From contig NW_024882777.1 of NCBI RefSeq assembly GCF_019059575.1, forward strand, positions 129,983-193,982: a stretch of 64,000 nucleotides of DNA. The letters run 5' to 3'. Source of the stretch: Amphibalanus amphitrite (Eukaryota; Arthropoda; Thecostraca; Balanomorpha; Balanidae). The position numbers and the translations under genes are program-made. Numbering within the stretch: the first letter of the stretch is position 1; each line of letters begins with the position of its first letter. Shown one piece after another: positions 1-64,000 of the stretch. The notes under the pieces are model-generated. The model did no database searches. It was given only the letters and a program-made list of their open reading frames with translations, and had not been told where the DNA came from.

Positions 1-790
1 AAAAATGGAAACTCGTGGGCTCGACACCACGCTCAGTTCAGTCCCCGGGCTCGATACCCCGTCCAGTTCATCCCCTTAGTCACGGTGCCCCGTTCAGAAC
101 GAATCCGGCGCATGGTCGCTGAGCTCGGATCAGTCCCGTCGGGCGAGGGTCCCGTTCAGCTCAGGTCTGTCCCGCCGAGTTCGGCGCCCCTTTCATGTCT
201 GTCACTGTCCCGTTCAGTTCAGTTCGGCTCCGTCTCCCGGTCCGTTTGGGGCGCGGCGCCCCTCTCAGTTCGAGCACTGCCCCTGTTCAGTTCGAGCCCG
301 TCCCCCGGCCCGGCTGGGGCGCGGCGCCGGGCCGCCGTCCGACTAACTGGCCGCCCGGGAAATCAGCGGGCGCGCCGATGATGCAGGCACGCTGCAGCGC
401 TGCTTGTTACCGTTCCCGGCTCACCGGCCGGCAGCCACGCGTGCTTTATGGTCAGCCTCACACCTGTGGGTGGGAGGCCGACTGAGGACGGGTGATGGGT
501 GCGCCGCGGTGGAGGGGTGCACTGCAAACGCGGCTGGAGCGGATGCCTCTGCGGTACAGACGGGATATAGTTCAAACTCGGTGTCTCGACGCCCGTTCTT
601 CGGCACATTTGGTTTTAAACCTGCTGTCAGGGGCGTAATTTTATATCTCTTTGTGGGGGCAGATGCACCCACAATCCTGAAATATGCCCCCACAATCATG
701 CAAATGCACCCACAAGTCTTCTTTTACAGCCTTTCGAGAGCACGGCACCCTGCGCATGCTCTAACGGCGTCATGCTCTAACCTTTTCATG
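1..790. other. GC-rich opening segment, no gene recognised
   Basis: The first 310 bases are a degenerate repetition of CAGTTC/CCCGTTCAG words mixed with GCGGCGCCCC. A small cluster of GCACCCACAA words follows at about 665-715. Short open frames here are compositional and match no family I recognise. Confidence 0.5.
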
Positions 791-794
791 GTTT

Positions 795-1190
795 CACGGC
801 TCCCTCGTAACCGTCTGGCGCCCCTATGTCCCCACCAACGTAGCACTACTGTTAGACGCCCTTCTGACCTCTCAGCGCCCCTGGACCACACCTCTCAGCG
901 CCCCTGGACCACAAAGGGTTTTCAATCACTCGGCGCCCTTCTAGGCGAATGGTGCCCTTTTCATGGTCTCACGGCGCCCTCGTAACCGTCTGGCGCCCCG
1001 TACGTCCCCACCAACTTAGCATTACAGACTGTGCGGCGCCCTTCTGACCTCTCTGCGTCCCTGGATCATAAAACATTTTTAATCACTTGGCGCCCTTCTG
1101 GGAGAATGGCGCCCTTGTCTTGATCTCACGGCGCCCTTGTAACCTTCTGGCGCCCCTACGTCCCCTAAGCGGCCTGGCGCCCCTACAGCT
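795..1190. repeat. GGCGCCCTT-rich tandem repeat, about 160-bp unit
   Basis: Two and a half head-to-tail units are visible. Each begins near CACGGCGCCCTCGTAACC (about 796, 970 and 1128) and continues through CTGGCGCCCC, a TTCTGACCTCTC segment and ATCACT(T/C)GGCGCCCTTCT. The first unit is longer because a CTCAGCGCCCCTGGACCACA segment is itself duplicated at about 872-911. It looks non-coding. Confidence 0.7.
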
Positions 1191-1596
1191 TGGCACCCAC
1201 AATCATTTTGGGAAAATGAACACCCTTGCCTGCTGTTGAACTAACTAATTATAATTCAGGTATTTGGCTTCGCAGTTCGGAACATCATGTGGGAATAAAA
1301 ATTAGTCGGCACGTCACAACCATGCGGTTTCCTTGTCAGCTCACGTGTTACTGGGGTATCGAGATGCGTTTTTTTTTTGCGTTAGACTAATTCAAATTGC
1401 GGTTTATTCAGCATTATGAACGTTGTTTGTCTTTGGGTGCATTTGAAGTTTTCCAATGTGCCTGTGTATTTTTATGTCTTCGTTATATCTGCATTTTGTT
1501 GTGGGGTAGGTATGTGAAATCAGAATGACCACGAGGAAAACTGGAACAACCAGCCTAAGTCGCCGAATTAATTACTGGGACAAAGATAATATTGCT
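1191..1596. other. AT-rich spacer, nothing recognised
   Basis: Ordinary AT-rich sequence between the tandem repeat and the foldback element. I see no open frame, RNA or terminal repeat in it. Confidence 0.5.
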
Positions 1597-3496
1597 GGGG
1601 CATTCCACGATAGATCGTACCACTTTTTTCCAATTTGACACCCTCATCTCTCGGAATTTGACGAGAATTGGTCTCAGGGGTAATCAGGGGCTCTGAATCC
1701 ACCTGTAACAATTTCAGGCTTATCAGATAAGCATTTTTTGAGTTATGGTGTATAACATTTTTTGGATCTTGCTTTGCAGCGCTAAGTTTGGCGGGCTGTA
1801 ACTCTAAGACGGATTATTCAAATGCCAAATGTTATATAACATTGAACTTGCAATGAAACAGAGATTAATATGTATTTTTGAAATTTCGAAAAATACGCTA
1901 TTTTTGATATAAGACATATCGAGTTTTCTTTCATTTGTATTTTTTGGACTTTGGGACCAAAATTTTTTGAATTTTTATTTCTTTAAAAAAATGTTTGGCT
2001 CATTGTTAAGAAGCATGCAAAAAATTAGGAAGGTGTTCTTTCTATAAATGTATTTATTTTACGTCACGATAACGGTTTCGAATAGTGATTTCGGGAGGGG
2101 AGCTTACAAATGGCGTGGTAAAGCTGCCTAGTGACATCACGGGTTACTGAAATTTCAATTCAAGTCTGAGACATCTGAAAAAAGTGAAAAGAAGGTTCAT
2201 TCAACCCTCTTTCCTATAAGCGCGAGGGTGAAAAATGCTGTTTGGTTCTGACATTGTTTTTGGACGCCAATGACCATAGCTGTCCGAGATGAAAGTTACA
2301 GGACGCATACATGGTGTCCTCCAGAGGTCTCACAACTTGTATATCTGGGAATTTTTCAAGGTTACATGAGGTCAGGTCGGTCACGTGACATCACTGTTAT
2401 AAATCAATGGGGAAATATAAAAACTGTTATTTTGGCGCCGAGAATGATCCAAAACTATACCACGTACATGGTATCGTGATTCCATGCACTCCTTGCAAAG
2501 TCCAATGCTTTACTTTTGCATTGTTAACCTTGCGTGACGTCATTTATGACGTCACTAGGGACGTACGAGTTTTTCGTCAATAACTCCCGATCTAATGGAG
2601 CTAGAGAGTCGGGAAAGCCACCAATGGACTCGGGATGACCTTCCGAATCGAATGATATGCCATATGATACCCTTTGCCCAGCTTCGTGACCTGAGGGGCT
2701 CTGACCTGACCTTGACCCGAGGTCAACTACTTAAGTTGACCTCACCCTAGCAAAAAGTATACCATTCGATGCACCTGATCTAGGCGAACACAATGATGCC
2801 AAAATCGCGGCTCTGCGACCATTTTTTGCGAAGTTATTTACTAAAAACCGAACCCGTAACTTCAGTCACGTGACCTGACCTCAGACGCTACCGGTTAACC
2901 TGAGACCTTAAAATCGGGTACCAATCGCTGCGACTTGTAACGGCACACACGCTCGTTTTTTCCGCGAGGCTCTAGCTCTATTAGAAGCGAAACGGCGTGC
3001 TGGGGTCGTATCAACCCCTCCGAAACCCATTTTGTTTGCGGGAAAATGAGGAACTTATAGAAATAACACCTTTCTAATTTTTTGCATGTCGATTTGCAAT
3101 GACATGAAGATTATTTTGAAAAAATAAAAATGTGAAAAATTTTGGTCCCAAAAGTCATTAGAGGCAAATGAAAAAAGATTAAGGTTTTTGCTCAACAATG
3201 AAATTTTTTCTTTGGAATTTTTAAATAGTAATATTAATTTTTGATTCATCGCAAGCTTAGTGTTGTTTACTTTTTGTTGGTTGCTTAACCCGTTCTTGAG
3301 TTATAGGCCATCAAACTCACCGTTACATACCGAAGTTAAAAAAATGTAATGCAATATAACTCAAAAAGTTTTGATCTGAGAAGTCTGATATTTTGCCAGG
3401 CGTCTTTGGGGCCTATGATTACCCCTAGGACCGATTTTCATTAAAATCTGAGAGATGAGGGTGACGGGCCTGGTACGATCTATCGTGGAATGCCCC
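1597..3496. mobile_element. Foldback-type element FB1 with long inverted ends
   Basis: The left end GGGGCATTCCACGATAGATC (1597) is mirrored by the right end ...GATCTATCGTGGAATGCCCC (3496). Similarity continues inward imperfectly for roughly 450 bp on each side, including the GGACCAAAATTTTT and AATTAGGAAGGTGTTCTTTC segments and their reverse complements near 3060-3170, so the ends could fold on each other. TGCT lies immediately outside both ends and may be a 4-bp target duplication. The core (about 2240-3010) has no coding capacity and resembles the interior of the TTAA element at 44601-45626. No transposase is present, so it is non-autonomous. Its superfamily is not clear from termini alone. 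Confidence 0.8.
2535..2554. promoter_or_regulatory. Paired CRE-like palindromes TGACGTCA
   Basis: Two perfect TGACGTCA octamers are separated by TTTA. The same pair with the same spacing is at 22322-22341 and 45094-45113 in related cores. This is the consensus for CREB/ATF-type bZIP factors. Any function here is only inferred. Confidence 0.35.
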
Positions 3497-5034
3497 TGCT
3501 AAAAAAAGACACGCGCGTCTGAAATCGATTAAATCGGAACCGATTCGCATGATTATAAATATACCTACGTGCACAAGTAACTAGCAAGACAGTAGAACGT
3601 CATATATCCGTCTCGTCTGGTACGGTCGATGACGCGACTTTCCCCTATGACGTCATCGATCTATGAAGCACTGAACCGGCAATACCGCCGTGGAAGAAAA
3701 ACAGACGCTCTATTATTCCATTACGAGAGCAGCAATGTTTGATTAGAGCGACGTCTTGGCTCTGCGGCGGCAGTTAGCTTTTCTAAAATATTGAGACGGA
3801 CGCGGGCCGGGCGGCGTTGACCGGCAGCGGGGTGCGCGGGCGGTCTGACCCAGTCAGGACCGCCCCAGACTCGGCAAATGTCAGCCAATCAGCGGGCGAC
3901 CAGTGGCGCTCCACCCCGGTCAGCTCCCAAAGGGAACGAGCGCTACCAATTGGCACATGACGGATTGATCATGTCCAGACTGGCCGGCCGGAATTTATGG
4001 CGTATTACTTATCTGTGAACTGTCATTTAGGTGCATCCCCGGACGGTCGTTGTGTTTGATAGGTAGATATTTGCTGGTATGGTGGGATTAGCCTATCTAT
4101 ACGTAACATTGCCATCCACCTGATCATTTGGCTTTATATAGTCTGCATTAATTTTGAAACGTGCGACCTCGATGTCAGATAGAAAGCCGAACTTCGAAGA
4201 CGGTGAACTGAGCGGGGAGGTATCTTTCAATTAGATGCTGCACTTAATCTTAGTGCTGAAAGCAATGATCGGCAGGCTGCAAAAATACATGCGATTTGCG
4301 AAGACAAAGACGTAATACCAATAGGTCTCTGCTATTATTTTCCATCTGCCGACCCACACCGCTTCCAACCCCCACTGTCTGGCTTGGACACAACTACCGA
4401 CCGTTTCTGTAGCCGCGGCAGCCCCCGCAGGCCAGAGATGGGGCCGATCGGTCAGCCGCCTCGGAGCAGCCCGCCGTGGCTGACACGGACCCGGCACGCA
4501 CACAAAGGGTTGGGGTAGACCGCCGGAACAGCCCCCATCCTTCTGTCCGTCCCGTCCGACCGCGCCAGAGGGTCCGAGAGTCTGTGTCGGACGCGGTGGG
4601 GAGCCACAGCTAATGCGGACCTGCCGTGACCGGCCGGCGACCGTATTTTGTCCTTTTAGGGCAGCTGATGTCAGTCATCAGCCGGTCATCACTGGACGAC
4701 TGACGCGCGTCACTGGCAGTCCAACACAGAGTGGCCGACGTCAGTCATCAAACGTTCAGCTGAGGGTGGGTGAAACTTGACAACAGTCATTCAGCACGGA
4801 ATAAGTGAAACCCATGGCATGAAGAGATGAGATGCTCTATCCCTTTACAAGAGTTTCATTCCAGCTTTGTCAAATAAACTCGTTGAAGATAACAATTATT
4901 GATAATTTTTATTTTACGGGCCTTAAACATCGCAAATATAATTGTATAATTGTTAATATAATTGTTAATTGATAATTGTTTATTAGCGGATTATTACGAC
5001 GTCCCGTTTTGTCTTCTACAACACCTTGACATTT
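3497..5034. other. Intergenic, no gene recognised
   Basis: The region is GC-rich at 3780-3960 and 4350-4750 and AT-rich at 4880-4990. The 90-codon open frame on the minus strand at 4231-4503 has no recognisable motif and is probably chance in GC-rich DNA. Confidence 0.5.
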
Positions 5035-5425
5035 GGGGCATTCCACGATAGATCGTACCACTTTTTTCCAATTTGACACCCTCATCTCTCGGAATTTGAC
5101 GAGAATTGGTCTCAGGGGTAATCAGGGGCTGTGAATCCACCTGTAACAATTTCAGGCTCATCAGGTAAGTATTTTTTGAGTTATGGTGTAGAACCTTTTT
5201 TGGATCTTGCTTTGCAGCGCTAAGTTTGGCGGGCTGTAACTCTAAGACGGATAATCCAAATGCCAAATGCTATACGGCATTGAACTTGCATTGAAACAAA
5301 GAATAATATGCATTTTTAAAATTTTGAAATAATAACTATTTTTGATATATAACACATCGAGTTTCCTTTCATTTGCATTTTTATGCCTTTGGGACCAATT
5401 TTTTTGGTATTTCTATGCGTTCTTT
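5035..5425. mobile_element. Solo left arm of a foldback element
   Basis: It begins GGGGCATTCCACGATAGATC and follows the left arm of the element at 1597 closely, through CGCTAAGTTTGGCGGGCTGT and the GGGACCAA segment. Similarity fades by about 5425. No matching right end follows nearby, so this is a truncated copy. Confidence 0.75.
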
Positions 5426-6537
5426 GGACATTTTACTTTAAATTCCACCCCTCAAATTCATTCACTTATGATCGGACTCCCAGCTAGGAAGTGATTTGTG
5501 AAACAACTGCAAATAGGGCGTTTTGCCCCAACCCCAGGGCAAAACGCCCCACGTCCTGGGGCAAGAAGCCCCATACTCTAGATTAAAGATTAAACATGCT
5601 AGTTGACTAAATCTTATATGAAAGGTCCGTTAGACCTTGGGAGGCACGGCACTGAAGTTAGCACCTTCCATCCTATCAGGTGTCCAGCTACGACACTATT
5701 ATATGCATGGTGTGTCGTTTCGGGAACTAGCGAATGAAGTTTAGTACCGCCGTTCACCGGTGGATGGCGCTAGCTGGTAGTTTCGGCGAAAACTCCGTCT
5801 GAGATGTTTGAACGCTTCCCTTTATCCCTTGTTCAAACATGGACCCCGTCAGCCCCGGCAGAGGTATTTGTCCAGTGCACCTACACCGCACCTGAGGACG
5901 GGTCAGCTGAGGGAGGGGAGCCTCACTATTGTGGCCCGAGGAATGCCGCGCCGGTCGGGGGACAGGGTCGGGAGGAGGGAAGGGGGGGGGGGGTAGGTAG
6001 CGCCGTTCTTGCGGTGACGGGCTGGCTTGTCGCCTGGCTACGCTCAGTCGGCGAGGCGCTGCGTATGACCCGGGAGCAGCTGAGAGTCCATATAGACAAC
6101 TGGCCCGTTTGTAAGCACGAACACTTGGAATATTGCTGGTGCGGAAATTTAGCATAGGATTAGGGACGATGTTTTTTTTTTGCCAAATTTTGTGTAGGTA
6201 GGTACATGTAGGGAATCGATAGAAGTTTATTGTGACAGTTTCAAAAAAAAAAATCAGTACAAATTTCGTTGAGATATCGAGGTTTTAGTGACGTCATGAT
6301 TTGAGTTTTCGACAAAAAACGACAGATGTTAAAAAAAAAAATCATAGGTAAAAAATCACAGAATAGACACAAACAGACATGCCGTAAACGTCATTGGACT
6401 GCCAATACCTACCATGAACAATCAAATTGCCATCTTCGATTTTTGATTACCTATCGTTCTACGGTTTCCAAAATCTTGAACGGAATCTTGGCAATTTCTT
6501 GTGACTACTTCATGACCATGATGCATGCATTTCATAA
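5426..6537. other. Non-coding segment with GCCCC palindromes
   Basis: It contains inverted words around GGGCGTTTTGCCCC (5518-5575) and a 26-bp stretch at 5707-5732 whose exact reverse complement lies at 17554-17579. A GC-rich patch with a G-run spans 5880-6080 and an AT-rich stretch spans 6165-6480. Overlapping open frames on both strands at 5754-6157 show no family motif. Confidence 0.5.
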
Positions 6538-7158
6538 CCCGCACCCCGCTGGGGGTCCTTAAGGTACACGCCCTGCTGGTGGGCGGGGGTGTTTGAACAC
6601 CCCCTTTAAACTCAGCTCCTGGGCCATGTAGCGATACGGGGAAAGGGACGTTCGAAAAAGCGTAAGGAATGATGGCGAAATTACTTAGGTCACTTTTTCG
6701 GTCAGGTCAAAGGTCAGGTCACCAGAGGTGTTTTGGACCAATGCTACTTAAAGCCCAATTTCATGTGTTTGACCTGACCTTGACCCGACCTGTGACCTTG
6801 AAATTCAACTTTCAGGTACTCATCGGAAGTGTCTCGTCGCGTTCTTTCGTTTGCTTCCTCGTCCGTTTTGCTGCGTCTATTGGTTCTTGAGTTATCGGCT
6901 GGGTAGCTCTATTGGTTCCCGAGTTGTGCGCCGCTTTTTGAAGAAAAAATGTTGACATAGGCAAAATTTGACCTTTGGCGGCCTGACCTTTCACCTGGCT
7001 TAAAAAACGATTAACTATTTTCTTCATTATTTTTTAACGCTGTTTTGAATGCCACTTACCACGTGTCACCACGTGGCCCAGGAGCCGAGTTAAACGTGTG
7101 AAAACGCCCCTCCCTCTCAGCACGACACGGAAAACTATGACCATCAGCACGGTGCGGG
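6538..7158. mobile_element. TTAA-type MITE E8 (piggyBac-like termini)
   Basis: The left end CCCGCACCCCGCTGGGGG and the right end ...GCACGGTGCGGG form imperfect inverted repeats. The right side is followed by TTAA (7159); the left is preceded by ATAA, a one-base variant. Each end carries two related GCTG-containing tags. Inside the ends, a segment reading CTCAGCTCCTGGGCCATGTA is mirrored at 7072-7092. The interior has a perfect DR1 motif at 6704-6716. TTAA targeting with CCC...GGG termini is the piggyBac superfamily signature. There is no transposase. Confidence 0.75.
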
Positions 7159-7162
7159 TTAA

Positions 7163-7689
7163 CTTGACAGTTGAGCTTATCAGTTATCCGCCCCCTTCTA
7201 GCCAAACGCTCATCCACTGCGTCAGGGGAACTGAGGACGCCGAGACCCCGGACCTGGTGGCTGCCCTGGCCCCTCAAGCAGATTGATGCCGAGTTGCTTT
7301 GCATCGTTGATATCGAGGACATCAACGATGTACCCGGTCAATTTTATTTCGCCGCCGACCTGAATATTACATATATATGGATGGTGTTGGTCTGGCAGGG
7401 GGTTTGAGTGAATTTCTCTTTGGCCATACTGTACTGTTCGCCCGAGAGCTACAGTGGCGTCACAGAAGTCAATACTTTTATTATTACCCCTTTCCACACA
7501 GTATTCATTTTATTACATGGCCGGTGATGGCCCACTCCAACACGCTGATAAATATACCTATCGTTAAATATGTCGACGCTCAGAAGAAAAATGACAAAAA
7601 ATTCAGACGCGCGGATTGCTATTGGCAGTTGTCATGGACTAACAAAAATATGTAATCCCTCAGAATGAATACTATATTGATGAGAAACC
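7163..7689. other. Unclassified spacer
   Basis: Mixed-composition DNA between two elements. It contains a small inverted repeat CATCGTTGATATCGAGGACATC-type region near 7303-7329 (arms GATGTC/GACATC class, imperfect). Short open frames on both strands overlap each other and look like chance. Confidence 0.4.
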
Positions 7690-8866
7690 GTAAAGTGCCT
7701 CAAGGTACGGTTCCGTTTTTGGTGAATAACTTAGCAAAAAAAAAAAAACGGCCGCAGAGCCGCGATTTTAGCAGCATCGTGTTCGCCTCGCTCAGGCGCG
7801 TCGAATGGTATACTTTTTGTTTGGGTGAGGTCAACTTAAGGTGTTGACCTCAGGTCACGGTCAGGTCAGCGCCCCCAGGTCACGACATTGGTCGAAGTAG
7901 GCTATATCGCATATCATTCGATTTGGCACGTCTTCCTGAGTCCATTGGTTGCTTTCCCGACTCGCTAGCTCAAATTGCTCGGGAGTTATTGACGAAAAAC
8001 TAATATGACCCTAATGACGTCACACAAGGTCAAAATTGCAAAACTGACGCATGTTTCCTTGCAAGGAGTGCATCAAAGCACGATTCTGTGTGCTTGAGAT
8101 AGTTGGAGATCGTTCCCGGCGCCAGAATAGCAGTTTTCATTTTTCCCCATTAACATAATGGTGAGGTCACGAAAATGGCCTGACCTCATATGACCTTTAG
8201 GAAATTCCGAGACATTCAAGTTATGAGACTCGTAATGGATATTAGATCATGCAAGTTTCACAGTGGCGGATCCAGGATTTTCACTGGGGAGGGGCTGCAG
8301 GTCATAATTGGGCGCCACGCCCCGGATGGGCGCCATAGTCGCATCGTATTGGCGCTGAAATATTGGCGCCCAGTGGCCCTGACAAGAGGCGCCCAGGATC
8401 AGTATGTACAGTGACACCACACGATTGGAAATATCGGTGCGGAGCGTACTGAAACGACGTTATTCGACTGATTTTTGCATCCTAGTCCTAGTATGCGGCA
8501 CTCCGATGAGTTGCGAATTGAAAATTGGCGCCACTGCGCCTTCGGCGCAGTGGCGCCAGTTTTCCTTGGGTGGGGGCTGCCAGCCCCCGCAGCCCCCCCC
8601 CCCCTGGATCCGCCACTGAAGTTTCATTTCCCTGTGAAAGCTACTCTGGCAGTGAGGGCGTTGCGAAGTTGCGACATCTGACGACCGTGCAGAGGTTCCC
8701 TTATGACGTCATAGTTCAGTGACCTGACCTGACCTGAAAATGCGGTTGGTGTCAAAAGATCCGGCTTGAATCAACGGTCAGGTATGCCATGTTAAAGCTC
8801 TTTATCGCCAGCGTGTTTGGAGCTATCGCGAAGAACCCTATGGGGGTCCCCCCTCGGCCGGCGAGG
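7690..8866. mobile_element. TTAA-type MITE E11, one end missing
   Basis: The right end reads CCTCGGCCGGCGAGG and is followed by TTTAAAC. Read on the other strand it matches the left end of the element at 44601, including tag CGGCCGA and the CCCCATAGGG hairpin. The interior is the reverse complement of that element, with shared CAACTTCGCAACGCCCTCAC and GACGTCATA words, up to about 7690 where similarity stops without a terminus. It is interrupted by a 358-bp hAT-like MITE at 8261. Confidence 0.75.
8261..8618. mobile_element. hAT-like MITE H1, perfect 8-bp duplication
   Basis: The termini CAGTGGCGGATCCAGG and CCTGGATCCGCCACTG are perfect inverted repeats. The 8-bp direct repeat AAGTTTCA lies immediately outside (8253-8260 and 8619-8626), as expected for hAT insertion. 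The interior is rich in GGCGCC words and has a strong subterminal palindrome (GGCGCCACTGCGCC and its mirror, 8527-8556). A related copy of the host element at 44850-44870 lacks the insert and has a single target copy, so the boundaries are confirmed. Confidence 0.93.
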
Positions 8867-10346
8867 TTTAAACGTGTAGGTACTATTGTAGGAAAGAATG
8901 GGGTTATTTGGCCGTTTTTTTTTAATGATGTAACTTAAAATTGAAGATATATTTCGGCATTTCCTCAACGCTGGCAGGTGTCGCATTCATTTTGTTTTAC
9001 TGGACAGTAAACTTGAAATGATAGGGTAACTTTTATATTGAAGTTGTGGCGTAGGTATTACAAATGTCTACAAAGCGGCTAAATTGTCCCACCAGCAGGG
9101 TTATTTGGTCGGGGTGTGGTGCATTTTGGCCGGTTTTACTTTGAGGTCGGGATTTCTTCTTATAGGCGAGTCAGCTTCAGATTAAGCAATGACGTGTGTC
9201 CTATGACGCAGTTGACGCATTTTGGAAGTTGACTCAGCGGTCATAGTTTTCAAAAAATCGGTCACAAATAGTCCAAGGGGTTGACCTCAGGTCACGTTAC
9301 CTCAGGTCGCTTGACTTCAAGGTCACGTGTCTTCAAGGTCATCATGTATATCGTTCGATGCGCCTTGACGAGCTGAACACAATAATACCATTTGCGCGGC
9401 TGTATCTTTTTCTGTACGGGGTTATTAGCAAAACAAAACATTTGATGACGTCGCATGCCCTTACAGTTGCCCAATAGGAAATAAGGCATGAATGGTCCAT
9501 GTAGTTAAAGTTGGTCATGAATTATGTCATTTATGGTATAATTGACCATGACAACTCGGCTGTCCCAGCATAGTGACCTTGGGCGCACTGGCCAAGTTGG
9601 CCCGCTAGTCTCGGCCAAATGACCCCACATTGCCATTCTGAAAATTGTTGTCTAGTAAAGTAGTCATGGCTGTACGGAACTATATAATATTGCTCTTGGA
9701 ACCGCTGATCACCCCCAGGAATGGTGCTATAATGTCGGAATTCGTTTACAGCCCAAATACTACATGAAATACAACTTTTTAAACGGAAGTGAAGCTTACC
9801 ATTTTCTCAAGAAATTCACGTTTTATAATATGTATTATCCTTCGCCCGAGAGGCGGGGGCGGAGGGAGGGGGCGTTTTGGCCACACCTGCCAGTTTTTTG
9901 CGCGTGCAACGAAACTTTGTATAGCTTATCATACATCAATTTCGCATGGTGTGTGAAAATTTTGATCCCAGGTCACTTAAGGTCAGGTAACCAGGTCAAC
10001 TTAAGTAACCATACCTCTAAAAAACTTTGTGGTTCTGTCATTCCTACAGTGTACATCCCAGAAGTTTGAAACTCGTTTCAAACTTTCAAACTTTTGCATG
10101 AGGAAATCAGTATATATCTCGGAAGTTTCATATCGGTGACCAGCTAAATTTTGCGACCTGTCCATTATAAGTCAATGGGGGAAAGTTGAAATGCTCTTTG
10201 TTTGGCCGTAAACAATCTCAAACACCGTGACATAGGTAAGCATGACACACTGAACCGGAAAATTGTACCTGTGACCACTTCAATTATGCCCGTGAGGTCA
10301 TCCCAGATCATGAAACGTTACTAACAGCTTTTTGACAATAACTTAA

Positions 10347-11501
10347 CCCGCGCCCGGCTGGGGGTCCTGGATTTCCACGCCCTGCTGGGGGGGGGTGTTT
10401 GAACACCCCCCCCTTGTAACTCGGCTCCTGGGCCACGTAGCGATACGCGGAAGGCGGCGTTCGAAAGAGCGTCAAAAATAATGACGAAATCACTTCGGTC
10501 AATTTTTTGGTCAGGTCAAAGGTCAGGTCACCAGAGGTCATTGAAGGCAAAATTTCGCCGATTTCCAGGTCGAATGTCGAAAATTTCCAAGAAGCCAACG
10601 CATAACTCGAGAACCAATAGAGCTACAGCGCCGCGGAAAAGCGCATTCGATAGCCCTATTAAAGCCCTTTCTGAGTAATTCTCTTAGATTTGACCTAACG
10701 TCAACGGTTTTGCCTGCAGGGGGCAAAAGCTGCAAAAATAGCCGATTTTTTCGGAAACAGTTTTTCTGCAATAACTTTTGACCCAAGCCTTTTACGAGCT
10801 TTCTTTTACCGGCATCGTGTTCCTCTCGTCAAGACGCATCGAATGAACTATAACTTGACCTTGAAAGGTCAACTTGAAAATTTGACCTCAGGTCAAGGTC
10901 ATGACCTGACCGGAAAGGGTCATGTTGCATATCAGTCGATCCGTATCGTCGAGCTGAACACATCTAAGGCGTTTTCATGCGAAAAACTGTTAGATACCAT
11001 TCGTGACCTAAGATGACCTCAGGGCATAAACAAGGGTCACGGACACCATTTTCATGTTCAGTGTGTCTAAACCACTTGTAATTCGGTGTTTGGGAGTGTT
11101 TATAATGTCTTTTGTCCAAAAGAGGCGCATTTCAATTTTCTCCCATTGACTTATAATGGGGAGGTCGCAAAATTGACCTGACCTTAGGTCATCGATATCA
11201 AAATTCTGAGATATAAATTTTGTACATGCTATTGCTCTTAGCAATCGCTGAAAGTTACAAAGCGATCGGTTACTCGGTGTAGCTATGACAGGCATTTAAA
11301 CTTTTTATGAGGTGAGGTCACTTCAAGTGACCTGGTGACCTGACCTTGAATGACCTTGGTCTGAAATTTTCACAACATGTGTAGAATTGATGTATGATAA
11401 GGTGTACCAAAAACGGCGGCGCTCCGCGCCGCCGTTTTTGAGATATTCGCGAAAAACCACAAGGGGGGGGTGTTCAAACACCCCCCCCAGCAGGGCGCGG
11501 G
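10347..11501. mobile_element. TTAA-type MITE E6 nested in E7
   Basis: Complete copy with TTAA on both sides (10343-10346 and 11502-11505). The left end CCCGCGCCCGGCTGGGGG is followed by a second tag GCCCTGCTGGGG. The right end carries the single reverse-complement tag CCCAGCAGGGC before GCGGG. G-run/C-run hairpins built on TGTT(T/C)(G/A)AACA sit just inside each end (10388-10410 and 11463-11489). The interior is non-coding and packed with AGGTCA/TGACCT words. E6 is itself inserted at a TTAA in the core of E7. Confidence 0.88.
10513..10525 (+). promoter_or_regulatory. DR1 nuclear-receptor-type direct repeat
   Basis: A perfect AGGTCA-A-AGGTCA direct repeat with one-base spacing. Identical 13-mers occur at 6704-6716, 16149-16161 and 46939-46951, and reversed at 14390-14402, always inside TTAA-type elements. 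DR1 is the classic site for RXR/USP, HNF4 and COUP-TF-class receptors. Binding here is a prediction only. Confidence 0.4.
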
Positions 11502-12479
11502 TTAAGAAAGAAACATGCTAGAGCGCTGAAAACACCATAAATGTGTTCAGTTCAGCAAAAGGAGTCGAGTGACATGCAACATGACCTTTTCAGTGATTTG
11601 ACCTGAGGTCAAATTTTCAAGTTCACCTTTTCAGGTCAAGATATAGTTCATTCGACGCGTCTCGACGAGAAAAACGCGATGCCGGTAAAATCAACGTCAT
11701 GCAAGCTTGGAGTTAAAAGTTATGACACGGAAACTTTTCCGAAAAACGTCCTATTTTGATAGTTTTTGCTCTCTGGAGGCAAAACCGTTGACCTTAGGTC
11801 AAATCCGAAACATTCTTTTTCAGAAAGGCTTTTGAAAGAGCTATCGAATGCGTTCTTTCCGCAATGCTGTAGCTCTATTGGTTCCCGACTTATGCGCCGA
11901 TTTATGAAAAGTTTTCAAAATCGGGTACAACAATCGTGAAAATTTTATCTTTGGTGACCTCCAGTGACCTCAGCGATAACCTGATCAAAAATGACCTATA
12001 TGATTCTGAAAGATCTTGCAGCGAGCTATCTATAGCTTTTACTGTGTCTTTCTAGCTTGCTTTCTTTCTGAGGTAATCTGGTGTGGCCAAAAAAGCCCCC
12101 CACCATGGCGAAGTTGGCTGAGATGCCCACCCGGGCGCGGGTTAATTTGAACAAAGCTACGAGGGGAAAATTTTGACATTTGTCCTCGAGTTAGTTCTAC
12201 CCATGACGAATGAATAGGGACTAGAGTTAATTCATTCACTTTTATCAGACGTCGTACAGGTGGGGGCGGTCAATTTACACCATCGGCCAAATTACCCCAT
12301 TTTCCCCTACTCAGTATTTTATTTTATGTTACGCTGTTTTTTCATTTAACTGATTTTAAGCATGACTTCGCCTGCAAGTGGAGATAGCTCTGTTGGCATT
12401 ATGCAAATAAATAAGCAAACAAGTAAATAAATGAATAAAAAAATAAAACAGATTGTAGTAATCAATGCAGATTGGTGCA

Positions 12480-13141
12480 AAAGCATAAATTCGGGGCCTG
12501 TTAGAAATTCATAAAGTGAAGCTGTTATGGAGTTTTTGGGGTGCCGATCACGTATTTTATGTTAGTTTTGACCACAGATTATGAGTTCATGCATTTAGGC
12601 TAGCTCGGGTCAGTTCAGGTCAGGTCAACCAGTAGGCGTCCTGCCGGCTATCCATAGTAGGTGTCAACTACCACTGACGGCTTCGTAACATGTTACGAAG
12701 GCACTAAAACTACTAAGTAAATGATCAAACGGATGCTAGGAACATGTAAAACTCAAAAAAGTGAATCAAGGTCCTCAAAGGTCAATGACCTTGACCTGAC
12801 CCTTACGTGACCTTGGCACCCACCGTAATGCATGGGACGAACATCATTTGACATGCTGGACGTTTACAACACAAAAAAAAGACTGGAAACGCGCTGATAA
12901 TATGATCTGAAATACGCTGAATCGCGATTTCGGTCAAACATGGTCTCGAGAAAAAGGTCAGGGGTCAAAGGTCATTGAGGTCAAGGACATGAAAGAAAAA
13001 AAGAGTTATGTGTAAAATCTGTCAACTCTGGGGTACTGAAAGTTTCGTCGCGATCGTCCGCTTTTTGAGTGAGATTATTCGCGAAAAACCGAGGGGGCGG
13101 GTCCTGTCCAACTACCCCTACACATGCGTGACATGCGAGGG
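12480..13141. mobile_element. TTAA-type MITE E12, right part only
   Basis: The right end ...GACATGCGAGGG is followed by TTAA (13142-13145), with a GGGGGCGGGTCCTGTCCAAC... hairpin remnant just inside. The body matches the elements at 15470-16321 and 46224-47115, with shared CTTCGTAACATGTTACGAAG and GGTCAGGTCAGGTCAACC segments. No left terminus is found, so the copy is truncated. Confidence 0.7.
12779..12791. promoter_or_regulatory. IR1 palindrome AGGTCA-A-TGACCT
   Basis: A perfect inverted repeat of AGGTCA with one-base spacing, the layout recognised by EcR/USP-type receptors in arthropods. The orthologous position in the related element at about 16006 has one mismatch and that at about 46753 has also decayed. 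Function is inferred only. Confidence 0.35.
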
Positions 13142-13145
13142 TTAA

Positions 13146-14059
13146 AACACTAAAATAAAGTTATGATATGAAGTATGAACATATTTGCTGTAAAAGATAT
13201 TTTTTGTAGATTTAGTCCATATATTATATAAGTCCACTCGCCAGAAAGCCCGTCGTGAAAAACGGCTATTTTTCTGCAGACTGGCTTCCGCTTCGGGTAG
13301 GTATGACTTTGAAACATTCAGTTAGCGATGTCGATTCTACTCCGGAGTCGGAGTTGGTAAGATTTTGGTGACTCTGGGTCCAACTCCGATTCTACTGTCC
13401 TGGCTCAGACCCATTCTAATCTTGCTCCACCCCATCATTCAGATCGCAAATTCTAAGATCGTTGGAGATCCTATATCGATAAAAACACGCATCGATCTAA
13501 TGCGAAAAGGCTCCAGACCGGTCACACGTGGAATAAATTATACCATGGAGCAGTGTGTTTTTCCCTTGCGGCGTTTCAAGCTAACAGTCCGGTTACCTGT
13601 GTTCGCGCAAGTACCTATCTCTAGGGGACGGATTGTTGACGACACGTGCGAAACGTCAGAAATTAGTGAAAAGCCTGTGTGAATACCACCGTTACTTATT
13701 TTCCTTCTCAGTAGCAGTAACCTTGGCAGTAACAGCGGGAGGTCTTGAGAGGGTCAAAGCGTCCAACCCTTCCGACGCCCGAGCCTTCGCTATCGCTTCC
13801 AGGAACACGCGCGCGGCCGCGTATTGTGCGCCCGTCAAACCCAGCCCGCTCTTTGACAGCGGGCGGGTCATCAGCGGTCCGCCCGCGTCCCTTCCTGTGA
13901 CGTCACTACGGTCCTGGAACGCAAGCGAAGCGTAGCCCAGCGGTGCATTGTTGTCATTGTTGTGGGTACATACTACATAGGCATTAAAAACAATCAGCTC
14001 GGCTAGCATCATGTCTCTCTCGTCCAATAGTGTAGAATGGTGTGTAATTTGACCTCCAA
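13146..14059. other. Unclassified segment, possible uncharacterised repeat
   Basis: It contains a GC-rich block (13760-13930) with an inverted GCCCGCTCTTTGACAGCGGGC hairpin near 13846-13866. An open frame on the minus strand (13692-14069, 125 codons) spans this block but has no recognisable domain. I do not call it a gene. Confidence 0.4.
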
Positions 14060-14220
14060 AGATGAACATTTTTTAAGGTCGAGCTCATGACCTGACCGGT
14101 AAAACTCATGTGGCATCCCAATCGATTGCCTATTGTAAAACTGAACGCATTGCAGCTGTTTTTACTGCCTTTCCACGTCTCATTCACATGTCAATTGTCC
14201 AAAAGTGCTTTTTCGACTGC
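14060..14220. mobile_element. Fragment of a TTAA-element core
   Basis: The stretch around CATGACCTGACCGGTAAAAC and CCCAATCGATTGCC corresponds to about 10900-10960 in E6. It has no terminus and ends exactly where the next TTAA element starts. Confidence 0.5.
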
Positions 14221-14224
14221 TTAA

Positions 14225-15408
14225 CCCTCGCTGGACGCCGCCACAGGGGGGGGGGGGGGGTATGCAACTATCCACTAAGGTTTTTCGCGAATAACTCGCG
14301 TAAAAAGCGGCCGATCGCGACGAAACTTTCAGTCCCTCGCATTGATCAATTTTACACCTACCCTGAAAATTTCATGACCTTGACCCAAATGACCTTTGAC
14401 CTGTGACTTACTTTCCGAGACCATGTTTGGCCGGAATCGCGATTCGGCGTATGTCGGCTCGCATTGGCCGCGCGTTTGCAGTCTTTTCGTGGTTTTATGC
14501 GTTCAAACATGGGATATGATGTTGCTCCCATGCATTAGGGTGGGTGTCAAGGTCATCGGAAGGTCAGGTCAGGCCATTGATCTTTGGTGACCTCGGTCCA
14601 CTTTTTCGGGTTTTACATGTTACTAGGCTAGTTTTTTGAGGTGAATTCGAATTTAGCAACCATTTGAACATTTACGAAGTAGTTTTGGTGCCTCCGTAAC
14701 ATGTTACAAAGCTGTCAGAGGCGGTTGACACGTATTACGAATACCCGTCACGACCCCTACTGGTTGACCTGACCTGACCTGACCCGACCTGGTCTAAATA
14801 CTCAATGACATCATCTGTGATCAAAACTAACACGATATTCGTGATCGGCACCCCGGGAAAACCCCATAGCAGCCACACTTAATGTCTATCTATCTATCGG
14901 GCCCTCAGGGGTCCCAGGCAACCAGGGGCCCCCATGCGACCAGGCCCCCGCTACCTTGGCGACTAGGGGCCCCAGGCGATCAGGGGCCCATGCGACCAGA
15001 GGCCCCATGCGACCAGGCCCCCTGGCTACCAGGGCCCCCTAGGCGACTAGGGACCCCAGGCAATCAGGGGCCCCATGCGACCAGGCCCCGGCTACCATGG
15101 GCCTCCTAGGCGACCAGGGACCCAGGAAACCGGGGGCCCTCGGATGACTGCAGGGGCCCATCGGGTAACCAGGGGCACATAAATGAAACTTTGATATCAT
15201 TTTTTCTTCCTAGTAAAAGACGTTTTATCCAGTGTTCGAAAAAATATACCGGGGCCCGAGGGGCCCCCTGAGCGCCGAAGGCGCTCAGGAGGGGGCCATG
15301 GCCCCCGTGGCCCCCCCCCCTTGGGTACGTCACTGCGCGAGGGGGGGTCGTACCCCCCCCCCCCCCTTGTGCCGTCGATGGACGCAAAATGGCCTGTGCC
15401 GGCGAGGG
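14225..15408. mobile_element. TTAA-type MITE E9, interrupted and partly deleted
   Basis: TTAA precedes CCCTCGCTGGACGCCGCCAC (14221-14224) and follows ...TGTGCCGGCGAGGG (15409-15412). The right end carries tag CGGCACA twice (reverse-complement sense), nearly identical to the left end of the element at 46224. The left body is the reverse complement of the 46224 element up to CATAGCAGCCACACTT (14878). There an unrelated GC-rich element interrupts it until 15335, with loss of some host sequence. It includes a perfect reverse DR1 (14390-14402). Confidence 0.68.
14879..15335. mobile_element. hAT-like element fragment with GGGGCCC minisatellite
   Basis: The right end reads CCTTGGGTACGTCACTG, a CAGTG(A/G)CGTA-type terminus typical of many hAT MITEs. 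The left half (about 14895-15130) is a degenerate tandem array of (A/C)CCAGG(G)GCCCC(A/C)TGCGA-like units. A GGGGCCCC...GAGCGCC palindrome lies at 15250-15300. No left terminus or matching 8-bp duplication was found, so this copy is truncated inside E9. Confidence 0.55.
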
Positions 15409-15469
15409 TTAAAAAGATTTCGCTTCGCTTGCGCGGTCCGTTCGCTCGTATATTTCTCCTTCGTTTTAA

Positions 15470-16321
15470 CCCTCGCCCGTATTCGTGCTTGCCAGCGTCT
15501 AACGTATAGGGGGGGGGGGGGGTCCGTTGGACTCTCCTTGCCGTTTGGCCTCTGATGGAGCTAGAGAGAAAAAAAAACGAGCGCGTTGCCCGCAACGAAA
15601 GTAAGCCGATGATACCTAACTTTATGGTCTTATTTATGTCACTGGTTGACCTTCCAGGTCAGGTCAATGACCCAAAAATCGGAAAAATCGGGACTTGCTG
15701 GAAGTTCGTAAAGTGAGGTTGAAAAAGGGATTTTGTGGGGTGCTGAACACGTAGTTCATGTTAGCTTTGATTACATATCTTTGATGTCTTAATGTATTTA
15801 GGCCAGGTCGGGTCAGGTCAGGTCAGGTCAACCATTAGGTGACCTGCCGACCATCCATAGCAGGTGTTGACCACTATTGACAGCTTCGTAGCATACGAGG
15901 GCACCAAAACTATTTCATAAATCTCCAAATGGGAATTCGAAATCAGCCCCAGAAACTACCATAGAAACATGTAAAACTCGAAATAGTGAAGCAGGGTCAT
16001 CAAAGGTCAATGACTTTGACCTGACCTTCAAGGGACCTTGAAACCCACACCAAAAAAAAAAATTGGAAATTGCGCGGATAGTGTGAGCCTCAGCCGACAT
16101 GCGCCAATTCGAGATTCCGGTCGAACATGGTCTCGAGAATCAGACCACAGGTCAAAGGTCATTGGGGTCAGGGTCATCAAATTTTAAGACGGTAAGTGTA
16201 AAATTGATTAACTCGAGGGTAGGTACTGAAAGTTTCGTCGCGATCGGCTGTTTTTTGCGCGAATTATTCGCGAAAAACCGGGAGGGGGTCCGTTCGACCC
16301 CGCTATATGTAAGTGCGAGTG
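15470..16321. mobile_element. TTAA-type MITE E10
   Basis: TTAA lies on both sides (15466-15469 and 16322-16325). The left end is CCCTCGCCCGTATTCGTGC with a second tag AACGTATAGGGG. The right end is ...AAGTGCGAGTG with the terminal GGG changed to GTG. The subterminal hairpin is G-run + GTCCGTTGGAC. The interior carries TTCGTAGCATACGAAG-type and AGGTCA words, including a perfect DR1 at 16149. It is non-coding and is separated from E9 by only about 60 bp. Confidence 0.8.
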
Positions 16322-16325
16322 TTAA

Positions 16326-17553
16326 GTCACTAAAAATCTGTCTTTAAAGTAAAAAAGTTTATTCCTCGAGCTGAGAGGCCAGAGCTGTACAGTTGGAGTA
16401 GGTATTTCAACACATCATGTAGGTATTTGCTTACATCCATGCATACATTCTCGAATTAAACATCAATAATACCCACTAAAGGCATATTGCTCTTTGGAAC
16501 GTCGCTTTCGGTATGGGGATATCATGGGTCTGAGCCAGCTGACACGGGTGATACCCCCTCAGCGGGGTTCTGGCATGGTCTGCGTTGGATCACCCACCAC
16601 CACAATGGGCAGTTCCTCAAAACCAGCGTAATTGACCGGTGTGAGGCGGCGACGTGAGGCACGCGAGTGCGGGACCGTCCCCATGCCGTGGCGGTCCGGG
16701 TCAGGGGAGCAGCCCCCTCCCCGCGCGGCGGGCGGTCGCCCATTCAATCCGCGACCCCAACCCCATGACTGAGGGGTTGACCAAGATTCTTACAGATAGG
16801 GTTGACAGAGGGCAAACATCACGTATTTAAACTGAGCAAACAGACGGTGTTCTACGCTAGGGACATCTCGCGGCTGTGATTCACGATACTGCTTCGCCAA
16901 ACTGCCTTTAGATGGTGGGTCAGTCGGTGTCCGTCTGCTGCTGTGCGCCGAGAATTAGCCCTATAAATTACCATGAATTACACCTTCTAGTGTGACGATA
17001 CAATCACATTATCATATAGGTCGCGTTTAGATGCAAATGAAGAAACGACTGCGTTGAAAAAATATGTCATTTCATCGAACGCTGAAATGCTCGAAGTGCT
17101 CGCTAAAAAATGAACTCGCTAACTGAGCCCTAAAGGTCGGCTGCCGTGTTGCATTGCATTTAAGCCAAAAACGCGGGCTGGGTTTAAGTTGTCGAGAAAC
17201 AATTTTTGGCCTGAAGTGTTCTCTAAAGTATTATCTACATAGATCCAGGGAACATATTTGCTATCCATGATGGCTTAGGAGATATTGAATCGTAAGTCCT
17301 CCGGTGTACCCTGTTTTGCGGCGGCCCACGTGTTAAAAGCTGCTGAACATTTTTACTTTGACCAAAAAACGCGGGCACAGTTTTGTCTGTACGAAAATGA
17401 TTCTTGTGCTATCGCATTCCACGTGGGCTGAAAATTCAGAAACCAGGGAACATATTTGCTACGACCAGTACTTTTCACGATTCAGACCGAAACGTGAAAA
17501 AATAGCCCCAAAACCCTATGGCGGGCACCTCTCCGCGGCGCCCGGCCGCGGGT
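16326..17553. other. Unclassified spacer
   Basis: Mixed DNA with a GC-rich patch at 16510-16750. Overlapping open frames on the minus strand there are short and lack motifs. I recognise no terminal repeats or genes. Confidence 0.45.
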
Positions 17554-18180
17554 CGCTAGTTCCCGAAACGACACACCATGGAGCAGGTTTTTCACCTGCC
17601 TCACAAGGCCAAATAATAAATTATTACAATGTAAATGTTAGCAAAATACTTCCTTTGCCATCCAGTTGCTGAGAAAAGTACATATAAATGCATAGAAACA
17701 TACCGTTCGCCAGCTACCGAACATTAGGAAGTGGGTAGTCCGAACAACACATGAGGTAAAACGCCCCATGGGCTTTTTGCCCCGCGACCTACTGGAGCGT
17801 TTTACCCCATCACGTAGTTCGGTCAGAGAACAACGCCTTGCACTCCAGGCAGACATAATCTAACACGAACCAACCCGGCGTTATAAGCGTTAGACAATAG
17901 TTGTTCAAAATACATAAAAGTCGTTAACCTGATGTGGACGATAAAAGAACGCCATGATGCATAATCTGACAACAAAACATAAAAATCACTCCAAAAACAC
18001 ATTTTCGGCTATATCTCCCTAAAGAGTCATCACAATTTCTTTCCAGTCTGCTCACATAATGATCGTATAGTGCACGTTTTATAGAAGAGAGGATGTTTCC
18101 CCAGAACCTTGCCAGTTTCGAGAAACATCGGTGAGGCGTTTTACCTCGGCGGGGCGACTTGCCCCGGTCTACCCTACCAT
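17554..18180. repeat. Repeat with AAAACGCCCC motifs, related to 5470-5732
   Basis: It starts with a 26-bp stretch that is the exact reverse complement of 5707-5732 and contains the 20-mer GTTCCCGAAACGACACACCA. It then carries GAGGTAAAACGCCCCATGGG, GAGCGTTTTACCCC and GAGGCGTTTTACCTC words, as the 5470-5580 segment does. It is probably two fragments of one uncharacterised repeat family; boundaries are uncertain. Confidence 0.45.
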
Positions 18181-18184
18181 CCAT

Positions 18185-18880
18185 AACTAAACGAGGGCTA
18201 AGAAAAAAATCAATTTTTCAACTTGTTATTTTTGACATAAAAATGCACTTTTCTAGACGAGCTTTGTCCCAGGAATCTAGTGGCGCCATTTGTTTTCACA
18301 TGCGATGTTCAGAAGTGCCTCTAATTCGCGAAAATGCTTATGACGTCACCTTGCCCTATGCATGTTGAAGCTATTTTTTACAATTTGGGGGTCAAAAATC
18401 GAGATAGAAAGTTTAAATTTGGGCCATCTAATGTTCTAATAGCGGTCTATAGCATATATTCCGGTTTTTTGGAAATTCTCAAAATTTTGGATTTTATTAG
18501 CTGTTTTCCAAAAAATATAGCTTTTTGAATTTTTAGGGGTGAAAAACGCATTTTATGGAAAATCCGAGATAGCCATTTTAAAGAACTCGTTGAGCTGTGT
18601 CATTTCATGTCCTTAATTTGCAATTTGCCCAAAACCTCGATTTTTGGCGATTTTTTAAACATTTACCACTTTTTGACCGAAAACGCCATGTAGTTACATT
18701 ACTAAAATCGATATATCTAAAAAAAATTGAATTTTTTTCTTAAACATTGCACAGGAGACGTCAAATTGATGAGGGAGAAGGTATGCCAAGTTTCAAGTTG
18801 ATAACGCAAGCGGTTCATGAGTTATTCAAGAAAAACGGAGGGGGGGGGGGTCGGATCCGACCCCCCCAGGCGGTCGCGGG
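18185..18880. mobile_element. TTAA-type MITE E13, right end only
   Basis: The right end ...CAGGCGGTCGCGGG is followed by TTAA (18881-18884), with the palindrome GGTCGGATCCGACC flanked by G- and C-runs just inside (18835-18867). The body is AT-rich and non-coding. I could not find a convincing left terminus, so the start given is approximate. Confidence 0.55.
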
Positions 18881-18884
18881 TTAA

Positions 18885-19114
18885 GTATTTGTCATTTGGG
18901 TCATGACATGACCTGAAGAACAAGGTCATATCTCCGAAACAAAAAACTACAGGAACTTAAAATTTTTTCAGTGGACATCAGGAAAGGATAGAGGAGCAGC
19001 TATACGAAATCAGGCTTTTAGCTCTAAAGATGTTGAGTGCAGAGCAGAAAAACTACCTGGGGGGAGGGGAGGGTGGCAACCACCTCCTCCCCCCCCCCCA
19101 TGTGTGGGCGAGGG
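18885..19114. mobile_element. TTAA-type MITE arm E14-right
   Basis: It ends ...CCATGTGTGGGCGAGGG followed by TTAA (19115-19118). A G-run/C-run hairpin (GGGTGGCAACCACC) lies at 19064-19096. Reversed, it matches the arm at 19350-19575 over its whole length, so the two arms face each other. The copy is interrupted on its left by E13 at a TTAA. Confidence 0.65.
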
Positions 19115-19349
19115 TTAACATGGCATTGCAGTCTTGTTTTCGAGTACCTAAACGTGTTGCTCATGATATTTTCATTATTTTGTCAAAAATGGAGAACAGC
19201 CTATAAATTTACGAACGCAAAGTGTTTAATGCCTACAGAATAAAAAATTAAGAGGGAGATTCAACAACAGGATTGAATTGTAGCTAAATCACGGCATAAT
19301 TTGGAAGTTGGATGAAATTCCTCTCGGTTTTCTACGAAACCACTTAGCC

Positions 19350-19575
19350 CTCGCCCGCACATGGCGGTGGTTACCACCCCCAGGTAGTTTTTACTGCTCT
19401 AAACTAAATATTTTAAAAGCTGGAACCCTGATTTTTCGCTTTTTTCGATTAGCTGCTGCTTTATCCTTTCTCAGCGTCTAAGTAAAATTGCAAGTTTCTG
19501 TGGTTTTTGGTTTCGGATACCTATATGACATTGTTCTTCAGGTCATGTCATGACCCAAATGACCAATACCCTGCA
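19350..19575. mobile_element. TTAA-type MITE arm E14-left, inverted
   Basis: It begins CCCTCGCCCGCACATGGCGG after TTAG (a decayed TTAA). It continues through GGTAGTTTTTACTGCTCTAA to CAGGTCATGTCATGACCCAA, the same sequence as the reverse of 18885-19114 with scattered differences. Confidence 0.62.
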
Positions 19576-19840
19576 ATATCTTGCGTTGGCTATGGGTCTT
19601 TTAAAGCTTATTTCCAAAATGCCTTGACATATTTTTGAAGCTTACCACGCCCCTATTTGTGGTTCAGCCTACGAAACAAGGCTGGCCCCAAGTCAAGTTA
19701 ACGCAAGAGTATCTTTGCTAAAACGAGCGTGTGCGCCATTACGAGACGCAACGATTGGTACCTGATTTCAAGGTCCCAAGACAACCGGTGACCTCTGAGG
19801 CAGGTCAAGTGGCCCAAGAAGCGGGTTCGTTTTTTTGGTA

Positions 19841-21130
19841 GGGGAGGATGGGGTAATTTGGCCGCTTTTTTTAGGAAGCGCTGTAGCTCGAAACTGGCGA
19901 CATACTCGTACTTCTGCACTCTCTCAAGGCTGGCAGGTGTAGCATTCATTTTACTTTCTTATACAGCAAGCTGAAAATGATAGAGCAACTACTTATGGCT
20001 GAATTTTGTCGTTCTACAAAGGTCTGCAAAGCAGCTAAATTGCCCCGCTCACGGTATATAGAGAACTCTAGCAGGGTTATTTGGCCGTTGGGGTAGAGCA
20101 ATTTGGCCGGTGTTAATTTGAGGCCTGGGTTTTATGCTACGGGCAAGGCAGCTTCAGCGCCAGGCAATGGCATGTGTCTTTTACGCATTTTTAGGCTGAC
20201 TCGATGTCGGACTTATCTTCGAATGATTTTGACTCAGGTCTTATTTCAGCATTTTCCTGCACAACTGAAAATGTGCTTCCTTAGCATACACTGCTAAATC
20301 AAACATATGCATTTTATTTGTGGTGAGAAAAACGTTAACTGTTTATTCTAGTAAGGAAATAATCGACTATTTTCAATTAAAAAATTCTTAGCAATCAACG
20401 AAATAACTCCACTCAGTCTCAAATCCTCACATCTCATAGGTCTCCGATGTCTGCAAACGAGTTGTTAATAGTGTTTACTAGCTGGAGATGTGACTATCAG
20501 TTTGGTTTGAGCAGAGCCCTAGCAACTTCGTCGTGCTGCTTTGCGCAGTGTCTTGATGAGCCCCTAGGAGACAGACTGTGCCGCAATGCCACCGCCAACG
20601 GCTATAAACCCAACCAGCTCGGTACGACGACCTTATCATTACATATGTGTCGGAACCGGGAACGGGGGGAGCACCGGGGCACCGTGCCCCCTTGATTTTG
20701 CCATTTTAACATTAGCCCTATGGGTGTTGCATGGAAAGAATGGGCAGTGCCCCCCCTTAATTGAAGGTGTTTCGCCGCTACTGCTTACCAAGTCGGCCGT
20801 TCCAGCTTAGCGATCCTGAGAGCACCGTCAAAGCTGCTCCACTAGCACCGGCAAAATTACCCCGCATTGCCACTCTGAAAAGTTTTGTCTACAAAGTCGT
20901 TATGGTTTTACGGAAATACATGAAATTACTCTTTGAAACGCTGAACATCCTAAGCAATGGGACCACAATGTCAAAATTTGTCTACAGCCCGAATTCTACA
21001 TGCCAGGCATATAATTTTTCGAACGGAAGTAAGAGTTACCATTTTCAAATCAAATTTAGGTATGTTTTACTGATTTTGAAGGAAATTACGAAGGGGAGAT
21101 TTTTGAGAAAATTTTTTCCACGGATTCCTC
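19841..21130. mobile_element. Second TAGGGG...GGCCG element, F2
   Basis: Starts GGGGAGGATGGGGTAATTTG after TA (19839-19840). Its left body aligns with 8891-9260 and its right body with 9540-9835 of F1. It is interrupted by a hAT-like MITE near 20642. No mirrored right terminus is seen, so the copy is truncated or its end has decayed. It is non-coding. Confidence 0.58.
20642..20783. mobile_element. hAT-like MITE H2, inverted copy of 42149-42295
   Basis: The right end CGCCGCTACTG and the body (CATTTTAACATTAGCCCTAT, AATTGAAGGTGTTTCGCCGC) are the reverse complement of the MITE at 42149. The left end CATATGTGTCGGAACCGGG is diverged. Flanks CTTATCAT and CTTACCAA are only a weak 8-bp match. Confidence 0.65.
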
Positions 21131-21591
21131 ATTTTATGTTGACCGCAGTACAAGATACCTACGTGTTAAGATTTCTTTAAACATCGAAATATAAAAACTA
21201 AACAATTTAATACGTTGTACGTATCAAATTGTCAATCAAATGAATACCGATGTGCTGGAAGCAGGAGGCCACGCCGGTATTTAGTTAAAATTGCCGTAAG
21301 CCAAGGTGCTTTATTTGGTTTCCATGGTTACTGACGCTATTACGCTTGCATTTCGCGAGCAGAGAAGCTGAAAAGTTGAAACAGATTCAACTTTTCAGCT
21401 TGCAACTCGCGCCGGACTGATTTTGCTTGCGTTTCGCTCGCGTTTCGCTCGCGTTTTCCGAGCGGGATCCGGCGTGATTTCGCGGCGTAAAAGCGAGACG
21501 ACCTGCGTGTTGGGAGCTGAAAATATGCCATGCATTGCAATGGGAGAAGCGAGACGCGATTTGCGAGCTGAAAAGCTGTGTTCCGGCCTTA
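21131..21591. other. Spacer with perfect 16-bp hairpin
   Basis: A perfect inverted repeat (arms 21365-21380 and 21386-21401, AAGCTGAAAAGTTGAA, 5-base loop) sits among TTGCGTTTCGCTCGCG-type direct repeats at 21340-21470. This may be a small unclassified MITE. I see no gene. Confidence 0.5.
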
Positions 21592-24295
21592 AGACGGATT
21601 ATTCAAATGCCAAATGTTATATAACATTGAACTTGCAATGAAACAGAGATTAATATGCATTTTTGAAATTTCGAAAAATACGCTATTTTTGATATATGAC
21701 ATATCGAGTTTTCTTTCATTTGTATTTTTTGGACTTTGGGACCAAATTTTTTTGAAGTTTTATTTCTTTAAAAAAATATTTGGTTCATTGTTAAGAAGTA
21801 TGCAAAAAATTAGGAAGGTGTTCTTTCTGTAAATGTATTTATTTTACGTCACGATAACGGTTTCGAATAGTGATTTCGGGAGGGGAGCTTACAAATGGCG
21901 TGGTAAAGCTGCCTAGTGACATCACGGGTTACTGAAATTTCAATTTAAGTCTGAGTCATCTGAAAAAAAAGTGAAAAGAGGGTCCATCCAACCCTCTTTC
22001 CTATAAGCGCGAGGGTGAAAAAGGCTGTTTGGTTCTGACATTGTTTTGCACGCCAATGACCATAGCTGTCCGAGATGAAAGTTACAGGACGCATACATAG
22101 TGTGCTCCAGAGGTCTCACAACTTGTATATCTGGGAATTTGTCAAGGTTACATGAGGTCAGGTCGGTCACGTGACATCACTGTCATAAATAAATGGGGAA
22201 ATATAAAAAACTGTTATTTTGGCGCTGAGAATGATCTAAAACTATCCCACGTACATGGTATCGTGATTTCATGCACTCCTTGCAAAGTCCAATGCTTTAC
22301 TTTTGCATTGTTAACCTTGCGTGACGTCATTTATGACGTCACTAGGGTCGTACGAGTTTTTCGTCAATAACTCCTGATCAAATGGCGCTAGAGAGTCGGG
22401 AAAGCCACCAATGGACTCGGGGAGACCTTCCGAATCGAATGATATGCCATTTGATACAATTTGCCCAGCTTCGTGACCTGAGGGGCTCTGACCTGACCTT
22501 GACCCGAGGTCAACTACTTAACCCGCGCACCGACGGGGGGGGGGCGGATATCCGCCCCCCCCCTGAGGTTTTTCGCGAATAGCGGGAAAACCGCGGCGCG
22601 TAGCGCCGCGAAATTTGGTATGACTATAACCCCATCAATTTTACACATGGTGTGCAAGTTTGAACCTCCTACCTTTTAAGGTCAGGTCACCAGGTCACTT
22701 TGAATGACCCAACCTCAAGTCACTTTTTTGCAACTTTGTCACCGTGCCAGAGCTACAGTAGATGTCGGAGGCCTTTGAAAGTCGCAGGATATTATTAGGT
22801 CATTAGTAGCTACAATTTGTGTATCTCGGAATTTTGATATCGGTGACCTAAGGTCAGGTCAATTTCGCGACCTCCCCATTATAAGTCAATGGGGGAAAAA
22901 TCAACTCCCTGTTTTTACCACTAAAACGGGTCGGAATGGCCCCACATACCATACATGACTTCATATACGATCAACCTTCACTACCTTGAGGTCTGTTTTG
23001 CTGTTGGGCAGCTGTGAGGTCATGTGACGTCATCAAAGGTCACCAAAGGTTTTTGGCCAATAACTCCGTACAGGAACAAGATACAGACGCGTGGATGGTC
23101 TCATTGTGTTCAGCTCGTCAAGACGCATCGAATGATATACATGATGACCTCGAGGTCACGTGACCTGAGGTCAACCTTTGACCTTGACCTTTCGAGGTCA
23201 ACATATATATCATTCGATGCGGATTGACGAGAGGATCACGATGATGCCCTTAGTTTGTTCCTATCTTGACTAATTCGAAAGTTATTCGAGAAAAACTCTC
23301 TCCATATCTAGCGCCGCCATTTTGACCTTTTCGACCCCTGTGACGTCATCTTTGACCTGACCTGAAAATGACCTTAGAAAAATTGTAGATCTTGGCCGTG
23401 CGTATCCGATGCCGTTTACCGCTTGTCGCTATCTTGCTTCGTTCTCGAGATCTCAGGGGGGGGCGGTCATCCGCCCCCCCCGTCGTCGGTGCGAAGTTGG
23501 CGCAGACCCCCGTCGGTGCGCGGGTTAAGTTGATCTCACCCTAGCAAAAAGTATACCATTCGATGCACCTGAGCTAGGCGAACACAATGATGCCAAAATC
23601 GTGGCTCTGCGGCCATTTTTTGCGAAGTTATTCACTAAAAACCGAACCCGTAACTTCAGTCACGTGACCTGACCTCAGACGCTACCGGTTAACCTGAGAC
23701 CTTAAAATCGGGTACCAATCGCTGCGACTTGTAACGGCACACACGCTCGTTTTTTTCGCGAGGCTCTAGGTCTATTAGAAACGAAACGGCGTGCTGGGGT
23801 CCTATCAACCCCTCCGAAACCCATTTTGTTTGCGGGAAAATTAGGAACTTATAGAAAGAACACCTTTCTATTTTTTTGCATGTCGATTTGCAATGACATG
23901 AAGTTTATTTGGAAAAAATAAAAATATGAAAAATTTTGGTCCCAAAAGTCATTAGAGGCAAATGAAAAAAAGTTTAAGGTTTTTGCTCAACAATGAAATT
24001 TTTTCTTTGGAATTTTTAAATAGCAATATTAATTTTTGATTCATCGCAAGCTTAGTGTTGTTTACTTTTTGTTGGTTGCTTAACCCGTTCTTGAGTTAGG
24101 TATAGGCCATCAAACTCACCGTTACATACCGAAGTTAAAAAAATGTAATGCAATATAACTCAAAAAGTTTTGATCTGAGAAGTCTGATATTTTGCCAGGC
24201 GTCTTTGGGGCCTATGATTACCCATAGGACTAATTTTCATTAAAATCTGAGAGATGAGGGTGACGGGCCTGGTACGATCTATCGTGGAATGCCCC
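21592..24295. mobile_element. Foldback-type element FB2 with inserted MITE
   Basis: From 21592 (AAGACGGATTATTCAAATGC) to the right terminus ...GATCTATCGTGGAATGCCCC (24295) this copy follows FB1 closely. The first 215 bp of the left arm, including the GGGGCATTCC terminus, are missing. The core matches FB1 up to CAACTACTTAA, where a 1-kb TTAA element is inserted; it resumes at GTTGATCTCACCCTAG. The paired TGACGTCA sites are conserved. It is non-coding. Confidence 0.82.
22522..23524. mobile_element. TTAA-type MITE E4, insertion proven by empty site
   Basis: Complete element between TTAA copies at 22518-22521 and 23525-23528. Left end CCCGCGCACCGACGGGGG. The right end read outward-in is the same terminus followed by a second GCACCGACG tag. 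G-run/C-run hairpins are GGCGGATATCCGCC (22541-22555) and GGCGGTCATCCGCC (23462-23475). The sister foldback copy has an uninterrupted ACTTAAGT at 2729-2736, proving both the insertion and the TTAA duplication. The interior carries many AGGTCA/TGACCT words and no coding frame. Confidence 0.92.
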
Positions 24296-25034
24296 ATTTG
24301 CTTATTTCTTGGAGCTCCTTGTATTGCTTTTAGAGCCGGGCCAAAGCTGATTATGTGTTATGGCAGCCAGTACACGAAGGCAGTTGATGCGGAGCACACA
24401 TTGCACACGGATAGGTGCAGGAAGATAACCGTACACGTGATACAGTGCACGCCCGTACACATATGTAGCCCGGTACACGTATGTCATAGAGCTGCGGCAG
24501 CTCGTACACGCCACCCGTTCAGTCAGTCTCCGGCGACCCGGCCGCGGTACAACGGTCGGCGCCGACGACATCCGATGGCTCACCGCTGGCCACCGACCGG
24601 TCCTTTGTCCCGCGAGCGGCCCGGCTCCTCCGCTAATAACTAAAATATCCAGCAAATAGGGCCGGCCCCACCGCTCGGACATTATCCCAGTTGGTGCGAA
24701 TAAAGGCTGTCAGTGTGACAAACGGCTCCGACTGGACCATAATAACGCCGGCGGCATCGGCGGCGGTGCGCCGCGTCATTAGCGCGCCGCATTTGTCATC
24801 AGCATGCGCCGCGAATGTCGCCACAAGGCAGGGACGCGCGCCGGCGCCGGCACCAGCCAGCACGCGCACAATCACGCTCTGAGGAATTAGTTTATTTGCG
24901 CGACTCAATCTGCCAGCTTCCCAGACATGAGGCTCCTAAATCAGACTATCACCCCAAATACATACAGATACCAAAATGTCAAACCAATTCGAGAAAAAAA
25001 AAGTAAGGGGTTGCAAAACGTCTCAGTCTTCATT
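24296..25034. other. Unclassified spacer
   Basis: GC-rich in its middle (24480-24860), with GTACACG(T/C) words repeated at 24370-24510. Open frames overlap on both strands and show no family motif. Confidence 0.45.
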
Positions 25035-25235
25035 ACATGCCCTAGTTTTGTTTTGTTGGGTTAGGCCCTTTCGGTCCAGTAAGACCATTTCAGAGCCGGG
25101 AGGATGATAGAATATAGGGGGAGACATTGGTCTGGGCAGGCACCCTAGTGAGTCGCTGGGGCTGAGCCCGTCCGAAGACAGGCCACCCAGCCCCAAGGCA
25201 CTCACTGCACCCGGCTACGGGGTGCGCTCCCTCGG
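25035..25235 (-). mobile_element. SINE-like repeat copy
   Basis: Read on the minus strand it runs CCCGTAGCCGGGTGCAGTGA ... GCTCAGCCCCAGCGACTCAC ... GACCAATGTCTCC ... CGGCTCTGAAATGGTCTTAC and ends in CCCAACAAAACAAAAC. The same order of segments is at 40190-40560 on the plus strand. The A-rich tail and short, non-coding body fit a SINE. No A/B boxes are visible in this copy. Confidence 0.55.
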
Positions 25236-25576
25236 GAGCAGCGGTGCTGCTCCGAGGGAGCAGCCCGCATGAGACAAAGTTGCCTGTCCAGCCCGGAGGG
25301 GGGTGGCGGTGTGGAGGAGAAGGATTTCAGTATCCTGAGGATAGAAGCATGGAACGGTTGTAATGCCCTAGTGCTTTTGCTCTTATTCATCTGCCCGCCG
25401 AGCGTGCCAGGTATCGAGTTTTGGTGGTTTTTCCCCAACCTACGATTTTCATGAGTTACGAGGTTTTGAGTGATCCCCGTCAGCGAATAAGCGGTCGGCG
25501 AAGTTTGACGATCGCCGGCCGGCAGAGCGGTGGCCAATAAGCCATTCTCCCGGCGCCCGATGGTCTGATGAAAAGG

Positions 25577-25585
25577 CATACGGCG

Positions 25586-25656
<71 letters not shown>

Positions 25657-25773
25657 GGGGGGGTTGAGAGGGAGATGGAGAGAGAGGGGGAGGGAGGCAG
25701 GGAGGGAGAGAGGTAGAGGGGAGGGAGGAAAGAGAGAGCGGAAGGGAAGGAAAGAGGAAGGGAAGAATAGGGA

Positions 25774-25839
<66 letters not shown>

Positions 25840-25907
25840 AAGGGAAGAGAAGTTGGAAGAAAAAAGATGCGAGAGAGAGGAGAGAGAGAGAGAGAGAGGG
25901 GGGAGAG
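25577..25907 (+). repeat. GA-rich polypurine tract
   Basis: Two long (GA)n runs, 25588-25655 and about 25777-25838, are linked by nearly pure purine DNA. Long serine/leucine and arginine/glutamate open frames across it are translation artefacts of the dinucleotide repeat. Confidence 0.9.
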
Positions 25908-25910
25908 CAC

Positions 25911-26605
25911 TTAGCTAGCACATGCGCTGCCTCTGTGCTGTTCTGAGTTCTGACTGGTTGTTTTGGCGTCATACCCACTCTCCCGCCTCTTCCCGTCCCG
26001 TCTCGACCCGTCGAAGCGACAAGACGGTAGTGCTCGCTCACTGTTCGCGCATCAAATCCGCCCAGTTGATGACCGGACCGAGTTTTTCGACAGTACTCCG
26101 GCGTCGCGCTGCCGGCCGGTCGGGATTTCGGTCGGTTGCATTCGCAAGGAGCCGGCCAATGCTCTTGGGAGCACGTCGCCGACGACAAAAATGGCTGATG
26201 AGGTCGGAACTTGGTTCGCCCACGCCGACTTGAGCACGCCAGAATGCTTCCGCGCTGGTCAAGGGTGGAAAGTCGCGGCGACTTGCTGATTGGTTTCGAT
26301 GGAGTTCACGCATCAACTGTCAATAATTGACGACTACCTACCATTGGGTGATTATTTATTTTATTTGAACTTGCTCGGTATGTAAGCGCAGACATTTCCG
26401 AAGTGTTCGTACTTACATACTATCAAGTAATTAATATGCTCGAATTTCTAATCGAATTAATTGCGTGAATCGTGAATCCAACTTGGACCCGTTAGATGGA
26501 CCCGTTAGAGCACTGTTAGGCGTTTACTATCCGATTGCATACCTGCGGCATTCGTCCAGAACTCCCAGAGAGCGCCCTTCCCTCAGCCGCCCCGCTCCCA
26601 CATTA
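25911..26605. other. Spacer, no gene recognised
   Basis: GC-rich until about 26290, then AT-rich. Overlapping open frames on both strands (25922-26316) have no recognisable motifs. Confidence 0.4.
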
Positions 26606-27522
26606 GGGGAGAGGAGGGAGAATTGGGACGCAGGATAATAGGGACACGCCAATATCTAAAAAATGGACAGCATCCTTGCACGATTATTGCCTTTACCTTT
26701 TGATTCTATGTGTCATGCAACGATGGGAAGCCTCAGCAACCCTTTTGTGGCCGTCGTTTGGGCTGTGCTGGCTGAGCACAAAAAAACTTGTTTTTTCGAG
26801 TGCTATTCTGAGTTGTCTGTGCATTGCATATGACAAACTATCTTTCTTTCAACATGGTACGATGTTAGATTAACACCGTCCTTATGCGATTGCTAGTTTG
26901 TATGAACACGCTCTGTAACTGATAAATGACAAAAAAATGCGTGATTTGTTATGGAGGTGTTGTGGGAGAATAGGGACACCAAATGGTAAAAACGGTAAAG
27001 TGGTGCAAAAATATGTGTTTTTACCTTCGTGTTTTGGAAGGGGTTGCAGCTGCACCCTTAACCACAAATACATCAAAGCGAAGACCAGAAAGTCTTACTC
27101 TGGTAGGAAAATGTGCATTTTATGGGAACATCGTAATCGTGAAAGACAATCCCGGCATTTAACGAAACAGATAGTGTGAAGATAAGTTCCAATGTATCAA
27201 ATGATTGCCTATAAACATAGACACGACAAATAATTCGAGATAGAGTCATCCCAATACCCGATTTTTATATGTCCCAATTCAGCTTCGTGTCTGTCCCTTG
27301 TCTCCTTGCATGTGTCCCTATTCTCCTGAAAATGAGTGTTTTTGTTTTTGTCCACATATAGCTACATCATTGCACAGGCTCGCTATTTTATGATGGCATA
27401 ATGCAGAGAAATGGTGGACCTTTTATTGGCGCTGCGCAAAGCAGCTTGGCTACAATACCTGCCAAATAATACCTCAATGAACATGGCCTGAGAAATAAGT
27501 CCCAATTCTCCCGCCTCTCCCC
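26606..27522. mobile_element. TIR element G, TA-flanked
   Basis: The left terminus GGGGAGAGGAGGGAGAATTG and the right terminus CAATTCTCCCGCCTCTCCCC are inverted repeats with one mismatch in about 24 bp, and TA lies on both sides. The interior repeats AATAGGGACAC/GTCCCTATTCTCCTG-like words but has no transposase. The terminal style resembles F1/F2, suggesting a related non-autonomous TA-targeting group; the superfamily is not assigned. Confidence 0.75.
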
Positions 27523-27524
27523 TA

Positions 27525-27861
27525 CCCAATAACATCGATCCTTTCTGCCGGCCCCGCTAACAATATATAGGTGGCAACAAATTCGGCCATTAGGAGAGCA
27601 CCGAGATTTAGCGGGCCGTCGGAGCAGCTCGTCGGCCGGTCGGAGGGGGGGGGGAGGGGGAGGGGGGGAGGGGGGGTTGACGTGATCCGCCACCACCGCC
27701 ATCGACCGGTCTTTCACCACAGACCCCACACATAAACCGTCTTCTCTCGGCATTGCAGAAGATCACACCTACGCAGGCTTGGGCAGATCAATTTCATCAT
27801 TACATCTCCCTTATTCCTTTACTCTAATAGAAGTTGCATTAATGACTTGGTTTTCACATAC
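27525..27861. other. Spacer with G-run tract
   Basis: A GGAGGGGGGGG-type run at 27641-27677 is the only notable element. Nothing else was recognised. Confidence 0.5.
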
Positions 27862-27865
27862 TTAA

Positions 27866-28895
27866 CCCTCGCCCTGGCAGGGCATTTTTCATAACACGGC
27901 TTGGCAGGGGGGGGGGGTCGATGCGACCCCCCCCTCGCGATTGGCTCCTATGGCACCTAGAAACACCAAATTTGGTAGGTAGGTGGGCCCCCTGGAGTTC
28001 TCGCCCCTGTGCAAATTTGGTTGCTCTAGGTCAATATTTAGGGGGGTTTTGGGGGGTATATATGAATTCGCTAAAAACAGGTCAAAAGTTTTTCGCTTAT
28101 AACTTTTGATCTAATTAAGATAGAGGAAAAAGAAAAGCACCAGTGAACTCAGCACGTCAAGGCGCGTCGAATGATATACTTTTTAGCTTGTTTAAGTGTA
28201 CTTAAAGTTTTTCTTAATTTTTAAGTAAACTTAAATTTATAAATTAAGTTCAAGTTAACCAAATTGCGTCATATCGTATATCATTCGATTCGGCTGATCA
28301 CCAGGAACACAATGATACCATTTTTTAAGCTCTAGCGTCATTATGTGCCAAGTTATTGACAAAAACGTCATTTGACCTCAGTTAACCTCATTTGACCTGA
28401 CCCATGGATAAGTACACCAAACAAAGAAGCACCAAGTGACCTGCTGTTAAGTACTGTGATTTCAAAGCACAAAAATGATAGAACGAAGCGGATAACTCCA
28501 GTATTTTCCGAATTTAGTAATTTCCCATAGGCTTAACATTACGACGTAATGGCCTCTAACTGACCTCAGGTCAGTGACCTCAAAAAACCCGAACTATATG
28601 TTATACAACTCGGTGAACTTAGCACATCCTGAAAGTTTGAAGGAAATCAGTCCAAAACTGTGAGTTGGACAGGTGCAAAAAGAAAATTGAAATTTGACCA
28701 TGACCTTGTACCGGTTTTTCTGACCTGGTGACCTGACCCAAGGTCACCCGGACCTGAAATTTTCAGGTCATATGTAAAAAGGTTGCCCCATAGGCTGTGC
28801 CAAATTTGGCGGCGCTGCGCGCCGCCGTTTTCACGCTATCTTCGAAAAACCTTAGGGGGGGGTCGCATCGACCCCCCCCCCTGCCAGGGCGAGGG
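27866..28895. mobile_element. TTAA-type MITE E1, complete 1,030 bp
   Basis: TTAA lies on both sides (27862-27865 and 28896-28899). The left end is CCCTCGCCCTGGCAGG, then an 18-bp spacer and a second tag CTTGGCAGG. The right end (outward-in) is CCCTCGCCCTGGCAGG directly followed by G-run DNA. Both ends carry the same hairpin core GTCGATGCGAC / GTCGCATCGAC between G- and C-runs. The interior is non-coding with multiple TGACCT words and a GGCGGCGCTGCGCGCCGCC palindrome at 28809-28827. Confidence 0.9.
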
Positions 28896-28899
28896 TTAA

Positions 28900-31800
28900 T
28901 TTGTTACGAAACACTCCTAGCAGTTTCTACGGCAAACAAATTAATTCAACACCTTATCGTGCCGCTTTTGTCACAATCAGTGGTGATTTGGACTGAAAGA
29001 AATATCAGGCACGCTAAAGCTATTATTTTTCTATTCTTTTTATAGCCACTTAAGTGTCGCCCCTAGGGTTTGGCGAGCGGGCGGCGGTGGCGGAGGAGGG
29101 AGAGGGAGGGGGAGTGTGGTGAGATCACGGAGATAGAGCAGAACACCGAGCCTTTGTGCCTCTGTCTCCGCCGCCACTGCTGCCGCCGGCCTTTTGCCGC
29201 CCCCACCGATGGAAGAGACCGAGGTGGTAGGCAGAGGGTCACGACAGTCACGTCGACACACTCGACTGTGCCCTCAGCGGAGAGATTCGTCTGGGACAAG
29301 GCGTTTGGAATGACTCCTGCTACGATACTTTGTGAGTGCGCTCCACTATTCCAGCGCCGATGACCTTCACACTTTGAGCTCCCTGAAAAACCGAATATCG
29401 TCATCATCCCTAAAGGAGCAGGTCTTGTAACAATGCAAATTGCAGAGCTCACCTCCCATTGCAGGGTGAGATCAGGGCACAAGTGCTCCAGCACGCCCGG
29501 TAGACAGAGCTCCGTCTGGAGTGAGGTTACAACAGAACGCCCGGTGTGGTTGGCGCGGCAGCCAGACATGACCGATGGGTAGGATTACCACTGAAAATCC
29601 ACATCCATCTGGAATTTATCTTCTTCATTGAACTAGATTGGACATTTGAACAAGGCATGGAGGCAATGGCTCAAAAGGTAGGAAAATCGAATTCTGGAGT
29701 TGGCTTTCTAATTTCATAGAAATCCCAAAACGCATATGAATGATAGGTACTTTATCATCCATAGTTATAAAGACAATGAACTTAAAGAAGATTTCTGCTC
29801 AGCCCCGTCTTTCAGTTCCTTCTGTCGATTTGTCTAATATTGTCGGGCGACGTTACCTGGCCGAGAGATTTTAATGTTATTGATGGCATCGGTTAGACAG
29901 ATTTACGAGCCTAATATTTCTAATGATTTTTTCCCGCGACAGTAAATTGAAACCCAGCCGAAACGTGGACCGATTTTACATCACTTGGTGGCATTAACCT
30001 GATGGAGCTCCGCCGCAGAACGTTACATTACGCTCTAAGCCGCAAGCAGCGCATGTTAATCTTACGTAGACGGGACGGCATAAAGCTTATACATCCCGAG
30101 ATCAAATAGTGAAGACACAGTGCGAAGGTATACGCTTCACTCACGTCTGTCTGAATTGTTGGTCTTTCCGTCCTGTGCAAGGAACACACATCATGGATCA
30201 TATCTCCCTAAATTTAATTAAAAAGAAACACACAAAATACGCCGATGACCAACATTTGTTAAAGACTGTATAATTAGAAGTTGTTTAGGCAGGCGGGCCA
30301 TTTACAATTATTTACATCCACCAATAAGGATTATAATCAAATGTGTGTGAGAGTACGATGTACTCTCACACCCATGACTAAGCAATGAATGCGGAACGTT
30401 GGGTAATTTCTTGCGTTTTTATTCCTTTTAAAATCAATTCAAAAGTTTAGACCATGCATGCACTTATATGTCACATCCAGCAATAATTTGTTACTGCAAT
30501 TTACACCCATTACAATTTGTACTCACCAGTTTTCTCTTGTCATGCGTGTGAACCCAAGACCTAGTAATTTTCATGAACATATACCTCGACTCGCCCTACG
30601 TTCCAGAAAATTTCGCTGAGCATGTACAGAAGCACCCTTCATCTCGACACGACAAAATACAATAAGACGGTGGTTCTATTCAGGATACAGTTTATCTCTC
30701 GCGTGGCAGTTGGTCCATTGTGCATAAAGGAAAATATGGTGTGAGCATTTCGTTTCGACTGGGATCTCGGTCATTTTGAGGCACGGCGCCGCGTTGATGC
30801 CATCTGCAGACTCTGACAGATGTGGGGACGACACGCGCCGACATATCCCAGAGCCACCCTGGCTCACGGGGTGTCCGGTAGGGTACGGATACGCATCGAG
30901 AGGAGCTAGCAGGGTGCACAAGCCCAACGCCACCTTAGCTCACGGATTGGGGATGCCATAATAGACGGATTGGTCAGGAGTCAGGAGCGGACCGTATCGT
31001 AACAGATGGATTGGAAAAGGCGTAACGTAACTAACGGATTGCGTGCACGGCGGTAACGTACTGGTGAGGCTAGTCTTAAAAGCCAGCGTCCGGGCATACC
31101 GAGCATACGAGTTGGGATGGACCTTACGGAAGGCTGACGGATTGTGCCCGCCGTGAGAGTCTCCGTACGTCACAGCCCGGGACGTAACATACGGATGAGG
31201 CCGACCGTAACATACGGATTGTGTCCGCCGTGAGAGTCGGCGTTGGGCAGAGCCCGGAGCGTGAGAGAGCGTCACCTGAGACGGCCGTCACATTAATTTG
31301 CCGCTTTATCACGGTTTGTGTGCGGCCCCCGGGCCAGCGCCATAGCCGCGGGGCATTTTTCAATCAGGCCGGCGGGCATTGTGCGGCGCCTCCGGCCGAC
31401 TGCCGACTGACACGAACACCGGCGGCGAGCTGACACAAATCTGACGCACCACCGCGCCACCCGCCGCGGCGCCGTGCCGGTTCACCCTGCTTCTCACAGC
31501 CGCTGACACTGGCCGCGTCCGCAGCCAAATCACGGCTTCAATCACAGGCCGCAGAGCTACGAACGGTATAGCTGAGTGAAATGGAAATTGATGTTCGTGG
31601 TGGCTGGAAAATGAGAAAAACACTGACAACCCTCAGTCTATAGGTGTAACAACTTTTTGCCTCGTTTCATGTACTTGAGAGTGGCTGGTCACGAGCAACC
31701 AAAAATTAGGTGGATCGATTGGGATTTTGGTGATCCTCTGCCAAGCATAAGTGTGTCTCCCTCTCCCGAAGGAACCGCCGCCAACCGATATTGAACTCAA

Positions 31801-33534
31801 GGGTTAACCCATGTCAACACAGGCCTATCCCCATGGGACTACTCGAGCTAGATGCACCTCCTCGAAATGTAGAGCTCGCAGCTCCGCAACTCACGAAGGT
31901 CAGCGAGGTCAAAACGCCCGACATCTTCGAAGATCCGAAGCTAGTCTATGCAGCGATACTTGACCTTTACCCTAGATATTCTGGGAGATATAAACATATC
32001 TGTTAAATGTAACCCTCTCGCTACCGTCTCATGGCTTCTATGTACGAGTACTTGTATGTATACTGCCAATGACGGAGGGCCGGCAGCCCTGTTCTGACCC
32101 GTCCTTCTGACCTGGCCGCCGGGCCAGCCGGCCGGCCGGCCGGCGCCACTGGCCATTAACAACAGCAGAGCTGGGCGTGTCCCCGCCAGTACATATTTGA
32201 TGACCTCCCAGGGGACAGCGGCGGCACGCAACGCTGCTCTCCCAATTAATTAGTGGCCGCCAGAAATGTTTTGATTGAATGAACTTGAATGATATACATA
32301 GTGGGACACACACTGTGGAAACTCAAGCAAGATCTTGAGAAGCTAGACAAGAGCGTGCAGTTAAGCGCACTCGCTTTAATTTGAGAAACAGTAAACCTTA
32401 ACTAGTATAAAGCAGATAAGGTCACATGCAAAATGCATGACATTTCCCTTGATGTATTGCTGCATCCCACGCCCATGCACATACAGTAGGTTCAATTCGA
32501 ATTCAAATCCATCGGCGTTGGAGCCGGCGGGGGCTGGGGAGGTCATGGACTTTCCAATTTGGGGCAGTAATCCTTAGCATTCCTTTGAAAAACTAGGGTT
32601 TTCATGCAAGGTTTCAAAGAATCAGTACGGAAAAGTGAGCACTAAGACTGTGAAAAAGTGCTCTATGAGAGTTGTGTTTCCGAGTGATAATACAGCTTTG
32701 CTCCACCGACCCCTTTGAGCCTTCTGCGTTTAGACTTTAGCTTGAAGAAAATAATTATAACAGCGCGCTTCAGCAAATCAGTTCAACCACGGAAATACAT
32801 AGTCTGTGCTAAACGCCTAACTGAGTTTCGTTTTCGTCTTTCCTCATATTCGACCCTTGGGTAAATTAAGGCTACAATAAGCGTTGTTTGAGATTTCGTC
32901 TTAAAAAATTAAGAGCCCAGCTCGGACAAGCTCCGGTTAAGTCAAAATTTCAAAAGTCAAAAGGGCAGAGTTCATCGAAGCTCAAAAGCTACCGATAACG
33001 TTTCTCAACCTCTTACTTCTGTTCTTGCGACATCAGACATGCCCGTTAAAGGTCGCTTTGCGCATGTTTCATCTTTCACGGAAAATATAAAAATATGTGA
33101 AGAAAGCTTTGCCAATTTCTTAAAAACAATTTCATGTAATTTACGAATGTGCAAAAGGGTCGTAAGGCTTGTTTCAAATATGTTGAAGTCTTATGAATAA
33201 TTCCATTATTTTGTAATATATTATCGCCAATTTCCTTCATCAAACACCGCAACGTGGCAAGTCGGTAACAAAAAGCAGCCCGAAGCCATTCATGCCGCTA
33301 TTGATGAATTTCTTTGCGACTCCGGCATTTACCAGATTATCTGGATAAAAAGGTCATAGGTATTCTATGAGTTTGCTGTTATAATCGAGGCCGATTTTTA
33401 GAGGGCAGTCGTTAGACATTCGTGGACATCCAATATAGGATGCGTCCTCATCAGTTTTGTGTGCTTTATTCTTTTTAAGCTTATTTTCGCATAACCACCC
33501 ACGAAGTGGCGGGCTCCTGCTCCAGTGCTCTTAC
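28900..33534. other. Intergenic stretch, no gene recognised
   Basis: There is a GC-rich patch with purine runs at 29070-29230 and a perfect hairpin GTGTGAGAGTAC-GAT-GTACTCTCACAC at 30345-30371. A degenerate repeat around ACGGATTGTG(T/C)CCGCCGTGAG occurs at 31137 and 31214. GC-rich DNA spans 31240-31520 and a (GGCC)n run is near 32108-32142. Open frames of 60-170 codons overlap on opposite strands and carry no motif I recognise. Confidence 0.45.
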
Positions 33535-33616
33535 TTGTTTATTTGTTTATTTGTTTATTAGGCATTGTCAGCCACAGGCAAAACCCAATGACGGCTGAGG
33601 TCAAAGTAAAATATAA

Positions 33617-33648
33617 ACACGCACACGCACACACACACACACACACAA
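33617..33648 (+). repeat. (CA)n microsatellite in LINE 3' region
   Basis: Alternating CA units with two GCAC interruptions, within the LINE 3' untranslated segment. Confidence 0.85.
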
Positions 33649-33864
33649 GACACACACTATTTCATCACACCTGCCTACGCACATGCATATGCCTAAACCC
33701 ACCGCAGACAAAAACCGCGGGACACTTTAAGACAGCAATAGCTCGTATAAAAGTGGCAAAAGGCCAAAACACTGAGATACAATAAAAAAGGAACAATAAA
33801 ATGACACATGATCTGTAAAAAATGCAAAAGATAAAGATAATGCAAACAATAGCAGCCTACGTGA

Positions 33865-36240
33865 CTACGTCATACAAGTACCAAGGCCTCGTGCGTAGGC
33901 ACGGATGCGCGCGGTGCAGTGGAGACTAGGCTGAAAGAAATCCTCGTCTGGATATTTGTTCAGGAACTCATTCACTTGTTTCGGGACTCGTACGCCGAGG
34001 CCGTTCTTCACCGTATCAACCCGTCCAAAAGGTACGTTGAACAAGCCCGTCTGCCTAGAGCGCCGGCCAGGAACACGCAGCGAAAACATAGTCACAAGTA
34101 GCCCACAGTCCAGTCGGCCGGCAAACACAGAGCGTATGAACTTCAGGTCGGTCTGAACAAGTCTAGCTTTGATGGACATACAGTGAAAATGTTGGAGGAG
34201 AGACTCATAGTCCATCGAGCACCGGCTATGTGTCTTGGCGCCTAACCACATCAGGTAACGGTGTTGCAGTCTCTCCAATCTCGCAAGGTGAGTAGGTGCT
34301 GCGCCACTCCAGACGACACTCGCGTATTCCACAACCAATCTGACATGGGCATTGTACGCCGCCATGACTGCCCGGTGATCGAAGTACGGCAGCCGGGTAC
34401 GGTGTGAGACCTGCATGCTGCGCATAAGTAGACCTAGCATGCGGTTGGCCTTGCTCACACAGGCGTCAACATGCGCGCCAAATGTTAGCCTGGAGTCCAG
34501 GATCACACCCAGATCTCTGATCTCCGTACACCGCTCGAGTTCGTGACCATCTAAAAAGTATGATGATGCGATGGGAGATGTACGTAAAGTAAAGGTGATG
34601 GTCTTGCATTTAGCCGGATTGAGCCTAAGATGCCATGTTTTTGACCAGTCACTAAGACGGCTTAGATCAGCCTGAAGAGAGTTGACGTCCGCTGGACATT
34701 GAATTCTGTGGAAAATTTTGACATCATCAGCATATGACAGTGAGCTGGTCTGAAGTTGAGATGGAAGGTCAGCTACATAGCATGTGAAGAGAATCGGACC
34801 GAGAATGCTGCCTTCCGGAACACCAGATTGCACAGGGATCCAGTCCGAGTGCTTGCCATCCAGAATGACCCGCTGATAGCGGTGGCTGAGGTAAGAATCA
34901 ATCCAGCTATATGCAAAACCGGTGATATTAAAAGAGTGCCTAAGCTTGTGTAAAAGTAGCCTATGACTAACACTTGTAAAAGCAGAAGAGTAATCGGTGT
35001 AGATCGTATCGGTTTGCATGCCCTTTGTCAGTGAGACCCAACAGTGATCCATAAAACATGCCAGATTTGTCACGCAAGAACGTTTTGGAAGAAACCCATG
35101 TTGGGAGTCTGGAAGAAAGGGCAGACATGCACGAAGTAAGCCCTCACACACAACTTTTTCCAAGATTTTAGAACTGATTGCCAAAAGTGAGACTGGTCGG
35201 TAGTTTTCTGGGAGTTTTTTGGAACCCTTTTTGAATACCGGAATCACATTAGCCCGCTTCCACGTCGTCGGAAACACTCCGGATCTCACTGACAGTTTAC
35301 ATATGATCTCAAGAGGGACCGCAAGCTCATCCGCACATTCACGCATAATCCTAGCACTTAGTCCGTCCGGTCCACACGCCTTGTGTGGGCTGAGCTGGCG
35401 CAGCAGCTGAGCTACGCGGCCCGCTGGCACTTCAAAAGCAGAGAGGCCTGGGGCGTTTAGAACCGGCGGCTCGGGCAGCGGACCCGCGTGCGGGGCACTG
35501 AATTTAGTTGCAAAACAGGCATTAAATATGTTAGCGCGAGCGAACACATCCGTCGCGACCCGCCCGCCCCACTCGAGCACAGGAGACGCCGATGCATGTG
35601 ACTTCAGTGATTTTACAAAAGACCAGTGTCGTTTCGGGTTGTCTTTAAACTCTCGTATTAACCCTAGTAGGTATGAGCGGTAGCTTTGATCGGCCTGTCG
35701 CTTGAAATCAGCTCTGGCAGCGGAGTGGGCCCGAATGTTCTCTTCAGTCGGACTGACTTTCTTACGCTTTTGAGCCATCTCCTTACGTTTAAGGAGGTCA
35801 CGAACAGTCCTATCATACCAGGGTGGGTACTTTCTACGCAGCTCTACCAAAGGTACAAAGTCCTGAATAGCGGCAAAAGTAAGATCGTAGAACATCATTG
35901 TCGCATCGTTCACATTAAAATCCCACAGCACACTCCACGGAAGCAGTCTCAGCGACTGCCGCAGAGCAGCAAAGTCCGCACGCTTGTAGTTGTACACTCT
36001 GGTCCTGGTCACCCGGGGCGGGACACCCAGATCCACCGTGAACCGAGTTTCTACCGCCTCGTGGTCAGCGTCGAAGATCTTATCACGGACCCGGGAGTGG
36101 GCCGCGCCACCACGAGTCACCACAAGGTCCAGAAAATTGCCGCCACGCGTCGGAGCCGTCACCGATTGCTCCGCCTCGCATGTAGTGAGCGCGTCGATGA
36201 ACAGCTCGGCGCGGGCGGTGCGGCTATAATTACAATAAGT
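33865..36240 (-). CDS. LINE ORF2 fragment: endonuclease C-terminus plus reverse transcriptase
   Basis: Uninterrupted frame of about 790 codons ending with TAG at 33865. No genuine ATG start is visible: the frame runs in from the truncated 5' end, so residue numbers below count from the GTG at 36162. Residues about 5-16 (PTRGGNFLDLVVT) are the last motif of an APE-type endonuclease. The reverse transcriptase follows, with NYRPVSLL near 320, YTDYSSAF near 388 (first catalytic Asp), SGVPEGS near 446 and YADD near 477 (catalytic Asp pair). A thumb region and a C-terminal segment typical of CR1/Jockey-group elements follow. Oddities are Glu instead of the usual Gln in the VPQG motif and Thr instead of Asp at the end of the AFD motif. 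With most of the endonuclease lost, this copy cannot be autonomous, yet no stop or frameshift has accumulated, suggesting recent insertion. Confidence 0.92.
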   Translation of the reverse strand, partial: TYCNYSRTARAELFIDALTTCEAEQSVTAPTRGGNFLDLVVTRGGAAHSRVRDKIFDADHEAVETRFTVDLGVPPRVTRTRVYNYKRADFAALRQSLRLLPWSVLWDFNVNDATMMFYDLTFAAIQDFVPLVELRRKYPPWYDRTVRDLLKRKEMAQKRKKVSPTEENIRAHSAARADFKRQADQSYRSYLLGLIREFKDNPKRHWSFVKSLKSHASASPVLEWGGRVATDVFARANIFNACFATKFSAPHAGPLPEPPVLNAPGLSAFEVPAGRVAQLLRQLSPHKACGPDGLSARIMRECADELAVPLEIICKLSVRSGVFPTTWKRANVIPVFKKGSKKLPENYRPVSLLAISSKILEKVVCEGLLRACLPFLPDSQHGFLPKRSCVTNLACFMDHCWVSLTKGMQTDTIYTDYSSAFTSVSHRLLLHKLRHSFNITGFAYSWIDSYLSHRYQRVILDGKHSDWIPVQSGVPEGSILGPILFTCYVADLPSQLQTSSLSYADDVKIFHRIQCPADVNSLQADLSRLSDWSKTWHLRLNPAKCKTITFTLRTSPIASSYFLDGHELERCTEIRDLGVILDSRLTFGAHVDACVSKANRMLGLLMRSMQVSHRTRLPYFDHRAVMAAYNAHVRLVVEYASVVWSGAAPTHLARLERLQHRYLMWLGAKTHSRCSMDYESLLQHFHCMSIKARLVQTDLKFIRSVFAGRLDCGLLVTMFSLRVPGRRSRQTGLFNVPFGRVDTVKNGLGVRVPKQVNEFLNKYPDEDFFQPSLHCTARIRAYARGLGTCMT

Positions 36241-36272
36241 CTAGTGCTGTTATACGATAGATTACTTGGGAG

Positions 36273-36526
36273 CAGGGGCGCGGGAACTACTCTCCGACTG
36301 GGGGGGCACACCATTATAGAGATTAACCTAGGGTACCCCCAAATCTAGTTTTCTCACCGGTTTTAGGCCACTTATTTTTCACCCCTCGGCTTTTTCAACA
36401 AAAAAAGAAAACATTTGCAAAACAAGTGTGGTATTCCGTCTCAAAGCTGTGGGGGCACCGCCCCCACGGCCCCAGAGTTGGGGGGGGCAAGCTGCCCCCA
36501 CTGCCCCCCCGGCTCCCGCGCCTATG
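36273..36526. mobile_element. hAT-like MITE H3, perfect 8-bp duplication
   Basis: The termini CAGGGGCGCGGGAAC and ...GCTCCCGCGCCTATG are inverted repeats. CTTGGGAG is duplicated exactly outside (36265-36272 and 36527-36534). The interior has GGGGGCAAGCTGCCCCC palindromes and no coding frame. It lies 32 bp from the LINE 5' junction. Confidence 0.9.
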
Positions 36527-36534
36527 CTTGGGAG

Positions 36535-37014
36535 CTGACATACCAGATATGAATGCATCTCATTGCGTGTTAGGACAATTCACTCAACATTTTTGTATAA
36601 TTTAGCAGCAGGTTCACCAAGTCATGAACGTCACCAAGAGGAACAACTTCAACGGCGTCAGTCCATCCAGCCTCCAAGCTATCGCTTTTATTCTAGATCA
36701 TCAGTTGACCCATCAATATTTTGGTGACGGTTGATCGTATCTCCCGGGCCGCCCTGGCACAGATCTAAACTGCTGCAGCGCGCAGAACCGCTCAACCGGT
36801 GTCCGTCCCCGAGAAACGCGGAAATTCTCCGGACCGGGAGACGGAGACTCGCGACGAATACAAAGCTCCTGCCAGTCTGTTGTCTTATTGAATCGAAATT
36901 TATTTATGTTGGTAATCTGGCCAAATGTTTGGCACGTGCCCAGAACGCACAGCACCGCCGTGACCGGTCAGCCGCGCCCAACGAGCCCATCGATGGCGAC
37001 GGAGCGCGACGACG
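36535..37014. other. Spacer, nothing recognised
   Basis: Mixed composition leading into the purine-rich repeat. No motif-bearing open frame. Confidence 0.5.
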
Positions 37015-37500
<486 letters not shown>

Positions 37501-37967
37501 AGGATAGGAAGCACACGTTTCGCCAGGCCGGCCAATCCCGCCAGTCAATTAGCCGCAGCACACCGCCAGAAAACTGATCTCCAGTGCGGGAGTCTGAATT
37601 GGTCGGATGGTTCACAGACCTTCACCCTCGCGGTGGAACCACCAAAACAAAAGTGGTGGCGCACCCTCTTAGCCAGTCAGTCAGGGTAGTCATGGCTTTG
37701 GTTACCAGTATAACGATTGTAACTAAGTCGAAGGTGATCACTGCGGAAACGAATTAAAAATCACTTGACTCTAAACCATCTCTAATCTAGGATTTTTTCA
37801 TACCGTTGACGTACCGCGTGGTGAATGGCATGGGTCTTCATTGGTGTAACATAAAATACGTAGTTGCAATGCGCAAATTAAGACATGAGCTTGTCTCTAA
37901 AAACCAAATCCATTCTGGTAACAGTGCTTTTGTTAGAACTAGAATCTTCTTGATCTTAACTGGCGGA

Positions 37968-38200
37968 TCTAGAAAGGCGGGCTTGGACGCTGCGGGGAAA
38001 TTCATACGCCAAAAAAAATATCCAAAATCCAAAAATTCATCGTATTTCGATTCCACGCGCACTGCTGTGCAGTTTAATGCAAACTTCTCATAATAAAAGT
38101 AGTTAAATTACGTTTTATTCCTGAAAAAAGCGCAGATTTTCGTCGATTTTGGGCGCTGCGGTGGTATTTGCCTCAAAGCCTCCTCCCCGGATTCGCCAGT
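37968..38200. mobile_element. hAT-like MITE H4, diverged
   Basis: Starts ACTGGCGGATCTAGAAAGGC and ends near GGATTCGCCAGT. The body (GCACTGCTGTGCAGTTTAA, TTTTCGTCGATTTTGGGCGC) matches the MITE at 48524-48777. No 8-bp duplication remains. Confidence 0.65.
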
Positions 38201-38879
38201 CACGACATTGAAAAAAGAAGCTCCTGAATGCTAAGACCGTCACCGTGAATAGAAAAAAGAACACTTGGAATGATTAATTTCACCCCAGATAAATATTAAC
38301 ATGTGGAGTAAATGTGCATGCACAATGTACGAACTTATTCACGTTTGCCAATAAGTTCATGCAGACCGCTGCACTGACGCTCCCATAAGAGTGTTTTGTA
38401 TGTCTGCCTGCATTGGACACTCCCCCTCAACGTAATGTCAGTACCGGGTGATTAGGAGCAGCGTCCCGCCCCATCAGCGCTGATTTACCTTGCCCCTCAT
38501 GCGCCTCACGTCTCGCACTGCCCGCTCACGCCGAGGAGTGAGGACTGAGGAGGCGAGTCGTCGCTCATTTTTCTGCGTCCTTGATTATCCTCCATAACAC
38601 CTGGCTTATCCAAAAATATCCCGTGTTATATCCAGCGTAGGTAAAGGTATGCTCTCGTAGCAGTCATCTCTAGAAATTAGTGGTTATCAACGGTAAAGAT
38701 GGCAAGGTGACGGTGTTTAGAAGACAGACTAGATAAAGCGGACATAAAATGAGGCGATTTCTTTAGTAAGTACGTGTAAAGCAAAGCCGATGATAAGCGA
38801 TACCTCAGCGGGCGGTCGCGGGCGGTCGCGGGCGGGGCGCGCAGTCGCGTCGGCTCCGGAGGGCCGCGCCGGCCGCGCT

Positions 38880-38911
<32 letters not shown>

Positions 38912-38956
38912 GCCGGTCTCCAGTGGGTGACGGTGATCTGTCCGTGCGCCGGCGAC
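38201..38956 (+). promoter_or_regulatory. Upstream region and CpG-rich leader of Beat-like gene
   Basis: The last 150 bases before the ATG are very CpG-rich. GCGGTCGCGG is repeated at about 38811-38835, and an uninterrupted (CCG)n tract lies at about 38881-38911. This could be a CpG-type promoter or a 5' untranslated exon. I cannot place the transcription start or a TATA box with confidence. Confidence 0.4.
38881..38911 (+). repeat. (CCG)n trinucleotide repeat in leader
   Basis: About ten perfect CCG units 46 bp upstream of the Beat-like start codon. Such tracts are length-unstable. Confidence 0.85.
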
Positions 38957-39002
38957 ATGGTGGTGCTCTCGGTGCTGCTCGCGTCGCTCTGCTGCCTGCC
39001 AG
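38957..39002 (+). CDS. Beat-like Ig protein, exon 1 (signal peptide)
   Basis: ATG in a favourable context (G at -3, G at +4) opens 15 codons, MVVLSVLLASLCCLP, plus one base, followed by a GTGGGT splice donor at 39003. The hydrophobic core LSVLLASLCCL is a typical signal peptide. The leftover single base (phase 1) joins in frame to the Ig exon at 63535, giving ...LPAGEPLRMV. The mature protein is expected to be secreted or membrane-attached, like other Beat proteins, which act in axon guidance by binding Sidestep-family receptors. The link to the distant exon is inferred from matching phase, signal-peptide logic, strand and the absence of any other candidate, not from transcript data. Confidence 0.68.
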
Positions 39003-39754
39003 GTGGGTGCGCGCTCCCGGCTGACCAGCGGGGTCATTTCATGTTTGCTCTGTGGGGCCAGTCTACGCACTCATTTCTTCCATAGGTCTGACATTCCCTC
39101 AGTTGTCCCTTGGAGTCAGTTAACCCGTACCCTCAGCTGCCTTGCAGTGCCTCCCCACGTTCTCTCCTGACACGCGGAGGAAGATATCCCTGGCCCTGCC
39201 AACTAGCTTAGCTCGCTCTCCGAGGCCGACTGTATTGCAGACGTTTATGCTGTTCTTCTTGTCCGACTGCTGCCGGTCATGCCTTTGGTGAAGACGAGGA
39301 CGTGCTCTTATCTGGGATTCATCTCGGTGAATCATAGGACACTCCCTAAAAAGACAGACCAAGAGTGTGCTGGTGTAGGTATCTCGTTGTGGGATCACCT
39401 ACCCCACCTTGATCGCACCCACACAAAGAAGAGCTGTTCAACCATCTCCCATCAAGAGAACAGTCCTAATGCTGTTACCGCTATCTCCACTGCAGTCTGC
39501 AGCTTACTTCTCGCCGCGCGTCTCTTGGTTATGGTCTGTGTTGGTGCTCTTGTGGGAGATACGGAATCGCTGAGGCAGAGAAGAGGTAATTTACTATAAT
39601 TTGTATTAGCTTCGGGCTACACTGAGGAAAAATTGTTAAAACCAAATATTTTGTTTTTATTGAGTTGCCTTGTTCACTGGTTTGAAATATGAAATATGAT
39701 TTTGTATGGTATTTTTATATTTTCATATTTCAGATATGTAACCCCAGTAAACAT

Positions 39755-40003
39755 GCCGACGTCGGCCCGACGTCGGCCGACGTCGGGGTGACGTCGGCAA
39801 CTCGGCATCGGCATGCCGACGTCGGCCCGACGTCGGTCCAACCTCGGCACGACGTCGGCTGGATGTCGGATATGCCCGCATGTTCCGACGTCCAGCCGAG
39901 GTCCAGCCGACGTCGGGCCGACGTCGGACCGAGATCAATTGCTGAGGTCCAGCCAACGTCGGGCCGACGTCGGGGCGACATCGGACCGACATCGGCCGCT
40001 GTT
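39755..40003. repeat. ACGTCGG palindromic minisatellite, array 1
   Basis: Built from CCGACGTCGG palindromes spaced 10-20 bp, often preceded by CATGCCGACGTCGGCCCGAC. The orientation is near-symmetrical, so both strands give similar translated frames. Confidence 0.88.
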
Positions 40004-40189
40004 TTGACCGTTAAAATAATACAAAATACATGTTTCATGTTTCATAAAGAGCTGTGTTGTCCCAGTGGCCAGTCGGTATTCAAAATATCCTCAGGAAACT
40101 CAAATCTTCCTCCACGCCGCAACCCCCTGATGCGGATCCTGGACGGGAAACTTTATCCCATTTGGGATTGCCCGTAAGCCGAGCTCGCC

Positions 40190-40560
40190 CGTAGCCGGGT
40201 GCGGTGAGTGATTGGGGGCTACTCGGCCTATCCTTTGGTCAGGCTCAGCCCCGGCAACTCACCAGGGCCGGGCCCAGTTCATATAGAAAGGCCAGTCGGC
40301 AAGTGTCACTTTGCCAAAGTGCCACTTATCAAAGGGACACTTTGGGAAACGTTGGTGCAGGTGTGTAAGAGTGGCTATATGAATCCATTGTGGGGTCGCC
40401 CTCCAATAAGTGTCACGTAACAGCAATGGGACCAGGGACTCTATATGAACTGGACCCGGGTGCTCGCCAAGAAGACCAATGTCTCCATCCTATGATCCTT
40501 CCGGCTCTGAAATGGTCTTGTCAGACCGAAAGGACATAACCCAACAAAACAAACTAAATT
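40190..40560 (+). mobile_element. SINE-like repeat copy, split by a MITE
   Basis: Segments CCGTAGCCGGGTGCGGTGAG, GGCTCAGCCCCGGCAACTCA, GACCAATGTCTCCATC, CGGCTCTGAAATGGTCTTGT and the A-rich end CCCAACAAAACAAAC occur in the same order as in the copy at 25035-25235. That copy lacks the piece at 40268-40457, which therefore looks like a later insertion. Confidence 0.55.
40268..40457. mobile_element. Small MITE in SINE body
   Basis: The inverted termini GGGCCCAGTTCATATAG and CTATATGAACTGGACCC differ by one base. Internal CACTTTG/CAAAGTG words form a second palindrome (40309-40345). It is absent from the related SINE at 25035. GGG on both sides could be a 3-bp duplication. Confidence 0.68.
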
Positions 40561-40566
40561 CGTTAG

Positions 40567-40641
40567 CTGGCTGCGTGGTGTAGTGGTTTGCGCACTAACC
40601 TCGCGTTCGAATGACAGGGGGTTCGAATCCCATCGCCGGCT
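40567..40641 (+). ncRNA. tRNA-derived segment with A and B boxes (SINE head)
   Basis: The A box TGGTGTAGTGG (40576-40586) and the B box GGTTCGAATCC (40620-40630) are 33 bases apart, as in RNA polymerase III internal promoters. The acceptor arm does not pair fully and no clean anticodon stem forms, so this is a tRNA-derived SINE head rather than a functional tRNA. A second B-box-like GGCTCGAATCC lies at 40693-40703, in a local tandem duplication. Confidence 0.65.
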
Positions 40642-40739
40642 GATGCTTTTGGCGTGTTGTCCCAGTAAACATGCCGATGTCGGCGACTGGGGGGCTCGAA
40701 TCCCGCCGCCGGTTGATATTTTGGGCGCGTTGTCCCAAT

Positions 40740-40965
40740 AAACATGCCGACGTCGGCCCCGTCGGTCCAACGACAAACGATCTCGTCAACCTCGGCAAAC
40801 AATCTCGGCCCGACGTCGGCTCGACGTCGGCTGGACTTCGGCTGGACGTCGGAACATGCGGGCATATCCAACGTCCAGCCGATGTCGGGCCGAGGTTGAA
40901 CCGACGTTGGGCCGACGTCGGGCCGAGCCTCGGCCCGACGTCGGGCCGACGTCGTCATGTTTACT
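40740..40965. repeat. ACGTCGG palindromic minisatellite, array 2
   Basis: Same units as array 1, on the other side of the SINE segment and in mirrored context, ending at CATGTTTACTGGG before the right inverted repeat. Confidence 0.88.
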
Positions 40966-41126
40966 GGGACCATATCTGAAATATGGTTCTGTATCATTCG
41001 TATTTGTGTATTTTCATATTTCAAACCATTCAATAAGGCAACACAATAAAGCCGAAATATTTGGGTTTTTAACGATTATTTTTTTACCTCAGTGTAGCCC
41101 GAAACCAATACGAATTATACCATTTA

Positions 41127-42140
41127 TATCCGAGAAATCGCAGTGATCAAAACTGCAATCACAGCTGAAGCTGAAATTCTACACATCATTTCCGACGCCG
41201 GATATCCTTTACACACTATCCGCCATCCGTGCTCAACACACATCATTATCTCTTGGGTTAGCAGTAATGGCATGAGCGGTGTGCTATGTAGCTTCCAATC
41301 AGTGATGACTACTTGTCAAACGCTGAAGTGGCTGTATTTTTCTTTTCTCTCGTGCGTAAGAAGCAAGGTAATGGCTGGTTCGGGCCGGGTGGGGCCGCTC
41401 GAGCCGGCCTGGCCCGGGCCACACACAGGGGCTCCTGATGTCAATACTCGTATACTGGAAGAAAATGTAAGTTTGAATATCACTCTTACTTATTTATCAT
41501 AGCAAAATGGAATATAAGGCACCAATGTCATCATTTCTTAAATTAAACTGCATTCGCGATTCTTCGGTCAATGGCGCTGTGGAGCCTCAACAGGATCATG
41601 GAATGGCGGGGGCAGATTTTTACACCACCTTCAGCTTGTTGCACCTTCAGGCTACCTCACTATGGGAGATAAGTCGGCTCATGTTTCCCGTTACGAGTAA
41701 TTATCTCATTTACCCTTAGCAAGTCCTACCTTGCATCGCATTCTTATCCACGAAATAACAGTAGCGTAACTTAGGATCAACCTATTCATTTATGACACTC
41801 ACGAAAATGTTGCATATTTTCGTTAGATTGAAGAAATAGATAGAAGTAAGCCCAAGAAACGATGAGTGATGGCTTAGATCATATAAGAAATGAAAAAAAA
41901 ACATCGTTCTTAGGTCATATAAGAACAAATGTGAAATGGCATCGCTGATGTGGAGCCGGGCCGCTCCGGTAAGTTGTACTTGTCTGACAAATATAAGGGA
42001 ATTAACAAAAGCGTTTTGTGCCTCACGCCTCGCAGCGTGCCTCGCCGAGCGATTTTCTTTCGCCAAGATGTGGTGTTGCTGTTAGATCAAATGTGATGTA
42101 ATGCAATATGTACCTATTGTTTGACAAACGAATATGTTAC
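41127..42140. other. Intron segment, nothing recognised
   Basis: AT-rich intronic DNA with one GC-rich patch at 41385-41435. No terminal repeats or motif-bearing frames. Confidence 0.5.
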
Positions 42141-42148
42141 ATGTCACG

Positions 42149-42295
42149 CAGTAGCGGCGGAACACCTTCAATTAAGGGGGACACTGCCGACTTTTGGTCC
42201 CATTCTTTCCATGCAACGCCCGTAGGGCTAATGTTAAAATGCCAAAATCGAAGGGGGCACGGTACCCTGGTGCCCTCCCCGTTCCGCCGCCTATG
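42149..42295. mobile_element. hAT-like MITE H5, 147 bp
   Basis: Termini CAGTAGCGGCGGAAC and GTTCCGCCGCCTATG are inverted repeats. Flanks ATGTCACG (42141-42148) and ATGTCTCG (42296-42303) match at 7 of 8 positions. A second, inverted copy is at 20642-20783. Confidence 0.85.
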
Positions 42296-42303
42296 ATGTC
42301 TCG

Positions 42304-43951
42304 GTCATAATGCAATCTTTAACGTTAATAAATGTTCTAGAAGTTCGACACATACAAAGGAAAGGAGTCTACTCAGTACTCATTATGTTGTCGAGCCGAC
42401 AGAATTGCAGCATGCGGCTGGTGTACTTGGGAATAATTGTGGCTATTTGCTACCGCACCTTTATTTATCACGAAAAGTCATTACTTCGTTTCAAATTTGC
42501 CGACATTTAATACCTCTGAACGACCTTTACCAGTCTTCATTAGTTAGTGCTATGCCTACACGCTTTAAACCAAGCCAGGTTTTATCATCAAGCAACCTTT
42601 TCCGCGAAGGTGAGCCGGAGGACAGCCATTCCAGTGCCCAGCGGACCCTCATACTCTCTCGTCCATTACCGTTTGGGGCATGCGCACTGAGGGTCCCATT
42701 TTCACGCACACATGGAGCCACTGCACCGGGCCGGCTCGGATGGCTGTAATTAACTAATTACAGTCATATTGATACTGTAATCCCACGACAGCCGGGGTCA
42801 ATACGCTGACAAACGACGGGCACGAGCTTAGCGCCGCCAACGTCAAACCGCGGCCTGGGGACGACTGCGGTCAGCGGTTCACGGCGAACCTCAGGCTAGG
42901 GACAGCTGCGGACAACTCCCTTAGCAATGAGCCCTGCCGGCTCGCTGAGATCCCCAGTCCCATGGACGGCTGCAGAACGACCCCATCATTTCCCTAGCCC
43001 CGTGAACACATACTGGTTCACAACGAATCTCAGGAAAGCTGCAGTCTAAAGACCCTTTGTCCTCATGGATCCCCTACGCCTCCGCTGATTCACAGCGAGC
43101 TCCGGCCCGCAGAGCAGCTGAGACATCCTTCTACATATCCCATAAACCCTGTCCATTCACGTCCAACCTAGTCCTACCTTGCCAGACTACGGGCCTCTCT
43201 GCAGCCCACCCACCCCCTGCTCGGTCGGCACGGTCGTCGTGCTTCCATTACGGCCCCCATCCGGCGCGATTGGTTACGAGCGGCCATAGCGGCGGCGCGA
43301 CAAAGCGTTGCATGCCTGAGACGCATATGTAGCGCCGCCGAAGACAACTGCTAATGTGGCGGTGTTGCCGACGCGGCGACAGGCGACAGCCAGTCTGAAG
43401 ACTGTCCGGTGACCACGGCGGTCTCCTGGTGACCGTGGCACGGCGGTGCCATCGCCCATTGTCAACCGTTAACCAGGTGCCAGGAATGACGGTAGATTTT
43501 TCGTAAGAAGTTTTTTTTTTCGTTTACATAGAAGGGCTGAAACGTACTGATTGTGGTGGGTGTGGCGTATATGTAACCAAATGAGTATCCTCTCGCTAGC
43601 AACGTACAGAAAAGAAAAGCAAAACAAGCTTTTCAAACATGAGCTGCGAGACAAAATACCTTGAAAATACCAGCAGAATTGATGCCGATTGGTTCTGGTT
43701 CTCGCAAGGTCCTCTCAAAACATCAGCGCTAAGCTTCTTGCTAAGACTGAAGAAAGCAGACGCTATGGTGTCGTTTGTATCCTATTTTCAGTCATTTCTT
43801 GATTGGATGACGCGCTCAGTGTGTGAACGTTGAGCAGCGCTGTTGCTAAATACGCAGAAAAGCTATCACACGACTCCAATGCAGCTCTCACGAGACTGTG
43901 CCTATGTAATTATAAGTGTCTGTTGAGTTCTCCCTAATAACAATATTTTGA
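42304..43951. other. Intron segment, nothing recognised
   Basis: GC-richer at 42790-43450. I find no repeat termini and no supported gene; short open frames lack motifs. Confidence 0.5.
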
Positions 43952-43959
43952 GTGGAAAT

Positions 43960-44502
43960 CAGGGTTGTGCTTGACTCATGAGTCGAGTCAGAAATTTGAC
44001 TCAACTCTGACTCAAATGAGTCAGATTTGAGCCGAGTCGGATAAAATGTTGAGCTGTTGAGTTGAGTCAGAGTTGAGTCGGACAAAAATATTAAGGCGTT
44101 GAGTTGAGTCAGAGTTGAGTCAGTAAAATAACTTTTAGCATTGAGTTGAGTCAAACATTTAGGAACATAAGTCAGCGGACTTAACTTTCTAGAAACAAGC
44201 TTTTCATTTCCCCCCCCCCCCCCGCTTAACAACTTCGCCCTGGCTCTGCTGCCGGATTTTTTTCCACCCCCGCCCCCGCTCAGCGACTTTTTTATCTGAG
44301 TCAATTTTGAGTCAACTCACTTGACTCAACAAAAAATTTGAGTCAAGTTTGAGTCGACTCATATTTTTATTGAGCCGCTTGAGTCATGAGTCGAGTCAAG
44401 GGAAAAATCAGCTCCTTGTTTGAGTCAGAGTTGAGTCAGGGCTTTCTGAAGTTGAATGATGAGTCGAGTCGGCAATTTTTTTTTGAGTCGAGCACAACCC
44501 TG
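43960..44502. mobile_element. hAT-like MITE H6 built of GAGTCA repeats
   Basis: Termini CAGGGTTGTGCTTGACTC and GAGTCGAGCACAACCCTG are near-perfect inverted repeats, with an exact 8-bp duplication GTGGAAAT outside (43952-43959 and 44503-44510). Most of the interior is a degenerate array of TTGAGTCAG/GAGTCGAGTCA words on both strands, broken by a C-run at 44211-44223. It is non-coding. Confidence 0.92.
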
Positions 44503-44600
44503 GTGGAAATAAATATTTTTGAAAAGTCCTTGTCACTTGGCAGGCGTTTGTTATTAGCGTTGTTATGTCCACAATATTCAAGTGACATGACCTAACTTAA

Positions 44601-45626
44601 CCCTCGCCGGCCGAGGGGGGGCGGGTGCCGCCCCCCATAGGGTTTTTTCGCGATAGCTCCGAACACGCTGGCGATAGAGAGCTGAAACTTGGCATACCTG
44701 ACCTTTGATGCAAGCCGCATCTTTTGACACCAACCGCATTTTTGGGTCAGGTCAGGTCACTGACCTATGACGTCATAAGTGAACCTCTGCACGGTCTTCA
44801 GATGTCGCAACTTCGCAACGCCCTCACTGCCAGAGGAGATGTCACAGGGAAATGAAACTTGCAGGATCTAGTATCCATTATGAGTCTCACAACTTGTATA
44901 TCTCGGATTTTTCCTAAAGGTCATATTAGGTCAGGTCATTTTCGTGACCTCACCATTATAAGTCAATGGGGAAAAATGAAAACTGTTATTCTGGCGCCGG
45001 GAATGATCTCCAACTATCTCAAGCACACAGAATCGTGATTTGATGCACTCCTTGCAAGGTAAGATGCGTCACTTTTGCAATGTTGACCTTGTGTGACGTC
45101 ATTTATGACGTCATCAAGGTCATATTAGTTTTTCGTCAATAACTCCTGATCAAATTGAGCTAGCGAGTCGGGGAAGCCACCAATGGACTCAGAAAGACCT
45201 GCCGAATCGAATGATATGCGACATGACCTCTTTTGACCAACTTCGTGACCTTCGGGTGCTGACCTGACCTTGACCTGAGGTCAACACCCCAAGTTGACCT
45301 GACCCGAACAAAAAGTATATCATTCGACGCGCCTGAGCAAGGCGAACACGATGCTGCCAAAATCGCGGCTCTACGGCCGTTTTTTGCGAAGTAATTCACC
45401 AAAAACTGAACCGTACCTTGGGGCACTTGACCTGACCTCAGAGGTCACCGGTTGACCTAGGACCTTAAAATCGGGTACCAATCTCTGCGTCTCGTAACGG
45501 CGCACACGCTCGTTTTTTCCGCGACGCGCTAGCTCCACCAGGGGCGAAACGGCGAGGGGGGGGGGTCGTACCCGCCCCCCCCCCTCGGCCGGCGCGTATG
45601 TAGAAAACCAATAGGTCCGGCGATGG
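44601..45626. mobile_element. TTAA-type MITE E3, complete
   Basis: TTAA lies on both sides (44597-44600 and 45627-45630). The left end CCCTCGCCGGCCGAGG carries a single tag. The right end (outward-in) starts CCATCGCCGGACC and has a second, inner CGGCCGA tag next to the G-run hairpin. The core contains paired TGACGTCA sites, many AGGTCA/TGACCT words and the uninterrupted target of the H1 insertion. It is homologous to the foldback cores at 2240-3010 and 21840-23800. It is non-coding. Confidence 0.9.
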
Positions 45627-45630
45627 TTAA

Positions 45631-46223
45631 GAAAAGGGCGATTGTTAATATCCGGACTGAATTTAGATCAAATAGCCGATCGAATAGCCGGACCTCCATA
45701 CTTAGTCAAAGCATACCGATTTAGAACTTATTAGTTTTATTCAGGATGATCCAGTCTTCATTTACCAGCACCGACCAGGAATAGACCCCACCAGGTGACC
45801 GGTCGGCGACCTCTGGAAGCTGTGAGCCCTGCCAGGCAGCCGACCGGCCGGCCGGCGCCCGGTGCGACTCAGACGGAGGCAGCACTCCTTCACCCAGTTT
45901 ACCCATAAAGTTAGCCGTCGACTTTTCGTGTGACCGGCCGGACACCACTGGGCCGGACGGTGGGCGGTGTCCGACAGACTGGACTGGCTGGATCAGATGG
46001 TCGACACTGGACACTGGACGGACACCTGGACAGTTCTAGACGAAATCGACACCGGATAGTGGATGGCTTTTGAGGGATCCGAAATTGGACAGCCGCTGGG
46101 ACCAGCCAATTGCCGGACAGTTTCGGACAGGACCGACGCAGGACAGTGGACATTGGACCGTCACCGACGGGAGCTACTGAAGCACAGCTGAAGCTAGCAC
46201 AGGACATGACATTTGGACATTAT
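45631..46223. other. Intron segment with GGACACTGGAC words
   Basis: GC-rich, with loosely repeated GACACTGGACA/GACAGTGGACA words at 46000-46165. No gene or element terminus recognised. Confidence 0.45.
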
Positions 46224-47115
46224 CCCTCGCCGGCACAGGCCATTTTGAGTCCTTCGACGGCACAAGGGGGGGTTGGTACGACCCCCCCCCCTCGCGTTTG
46301 GCCCCTGATCGAGCTAGAGCAACGCGGAAAAAACGAGCGTGTTGCCCGTCACGAGATGAAGCCAATGATACCCAATTTTAAGGTCCTAAGTCATCGGGTG
46401 ACCTTCCAGGTCAGGTCAATGACCCATACATCGGGAATATCGGACCTGTTAGAGAGTCGTAAAGTGTGGCTGCTATGGGGTTTTTCGGGGTGCTGATCAC
46501 GAATATCGTGTTAGTTTTGATCAGAGATGATGTCTTTAAGCATTTAGACCAGGTCGGGTCAGGTCAGGTCAGGTCAACCGGTAGGGGTCGTGACAGGTTT
46601 TCGTAATACATGTCAACCGCCTCTGACAGCTTCGTAACATGTTACGAAGGCACCAAAACTACTTCGTAAATGTTCAAATGGTTGCTTAATTCGAAATCAG
46701 CTCCAAAAACTAGCCTAGAAACATGTAAAACTCGAAAAAGTGAACCGAGGTCACCAAAGGTTAATGACCTGACCTGACCTTCAGGTAACCTTGACACCCA
46801 CCCTAATGCATGGGAGCAACATCAAATCACATGTTTGAACGTTTGAAACCACGAAAAGCTTGCAAACGCGCGGCTAATGCGAGCCGACATACGCCGAATC
46901 GCGATTCCGGCCAAACATGGTCTCGGAAAAGAGGTTACAGGTCAAAGGTCATTTGGGTCAGGGTCATGAAATTTTCAGGGTAGATGTAAAATTGATCAAT
47001 GCGAGGGTACTAAAAGTTTCGTCGCGATCGGCCGCTTTTTACGCGAGTTATTTGCGAAAAACCTTAGGTGGGGGGTTGCATCAACCCCCCACCCCCACCC
47101 CTGTGCCGGCGAGGG
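46224..47115. mobile_element. TTAA-type MITE E2
   Basis: Left end CCCTCGCCGGCACAGGCC with a second CGGCACA tag 20 bp inward. The right end outward-in reads CCCTCGCCGGCACAGGGG. Flanks are TTAT and TTTA, each one change from TTAA. The G-run/C-run hairpins are GTTGGTACGAC and GTTGCATCAAC types. The interior has TAACATGTTACGAAG and a perfect DR1 at 46939-46951. It belongs to the same subfamily as E9, E10 and E12. Confidence 0.85.
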
Positions 47116-47119
47116 TTTA

Positions 47120-48515
47120 TGCATGACATCACAGCCACAACTGCATAAAGAAGCTTTTGTGTGGGCTGTCTATCATGCATTCTGTATCCAAAAAAAGACT
47201 CCGCCATAATTGACGCACCGATTACAACAGAGCGAGAACGTAGCATTTCATCTGACATTTAGTTGCGCCATATTTATGGTAAGTGGAAGCCGTGTGGGAA
47301 AAATCGCCCCTCGGACACGGTCATATCCATGCAAACCGGCGGTCGGCCCATCGTCGGGGTCGACTGGGCGCACCCCATTGGTCGCCGGCGGTGAGATATG
47401 TCGGCCCGTCGGTCGTCGATGGAGACGGCCGGTCGTCGACGGCCGTCAGCTGCGCTGCGGACTCGTTTGGACGTGAGCTGCAGCGGGCTGAATAAGCGCA
47501 GTGGGCTCTGACTCACCCTGGTCTAAGAGACGAGGTGGTGTGCACGGACAGGTTATTATATTACACGGCCAGGCCAGGTTATTATATATAGCCGGCCGGC
47601 TACTCTGTTCGAATTTATGTTAGCGTTGGATTATAATGCTTTTCCTGTTTCGATCTACTGACCTCTATTGCAGCCTTGGGCCTAGCTTCCGTTGTTTGCT
47701 TTTAGCGCTCACTTTGCTATGATATTAAACACTCGTAGGTGCAGTGTAGCACTTTGTTAGAATATATCTTGGCTGTCGTGCACTATCGGTTAAGTCTCCT
47801 TTTTTCCCGCCCTTCTCCTCCTTCTACTCTTTCATACATTTTGTAAACTCATGCACAGTGTGCACAGTCAATGGAGTTCGAGTCCCTTGTGAAGAATCAG
47901 TCATCAGTCCATCCGAACCACTGACCTCTCCCGTCCGGTTCGCCGGCCGACCCGTCCGTCCCTGGGGGCCCCCGCTGCCGCTCTCGTCCATCGCTCGTCA
48001 ACTTCATACCGCCATCAATTGGTGATGGAGCCGGGCGCGAACTGCCGCGCCGACAGCCCGGCGACCGGTGAGCCTCCGTCCGGGCCGGCACGACTTGACT
48101 CGCTCGTCATTTGATCAGCGTCCCCTGGGAGACCGCCGCCGGCTGCCGAGCCGCAGCCGAGGGGCCTTGAGGTGCGCCGCGGCACTACGCCGTGGAGAGT
48201 CTAAGCCTTGACACGACCCAGATACGACGCGCGGTATTCGCCTAATTACCATGTTTTCGCCCTATGTGCTCTGTGTTTGTAACTCTGAACATCCATCATG
48301 CAACGGCATGGTATAAACAGTTGGTATAAACAGTTCAAGCTCCACTTTCTTTCTTAGTATTATGCTTAGTGGATATGTCTGCCCAGAAAAACAAGCAGGC
48401 TGATATCCAGGGTACATCAGCTCACAACAAGGGGCAGACAGCGTACGTTTTGATGAAAGACGCCAGAGCTCATGAATTGCAAACGTCACAGCTGCGCAGT
48501 TTGGGAAAGATATTA
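47120..48515. other. Intron segment, no gene recognised
   Basis: CGTCGG/CGGCCG-rich at 47320-47470, a GGTTATTATAT direct repeat at 47550 and 47578, and GC-rich DNA at 47925-48200. No supported coding exon. Confidence 0.45.
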
Positions 48516-48523
48516 CAAATTTC

Positions 48524-48777
48524 CACTGGAGGATCCAGAAGGGCGGTCTTGGACGTTGCAGTGGACATGCCCCCCCCAAAAAAAAAATCTCCAAATTTCA
48601 CAATCTCATCGGATTTTGATTGCTTACGCACTGCTGTGCAGTTTAAAACAAACCTCTCCTAATCAGAGCTGTTCAGTTTACAGTTTTATTGCCGAAAATC
48701 CACAAATTTTTGTCGAATTCGGGCGCTGCGAGGGGCATTTGCCCCAAATGCCCCCCCGCCCCCTGGACCCACCAATG
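48524..48777. mobile_element. hAT-like MITE H7
   Basis: Termini CACTGGAGGATCCAGAAG and CCCCTGGACCCACCAATG are imperfect inverted repeats. Flanks CAAATTTC (48516-48523) and CGAATTTC (48778-48785) match at 7 of 8. The body matches H4 at 37968. Confidence 0.85.
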
Positions 48778-49079
48778 CGAATTTCATCCAAAATCTATAG
48801 CTTTCCTTTTTATCGTATTCTATCGGCCCATCTACAGTAACTTTATATTGAATTGTTTTATAAAGCGAAGTTGTGTTCACGTCTATCTGAACTTGTCCAT
48901 CACAAGTCCTTTCCTTAACAAGGACTCAGCCAAAGAATCGCTGATTCGTATGCTTCCTGATGGTCACATGAAGCAAATGAGCTAGCAAACAGGCTTTTCA
49001 TTGGATTAGAAGCGCCAAGTATCGTTTTTGTCTTCGGGCTGACGGATGACACACCGTTTTGTGCTGAACCTCAGCCGCC

Positions 49080-49400
49080 CGTCGTTTCGTTCTGGGCAGT
49101 CCGTCGATCCATTTGGTCCGTCGGTCCGTCGGATCACTGGTCTACTCCGTACCGAATTGGTCCGTCGGTCCGTCGGTCCGTCGGTCCGCTGGTCCACTCC
49201 GTACCGTTGGTCCGTCGGTCCGTCGGTTTACTGGTCCAATCCGTACCGAATTGGTCCGTCGGTCTGTCGGTCCGTCGGTACGTCGGTACGTCGGTCCGTC
49301 GGTCCGTCGGTTTACTGGTCCACTCCGTACCATCGCTCCGTCGGTTCGTCGGTCCATTGGTCCGTTCCGTGCCGTCGTCCCGTCGCTCGGTCCGTTTTCT
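49080..49400 (+). repeat. TCCGTCGG octamer minisatellite
   Basis: Tandem TCCGTCGG units are interrupted regularly by TTTACTGGTCCA(C/A)TCCGTACC spacers, giving a higher-order unit of about 60-100 bp. The long arginine/valine/serine open frames here are produced by the repeat. Confidence 0.9.
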
Positions 49401-50380
49401 GGCGTGCGTTCCGTCTCAGCGGCGCCGTGTTTGCTGTGTTCCTCGCAGGTCGACAGCGGTTCTCACTCTGGCCCGATTGACAGCTCACCTCTGTCTAGGG
49501 AGGCTGGCGCCGACGACCCCCGCCCAACCCTCCGGCGTCGACCCCCGCCCCACCCACCTGCTCCGAGCCTGACACCCAGCGAACCATCCAGTCGCCCCGA
49601 CGAGTCCCGTGCAACCCCGCGACACCAAGACCGACCCCCTCGGCCTCCCGACCCTCTAGTGCCGACGACCCCCACGTTGACGTGTAGTCCAGACACTCGA
49701 GTGCTGCAGCCCGACTCGATCTTGGCAGCTTGCAGAGTTGCCGAGCGACTCCCACCTTCACCTCGGGCCGGTTTCTTCCACCAGCAGATCACCAGGCATG
49801 TACGACGGCGCATTGCACCAGCACAGTAACACACAGCTCACCAAGCAGACCGTCACTCATCTAACCTATCTTTTCGTTCCGTTCCATCGATCCTTATGTT
49901 TTCTGTTCGTCTACAGGAGCAGTCAGATGACACGAAGAGGTGATTCCTATTCTTAGAGTCCCAGCTGTCAGATGACACATCATTCATCCGTCCCACACTG
50001 TTTCATGACACCTGTCCCTGTGTCCCCTGCACGCCTGCCGGAGTGCGGGGGCACGCCGGCAGTCGGTGTCACCTGGCGTAGGTCGCCTCATCCATATGAA
50101 ATGCACTGCTCCACAGTGAGCGACATTGCAGCTTATCAGTTGAATTAGTTGGGCGAGCGGCCGCCACGGTGCCACCCGCGGGAGGCACGGCTTTCAACGT
50201 CAGGATGAAAACACCTGGAGATGCGTCGAAGCTGTGTCGAAGCATTGGGAGCTACCAATAGAAGCATACTTTCAAATGCAGAAACATCAAAACCTTTCCT
50301 GCTGACTGCTCTTTTGCTTCTGCAACTTTATCCGTAACAATGTATTGTCGCATTTTTTCCGTTGACATGATTACCTACCT
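49401..50380. other. Intron segment, proline-rich frame unsupported
   Basis: A GC-rich stretch (49490-49830) reads as a proline/arginine/serine-rich frame on the plus strand that continues from the octamer repeat and ends at 49829. It has no recognisable domain and the opposite strand is also open. I do not call it a gene. Confidence 0.4.
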
Positions 50381-50685
50381 AAATACGCCCGGTTATATAT
50401 GACAAGATATAACCGGTTTTTCCGCGACACTACGAGCGTCTTCTCTGGGTCGGCCCCGGAGCCGGGCCGGCCTCTGCGAGCAGCGTTCGGCGGCAGGCGG
50501 GCGGCCGCCTGCGCCCCCGGGCGGCAAGGCCGCTAAGGCGGCGGCCTCCTCTGATTGGCGGAGCGACTCGTGTCGCGTGACGGTGACGGCGCGGGGTTTG
50601 AGTGCATTTGCGCGGTCACTCTGTTCTAAGCCGCCCGGTCTGACGCAAGTCAGCAGTGTTCTCGCTCTGTAATGTTTTTGCGTTT
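50381..50685. repeat. 305-bp direct repeat, copy 1
   Basis: As far as I can read, identical without gaps to 56610-56914. It begins with a hairpin CCGGTTATAT...ATATAACCGG, is CpG-rich in the middle with an ATTGG (CCAAT) box, and ends TAATGTTTTTGCGTTT. It might be a terminal repeat of an unknown element, a duplicated promoter-like segment or an assembly duplication. Confidence 0.85.
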
Positions 50686-52904
50686 ACTGCGGTCGTGTTC
50701 AGTGGAAACTGGAAGACATCAAGGGGAGTATAGGTTCAGTTTTTATATGAATGCTATATTGATTGACGAGGATGTTTTTTTTCCTTTCGGGGTTTTTGTT
50801 TATTTTTTACTGGTTTGTTGTTTCTGTCTGATTTTTTTTCATTTTCGGCATGAGGTTTGGTTATTTTGTGCTAATGTTATGCTATCACGGTAAGAAAAGG
50901 GTCGATGAGCAATGGGTCGGCAAATGCCCGGTATTATAGGTTCTTTGAAGGTTAGCTAAAACAACGAAACTTGGACTGCTGGTAGGAATAGGCTTGGTGT
51001 GTTTTTCAGATTTTGGGAGATTGAGTGTAGGTATTTGCTAGGTGAAACATAGCTGTAACTGTTTTTTTTCTTCCCTGGAACGGAACGCCCGGACTTTGCC
51101 ATTCTACACTCCGTGTGAGTGAAATCAGCTCATGCTTTCTCGGTGTAGCAGCTCAGAGTGCACGGCCTGGCCGGCGTAGGGTTTGGTGGCCACGTGGTGT
51201 TGGCCGGTGGTTGTGCAGAGAGTTGGTAGAATTGCCGTTTTGTGGTGCCTGGTGTTGGTTGAACTGTGGTTCCCATACAGGTGAACGGTTACTGGCGTAA
51301 GGTGTGCCAGGTGGGCGTACCCCGTGGAGAATGAGCTGCTGGTGATGTTGGCTCTGTCCGAGCGTGTCCGAGCGGGGTTTTCATTAGTGGGTTAGGGATT
51401 GTTGATAACAAGGGTACCAACTGCCGGGTGAGACTTGAGAGGGTAAATGGAGTTCATTGTAAGGATAACCAATGCAATGGTATTGGTCTAAGATGGCATT
51501 GTTATCTGGTGTTAGGTTGGGATGAAAGGTTTAGTGGGTGATACAGAGGTACAGAGGTGATGATACAGTGGAACCCAGTTTGGGTGTGATAAGTCTCGGC
51601 GGACTAAGATATTATGGATTAGATGGGGAATTATGTAAGGTGGTTTTGGGATGCATTAGCGATAGCCTAGTAAGTTACAGGCTATTACCCAGAGGAAGTT
51701 TTCACACCCATGTTTAAAGGCTGCAGTAGGTATGCCATTTTCTAGGATGCAGGTTTAGGATAGCCCGTGATTGTGTGGCTCTCAATCTGCATTGAGGTAC
51801 GAGTTAACTGTGTTTCGTTTTTTATGGTAGTGGCGTTTGTAAATCGTTTTTTTTTTTTTTTGCCAGAGTGAGGTGCCTTCCTTGTCATTGGTCAATAGGG
51901 CATTGCCAAGGCATGCATAAGCGACATCTGCAATATGCATATCCTGCCGATATGTCATCACACGCATTGTCAGATAAATGGCGCCAGTATACTCGTATAT
52001 AGCCCCTTTTTGATACGAGATTTCGGCTAAAAATGGTTATGTGACACAATCTGTTTTTTTTTCTTCCATGGCTTGATGGTTGGCATCAGACTCTGAACGG
52101 CGACGGATCGGCACACTCGGCGGGGCCGGCCCGCTTTGCCAGAGTCTTCTTCGGCCGCTGGAGGATTCCTTCACAGCTCCCACGTCAGCTGAGGGAGTCC
52201 GACCCCTCCCAGCTCATCTTGCTCCAGTGGTGCTGCCTAGCAGGTCTTACGGGACATCGTCAGGTATAGGCCAAGGTGGCCGGGGTTTTGAAAGGTACGT
52301 TATTCCATGTACGGGGCCGGTACATATCTGTTAATGGAGGTTCTAGGGGACCCGATAGGGTGGATAGTGAACGCTTGGGCATGGCGATATCGGCGATATC
52401 GGCATTTTTAAGGGGATATCTGGTTCCACCAATAGGGACATGAGGGCAATGCTGGTGGAAAGTAAGATGCTAAGATAGTAATAACATTGTGATAAAATCG
52501 TTAGGCGAAGCCCGAAGAGAAAAAATGAAATCTAGTCAACTCTAACGTTAGACGTGTTTTCAACATTGGTTTGCTGCTGCTGCTGCTGCTGCTGAGGATC
52601 TTTAAATCGTCTGTAACTATCTTCAAAGCGGTCTATTTCTTAGCAAATTATTTCTACTTGTCGCTATAGAATATGATATGACCTTTCTCCTGCAAAACAG
52701 CGAATGAACATTGAACATACAGGTCAGTTACTATCATTAATAGCTAAAATGAAGTAAGTCAGTATGCGTTGTTAGGACTGGGAGTTCCCCTCAGTGTCCC
52801 AAAATTGTATTTTGGCTTGGGTGTCAAAGGAAAATTCCTAGGGGCCCGGGAACGATTTTCAAGGGGGGCGAGCATATAAAATACCTGACATGATGCATAT
52901 GAAA
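50686..52904. other. Intron segment, no gene recognised
   Basis: T- and GT-rich for the first 1.2 kb. A short (CTG)n run is at 52572-52594. No coding motif. Confidence 0.45.
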
Positions 52905-53930
52905 CGGTGGCGTAGCTAGGGGTCTAAGGGGACACGTACCCCACCTCCCCATCGGGTTCAAAGGGAGCCTCGGGTCCGAGGGGCCCTGCGGCGCCATTTG
53001 ACCACTGGTGGTTAACAATGGCCATATCGAAGGGCCCCATGGGGCTCATTAGAGCACCTCATGGACCCTAAATTGCCACACTAAGATCTCTTTAAGGGCC
53101 CCACGCCGGATTATGAGGGCCTCTTGTGCCTTTTAAGGGCCCTTCAGTGGTCTCCACAGGCCCCTTACTGGCCTCTGAAAGTTCTTACCGGCCTATGAGG
53201 GCCCAGTTCTAGGGGCATTTCCCGCCTGTGATGGTCCCACAATTATTTTTCTGAGAGCCCTATAACGGCAACTGTGGGGGCCCTCGTCGGCGCCTATGGG
53301 GGCCCACACCGGTGTCTCTGAAGGTTTCACACCCCCAATTCTGAGTGCCTACACTAGTGCCTATTAATGCCCTATATCGGCGACTCTGAGTGAGGACCCG
53401 AATCCCTACCCAACACCGGCGCATCTAAAGGCCACCCACTGGTGACTTCTGAGGGCCCCACACCGGTCCGGTGACTCTCAGGGCCCCACCGGCGTCTGAT
53501 AGTGCCATGCCGGTCTCTAAGGACCCCGCAGAACTTCTTCTGCTGGCCTAAGGGCCTCTTGCCGGTCACTGAGAACCCCCTGCCGGCTTGTAGAGGGTTC
53601 GCGCCCGCAGCTCAGGCCCCACACCCGTCTGTAACGGCTCCACACCAGCGTCTATGAGGGCCCACAGCAACGCCTGTAAGGACCCTCACCGGCGCCTCTG
53701 AGAGAATCACACTAGCACCTCTGAGCGCCCACACCGGCACCTGCATGACATTCCCACACCAGTGCCTCTAAGGCCCCTTACCGGCGGCTCTGAGGGCCCT
53801 ACGCCGGTGATTCTGAGGATGCTAACGATATCCGAAGGCACCATACAAGCGCTTAGTGTCGCTGAGCTTTTAATCCCATACCGGCCTTCCAAGGGCACCA
53901 CGTCAGTGCACTCATTGCCCCACACCCCTC
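52905..53930. mobile_element. hAT-like element fragment with GGGCCC(A)CACCGG minisatellite
   Basis: It begins CGGTGGCGTAGCTAGGGG, a common hAT MITE terminus with one change from CAGTGG. From about 53030 it is a degenerate tandem of roughly 25-bp GGGCCCCACACCGGCG(C/T)CT(C/A)TGA units. No mirrored right end or 8-bp duplication was found. The arrangement resembles the fragment at 14879-15335. Confidence 0.55.
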
Positions 53931-54199
53931 CCTTACACCCGGAGCGGGTAAACTGTTATACCTATAGCAACGATTTTACCACAGTTGTACGTTAGGTATT
54001 TCTCAAGGTTGACTCAAAATGGTCCAATGTAAAAGCTGGCCTGCCAAACTTGTGGCCAAGGCCAGGCCCAAACAAAAGCGGGATGACAACAGCAGATGTC
54101 AAATCGACACTGTAACAGCAGAAACCATTCAGATGGCAAGGAAAAGGCCGTGTGTTTATGTTTAGATATATAAAGGAAACGAAGTCCGGAAAAGGGAGG

Positions 54200-54314
54200 G
54201 AAGATCCTTTCTCGCTGCCTCAATGTTGAGGGGGCGCCGCCCCCTCGGCTCTCAGGTTGGGGGGGGGGGGGCAAGCGCCCCAGCTGCCCCCCCCCCCTGT
54301 TTCCCGGGTCTATG
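54200..54314. mobile_element. hAT-like MITE right end
   Basis: The sequence from GAGGGGGCGCCGCCCCCTCG through GGGGCAAGCGCCCCAGCTGC to CCCGGGTCTATG resembles the right part of H3 (36460-36526). The left terminus was not located, so the true extent is larger than shown. Confidence 0.5.
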
Positions 54315-54954
54315 AAAATTACTCACCAAATAAGGGAAAAGGGTGGAAAATTGATGGTCAGATAAGGCCTAAAGAGTGGAAAAAGAATGTACAGCAAAAT
54401 TTAATACAAGGCTGGTATGTGGGAAGTAAAATGGCTATCGGTCCATGCAAATGCTTTTTCTTGGCAAAATTGGGAGTGGAAAATGGGCTTAAATAATGGA
54501 GGCGAGTGAAAAGTGATTTTCATTTGGATGTCGTTTCCCACCTAAATCAACAAACTTTGGAGCACTGGTACGGGGTACCCCTCGCCAGCATCAGGGTTCA
54601 CGTCACTCAGGACCTGCCTATGGTTGGTTGGTGGGTGAGTTACTGTACCTTCTATGGGTGACATTGAGCCAGCTCGGCGTTTGGAGGCAGTAAACCCCTC
54701 CAAAACGTGTCGAGCTAGGAAGCAACGGCAACCTTTATACCCATATTGGCCTGTTTACAGCGTAGGGGCTGTCTGTATGCCGGTCATTTGGTCCCTGATC
54801 AATCCGGAGCTTCGCGGAAAGGCAAGCTTGTTGCCCGTGGCGGGTGATGCGGATACTATCAGATTTCAAAAACGGGTATTTTTGGTATTCAGGTCGGGTA
54901 ATTGCCTTGAACATTCGGAGAATCTTGGGATGCCCAATTCTGCAAGTCCCGGGT

Positions 54955-55735
54955 GAAGCTCGCTAGTCTGCCCGGGGGTGTCCCCCTCTACAACGACCCC
55001 GTGGCAGCTCGCTAGTCTGCCCAGGGGATGTCCCCTTCTACAACGACCCCGGGGCAGCTCACTAGTCTGCTCGGGGGTGTCCCCTTCTACAGCGACCCCG
55101 GGGCAGCTCGCTAGTCTGCCCGGGGGTGTCCCCTTCTACAACGACCCCGGGGCAGCTAGCTCGCTAGTCTGCCCGGGGATGTCCCCTTCTACAACGACCC
55201 CGGGGCAGCTCGCTAGTCTGCCCGGGGGGGGGATGTCCCCTTCTACAACGACCCCGGGGCAGCTCGCTAGTCTGCCCCGGGGTGTCCCCTTCTACAACGA
55301 CCTCGGGGCAGCTCGCTAGTCTGCCCCGGGGGTATCCCCTTCTACAACGACCCCGAGGCAGCTCGCTAGTCTGCCCGGGGGTGTCCTCGCCTACAACGGC
55401 CTCGGGGCAGCTCGCTAGTCTGCCTGGGGTGCCCCCTTCTACAACGGCCTCGGGGCAGCTCGCTAGTCTGCCCCAGAGTGTCCCCTTCCACAACGACCCC
55501 GCGGGGCAGCTCGCTAGTCTGCCCGGGGGTATCCTCTCCTGCAACGGCCTCGGGACAGCCCGCTAGTCTGCCCGGGGTGTCTCCTTCTACAGCGGCCTCG
55601 GGGCAGCTCGCTAGTCTACCCGGGGATGTCCCATTCTACAACGGCCTCGGGGCAGCTGTCTAGTCTGCCGAGGATGTACTTTTCTACAACGGCTTCGGGG
55701 CGGCTTGCTTGTCTGCTTGGAGGTGGCTGCCGCTA
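54955..55735 (+). repeat. 49-bp minisatellite, about 15 units
   Basis: Units start GCTAGTCTGCCCGGGGGTGT and continue CCCCTTCTACAACGACCCCG to GGGCAGCTC. Most are 49-50 bp, with progressive divergence toward the right end. The period is not a multiple of three and no frame is conserved. Confidence 0.93.
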
Positions 55736-55740
55736 GGACG

Positions 55741-56358
55741 CCCGGTAGCGCGGGTAACCTTACGGTGGCTTAGAGCGCTGATTCCTGGAGCGGGCCGAGA
55801 GCCCTCCCCTTTTTTGCTGGGCGGCTGTCAACGACCTTCGTTGATACTGTTCTAACCCCTTCCAAAGTTCTGGGAAAATTAATGGTCGCGCTGATAGGCA
55901 TGTGGTGCATAGGGTTCAAGGTAAAGGAAAATACGGCTTCTGTTGTCAGATGCCTCAGAACTCATGGATGGTTGTTTTTTTCGGCGGGTATATCGAGGGC
56001 CTTTAGTTGATGGAGGCTATCATCGCGGTAGTGGCTAATGCTACTGGTTGTTAGTCCTGCTGAAAGGGCTTCGGTATAAATGCCGTAATATTGTTCTTCA
56101 GTGGTGACCGCTGTGTCGCTCACATTCATGTTGGCAGGTTTTAGGGATCGTGGCGTTTCTGGTAAGCTTCGGGCCAGGTTGAGGAAATAATTACCTACCT
56201 TCAACCAAGTACGTATTTGAGTGGGTTCCGCCGCTGGTCTCGACACTGGCGGCGACTATAGGTCTTTTGTGTTAATTTGTATCCCCCATTCGGTCTGCTG
56301 GTCTCGGGAAGAGGGTGTTTTATTTTGGCGCATTGGTGTCTGGGTGGATGTATTGAAT
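55741..56358. other. Intron segment, nothing recognised
   Basis: Mixed composition. The minus-strand frame 55962-56246 (94 codons) has no recognisable motif. Confidence 0.4.
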
Positions 56359-56612
56359 GGGTGGGGACACCATTGCGCCGCGCGGGGGGAGGGGTGGCGG
56401 CCCGTTGGCAGGGCAGTCTCGGTTGAGACACGTATACTTGCTAGTATGTTTGTGTCGTGTTCATTTGGGCTGAATATACCAATAGCCCCTTTTTGTACAG
56501 CTACAGTGTTTTCCTGGAGGGACTTGGTTGTGAGGTTTGCGCCGAGATTGGTAACGCATAGCATAGCTAATTGTCTCTATGTTTGCTGGCAGCTCGAAGG
56601 GGAAGCGGAAAA
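56359..56612. repeat. 254-bp direct repeat, copy 1
   Basis: Matches 57084-57337 with a constant 725-base offset and only one difference seen (CACGTATAC versus CATGTATAC). Its last three bases overlap the start of the 305-bp repeat. Confidence 0.85.
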
Positions 56613-56914
56613 TACGCCCGGTTATATATGACAAGATATAACCGGTTTTTCCGCGACACTACGAGCGTCTTCTCTGGGTCGGCCCCGGAGCCGGGCCGGC
56701 CTCTGCGAGCAGCGTTCGGCGGCAGGCGGGCGGCCGCCTGCGCCCCCGGGCGGCAAGGCCGCTAAGGCGGCGGCCTCCTCTGATTGGCGGAGCGACTCGT
56801 GTCGCGTGACGGTGACGGCGCGGGGTTTGAGTGCATTTGCGCGGTCACTCTGTTCTAAGCCGCCCGGTCTGACGCAAGTCAGCAGTGTTCTCGCTCTGTA
56901 ATGTTTTTGCGTTT
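56610..56914. repeat. 305-bp direct repeat, copy 2
   Basis: Identical to 50381-50685 at a constant 6,229-base offset. It lies between the two copies of the 254-bp repeat. Confidence 0.85.
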
Positions 56915-57083
56915 CCCACCCACCCACCACTATTTTTGGGGCTTTTTTTTTACACGCACCACACTCTTAAATAAAGATGGGTTTTTCCACAAAATGTGGT
57001 TTTTTCCCCAACTAGGTCCCCCGGTTTTTTTTCTAGTTAGGACTTTTTCCGGGGGAGGACACACACGACAGGGTTTCTAGTTT
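56915..57083. other. Homopolymer-rich filler
   Basis: Unusual run of T-, G- and C-homopolymers (CCCACCCACCCACC, TTTTTTTTT, TTTTTTCCCC) unlike the surrounding DNA. It may be low-quality assembled sequence. Confidence 0.45.
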
Positions 57084-57337
57084 GGGTGGGGACACCATTG
57101 CGCCGCGCGGGGGGAGGGGTGGCGGCCCGTTGGCAGGGCAGTCTCGGTTGAGACATGTATACTTGCTAGTATGTTTGTGTCGTGTTCATTTGGGCTGAAT
57201 ATACCAATAGCCCCTTTTTGTACAGCTACAGTGTTTTCCTGGAGGGACTTGGTTGTGAGGTTTGCGCCGAGATTGGTAACGCATAGCATAGCTAATTGTC
57301 TCTATGTTTGCTGGCAGCTCGAAGGGGAAGCGGAAAA
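57084..57337. repeat. 254-bp direct repeat, copy 2
   Basis: Second copy of 56359-56612. Its right flank continues into AATACTTCCGCTTTTTGCG, which may be the original flank. Confidence 0.85.
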
Positions 57338-57949
57338 AATACTTCCGCTTTTTGCGTTTATCGCTGTAGCTACATAGGACAATGGCACAAAGTGAGACGC
57401 TTAGAAAATAGAAGAAGCCGGCTAGTGATTTTACGGAGCCAGCCAGTTAGCAGCTCCTGCATAATAAAAGATAATGAGCGTAATGACTTTATTTTAACGC
57501 CTGTCCAATGCATGACTCCATTTGTCTACGATTTCGCTCGTTTCTGGTGCTCGCCTGCAAACTGGCCTAACACACTGCCTTCGTTATTGGCTCTAATGGC
57601 CATCGCCACGAAATAAGCGTGCCTTTTACTAGCGGCCGAAATGATCGCCAGCCGTTTGGTATTTGGCCGAGTTCGTCTGTAATTGAGCGTAATGTGCGGA
57701 GGGCGTGGCGGTCGGCCGGGGCGCGGCGCCGCCGTCCGATTTCACTGTCCCGGCCCGTCGGTGGCGTCGGGTCCATCACCGCTCGTCGCGTTCGACATGC
57801 AATTGATGGCTATCGCAGCGCGGGATCAGAGGCATCGATTGGCGGCGGGCATAATAAGCCAGCCTTTGAGGCGTGCGGACGGCAGTGACGTTTACGGCGG
57901 CCGGTGATGACTGGCGGCCGCGCTCATATAGCCGGCCGCGCCCTGCTGG
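57338..57949. other. Intron segment, nothing recognised
   Basis: Ordinary DNA becoming GC-rich after 57700. No gene or element end recognised. Confidence 0.45.
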
Positions 57950-57954
57950 AGGTG

Positions 57955-58190
57955 CCGGACCATCCCACTGGTGGGTGATGGACCGTCCCACTGGGAGGGG
58001 AGGACGGGGCACTGGGACCTCCCACCGGGTACTGCACCATCCCACTGATGGGTAATGAAGCATCCCACTGGGAGGAGTGACGGGGTACTGGGACCTCCCA
58101 CTGGGTACGGGAACATCCCAATATTGGCAGCGTTAGGGTGCTGAACAATCATGATGGGAACAAGAACTAGGTACCGGACCATCCTTCTGG
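57955..58190 (+). repeat. CATCCCACTGG-type degenerate minisatellite
   Basis: Words ACCATCCCACTG, GTGGGTGATGGA and GGGACCTCCCAC(T/C)GGGTAC recur in order in about three units of roughly 70-75 bp, decaying toward the right. Confidence 0.7.
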
Positions 58191-60133
58191 GGGCGGGGTA
58201 CTGAGCTGTCCAGCATGGCCGCAGTACCTGACCACTTACATAACAACTGTGATAATTGGGTCCAACCCATCCGACTGTCGACGGTAAGCAGATGTCTGGA
58301 CTGAGTACTGTGTCTCCAATCTCAGTTTTCATTTGTGGAAATAGTTACATTTCAATATTTGTGTGGCATCCTCATAGCTAAAATTGAATTGCTGTTGTAA
58401 GATAAGTAACAGACAAGAAATGTTATGAATAGAGAGCTATTGATCAGCATCACAAGGCATAATCAGTAATCACACTTCGACACCGAAACACTTCGAAATT
58501 TCTTTGACTCGCCATGGCATGTCCTGTTTATCTAGATAACCCGGTCAACCCGGCGAGGTCGGTCACTACCAATCACGTCTGTACCCCATGCATCTGCAGG
58601 GGCCTGTCATACAGGGGCTACGAGCTGCCGGACAGACATCGATTAAACCCCGTGGCCAATCAGCGGAATGGGACACCGCTGGCCTCCTGGGGGACAGTGC
58701 AGCGGCACAGGGCGCTGCGCCGTGACGTGACACCCCGTGACGACCCGTGATGCCCCGTGACACCCCTCCGGCGTCCCGTCGCATGGCGTAACCCTCCCGA
58801 CGTCTGACCTTACCGGGCTCACAGTGGCTGGACACCGCGTCAGGACAGCTGACAGATATCACAGCAGACGTATGACTGTGGTTCACAGCTAACTTTGAAT
58901 CTATTCTAGGCTGGGAGCTAATGAATGCGGCTCAGCGATCTTTGGTTGAAACAGCACAATGACAGAGTTAAGTTAATGTTTAGTTATAGCGAATGAAAAT
59001 CCTCTTAGCATCAACAAAAAAAGTCATAGCGAGACACATTCATTTCACTTACAAGTGGCTAAACCTCATCCAAACTGTAAGTATTCAAAATAAATATTGC
59101 AGCTGGTACATGGAAGTTATAAGTTGCATATATATGGTCTGGTATGTAGGTCAGCAGCACATAACCTCACTCCCCCTTAGATCAGTATGAGCGAGGCGCA
59201 ACAGGCGTTCCGGGGTGTGCCGACGAGGTGGGATTCGATATGCTTACGGTGGTATCCGTCCCAGGGCGGCGCGGTAATCGGCTTACCACTTGTGCAGCAC
59301 ACGTGCTCGGCCTTTGTAAACGCCCCCGCCCCCCACTGCACTGAGCGCACAACGGGCCCCCGGGGCTTACTCACATTACGGGCACATTATAACTGCAGCG
59401 ATGATCGCATAGTAGTGCATATTGAATATTCCAGCAGATGTGCAATGTCCGAGAAAGGTGAACGTTGAAATGGGAATTAACTTAAGTTTGAGACCTTCAA
59501 AACATAAATGAATTCGATGAAATTGGACGGCTCTTAATATTTTCAAAGTGCAAGAGATAAAACAGGGCAAAGGCCATGCCCATGCCTAGAAGACCGTGTG
59601 AAGCATTTGACCTCACGCTCATTCCTATAATCTTAACCTCAGTCTTATCACGACACCACAGTCCGCGACATTCGTCCCCTTTGCTCCTGCCTTTTAGCCC
59701 GGTGGCGCCTGCTCCGCGTCACCCATTTGTCGCCACGGACTGTGAATGGCGGCGTTTGCGGCGCGACAGTCGTAAATCTGTCGCGTATAGCGGCTATGTG
59801 TCTCCGGGGCTCCGGTTGGCCTCGTGGGAGAGGGGAGGTGGGTAGGAGCCCTCTTTGTCGACGCACAATGATCGCCAGGCTGGAGGAGGAGTTCTACAAA
59901 TTAATGTGTGTGGTGAATGTGGCGTTTGACAGAGAGTAATTAATAGATTTTAGCCAAAAGTATAAAAGGGTATGACTAACGTTGGGGTGGAAAGATGTCT
60001 TGAGGTCAGGACAGTGAAATTTTAGGCAGTGGGTAAGGTACTGTTGCATGGGGTCTGTTTGTGCTCACCGCCCAAACTCGTCTGGTCTGTGTATGAGGGA
60101 CATAATTTAGCTACATAATCGTATGTGTCTGTA
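58191..60133. other. Intron segment, nothing recognised
   Basis: A CCCCGTGA(C/T) word is repeated at 58731-58763 and GC-rich DNA spans 59660-59850. No element termini or coding exons identified. Confidence 0.45.
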
Positions 60134-60812
60134 CGCAACTCCAGGGGCGTCGTTTTGTATAGGCCTGGTAGGGCCCGAGCCCTACCAATGTTTATTTGGG
60201 CCCTACCAATGTTTGTTGAGCCCTACCAATCTTTTGTTACTTATCAGTTGATAAAAAATCAAAATGAACGGGTAAGCAAATAAGCACATATGTAGATATA
60301 TAAGGTTCTAGCCATAGTAGGTGCATGTAGCTGACAATGAGGTGTCGTGTCTTGGGCCTCCGGTCCTTGGTGGATTCTAAGAGGCTCGAAAAAGCAATTG
60401 GTTATAGAGGTCCATAACTGCCTCTGAGTGCCGCACACCACGCGACCGCCCCTAATAGACCCCGATCCGTCTCCACACCAGCCGCTGGAGGCCCTACACC
60501 GACTTCGGAAGGTGCGGCGTTGCTCCAGAATAGGCCATATGCATGTTGGTTTGAGTGGGTGATGCAGCCTGATTCCCGAGGGTCCAACGCCAGGTCATTT
60601 CCGCATCAGATCCTGAAAACTCAAGCTCATTATCTACGAGGGGCGTTCAAAACACTTTCGGACCGAACAATGAAGGAGTTGGAATTTCGGCCGGCAAGGC
60701 GGTGTGTTAAATGATGTGTTATTGGGATGTCCACTTACGTATCCATTAAGTCTGTCCTGTGATTGACTCGGGCTGCTAATTAATCGTAGCATAGTTTGCC
60801 ATTTCGGATAGG

Positions 60813-62690
60813 ATGGGCGACACCCAGAAGAGAGAAGTGATTCGGTTCATAGTATAGGTACTGCAGAAAAGGCAGCAAGCGTTATTCACGAAAAGCTAGT
60901 GACAACTGCCAACACATGTCGAGGTTTGTCTTTCTTACAGCAGTGTCAAATAGTGGGTATCCTGTCCAATTTTGATCAACAGATCATTGAAGGTGACCCC
61001 CGCAGTGGCCAGCCATCAATAGCATTGACTCAAGCATAGATAACATGAATCTATCCTATGTTATCTATGACTCAAGAAAATATGAAAAATGAGCACTTTT
61101 TGTTGAAAAATGGCAAATGTTTCTTGCCTGGAAGCACGCAGTGCAGAAGCATCGGATTCCTCAAAGCAATTCATCAGCGTCTTAGTATGTTTAAGATCTC
61201 TCATCTCTGCAAGATGTATCCCCCTTTGCTGACTCTGCAGAGAAAAGGCAAGCTCGAAAGGAGGCTCAGCGCGAAATTTTTGGCCCCTTTATCGAAGATC
61301 TAGAAGATGTCACTTTTAACCCTAGAACGCCTAGGGGGGGGGTTGTATCAACCCCCCCCCTGAGGTTTTTTCGAAGTGCACGCTAAACGGCTTGTCGTAG
61401 CGGGCTGAAATTTTCAATACCCTATGGGGCAACCTTTGCGCATCTTTTGCCGAAAAAAAATTGATCGGGTCATGTCAGGTCACGGAGTTATGACGTCATA
61501 AGAGGTACAGCCTCCGGCCGGATTTTCACAAACTGAGTGCCAACGCCCGAGGTTTCCTGCCGGTGGTACGGACATCGGTTGATGGATCGTGATGAAACTT
61601 CCCATGCATGTTGGGGCAAGTATTGGCTATCATATGGTATAAGAAATTTGACCAGGTCAGGTCAGGTCACGGAGCTATGACGTCACAAGAGGAACAGCGT
61701 CCGGTACTATTTTTGAAAAGCGCCCGAACCACTATTTTGCTAATTCTTGTCACCTCAATGGGAATATGCAGCAATATTAGCTTCTATAGGGAGCAAATGG
61801 ACCTCCCAAATCCAAAAATACAATCAGATTTCAAAAATTTAAATTTTGATTTTTCGAATTTCTGCCGCCGACTGTGACCTTGCCGACTTCCGGCGCTCCC
61901 AACGCGCCATTTTTAGAGCTAGGGAAACGAAATACATACCAAACGATAGAGAATTGATCAAGGAACACGATAGTGAAGGTTTCAAGTCGATATCTCCCAC
62001 CGTTTTGCCGCAATCGCCGCCGAAAGTTGAAAAAAGTCTATTTTTCCGAAAATTTTACCTTTGACCGGTCAAAAGTAGGTCAAATGTTGACCTAGGACCA
62101 AAAAATATACCACCAATCGCGAGATCTCGTTGAGAGCAATCCGTTGGTTTTTTCCGCTAAGCTCTACGACCTTCCGTTTCGAAACGCCAGGGGGGGGGTC
62201 GTAACAACCCCCCCCCTGGTCGTTCGTGTTATGAGAAATGGCCTGGTCGTGCGAGGGTTAACATCTTGTTACCGTAAAGGAATTGTGGGTGTCGCACATT
62301 GACCCTAAGGGCGTGACCGAGTTGCGCAAGTGGGAGCACACCGAGTAACAGCCACCAAATGAGTGCAACAATGAACAAGGTGAGGTTAGTCGGCAAGGTG
62401 ATAGTAGTTGCATTTTCGGATGCTGACGGGGCTCTGCTCGTCAACTTTCTAAAACAGGGGCGCACAATTGATGGTGTGCGTCCATTCGATAAACATCGAG
62501 GAGAGGCTATAGGGAAGCTGACATAAAGTGTGCACCTGATCCACGACCACGCACCTGCGTACATGGGCGGGGTGACGATCAGTGAAGCGGTGAGCTGTGG
62601 CTTCGAGTTGTTGTCGCATCCACTTTTTTCTCCGAACCTTGTACACTCCGGTTGCCACCTCTTCCCCAACACAAGGAATTTAGCAGTGGC
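60813..62690 (+). pseudogene. Mariner transposase pseudogene
   Basis: The frame opens MGDTQKREVIRF at 60813. The remnant of the N-terminal DNA-binding region is recognisable by IIEGDPRSGQPSIALT (about 60985-61035). A linker fragment LTLQRKGKLERRLSAK lies near 61235-61280. After the MITE come ELWVSHIDPK near 62281-62310 and LIHDHAPAYMGGVT with SHPLFSPNLVHSGCHLFPN at 62533-62672, corresponding to the mariner catalytic region HDNAPAH...YSPDLAPSD. Several stops and frame changes are present. The first catalytic Asp of the usual GDE motif is not preserved, and the Asp of the PDLAPSD motif is replaced. It is non-functional. Confidence 0.88.
61320..62257. mobile_element. TTAA-type MITE E5 inside mariner
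   Basis: TTAA lies on both sides (61316-61319 and 62258-62261). The left end is CCCTAGAACGCCTAGGGG. The right end outward-in is CCCTCGCACGACCAGGCC with a second ACGACCAGG tag 20 bp inward, next to the G-run hairpin GGTTGTTACGACC-type. The left hairpin core is GGTTGTATCAACC. The interior includes (AGGTC)n words. Its insertion splits the mariner transposase frame. Confidence 0.88.
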
Positions 62691-63534
62691 AACTTCGCTG
62701 ACAGCAGGGAGACGAAATCAGCCATCTTGGACGTGCAGGATGGCCGATGGGTCCAAAAACCACTTGGTTATGGAGACCTTGAGGGCTCTCGCGAAGCGCT
62801 GCGCGAAATGTGTTTGTCTTAACGGTGGTTATTTGAATAAATTAACTTTTTGGTCTAACTTGAGTCGATGCTGTATCTCTCTGCTCTTTCGTGGTGGGGC
62901 CCGTAACTTTCTGAGCGCCCCTCGTACTGTCATCCTTTTATTTTGGCAAGCAAGTCTTTCTAACTATCATGGTGTTTCAAGACTCGTTGCTTGAATGCCG
63001 AACCCTTCAATTTGCGTGGGTCTTCAAAGCCATTCCTGGCCCCGCAGCCGTCTTTTTTAGTCGGCTTGGGCCCTCAAAGCTGTTCCTGGCCCCTTTCAGC
63101 ACAGCCGTCCTTTTAAGTCGGCCTGGGCCTCTTTCAGAATGGCGTGTATTCCTCCGACACTATTGCCTATATCACTGCACGTTTTGTGCATGGGGCTCGG
63201 TGAGGGCCTAGACTTCCAAAGATTTTTTTTTTTAGATTTTGGTTTGTCTTGTCAATGACCAGGGCGAAAAAATAAGTGGCAGAAATCCGATGAGAAAAAC
63301 AGATTTGGGAGTACCCTACCTTGTAAGCCCCGTCATATATGGCCGGCCGCCGCCTTTGGGCCCTACCAATCATTTTCGGAAAACGACACCCCTGCGCAAC
63401 TCGCAAGTAGGACCAGCTCCGTCTTCCGTGTCTGTAATGTCGTCCTCAGCGTTAACCAGACCCTTACTTGTGTGTCTGAATATTTTACCCGCATCTAGTG
63501 GCCAGGCCCTCACTGGCGTGTCTGTGTGTTCCAG

Positions 63535-63743
63535 CCGGCGAGCCACTGCGCATGGTGAACTCCAACATCCCCGTCTACAAGCAGGTCGGTGAGGAGACCA
63601 CGCTGCTGTGCGACTATGATCTCGAGGGTGACAGCCTCTACTCGGTCAAGTGGTACAAGGATGACGTCGAGTTCTACAGATACATGCCCAAAAACAACCC
63701 GGCCAAGCTCGTCTACCCTGACATGCCCGGCATCGATGTTGAT
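63535..63743 (+). CDS. Beat-like Ig protein, exon 2 (Ig domain N-terminal half)
   Basis: The acceptor TGTGTGTTCCAG precedes 63535. Two bases complete the codon begun in exon 1 and 69 codons follow to GATGTTGAT, then the donor GTAAGAT at 63744 (phase 0). The protein contains TLLCDYDLEGDSLYSVKWYK, with the first Ig cysteine and the tryptophan-tyrosine-lysine motif, then EFYRYMPKNNPAK and PGIDVD. This CxYDLEGDxLYSVKWYK...EFYRY...PGI(D/N)VD layout is diagnostic for the Beat family, secreted or membrane-linked neuronal Ig proteins that bind Sidestep-type receptors. Family identity is strong; I cannot assign which Beat subgroup (Ia-VII). The coding sequence is GC-rich at third positions, unlike the flanking intron. 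Confidence 0.93.
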
Positions 63744-63941
63744 GTAAGATATAACACCCTCAGTGCTGACTGCTGAATGCTTCACATTTTTCTATCCCAT
63801 GAATCGAAGGAAGTTGATGGTATCAGAAATTTGCGAGCCAAATAATTTGCTTATTGTTTTAAATTTCAACAAAAGATCGGCGGTGGATGTCGGACGTCGG
63901 TCACACACCTCACTGTTACTATCACTGTCGTTTCTCTGCAG
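63744..63941 (+). other. Beat-like intron 2
   Basis: 198 bp from GTAAGAT to TTTCTCTGCAG, with a pyrimidine-rich tract before the acceptor. No repeat content recognised. Confidence 0.8.
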
Positions 63942-64000
63942 ACCAACCGATCAGATGACACTGGGAGTCGGGTGACGCTGGTTGTCTGTCATCTGACTGT
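63942..64000 (+). CDS. Beat-like Ig protein, exon 3 (partial)
   Basis: Continues in phase 0 after exon 2 as TNRSDDTGSRVTLVVCHLT and runs off the window. The (R)VTL segment fits strand E of the Beat Ig fold, which follows PGI(D/N)VD in known members. The NRS triplet is a possible N-glycosylation site. The second Ig cysteine is expected beyond the window end. Confidence 0.8.

Follow-up and report, generated by a model that had tools for sequence, protein, structure and literature searches.

The two ends of the T. ni piggyBac transposon are built unequally. At the left end (LE), bp 8-16 read AAGATAGTC and a palindrome starts at bp 17 (PMC7351741); at the right end (RE), AAGATAATC at bp 8-16 is followed by an identical copy 27 bp on and by a palindrome from bp 45 (PMC3078864). 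The authors of the piggyBac structure called these uneven ends a puzzling arrangement (PMC7351741). According to the structural passages on piggyBat, the motif lies at bp 11-16, all six bases are recognised by side chains and the palindrome is found 3 bp downstream (PMC11707139, PMC13405395). For the CMITEs of Acropora, the passages that concern their origin tie only family I to a transposon, AmiPB1, which has identical TIRs and weak similarity adjoining them (PMC2872659). The piggyBac types of the barnacle Amphibalanus amphitrite are summarised as five full-length and three intact ones, with PiggyBac-3 described as recent and PiggyBac-5 as long-lasting (PMC10813416).

The window, i.e. the whole 64-kb stretch of DNA that was analysed, comes from the latter species and is rich in small piggyBac-type elements. 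With a probability of roughly 0.88, we regard these elements as non-autonomous piggyBac-superfamily transposons (MITEs) which carry family-specific transposase-binding modules at their ends and were re-keyed in successive waves. Their terminal inverted repeats start with CCC, in the form of CCC(T/G)CGC, CCCTAGA or CCCTATT. In the usual layout, CCC(T/G)CGC at the cut site is followed by a tag of about 9 bp at bp 8-16 and by a palindrome that starts near bp 17. On the long (L) end, a second tag copy lies 27 bp further in, with its own palindrome behind it, and the other (S) end has a single tag. A double motif on one end only is the rule, the exception being element 6538-7158, which is double at both ends. 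Scoring of ends not classed as single, with at least 6/8 matching bases required 12-45 bp on, gave an offset of +27 for the second copy in 16 of 27 ends and of +26 in 5; at least three of the six ends with other offsets are spurious, and four further double ends at +27 had been misclassed as single by the script. The duplication had been put forward in the earlier note as an undescribed feature, which it is not, since T. ni piggyBac has it with the same 27-bp offset. The palindromes consist of a G-run and a C-run whose arms differ in length among copies, so that the bases which a cysteine-rich domain would read can only be guessed. The following features were distinguished in the window:

2731..2734, no strand: TTAA of the empty site matching insertion 22522-23524, in an uninterrupted repeat copy
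6538..7158, no strand: element with two double-tag (L-type) ends, shift of 27 at each, related to the CCTGCTGGG family
7690..8867, plus strand: remnant of the CGGCCGAGG family with an interruption at about 8260-8619; its S end is at 8867 and its L end has been lost
9839..12141, minus strand: older, decayed MITE, L end at 12141 with tag CCGGGTGGG, S end at 9839 with CCGAGAGGC
10347..11501, plus strand: MITE with tag CCTGCTGGG, double-tag (L) end on the low side, single-tag (S) end on the high side
12487..13141, plus strand: remnant of the ATGTGTAGG type with the interior of the CGGCACAGG family; S end at 13141
14225..15408, minus strand: CGGCACAGG MITE, L end at 15408, decayed S end at 14225
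15470..16321, plus strand: CCGTATAGG-type MITE, L end at 15470, divergent S end at 16321
18806..18880, minus strand: single-tag end CCCGCGA-CCGCCTGGG with palindrome GGTCGGATCCGACC
22522..23524, minus strand: ACCGACGGG MITE at an occupied site, with its S end at 22522 and its L end at 23524
27866..28895, plus strand: CCTGGCAGG MITE, L end at 27866, S end at 28895
44601..45626, minus strand: CGGCCGAGG MITE whose L end, at 45626, carries outer CGGACCTAT and inner CGGCCGAGG; S end at 44601
46224..47115, plus strand: CGGCACAGG MITE, L end at 46224, S end at 47115
61320..62257, minus strand: internal-deletion derivative of the transposase-bearing C44 type (see below), L end at 62257 with ACGACCAGG twice, S end at 61320 with CCCTAGA-ACGCCTAGG

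All six elements quoted in the earlier note were recovered in the window at the positions given there, five of them flanked by TTAA at both ends; the exception, 46224-47115, is flanked by TTAT and TAAA when reading towards the element. Duplication of the TTAA target site was found for one element, 22522-23524, which is inserted in a duplicated repeat whose other copy runs without interruption through the TTAA at 2731-2734. For the remaining elements, TTAA or one-off flanks were part of the selection. Element 10347-11501 is nested within the older MITE 9839-12141; its outer L copy reads CCGGCTGGG and the palindrome core GTGTTTGAACAC occurs at both of its ends, as does the core TCGATGCGA in 27866-28895, where the tags lie at 27873-27881 and 27900-27908 (L) and at 28880-28888 (S). 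The interior of 15470-16321 is homologous to the CGGCACAGG family, and the interior of 46224-47115, of about 740 bp, is common to the CCGTATAGG and ATGTGTAGG families. The L end of 12487-13141 was not seen and no partner was found for the end at 18806-18880. Among the listed open reading frames of at least 200 aa, none lies inside a window element, and Rfam and tRNA scans gave no match. Genome-wide, the exact pattern of a single-type end with any tag occurs 28,535 times (0 in the reversed-pattern control), and 16,398 ends (control 1) lie within two mismatches of TTAACCCTCGCCGGCACAGG, a count that also takes in CGGCCGAGG and CCGCACATG ends, each of which is two off TTAACCCTCGCCGGCACAGG.

The agreement between the two ends of an element was assessed in a tag-blind test, in which neighbouring convergent ends were paired. 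This gave 23 pairs, 7 from the window and 16 from a 200-kb sample, including the evidently spurious pair 119330-120827, which was retained; TTAA and CCC(T/G)CGC, being used to select the ends, stood outside the test. At bases 8-16, the ends of an element matched on average at 7.17/9 positions compared to 4.30 for shuffled partners, and none of 20000 shuffles, with a maximum of 6.04, reached the observed value, which bears out the claim that tags match between the two ends of an element. The CCCT class (16 pairs) scored 6.5 compared to 4.67 (0/20000) and the CCCG class (7 pairs) 8.71 compared to 6.23 (31/20000). For 29 elements put together by hand (9 from the window, 18 from the sample, C44 and C387), the values were 5.93/7 compared to 2.88 (0/20000); here the tag was used in part to pair nested elements, and the last two elements had been picked for their ends. 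The greedy reduction of this set to 12 rows, meant as one per family, in which three decayed ends count as families and some distinct tags are merged, yielded 5.42 compared to 2.78 (0/20000). These statistics rest on the window and on one 200-kb stretch of C1, chosen where CGGCACA matches were listed; with 13 single-type ends in 0.2 Mb among the places listed, the density of such ends in this stretch is about 1.8 times the genome average.

The tag is specific to the family rather than to the element, being common to all family members. Of the claim that tags are element-specific, the match of the two ends within elements stands, but not the restriction to single elements. The CGGCCGA tag ascribed to 44601-45626 is present in the inner L copy and at the S end only, the outer copy being CGGACCTAT; the same outer CGGACCTAT recurs in b53044, b173028 and L031 and thus characterises the family instead of reflecting decay. 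Within families, tags paired no better within elements than between them, an outcome that, taken to the letter, goes against the earlier note.

The genome contains at least 116 transposase matches, from which 15 regions (L029-L043) were fetched, two of them extended, together with the flanks of seven further loci. Two elements, C44 and C702, were found to combine a piggyBac transposase gene with such ends, and the piggyBac-like character that the earlier note had proposed is thereby supported. The C44 element, of 3967 bp, has ACGACCAGG twice at its L end and CCCTAGA-ACGCCTAGG at its S end. Window element 61320-62257, which has the same tags and of which C44 is the parent type, aligns to the two C44 flanks with 91.3% (310 columns) and 90.5% (390 columns) identity. 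Ends of the C44 type are also present in sister copies, namely both in C527, the S end in C42 and the L end in C171. The C44 protein, P0122, matches PF13843 at 8.5e-70 and the structure of the T. ni transposase at 1.2e-73; the alignment of P0123, a full-length sister of this protein, extends through the cysteine-rich domain, and P0123 is closer to T. ni (1.7e-76) than to piggyBat (3.4e-29). C702 has the inner copy CGTATAGG at its L end and CCGTATAGG at its S end, and its transposase pieces are 53% and 63% identical to P0122. Both elements have their S end on the 5' side of the transposase gene and their L end on its 3' side. Both copies look disabled, the C702 gene being in two frames and the C44 gene seemingly frame-shifted near the C-terminus; in sister copies of C44, the frame is open over 674 aa. 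Ends common to MITEs and to DDE_Tnp_1_7-coding elements are those of C44 (ACGACCAGG/ACGCCTAGG) and C702 (CCGTATAGG), and these two tag-transposase pairs only can be taken as established at the sequence level. The idea that diversified transposases recognise the tags is supported by these two pairs only, whose transposases are 53-63% identical. Six of the 15 fetched regions have paired ends of the CCCATTA- or CCCAGATC-type that lack the G-run palindrome, and in eight no end pair was recognised. Among the loci fetched, no transposase was tied to CGGCACAGG ends; the subterminal DNA of C778 matches that of the CGGCACAGG family. No ends were recovered for the transposases of C53 and C412, for which the expected L side only was covered. 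A purely structural hairpin reading was rejected, as elements with piggyBac transposase genes bear these ends.

By analogy with the piggyBac structures (PMC7351741, PMC11707139), as far as these are described there, each end would form a putative transposase-binding module in which the tag is read by the core domain, the palindrome by two cysteine-rich domains acting as a dimer, and the duplicated copy of the long end is bound by an inner dimer. The tags would then be alike at the two ends since both have to be bound by a single transposase; divergence of the transposases would account for the different tags of different families. Replacement of the whole set of recognition sites on a nearly constant miniature body would correspond to waves of amplification with new keys.

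Such a body is shared by three families. In their consensus interiors, the CGGCACAGG and CCGTATAGG families agree at 680/701 scored columns (97.0%, a figure raised by leaving out columns that had under 4 letters or a majority below 60%), and the ATGTGTAGG family has this interior, too. Between the CGGCACAGG and CCGTATAGG families, tag and palindrome bases differ at 21/45 positions, i.e. 47% compared to 3% in the interior (binomial 2e-20, descriptive only, given that the sites were chosen and aligned manually), and homology restarts directly after the palindrome on both sides. In the CGGCACA/CGTATAG/ATGTGTA lineage, the amount of change at the recognition sites is about 15 times that of the interior. 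Compared in register, its tags are 3-5/9 bases apart and have near neighbours; between CGGCACAGG and 'CGTATAGGG', 3/9 bases differ at the single-tag end, a difference that a shifted register overstates. An interior tree of 17 sequences, with weak support, brings most CGTATAG copies together and shows CGGCACA as paraphyletic, with one ATGTGTA copy falling among CGTATAG. In most other families, the interiors are clearly different and the tags go with the interior. We tentatively propose, at somewhat less than even odds, that one miniature body swapped its complete transposase-binding set (three tags, two palindromes) on at least two occasions and thus spread in consecutive waves, each under another transposase, a 're-keying' of MITEs; the genome would then hold at least 15 end-sets, possibly orthogonal.

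The new ends could also have been acquired whole by recombination, through end capture or body conversion between families, instead of by stepwise change of the tags. This reading, which is compatible with the preferred one, is possible, though we rather doubt it: the high interior identity beside 21/45 altered bases and the return of homology right behind the palindromes speak for it, but the distances of 3-5/9 bases between tags with near neighbours fit stepwise change as well, and no donor family was found that combines these ends with another body. That tags merely mark ordinary families by descent, without function, TIRs always matching within a family, seems unlikely to us. It agrees with the sharing of tags by family members, the clearly different interiors of most families and the partial sorting of tags by the interior tree even in the shared-body lineage, and to this extent, for most families and partly for that lineage, interior phylogeny explains the tags, which, had it been so in full, the earlier note would have taken as a refutation of its own reading; the excess of 47% over 3% in the lineage and a register equal to that of T. 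ni piggyBac speak against it.

The least probable reading, and a very improbable one, is that ends are homogenised within each element, as the earlier note suggested as an alternative; one end would be copied onto the other by gene conversion or fold-back copying. Matches of often 9/9 in spite of the differences between families would suit it, as would 6538-7158, whose two double-tag ends are what end-copying would yield. We rejected it on the grounds that small differences between tag copies are fixed per family: ACGACCAGG (L) against ACGCCTAGG (S) in C44, C527 and window element 61320-62257, outer CGGACCTAT against inner and S CGGCCGAGG in several copies, and CCGTATTGG/ACGTATAGG/CCGTATAGG between copies in their family. 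In addition, the 18-bp spacer is present at one end only in the elements read, other than 6538-7158, and an informal look at the sample revealed no single-copy left-right match beyond the family consensus.

Since piggyBac is a leading gene-delivery tool, a genome with many natural families of the same plan in different letters lets one read which bases and transposase residues set specificity and allows a search for piggyBac systems that are mutually exclusive (orthogonal). Families in which one body occurs with different ends offer a way to ask how MITEs follow or switch transposases; if re-keying is true, the same parasite spread in waves under different transposases and kept its identity.

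The survey of the same species left out MITEs on purpose, as its description states, and its types are, like C44 and C702, piggyBac transposons of A. amphitrite (PMC10813416). Among the papers listed by literature searches, we found none on swapped MITE ends and nothing closer than the Acropora CMITEs (PMC2872659), which, as characterised in that account, resemble the barnacle elements as TTAA MITEs tied to piggyBac, with family-specific TIRs and interiors more conserved between families than the TIRs; they differ in their size of about 100 bp, and the account of their structure mentions no double motif or palindrome. These coral elements may represent a partial precedent for the re-keyed lineage. 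The piggyBat transposon of Myotis lucifugus shares with the barnacle elements a repeated core-domain motif with palindrome, asymmetric ends and a tetramer, and differs from piggyBac, in the passages cited, in having no easily recognisable repeat pattern, palindromes at the left end only and another cysteine-rich fold (PMC11707139, PMC13405395). The closest match is T. ni piggyBac (LE35/RE63), which has the TTAA target, the CCC ends, the motif at bp 8-16 and the palindrome from bp 17 in common with the barnacle elements, as well as the 18-bp gap and motif copy at +27 at the 3' end only, like the L end. Its CCCTAGA is that of the S end of window element 61320, its polarity (35 bp at 5', 63 bp at 3') is that of C44 and C702, and the barnacle transposase has a cysteine-rich domain of the T. 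ni type. Unlike T. ni piggyBac, the barnacle elements have other letters in tag and palindrome, the latter being of the G-run/C-run kind, and form numerous families within a single genome, most of which lack a gene.

All six transposable elements quoted in an earlier note on this DNA of the acorn barnacle Amphibalanus amphitrite were found at their coordinates in the window. Their flanks are TTAA (one base off at 46224-47115), their termini are CCC(T/G)CGC or near to it, and each carries a tag, i.e. a motif of about 9 bp at bases 8-16 of the end, together with a G-run/C-run palindrome; the tag is present twice at one end (L end) and once at the other (S end). Since the repeat split by 22522-23524 has another copy in the window that is intact at TTAA 2731-2734, this element is a real insertion that duplicated TTAA. 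The two repeat copies, 1805-3496 and the interrupted 21590-24295, are 96-98% identical, and the repeat contains an old CGGCCGA-like element (82%, 700 columns). Element 6538-7158, flanked by ATAA/TTAA, has the tag doubled at both ends with a shift of 27 each and may be a dead fold-back or symmetrical variant. The window also contains the following features:

33865-36162, minus strand: probable non-LTR retrotransposon, with a 765-aa open frame containing an RVT_1 (reverse transcriptase) domain at 2.8e-28; best relative 87%, on a 3.7-kb contig
39811-40967: CGACGTCGG-like repeats with 11-bp spacing, clustered on either side of a gap of ~0.8 kb
50381-50680 / 56610-56909 (300 bp) and 56358-56612 / 57083-57337 (255 bp): pairs of repeats, identical and thus a very recent duplication or array
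54948-55674: array with a unit spacing of ~49 bp

The pairing of tags within elements is real and well supported. Convergent neighbouring ends were joined blind to the tag, both across the window and across 200 kb of contig C1 from the same genome (C1 sample), giving an unbiased set of 23 pairs, including one evidently spurious pair that was kept. Within these pairs, 7.17 of the 9 bases at positions 8-16 matched compared to a shuffled mean of 4.30, so that, in the comparison proposed in the earlier note, left-right identity exceeded that of shuffled pairs; the observed match was reached in 0/20000 shuffles overall, 0/20000 for the CCCT class and 31/20000 for the CCCG class. A hand-made set of 29 elements, less independent because it was paired partly by tag, gave the same outcome, also when greedily reduced to 12 rows. 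Three elements of the C1 sample that are nested in one another (194340-198989, containing 195629-198729, containing 196536-198498) have matching tags at every level. At least 15 distinct tags were found, some only one base apart: CGGCACAGG, CCGTATAGG, ATGTGTAGG, CCGCACATG, CGGCCGAGG, CCTGGCAGG, ACGACCAGG, AGTGGCAGG, GGGGCTGGG, CCTGGTGGG, CCTGCTGGG, ACCGACGGG, CCCAGTGGG, CCCGTTGGG and CCCACTGGG, with CCCAGTGGG occurring only on ends of separate elements. The tags had been called element-specific; the two ends of one element do match, but a tag is common to all copies of a family and is therefore a property of the family rather than of the single element.

Exact S ends number 28,535 genome-wide. 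As the C1 sample holds 13 of them, counted from the listed places, and ~52 ends judged real among 57 candidates of both types, a rough extrapolation yields ~110,000 ends or 55,000 elements. At positions 414-419 of the fetched region C527:289800-290700, two identically tagged S ends lie back to back with one TTAA between them, as if one element had inserted exactly at the end of another; similar arrangements occur in the C1 sample at 38047/38052, 47482/47487 and 76170/76175.

The families CGGCACAGG, CCGTATAGG and ATGTGTAGG have an interior of ~740 bp in common, with up to 91% identity between copies, albeit with different keys, i.e. sets of predicted end recognition sites (tags plus palindromes). 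Of 701 scored columns, 680 (97.0%; ambiguous columns left out) are the same in the CGGCACAGG and CCGTATAGG consensus interiors, with which the only good ATGTGTA copy shares 94.8% and 94.2% identity, respectively. By comparison, 21 of 45 bases differ between the tags and palindrome cores of CGGCACAGG and CCGTATAGG (binomial 2e-20, descriptive only because the sites were chosen and aligned by hand), and on both sides homology in this lineage restarts just inside the palindrome. The same 17-bp subterminal sequence is found at 2,893 L ends genome-wide (control 0), and the 16 of these whose letters were shown carry CGGCACA (4), ATGTGT (8) or CGTATA-type (4) tags. Copies of CCGTATAGG and CGGCACAGG are 91.1% and 96.1% identical to their own consensus (n = 7 and 7; Mann-Whitney P 0.017), the CCGTATAGG copies being the older.

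We considered whether interior phylogeny fully explains the tag groups. Median pairwise identity is 80.7-88.6% between these families versus 92.1% within CGGCACA, and a weakly supported interior tree of 17 sequences places most CGTATAG copies together, leaves CGGCACA paraphyletic and has one ATGTGTA copy among CGTATAG; both argue against a clean re-keying. Descent thus sorts the tags in part, but does not account for how strongly the predicted recognition sites changed. Since the tags of this lineage, compared in register, differ at 3-5 of 9 bases and have neighbours in other families, stepwise change would be as possible as block exchange.

The assembly (807.55 Mb, 2644 contigs) contains at least 116 DDE_Tnp_1_7 matches, the first 40 listed of which span almost the whole profile; 15 transposase regions, two of them extended, and the flanks of seven others were inspected. 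Transposase-bearing elements with such tags at their own ends were found, as the earlier note had suggested looking for. At C44:1060846-1064812 lies an element whose L and S ends carry the same tags as window element 61320-62257. The window element is 91.3% and 90.5% identical to the two flanks of the C44 element and is thus an internal-deletion derivative of the C44 type. Ends of this type also occur on C527 (both), C42 (S) and C171 (L), the latter two with one end each within the fetched stretch. The element C702:41278-45357, nested in a CCTGCTGGG element, has CGTATAGG/CCGTATAGG ends; its transposase gene is split between two reading frames, and the two parts share 53% and 63% identity with the C44 transposase. 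The C44 transposase copy appears frame-shifted near residue 593-611, because its tail matches sister copies in another frame. Other results count against: six of the 15 fetched regions had ends of CCCATTA- or CCCAGATC-type, in eight no ends were recognised, and own ends of the C53, C412 and C778 transposase elements were not found in the flanks fetched. Nine equal-score matches with a 604-aa open frame (C103, C188, C913, C1226, C1407, C1950, C8, C39 and C45) are probably a recent piggyBac family, and the C103 copy has CCCATTAGTGCCCA ends.

The piggyBac-like character of the group was borne out by its end anatomy and by the C44-type transposase, whose matches to the structure of the T. ni enzyme score 1e-73 to 1e-76, that of a full-length sister (P0123) running through the cysteine-rich domain. 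In both C44 and C702 elements, the transposase gene is preceded by the S end and followed by the L end, the polarity of T. ni piggyBac. As computed here from the sequences printed in PMC7351741 and PMC3078864, the left end of T. ni piggyBac has CCCTAGA, AAGATAGTC at 8-16 and a palindrome from bp 17, the register of the barnacle S ends, and in its right end positions 8-16 read AAGATAATC, the same motif recurs unchanged at +27, and the palindrome starts at bp 45. Of 27 barnacle ends that had a second tag copy and were not classed as single, 16 have this copy at +27 and 5 at +26; the other 6 include at least three spurious ends. Four more ends, although scored as single, are double with the copy at +27, and an element on C387, CCCTATT-AGTGGCAGG, repeats the whole 16 bp of its L end, also at 27. 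Given the same register and +27 copy in T. ni, the tag doubling, previously thought undescribed, is the asymmetry already known for piggyBac. According to the available part of PMC11707139, the core domain recognises every single base of the equivalent piggyBat motif, at bp 11-16. No description of these barnacle MITEs was found among the open-licence papers searched; a survey of small genomes gives A. amphitrite piggyBac types and, in its available part, leaves MITEs out (PMC10813416). Coral CMITEs, as far as described in the available part of PMC2872659, vary less between families in their interiors than in their TIRs, and the TIRs of one family are also those of a piggyBac element. New in the barnacle group are how many keys exist in parallel and that keys have changed on one body.
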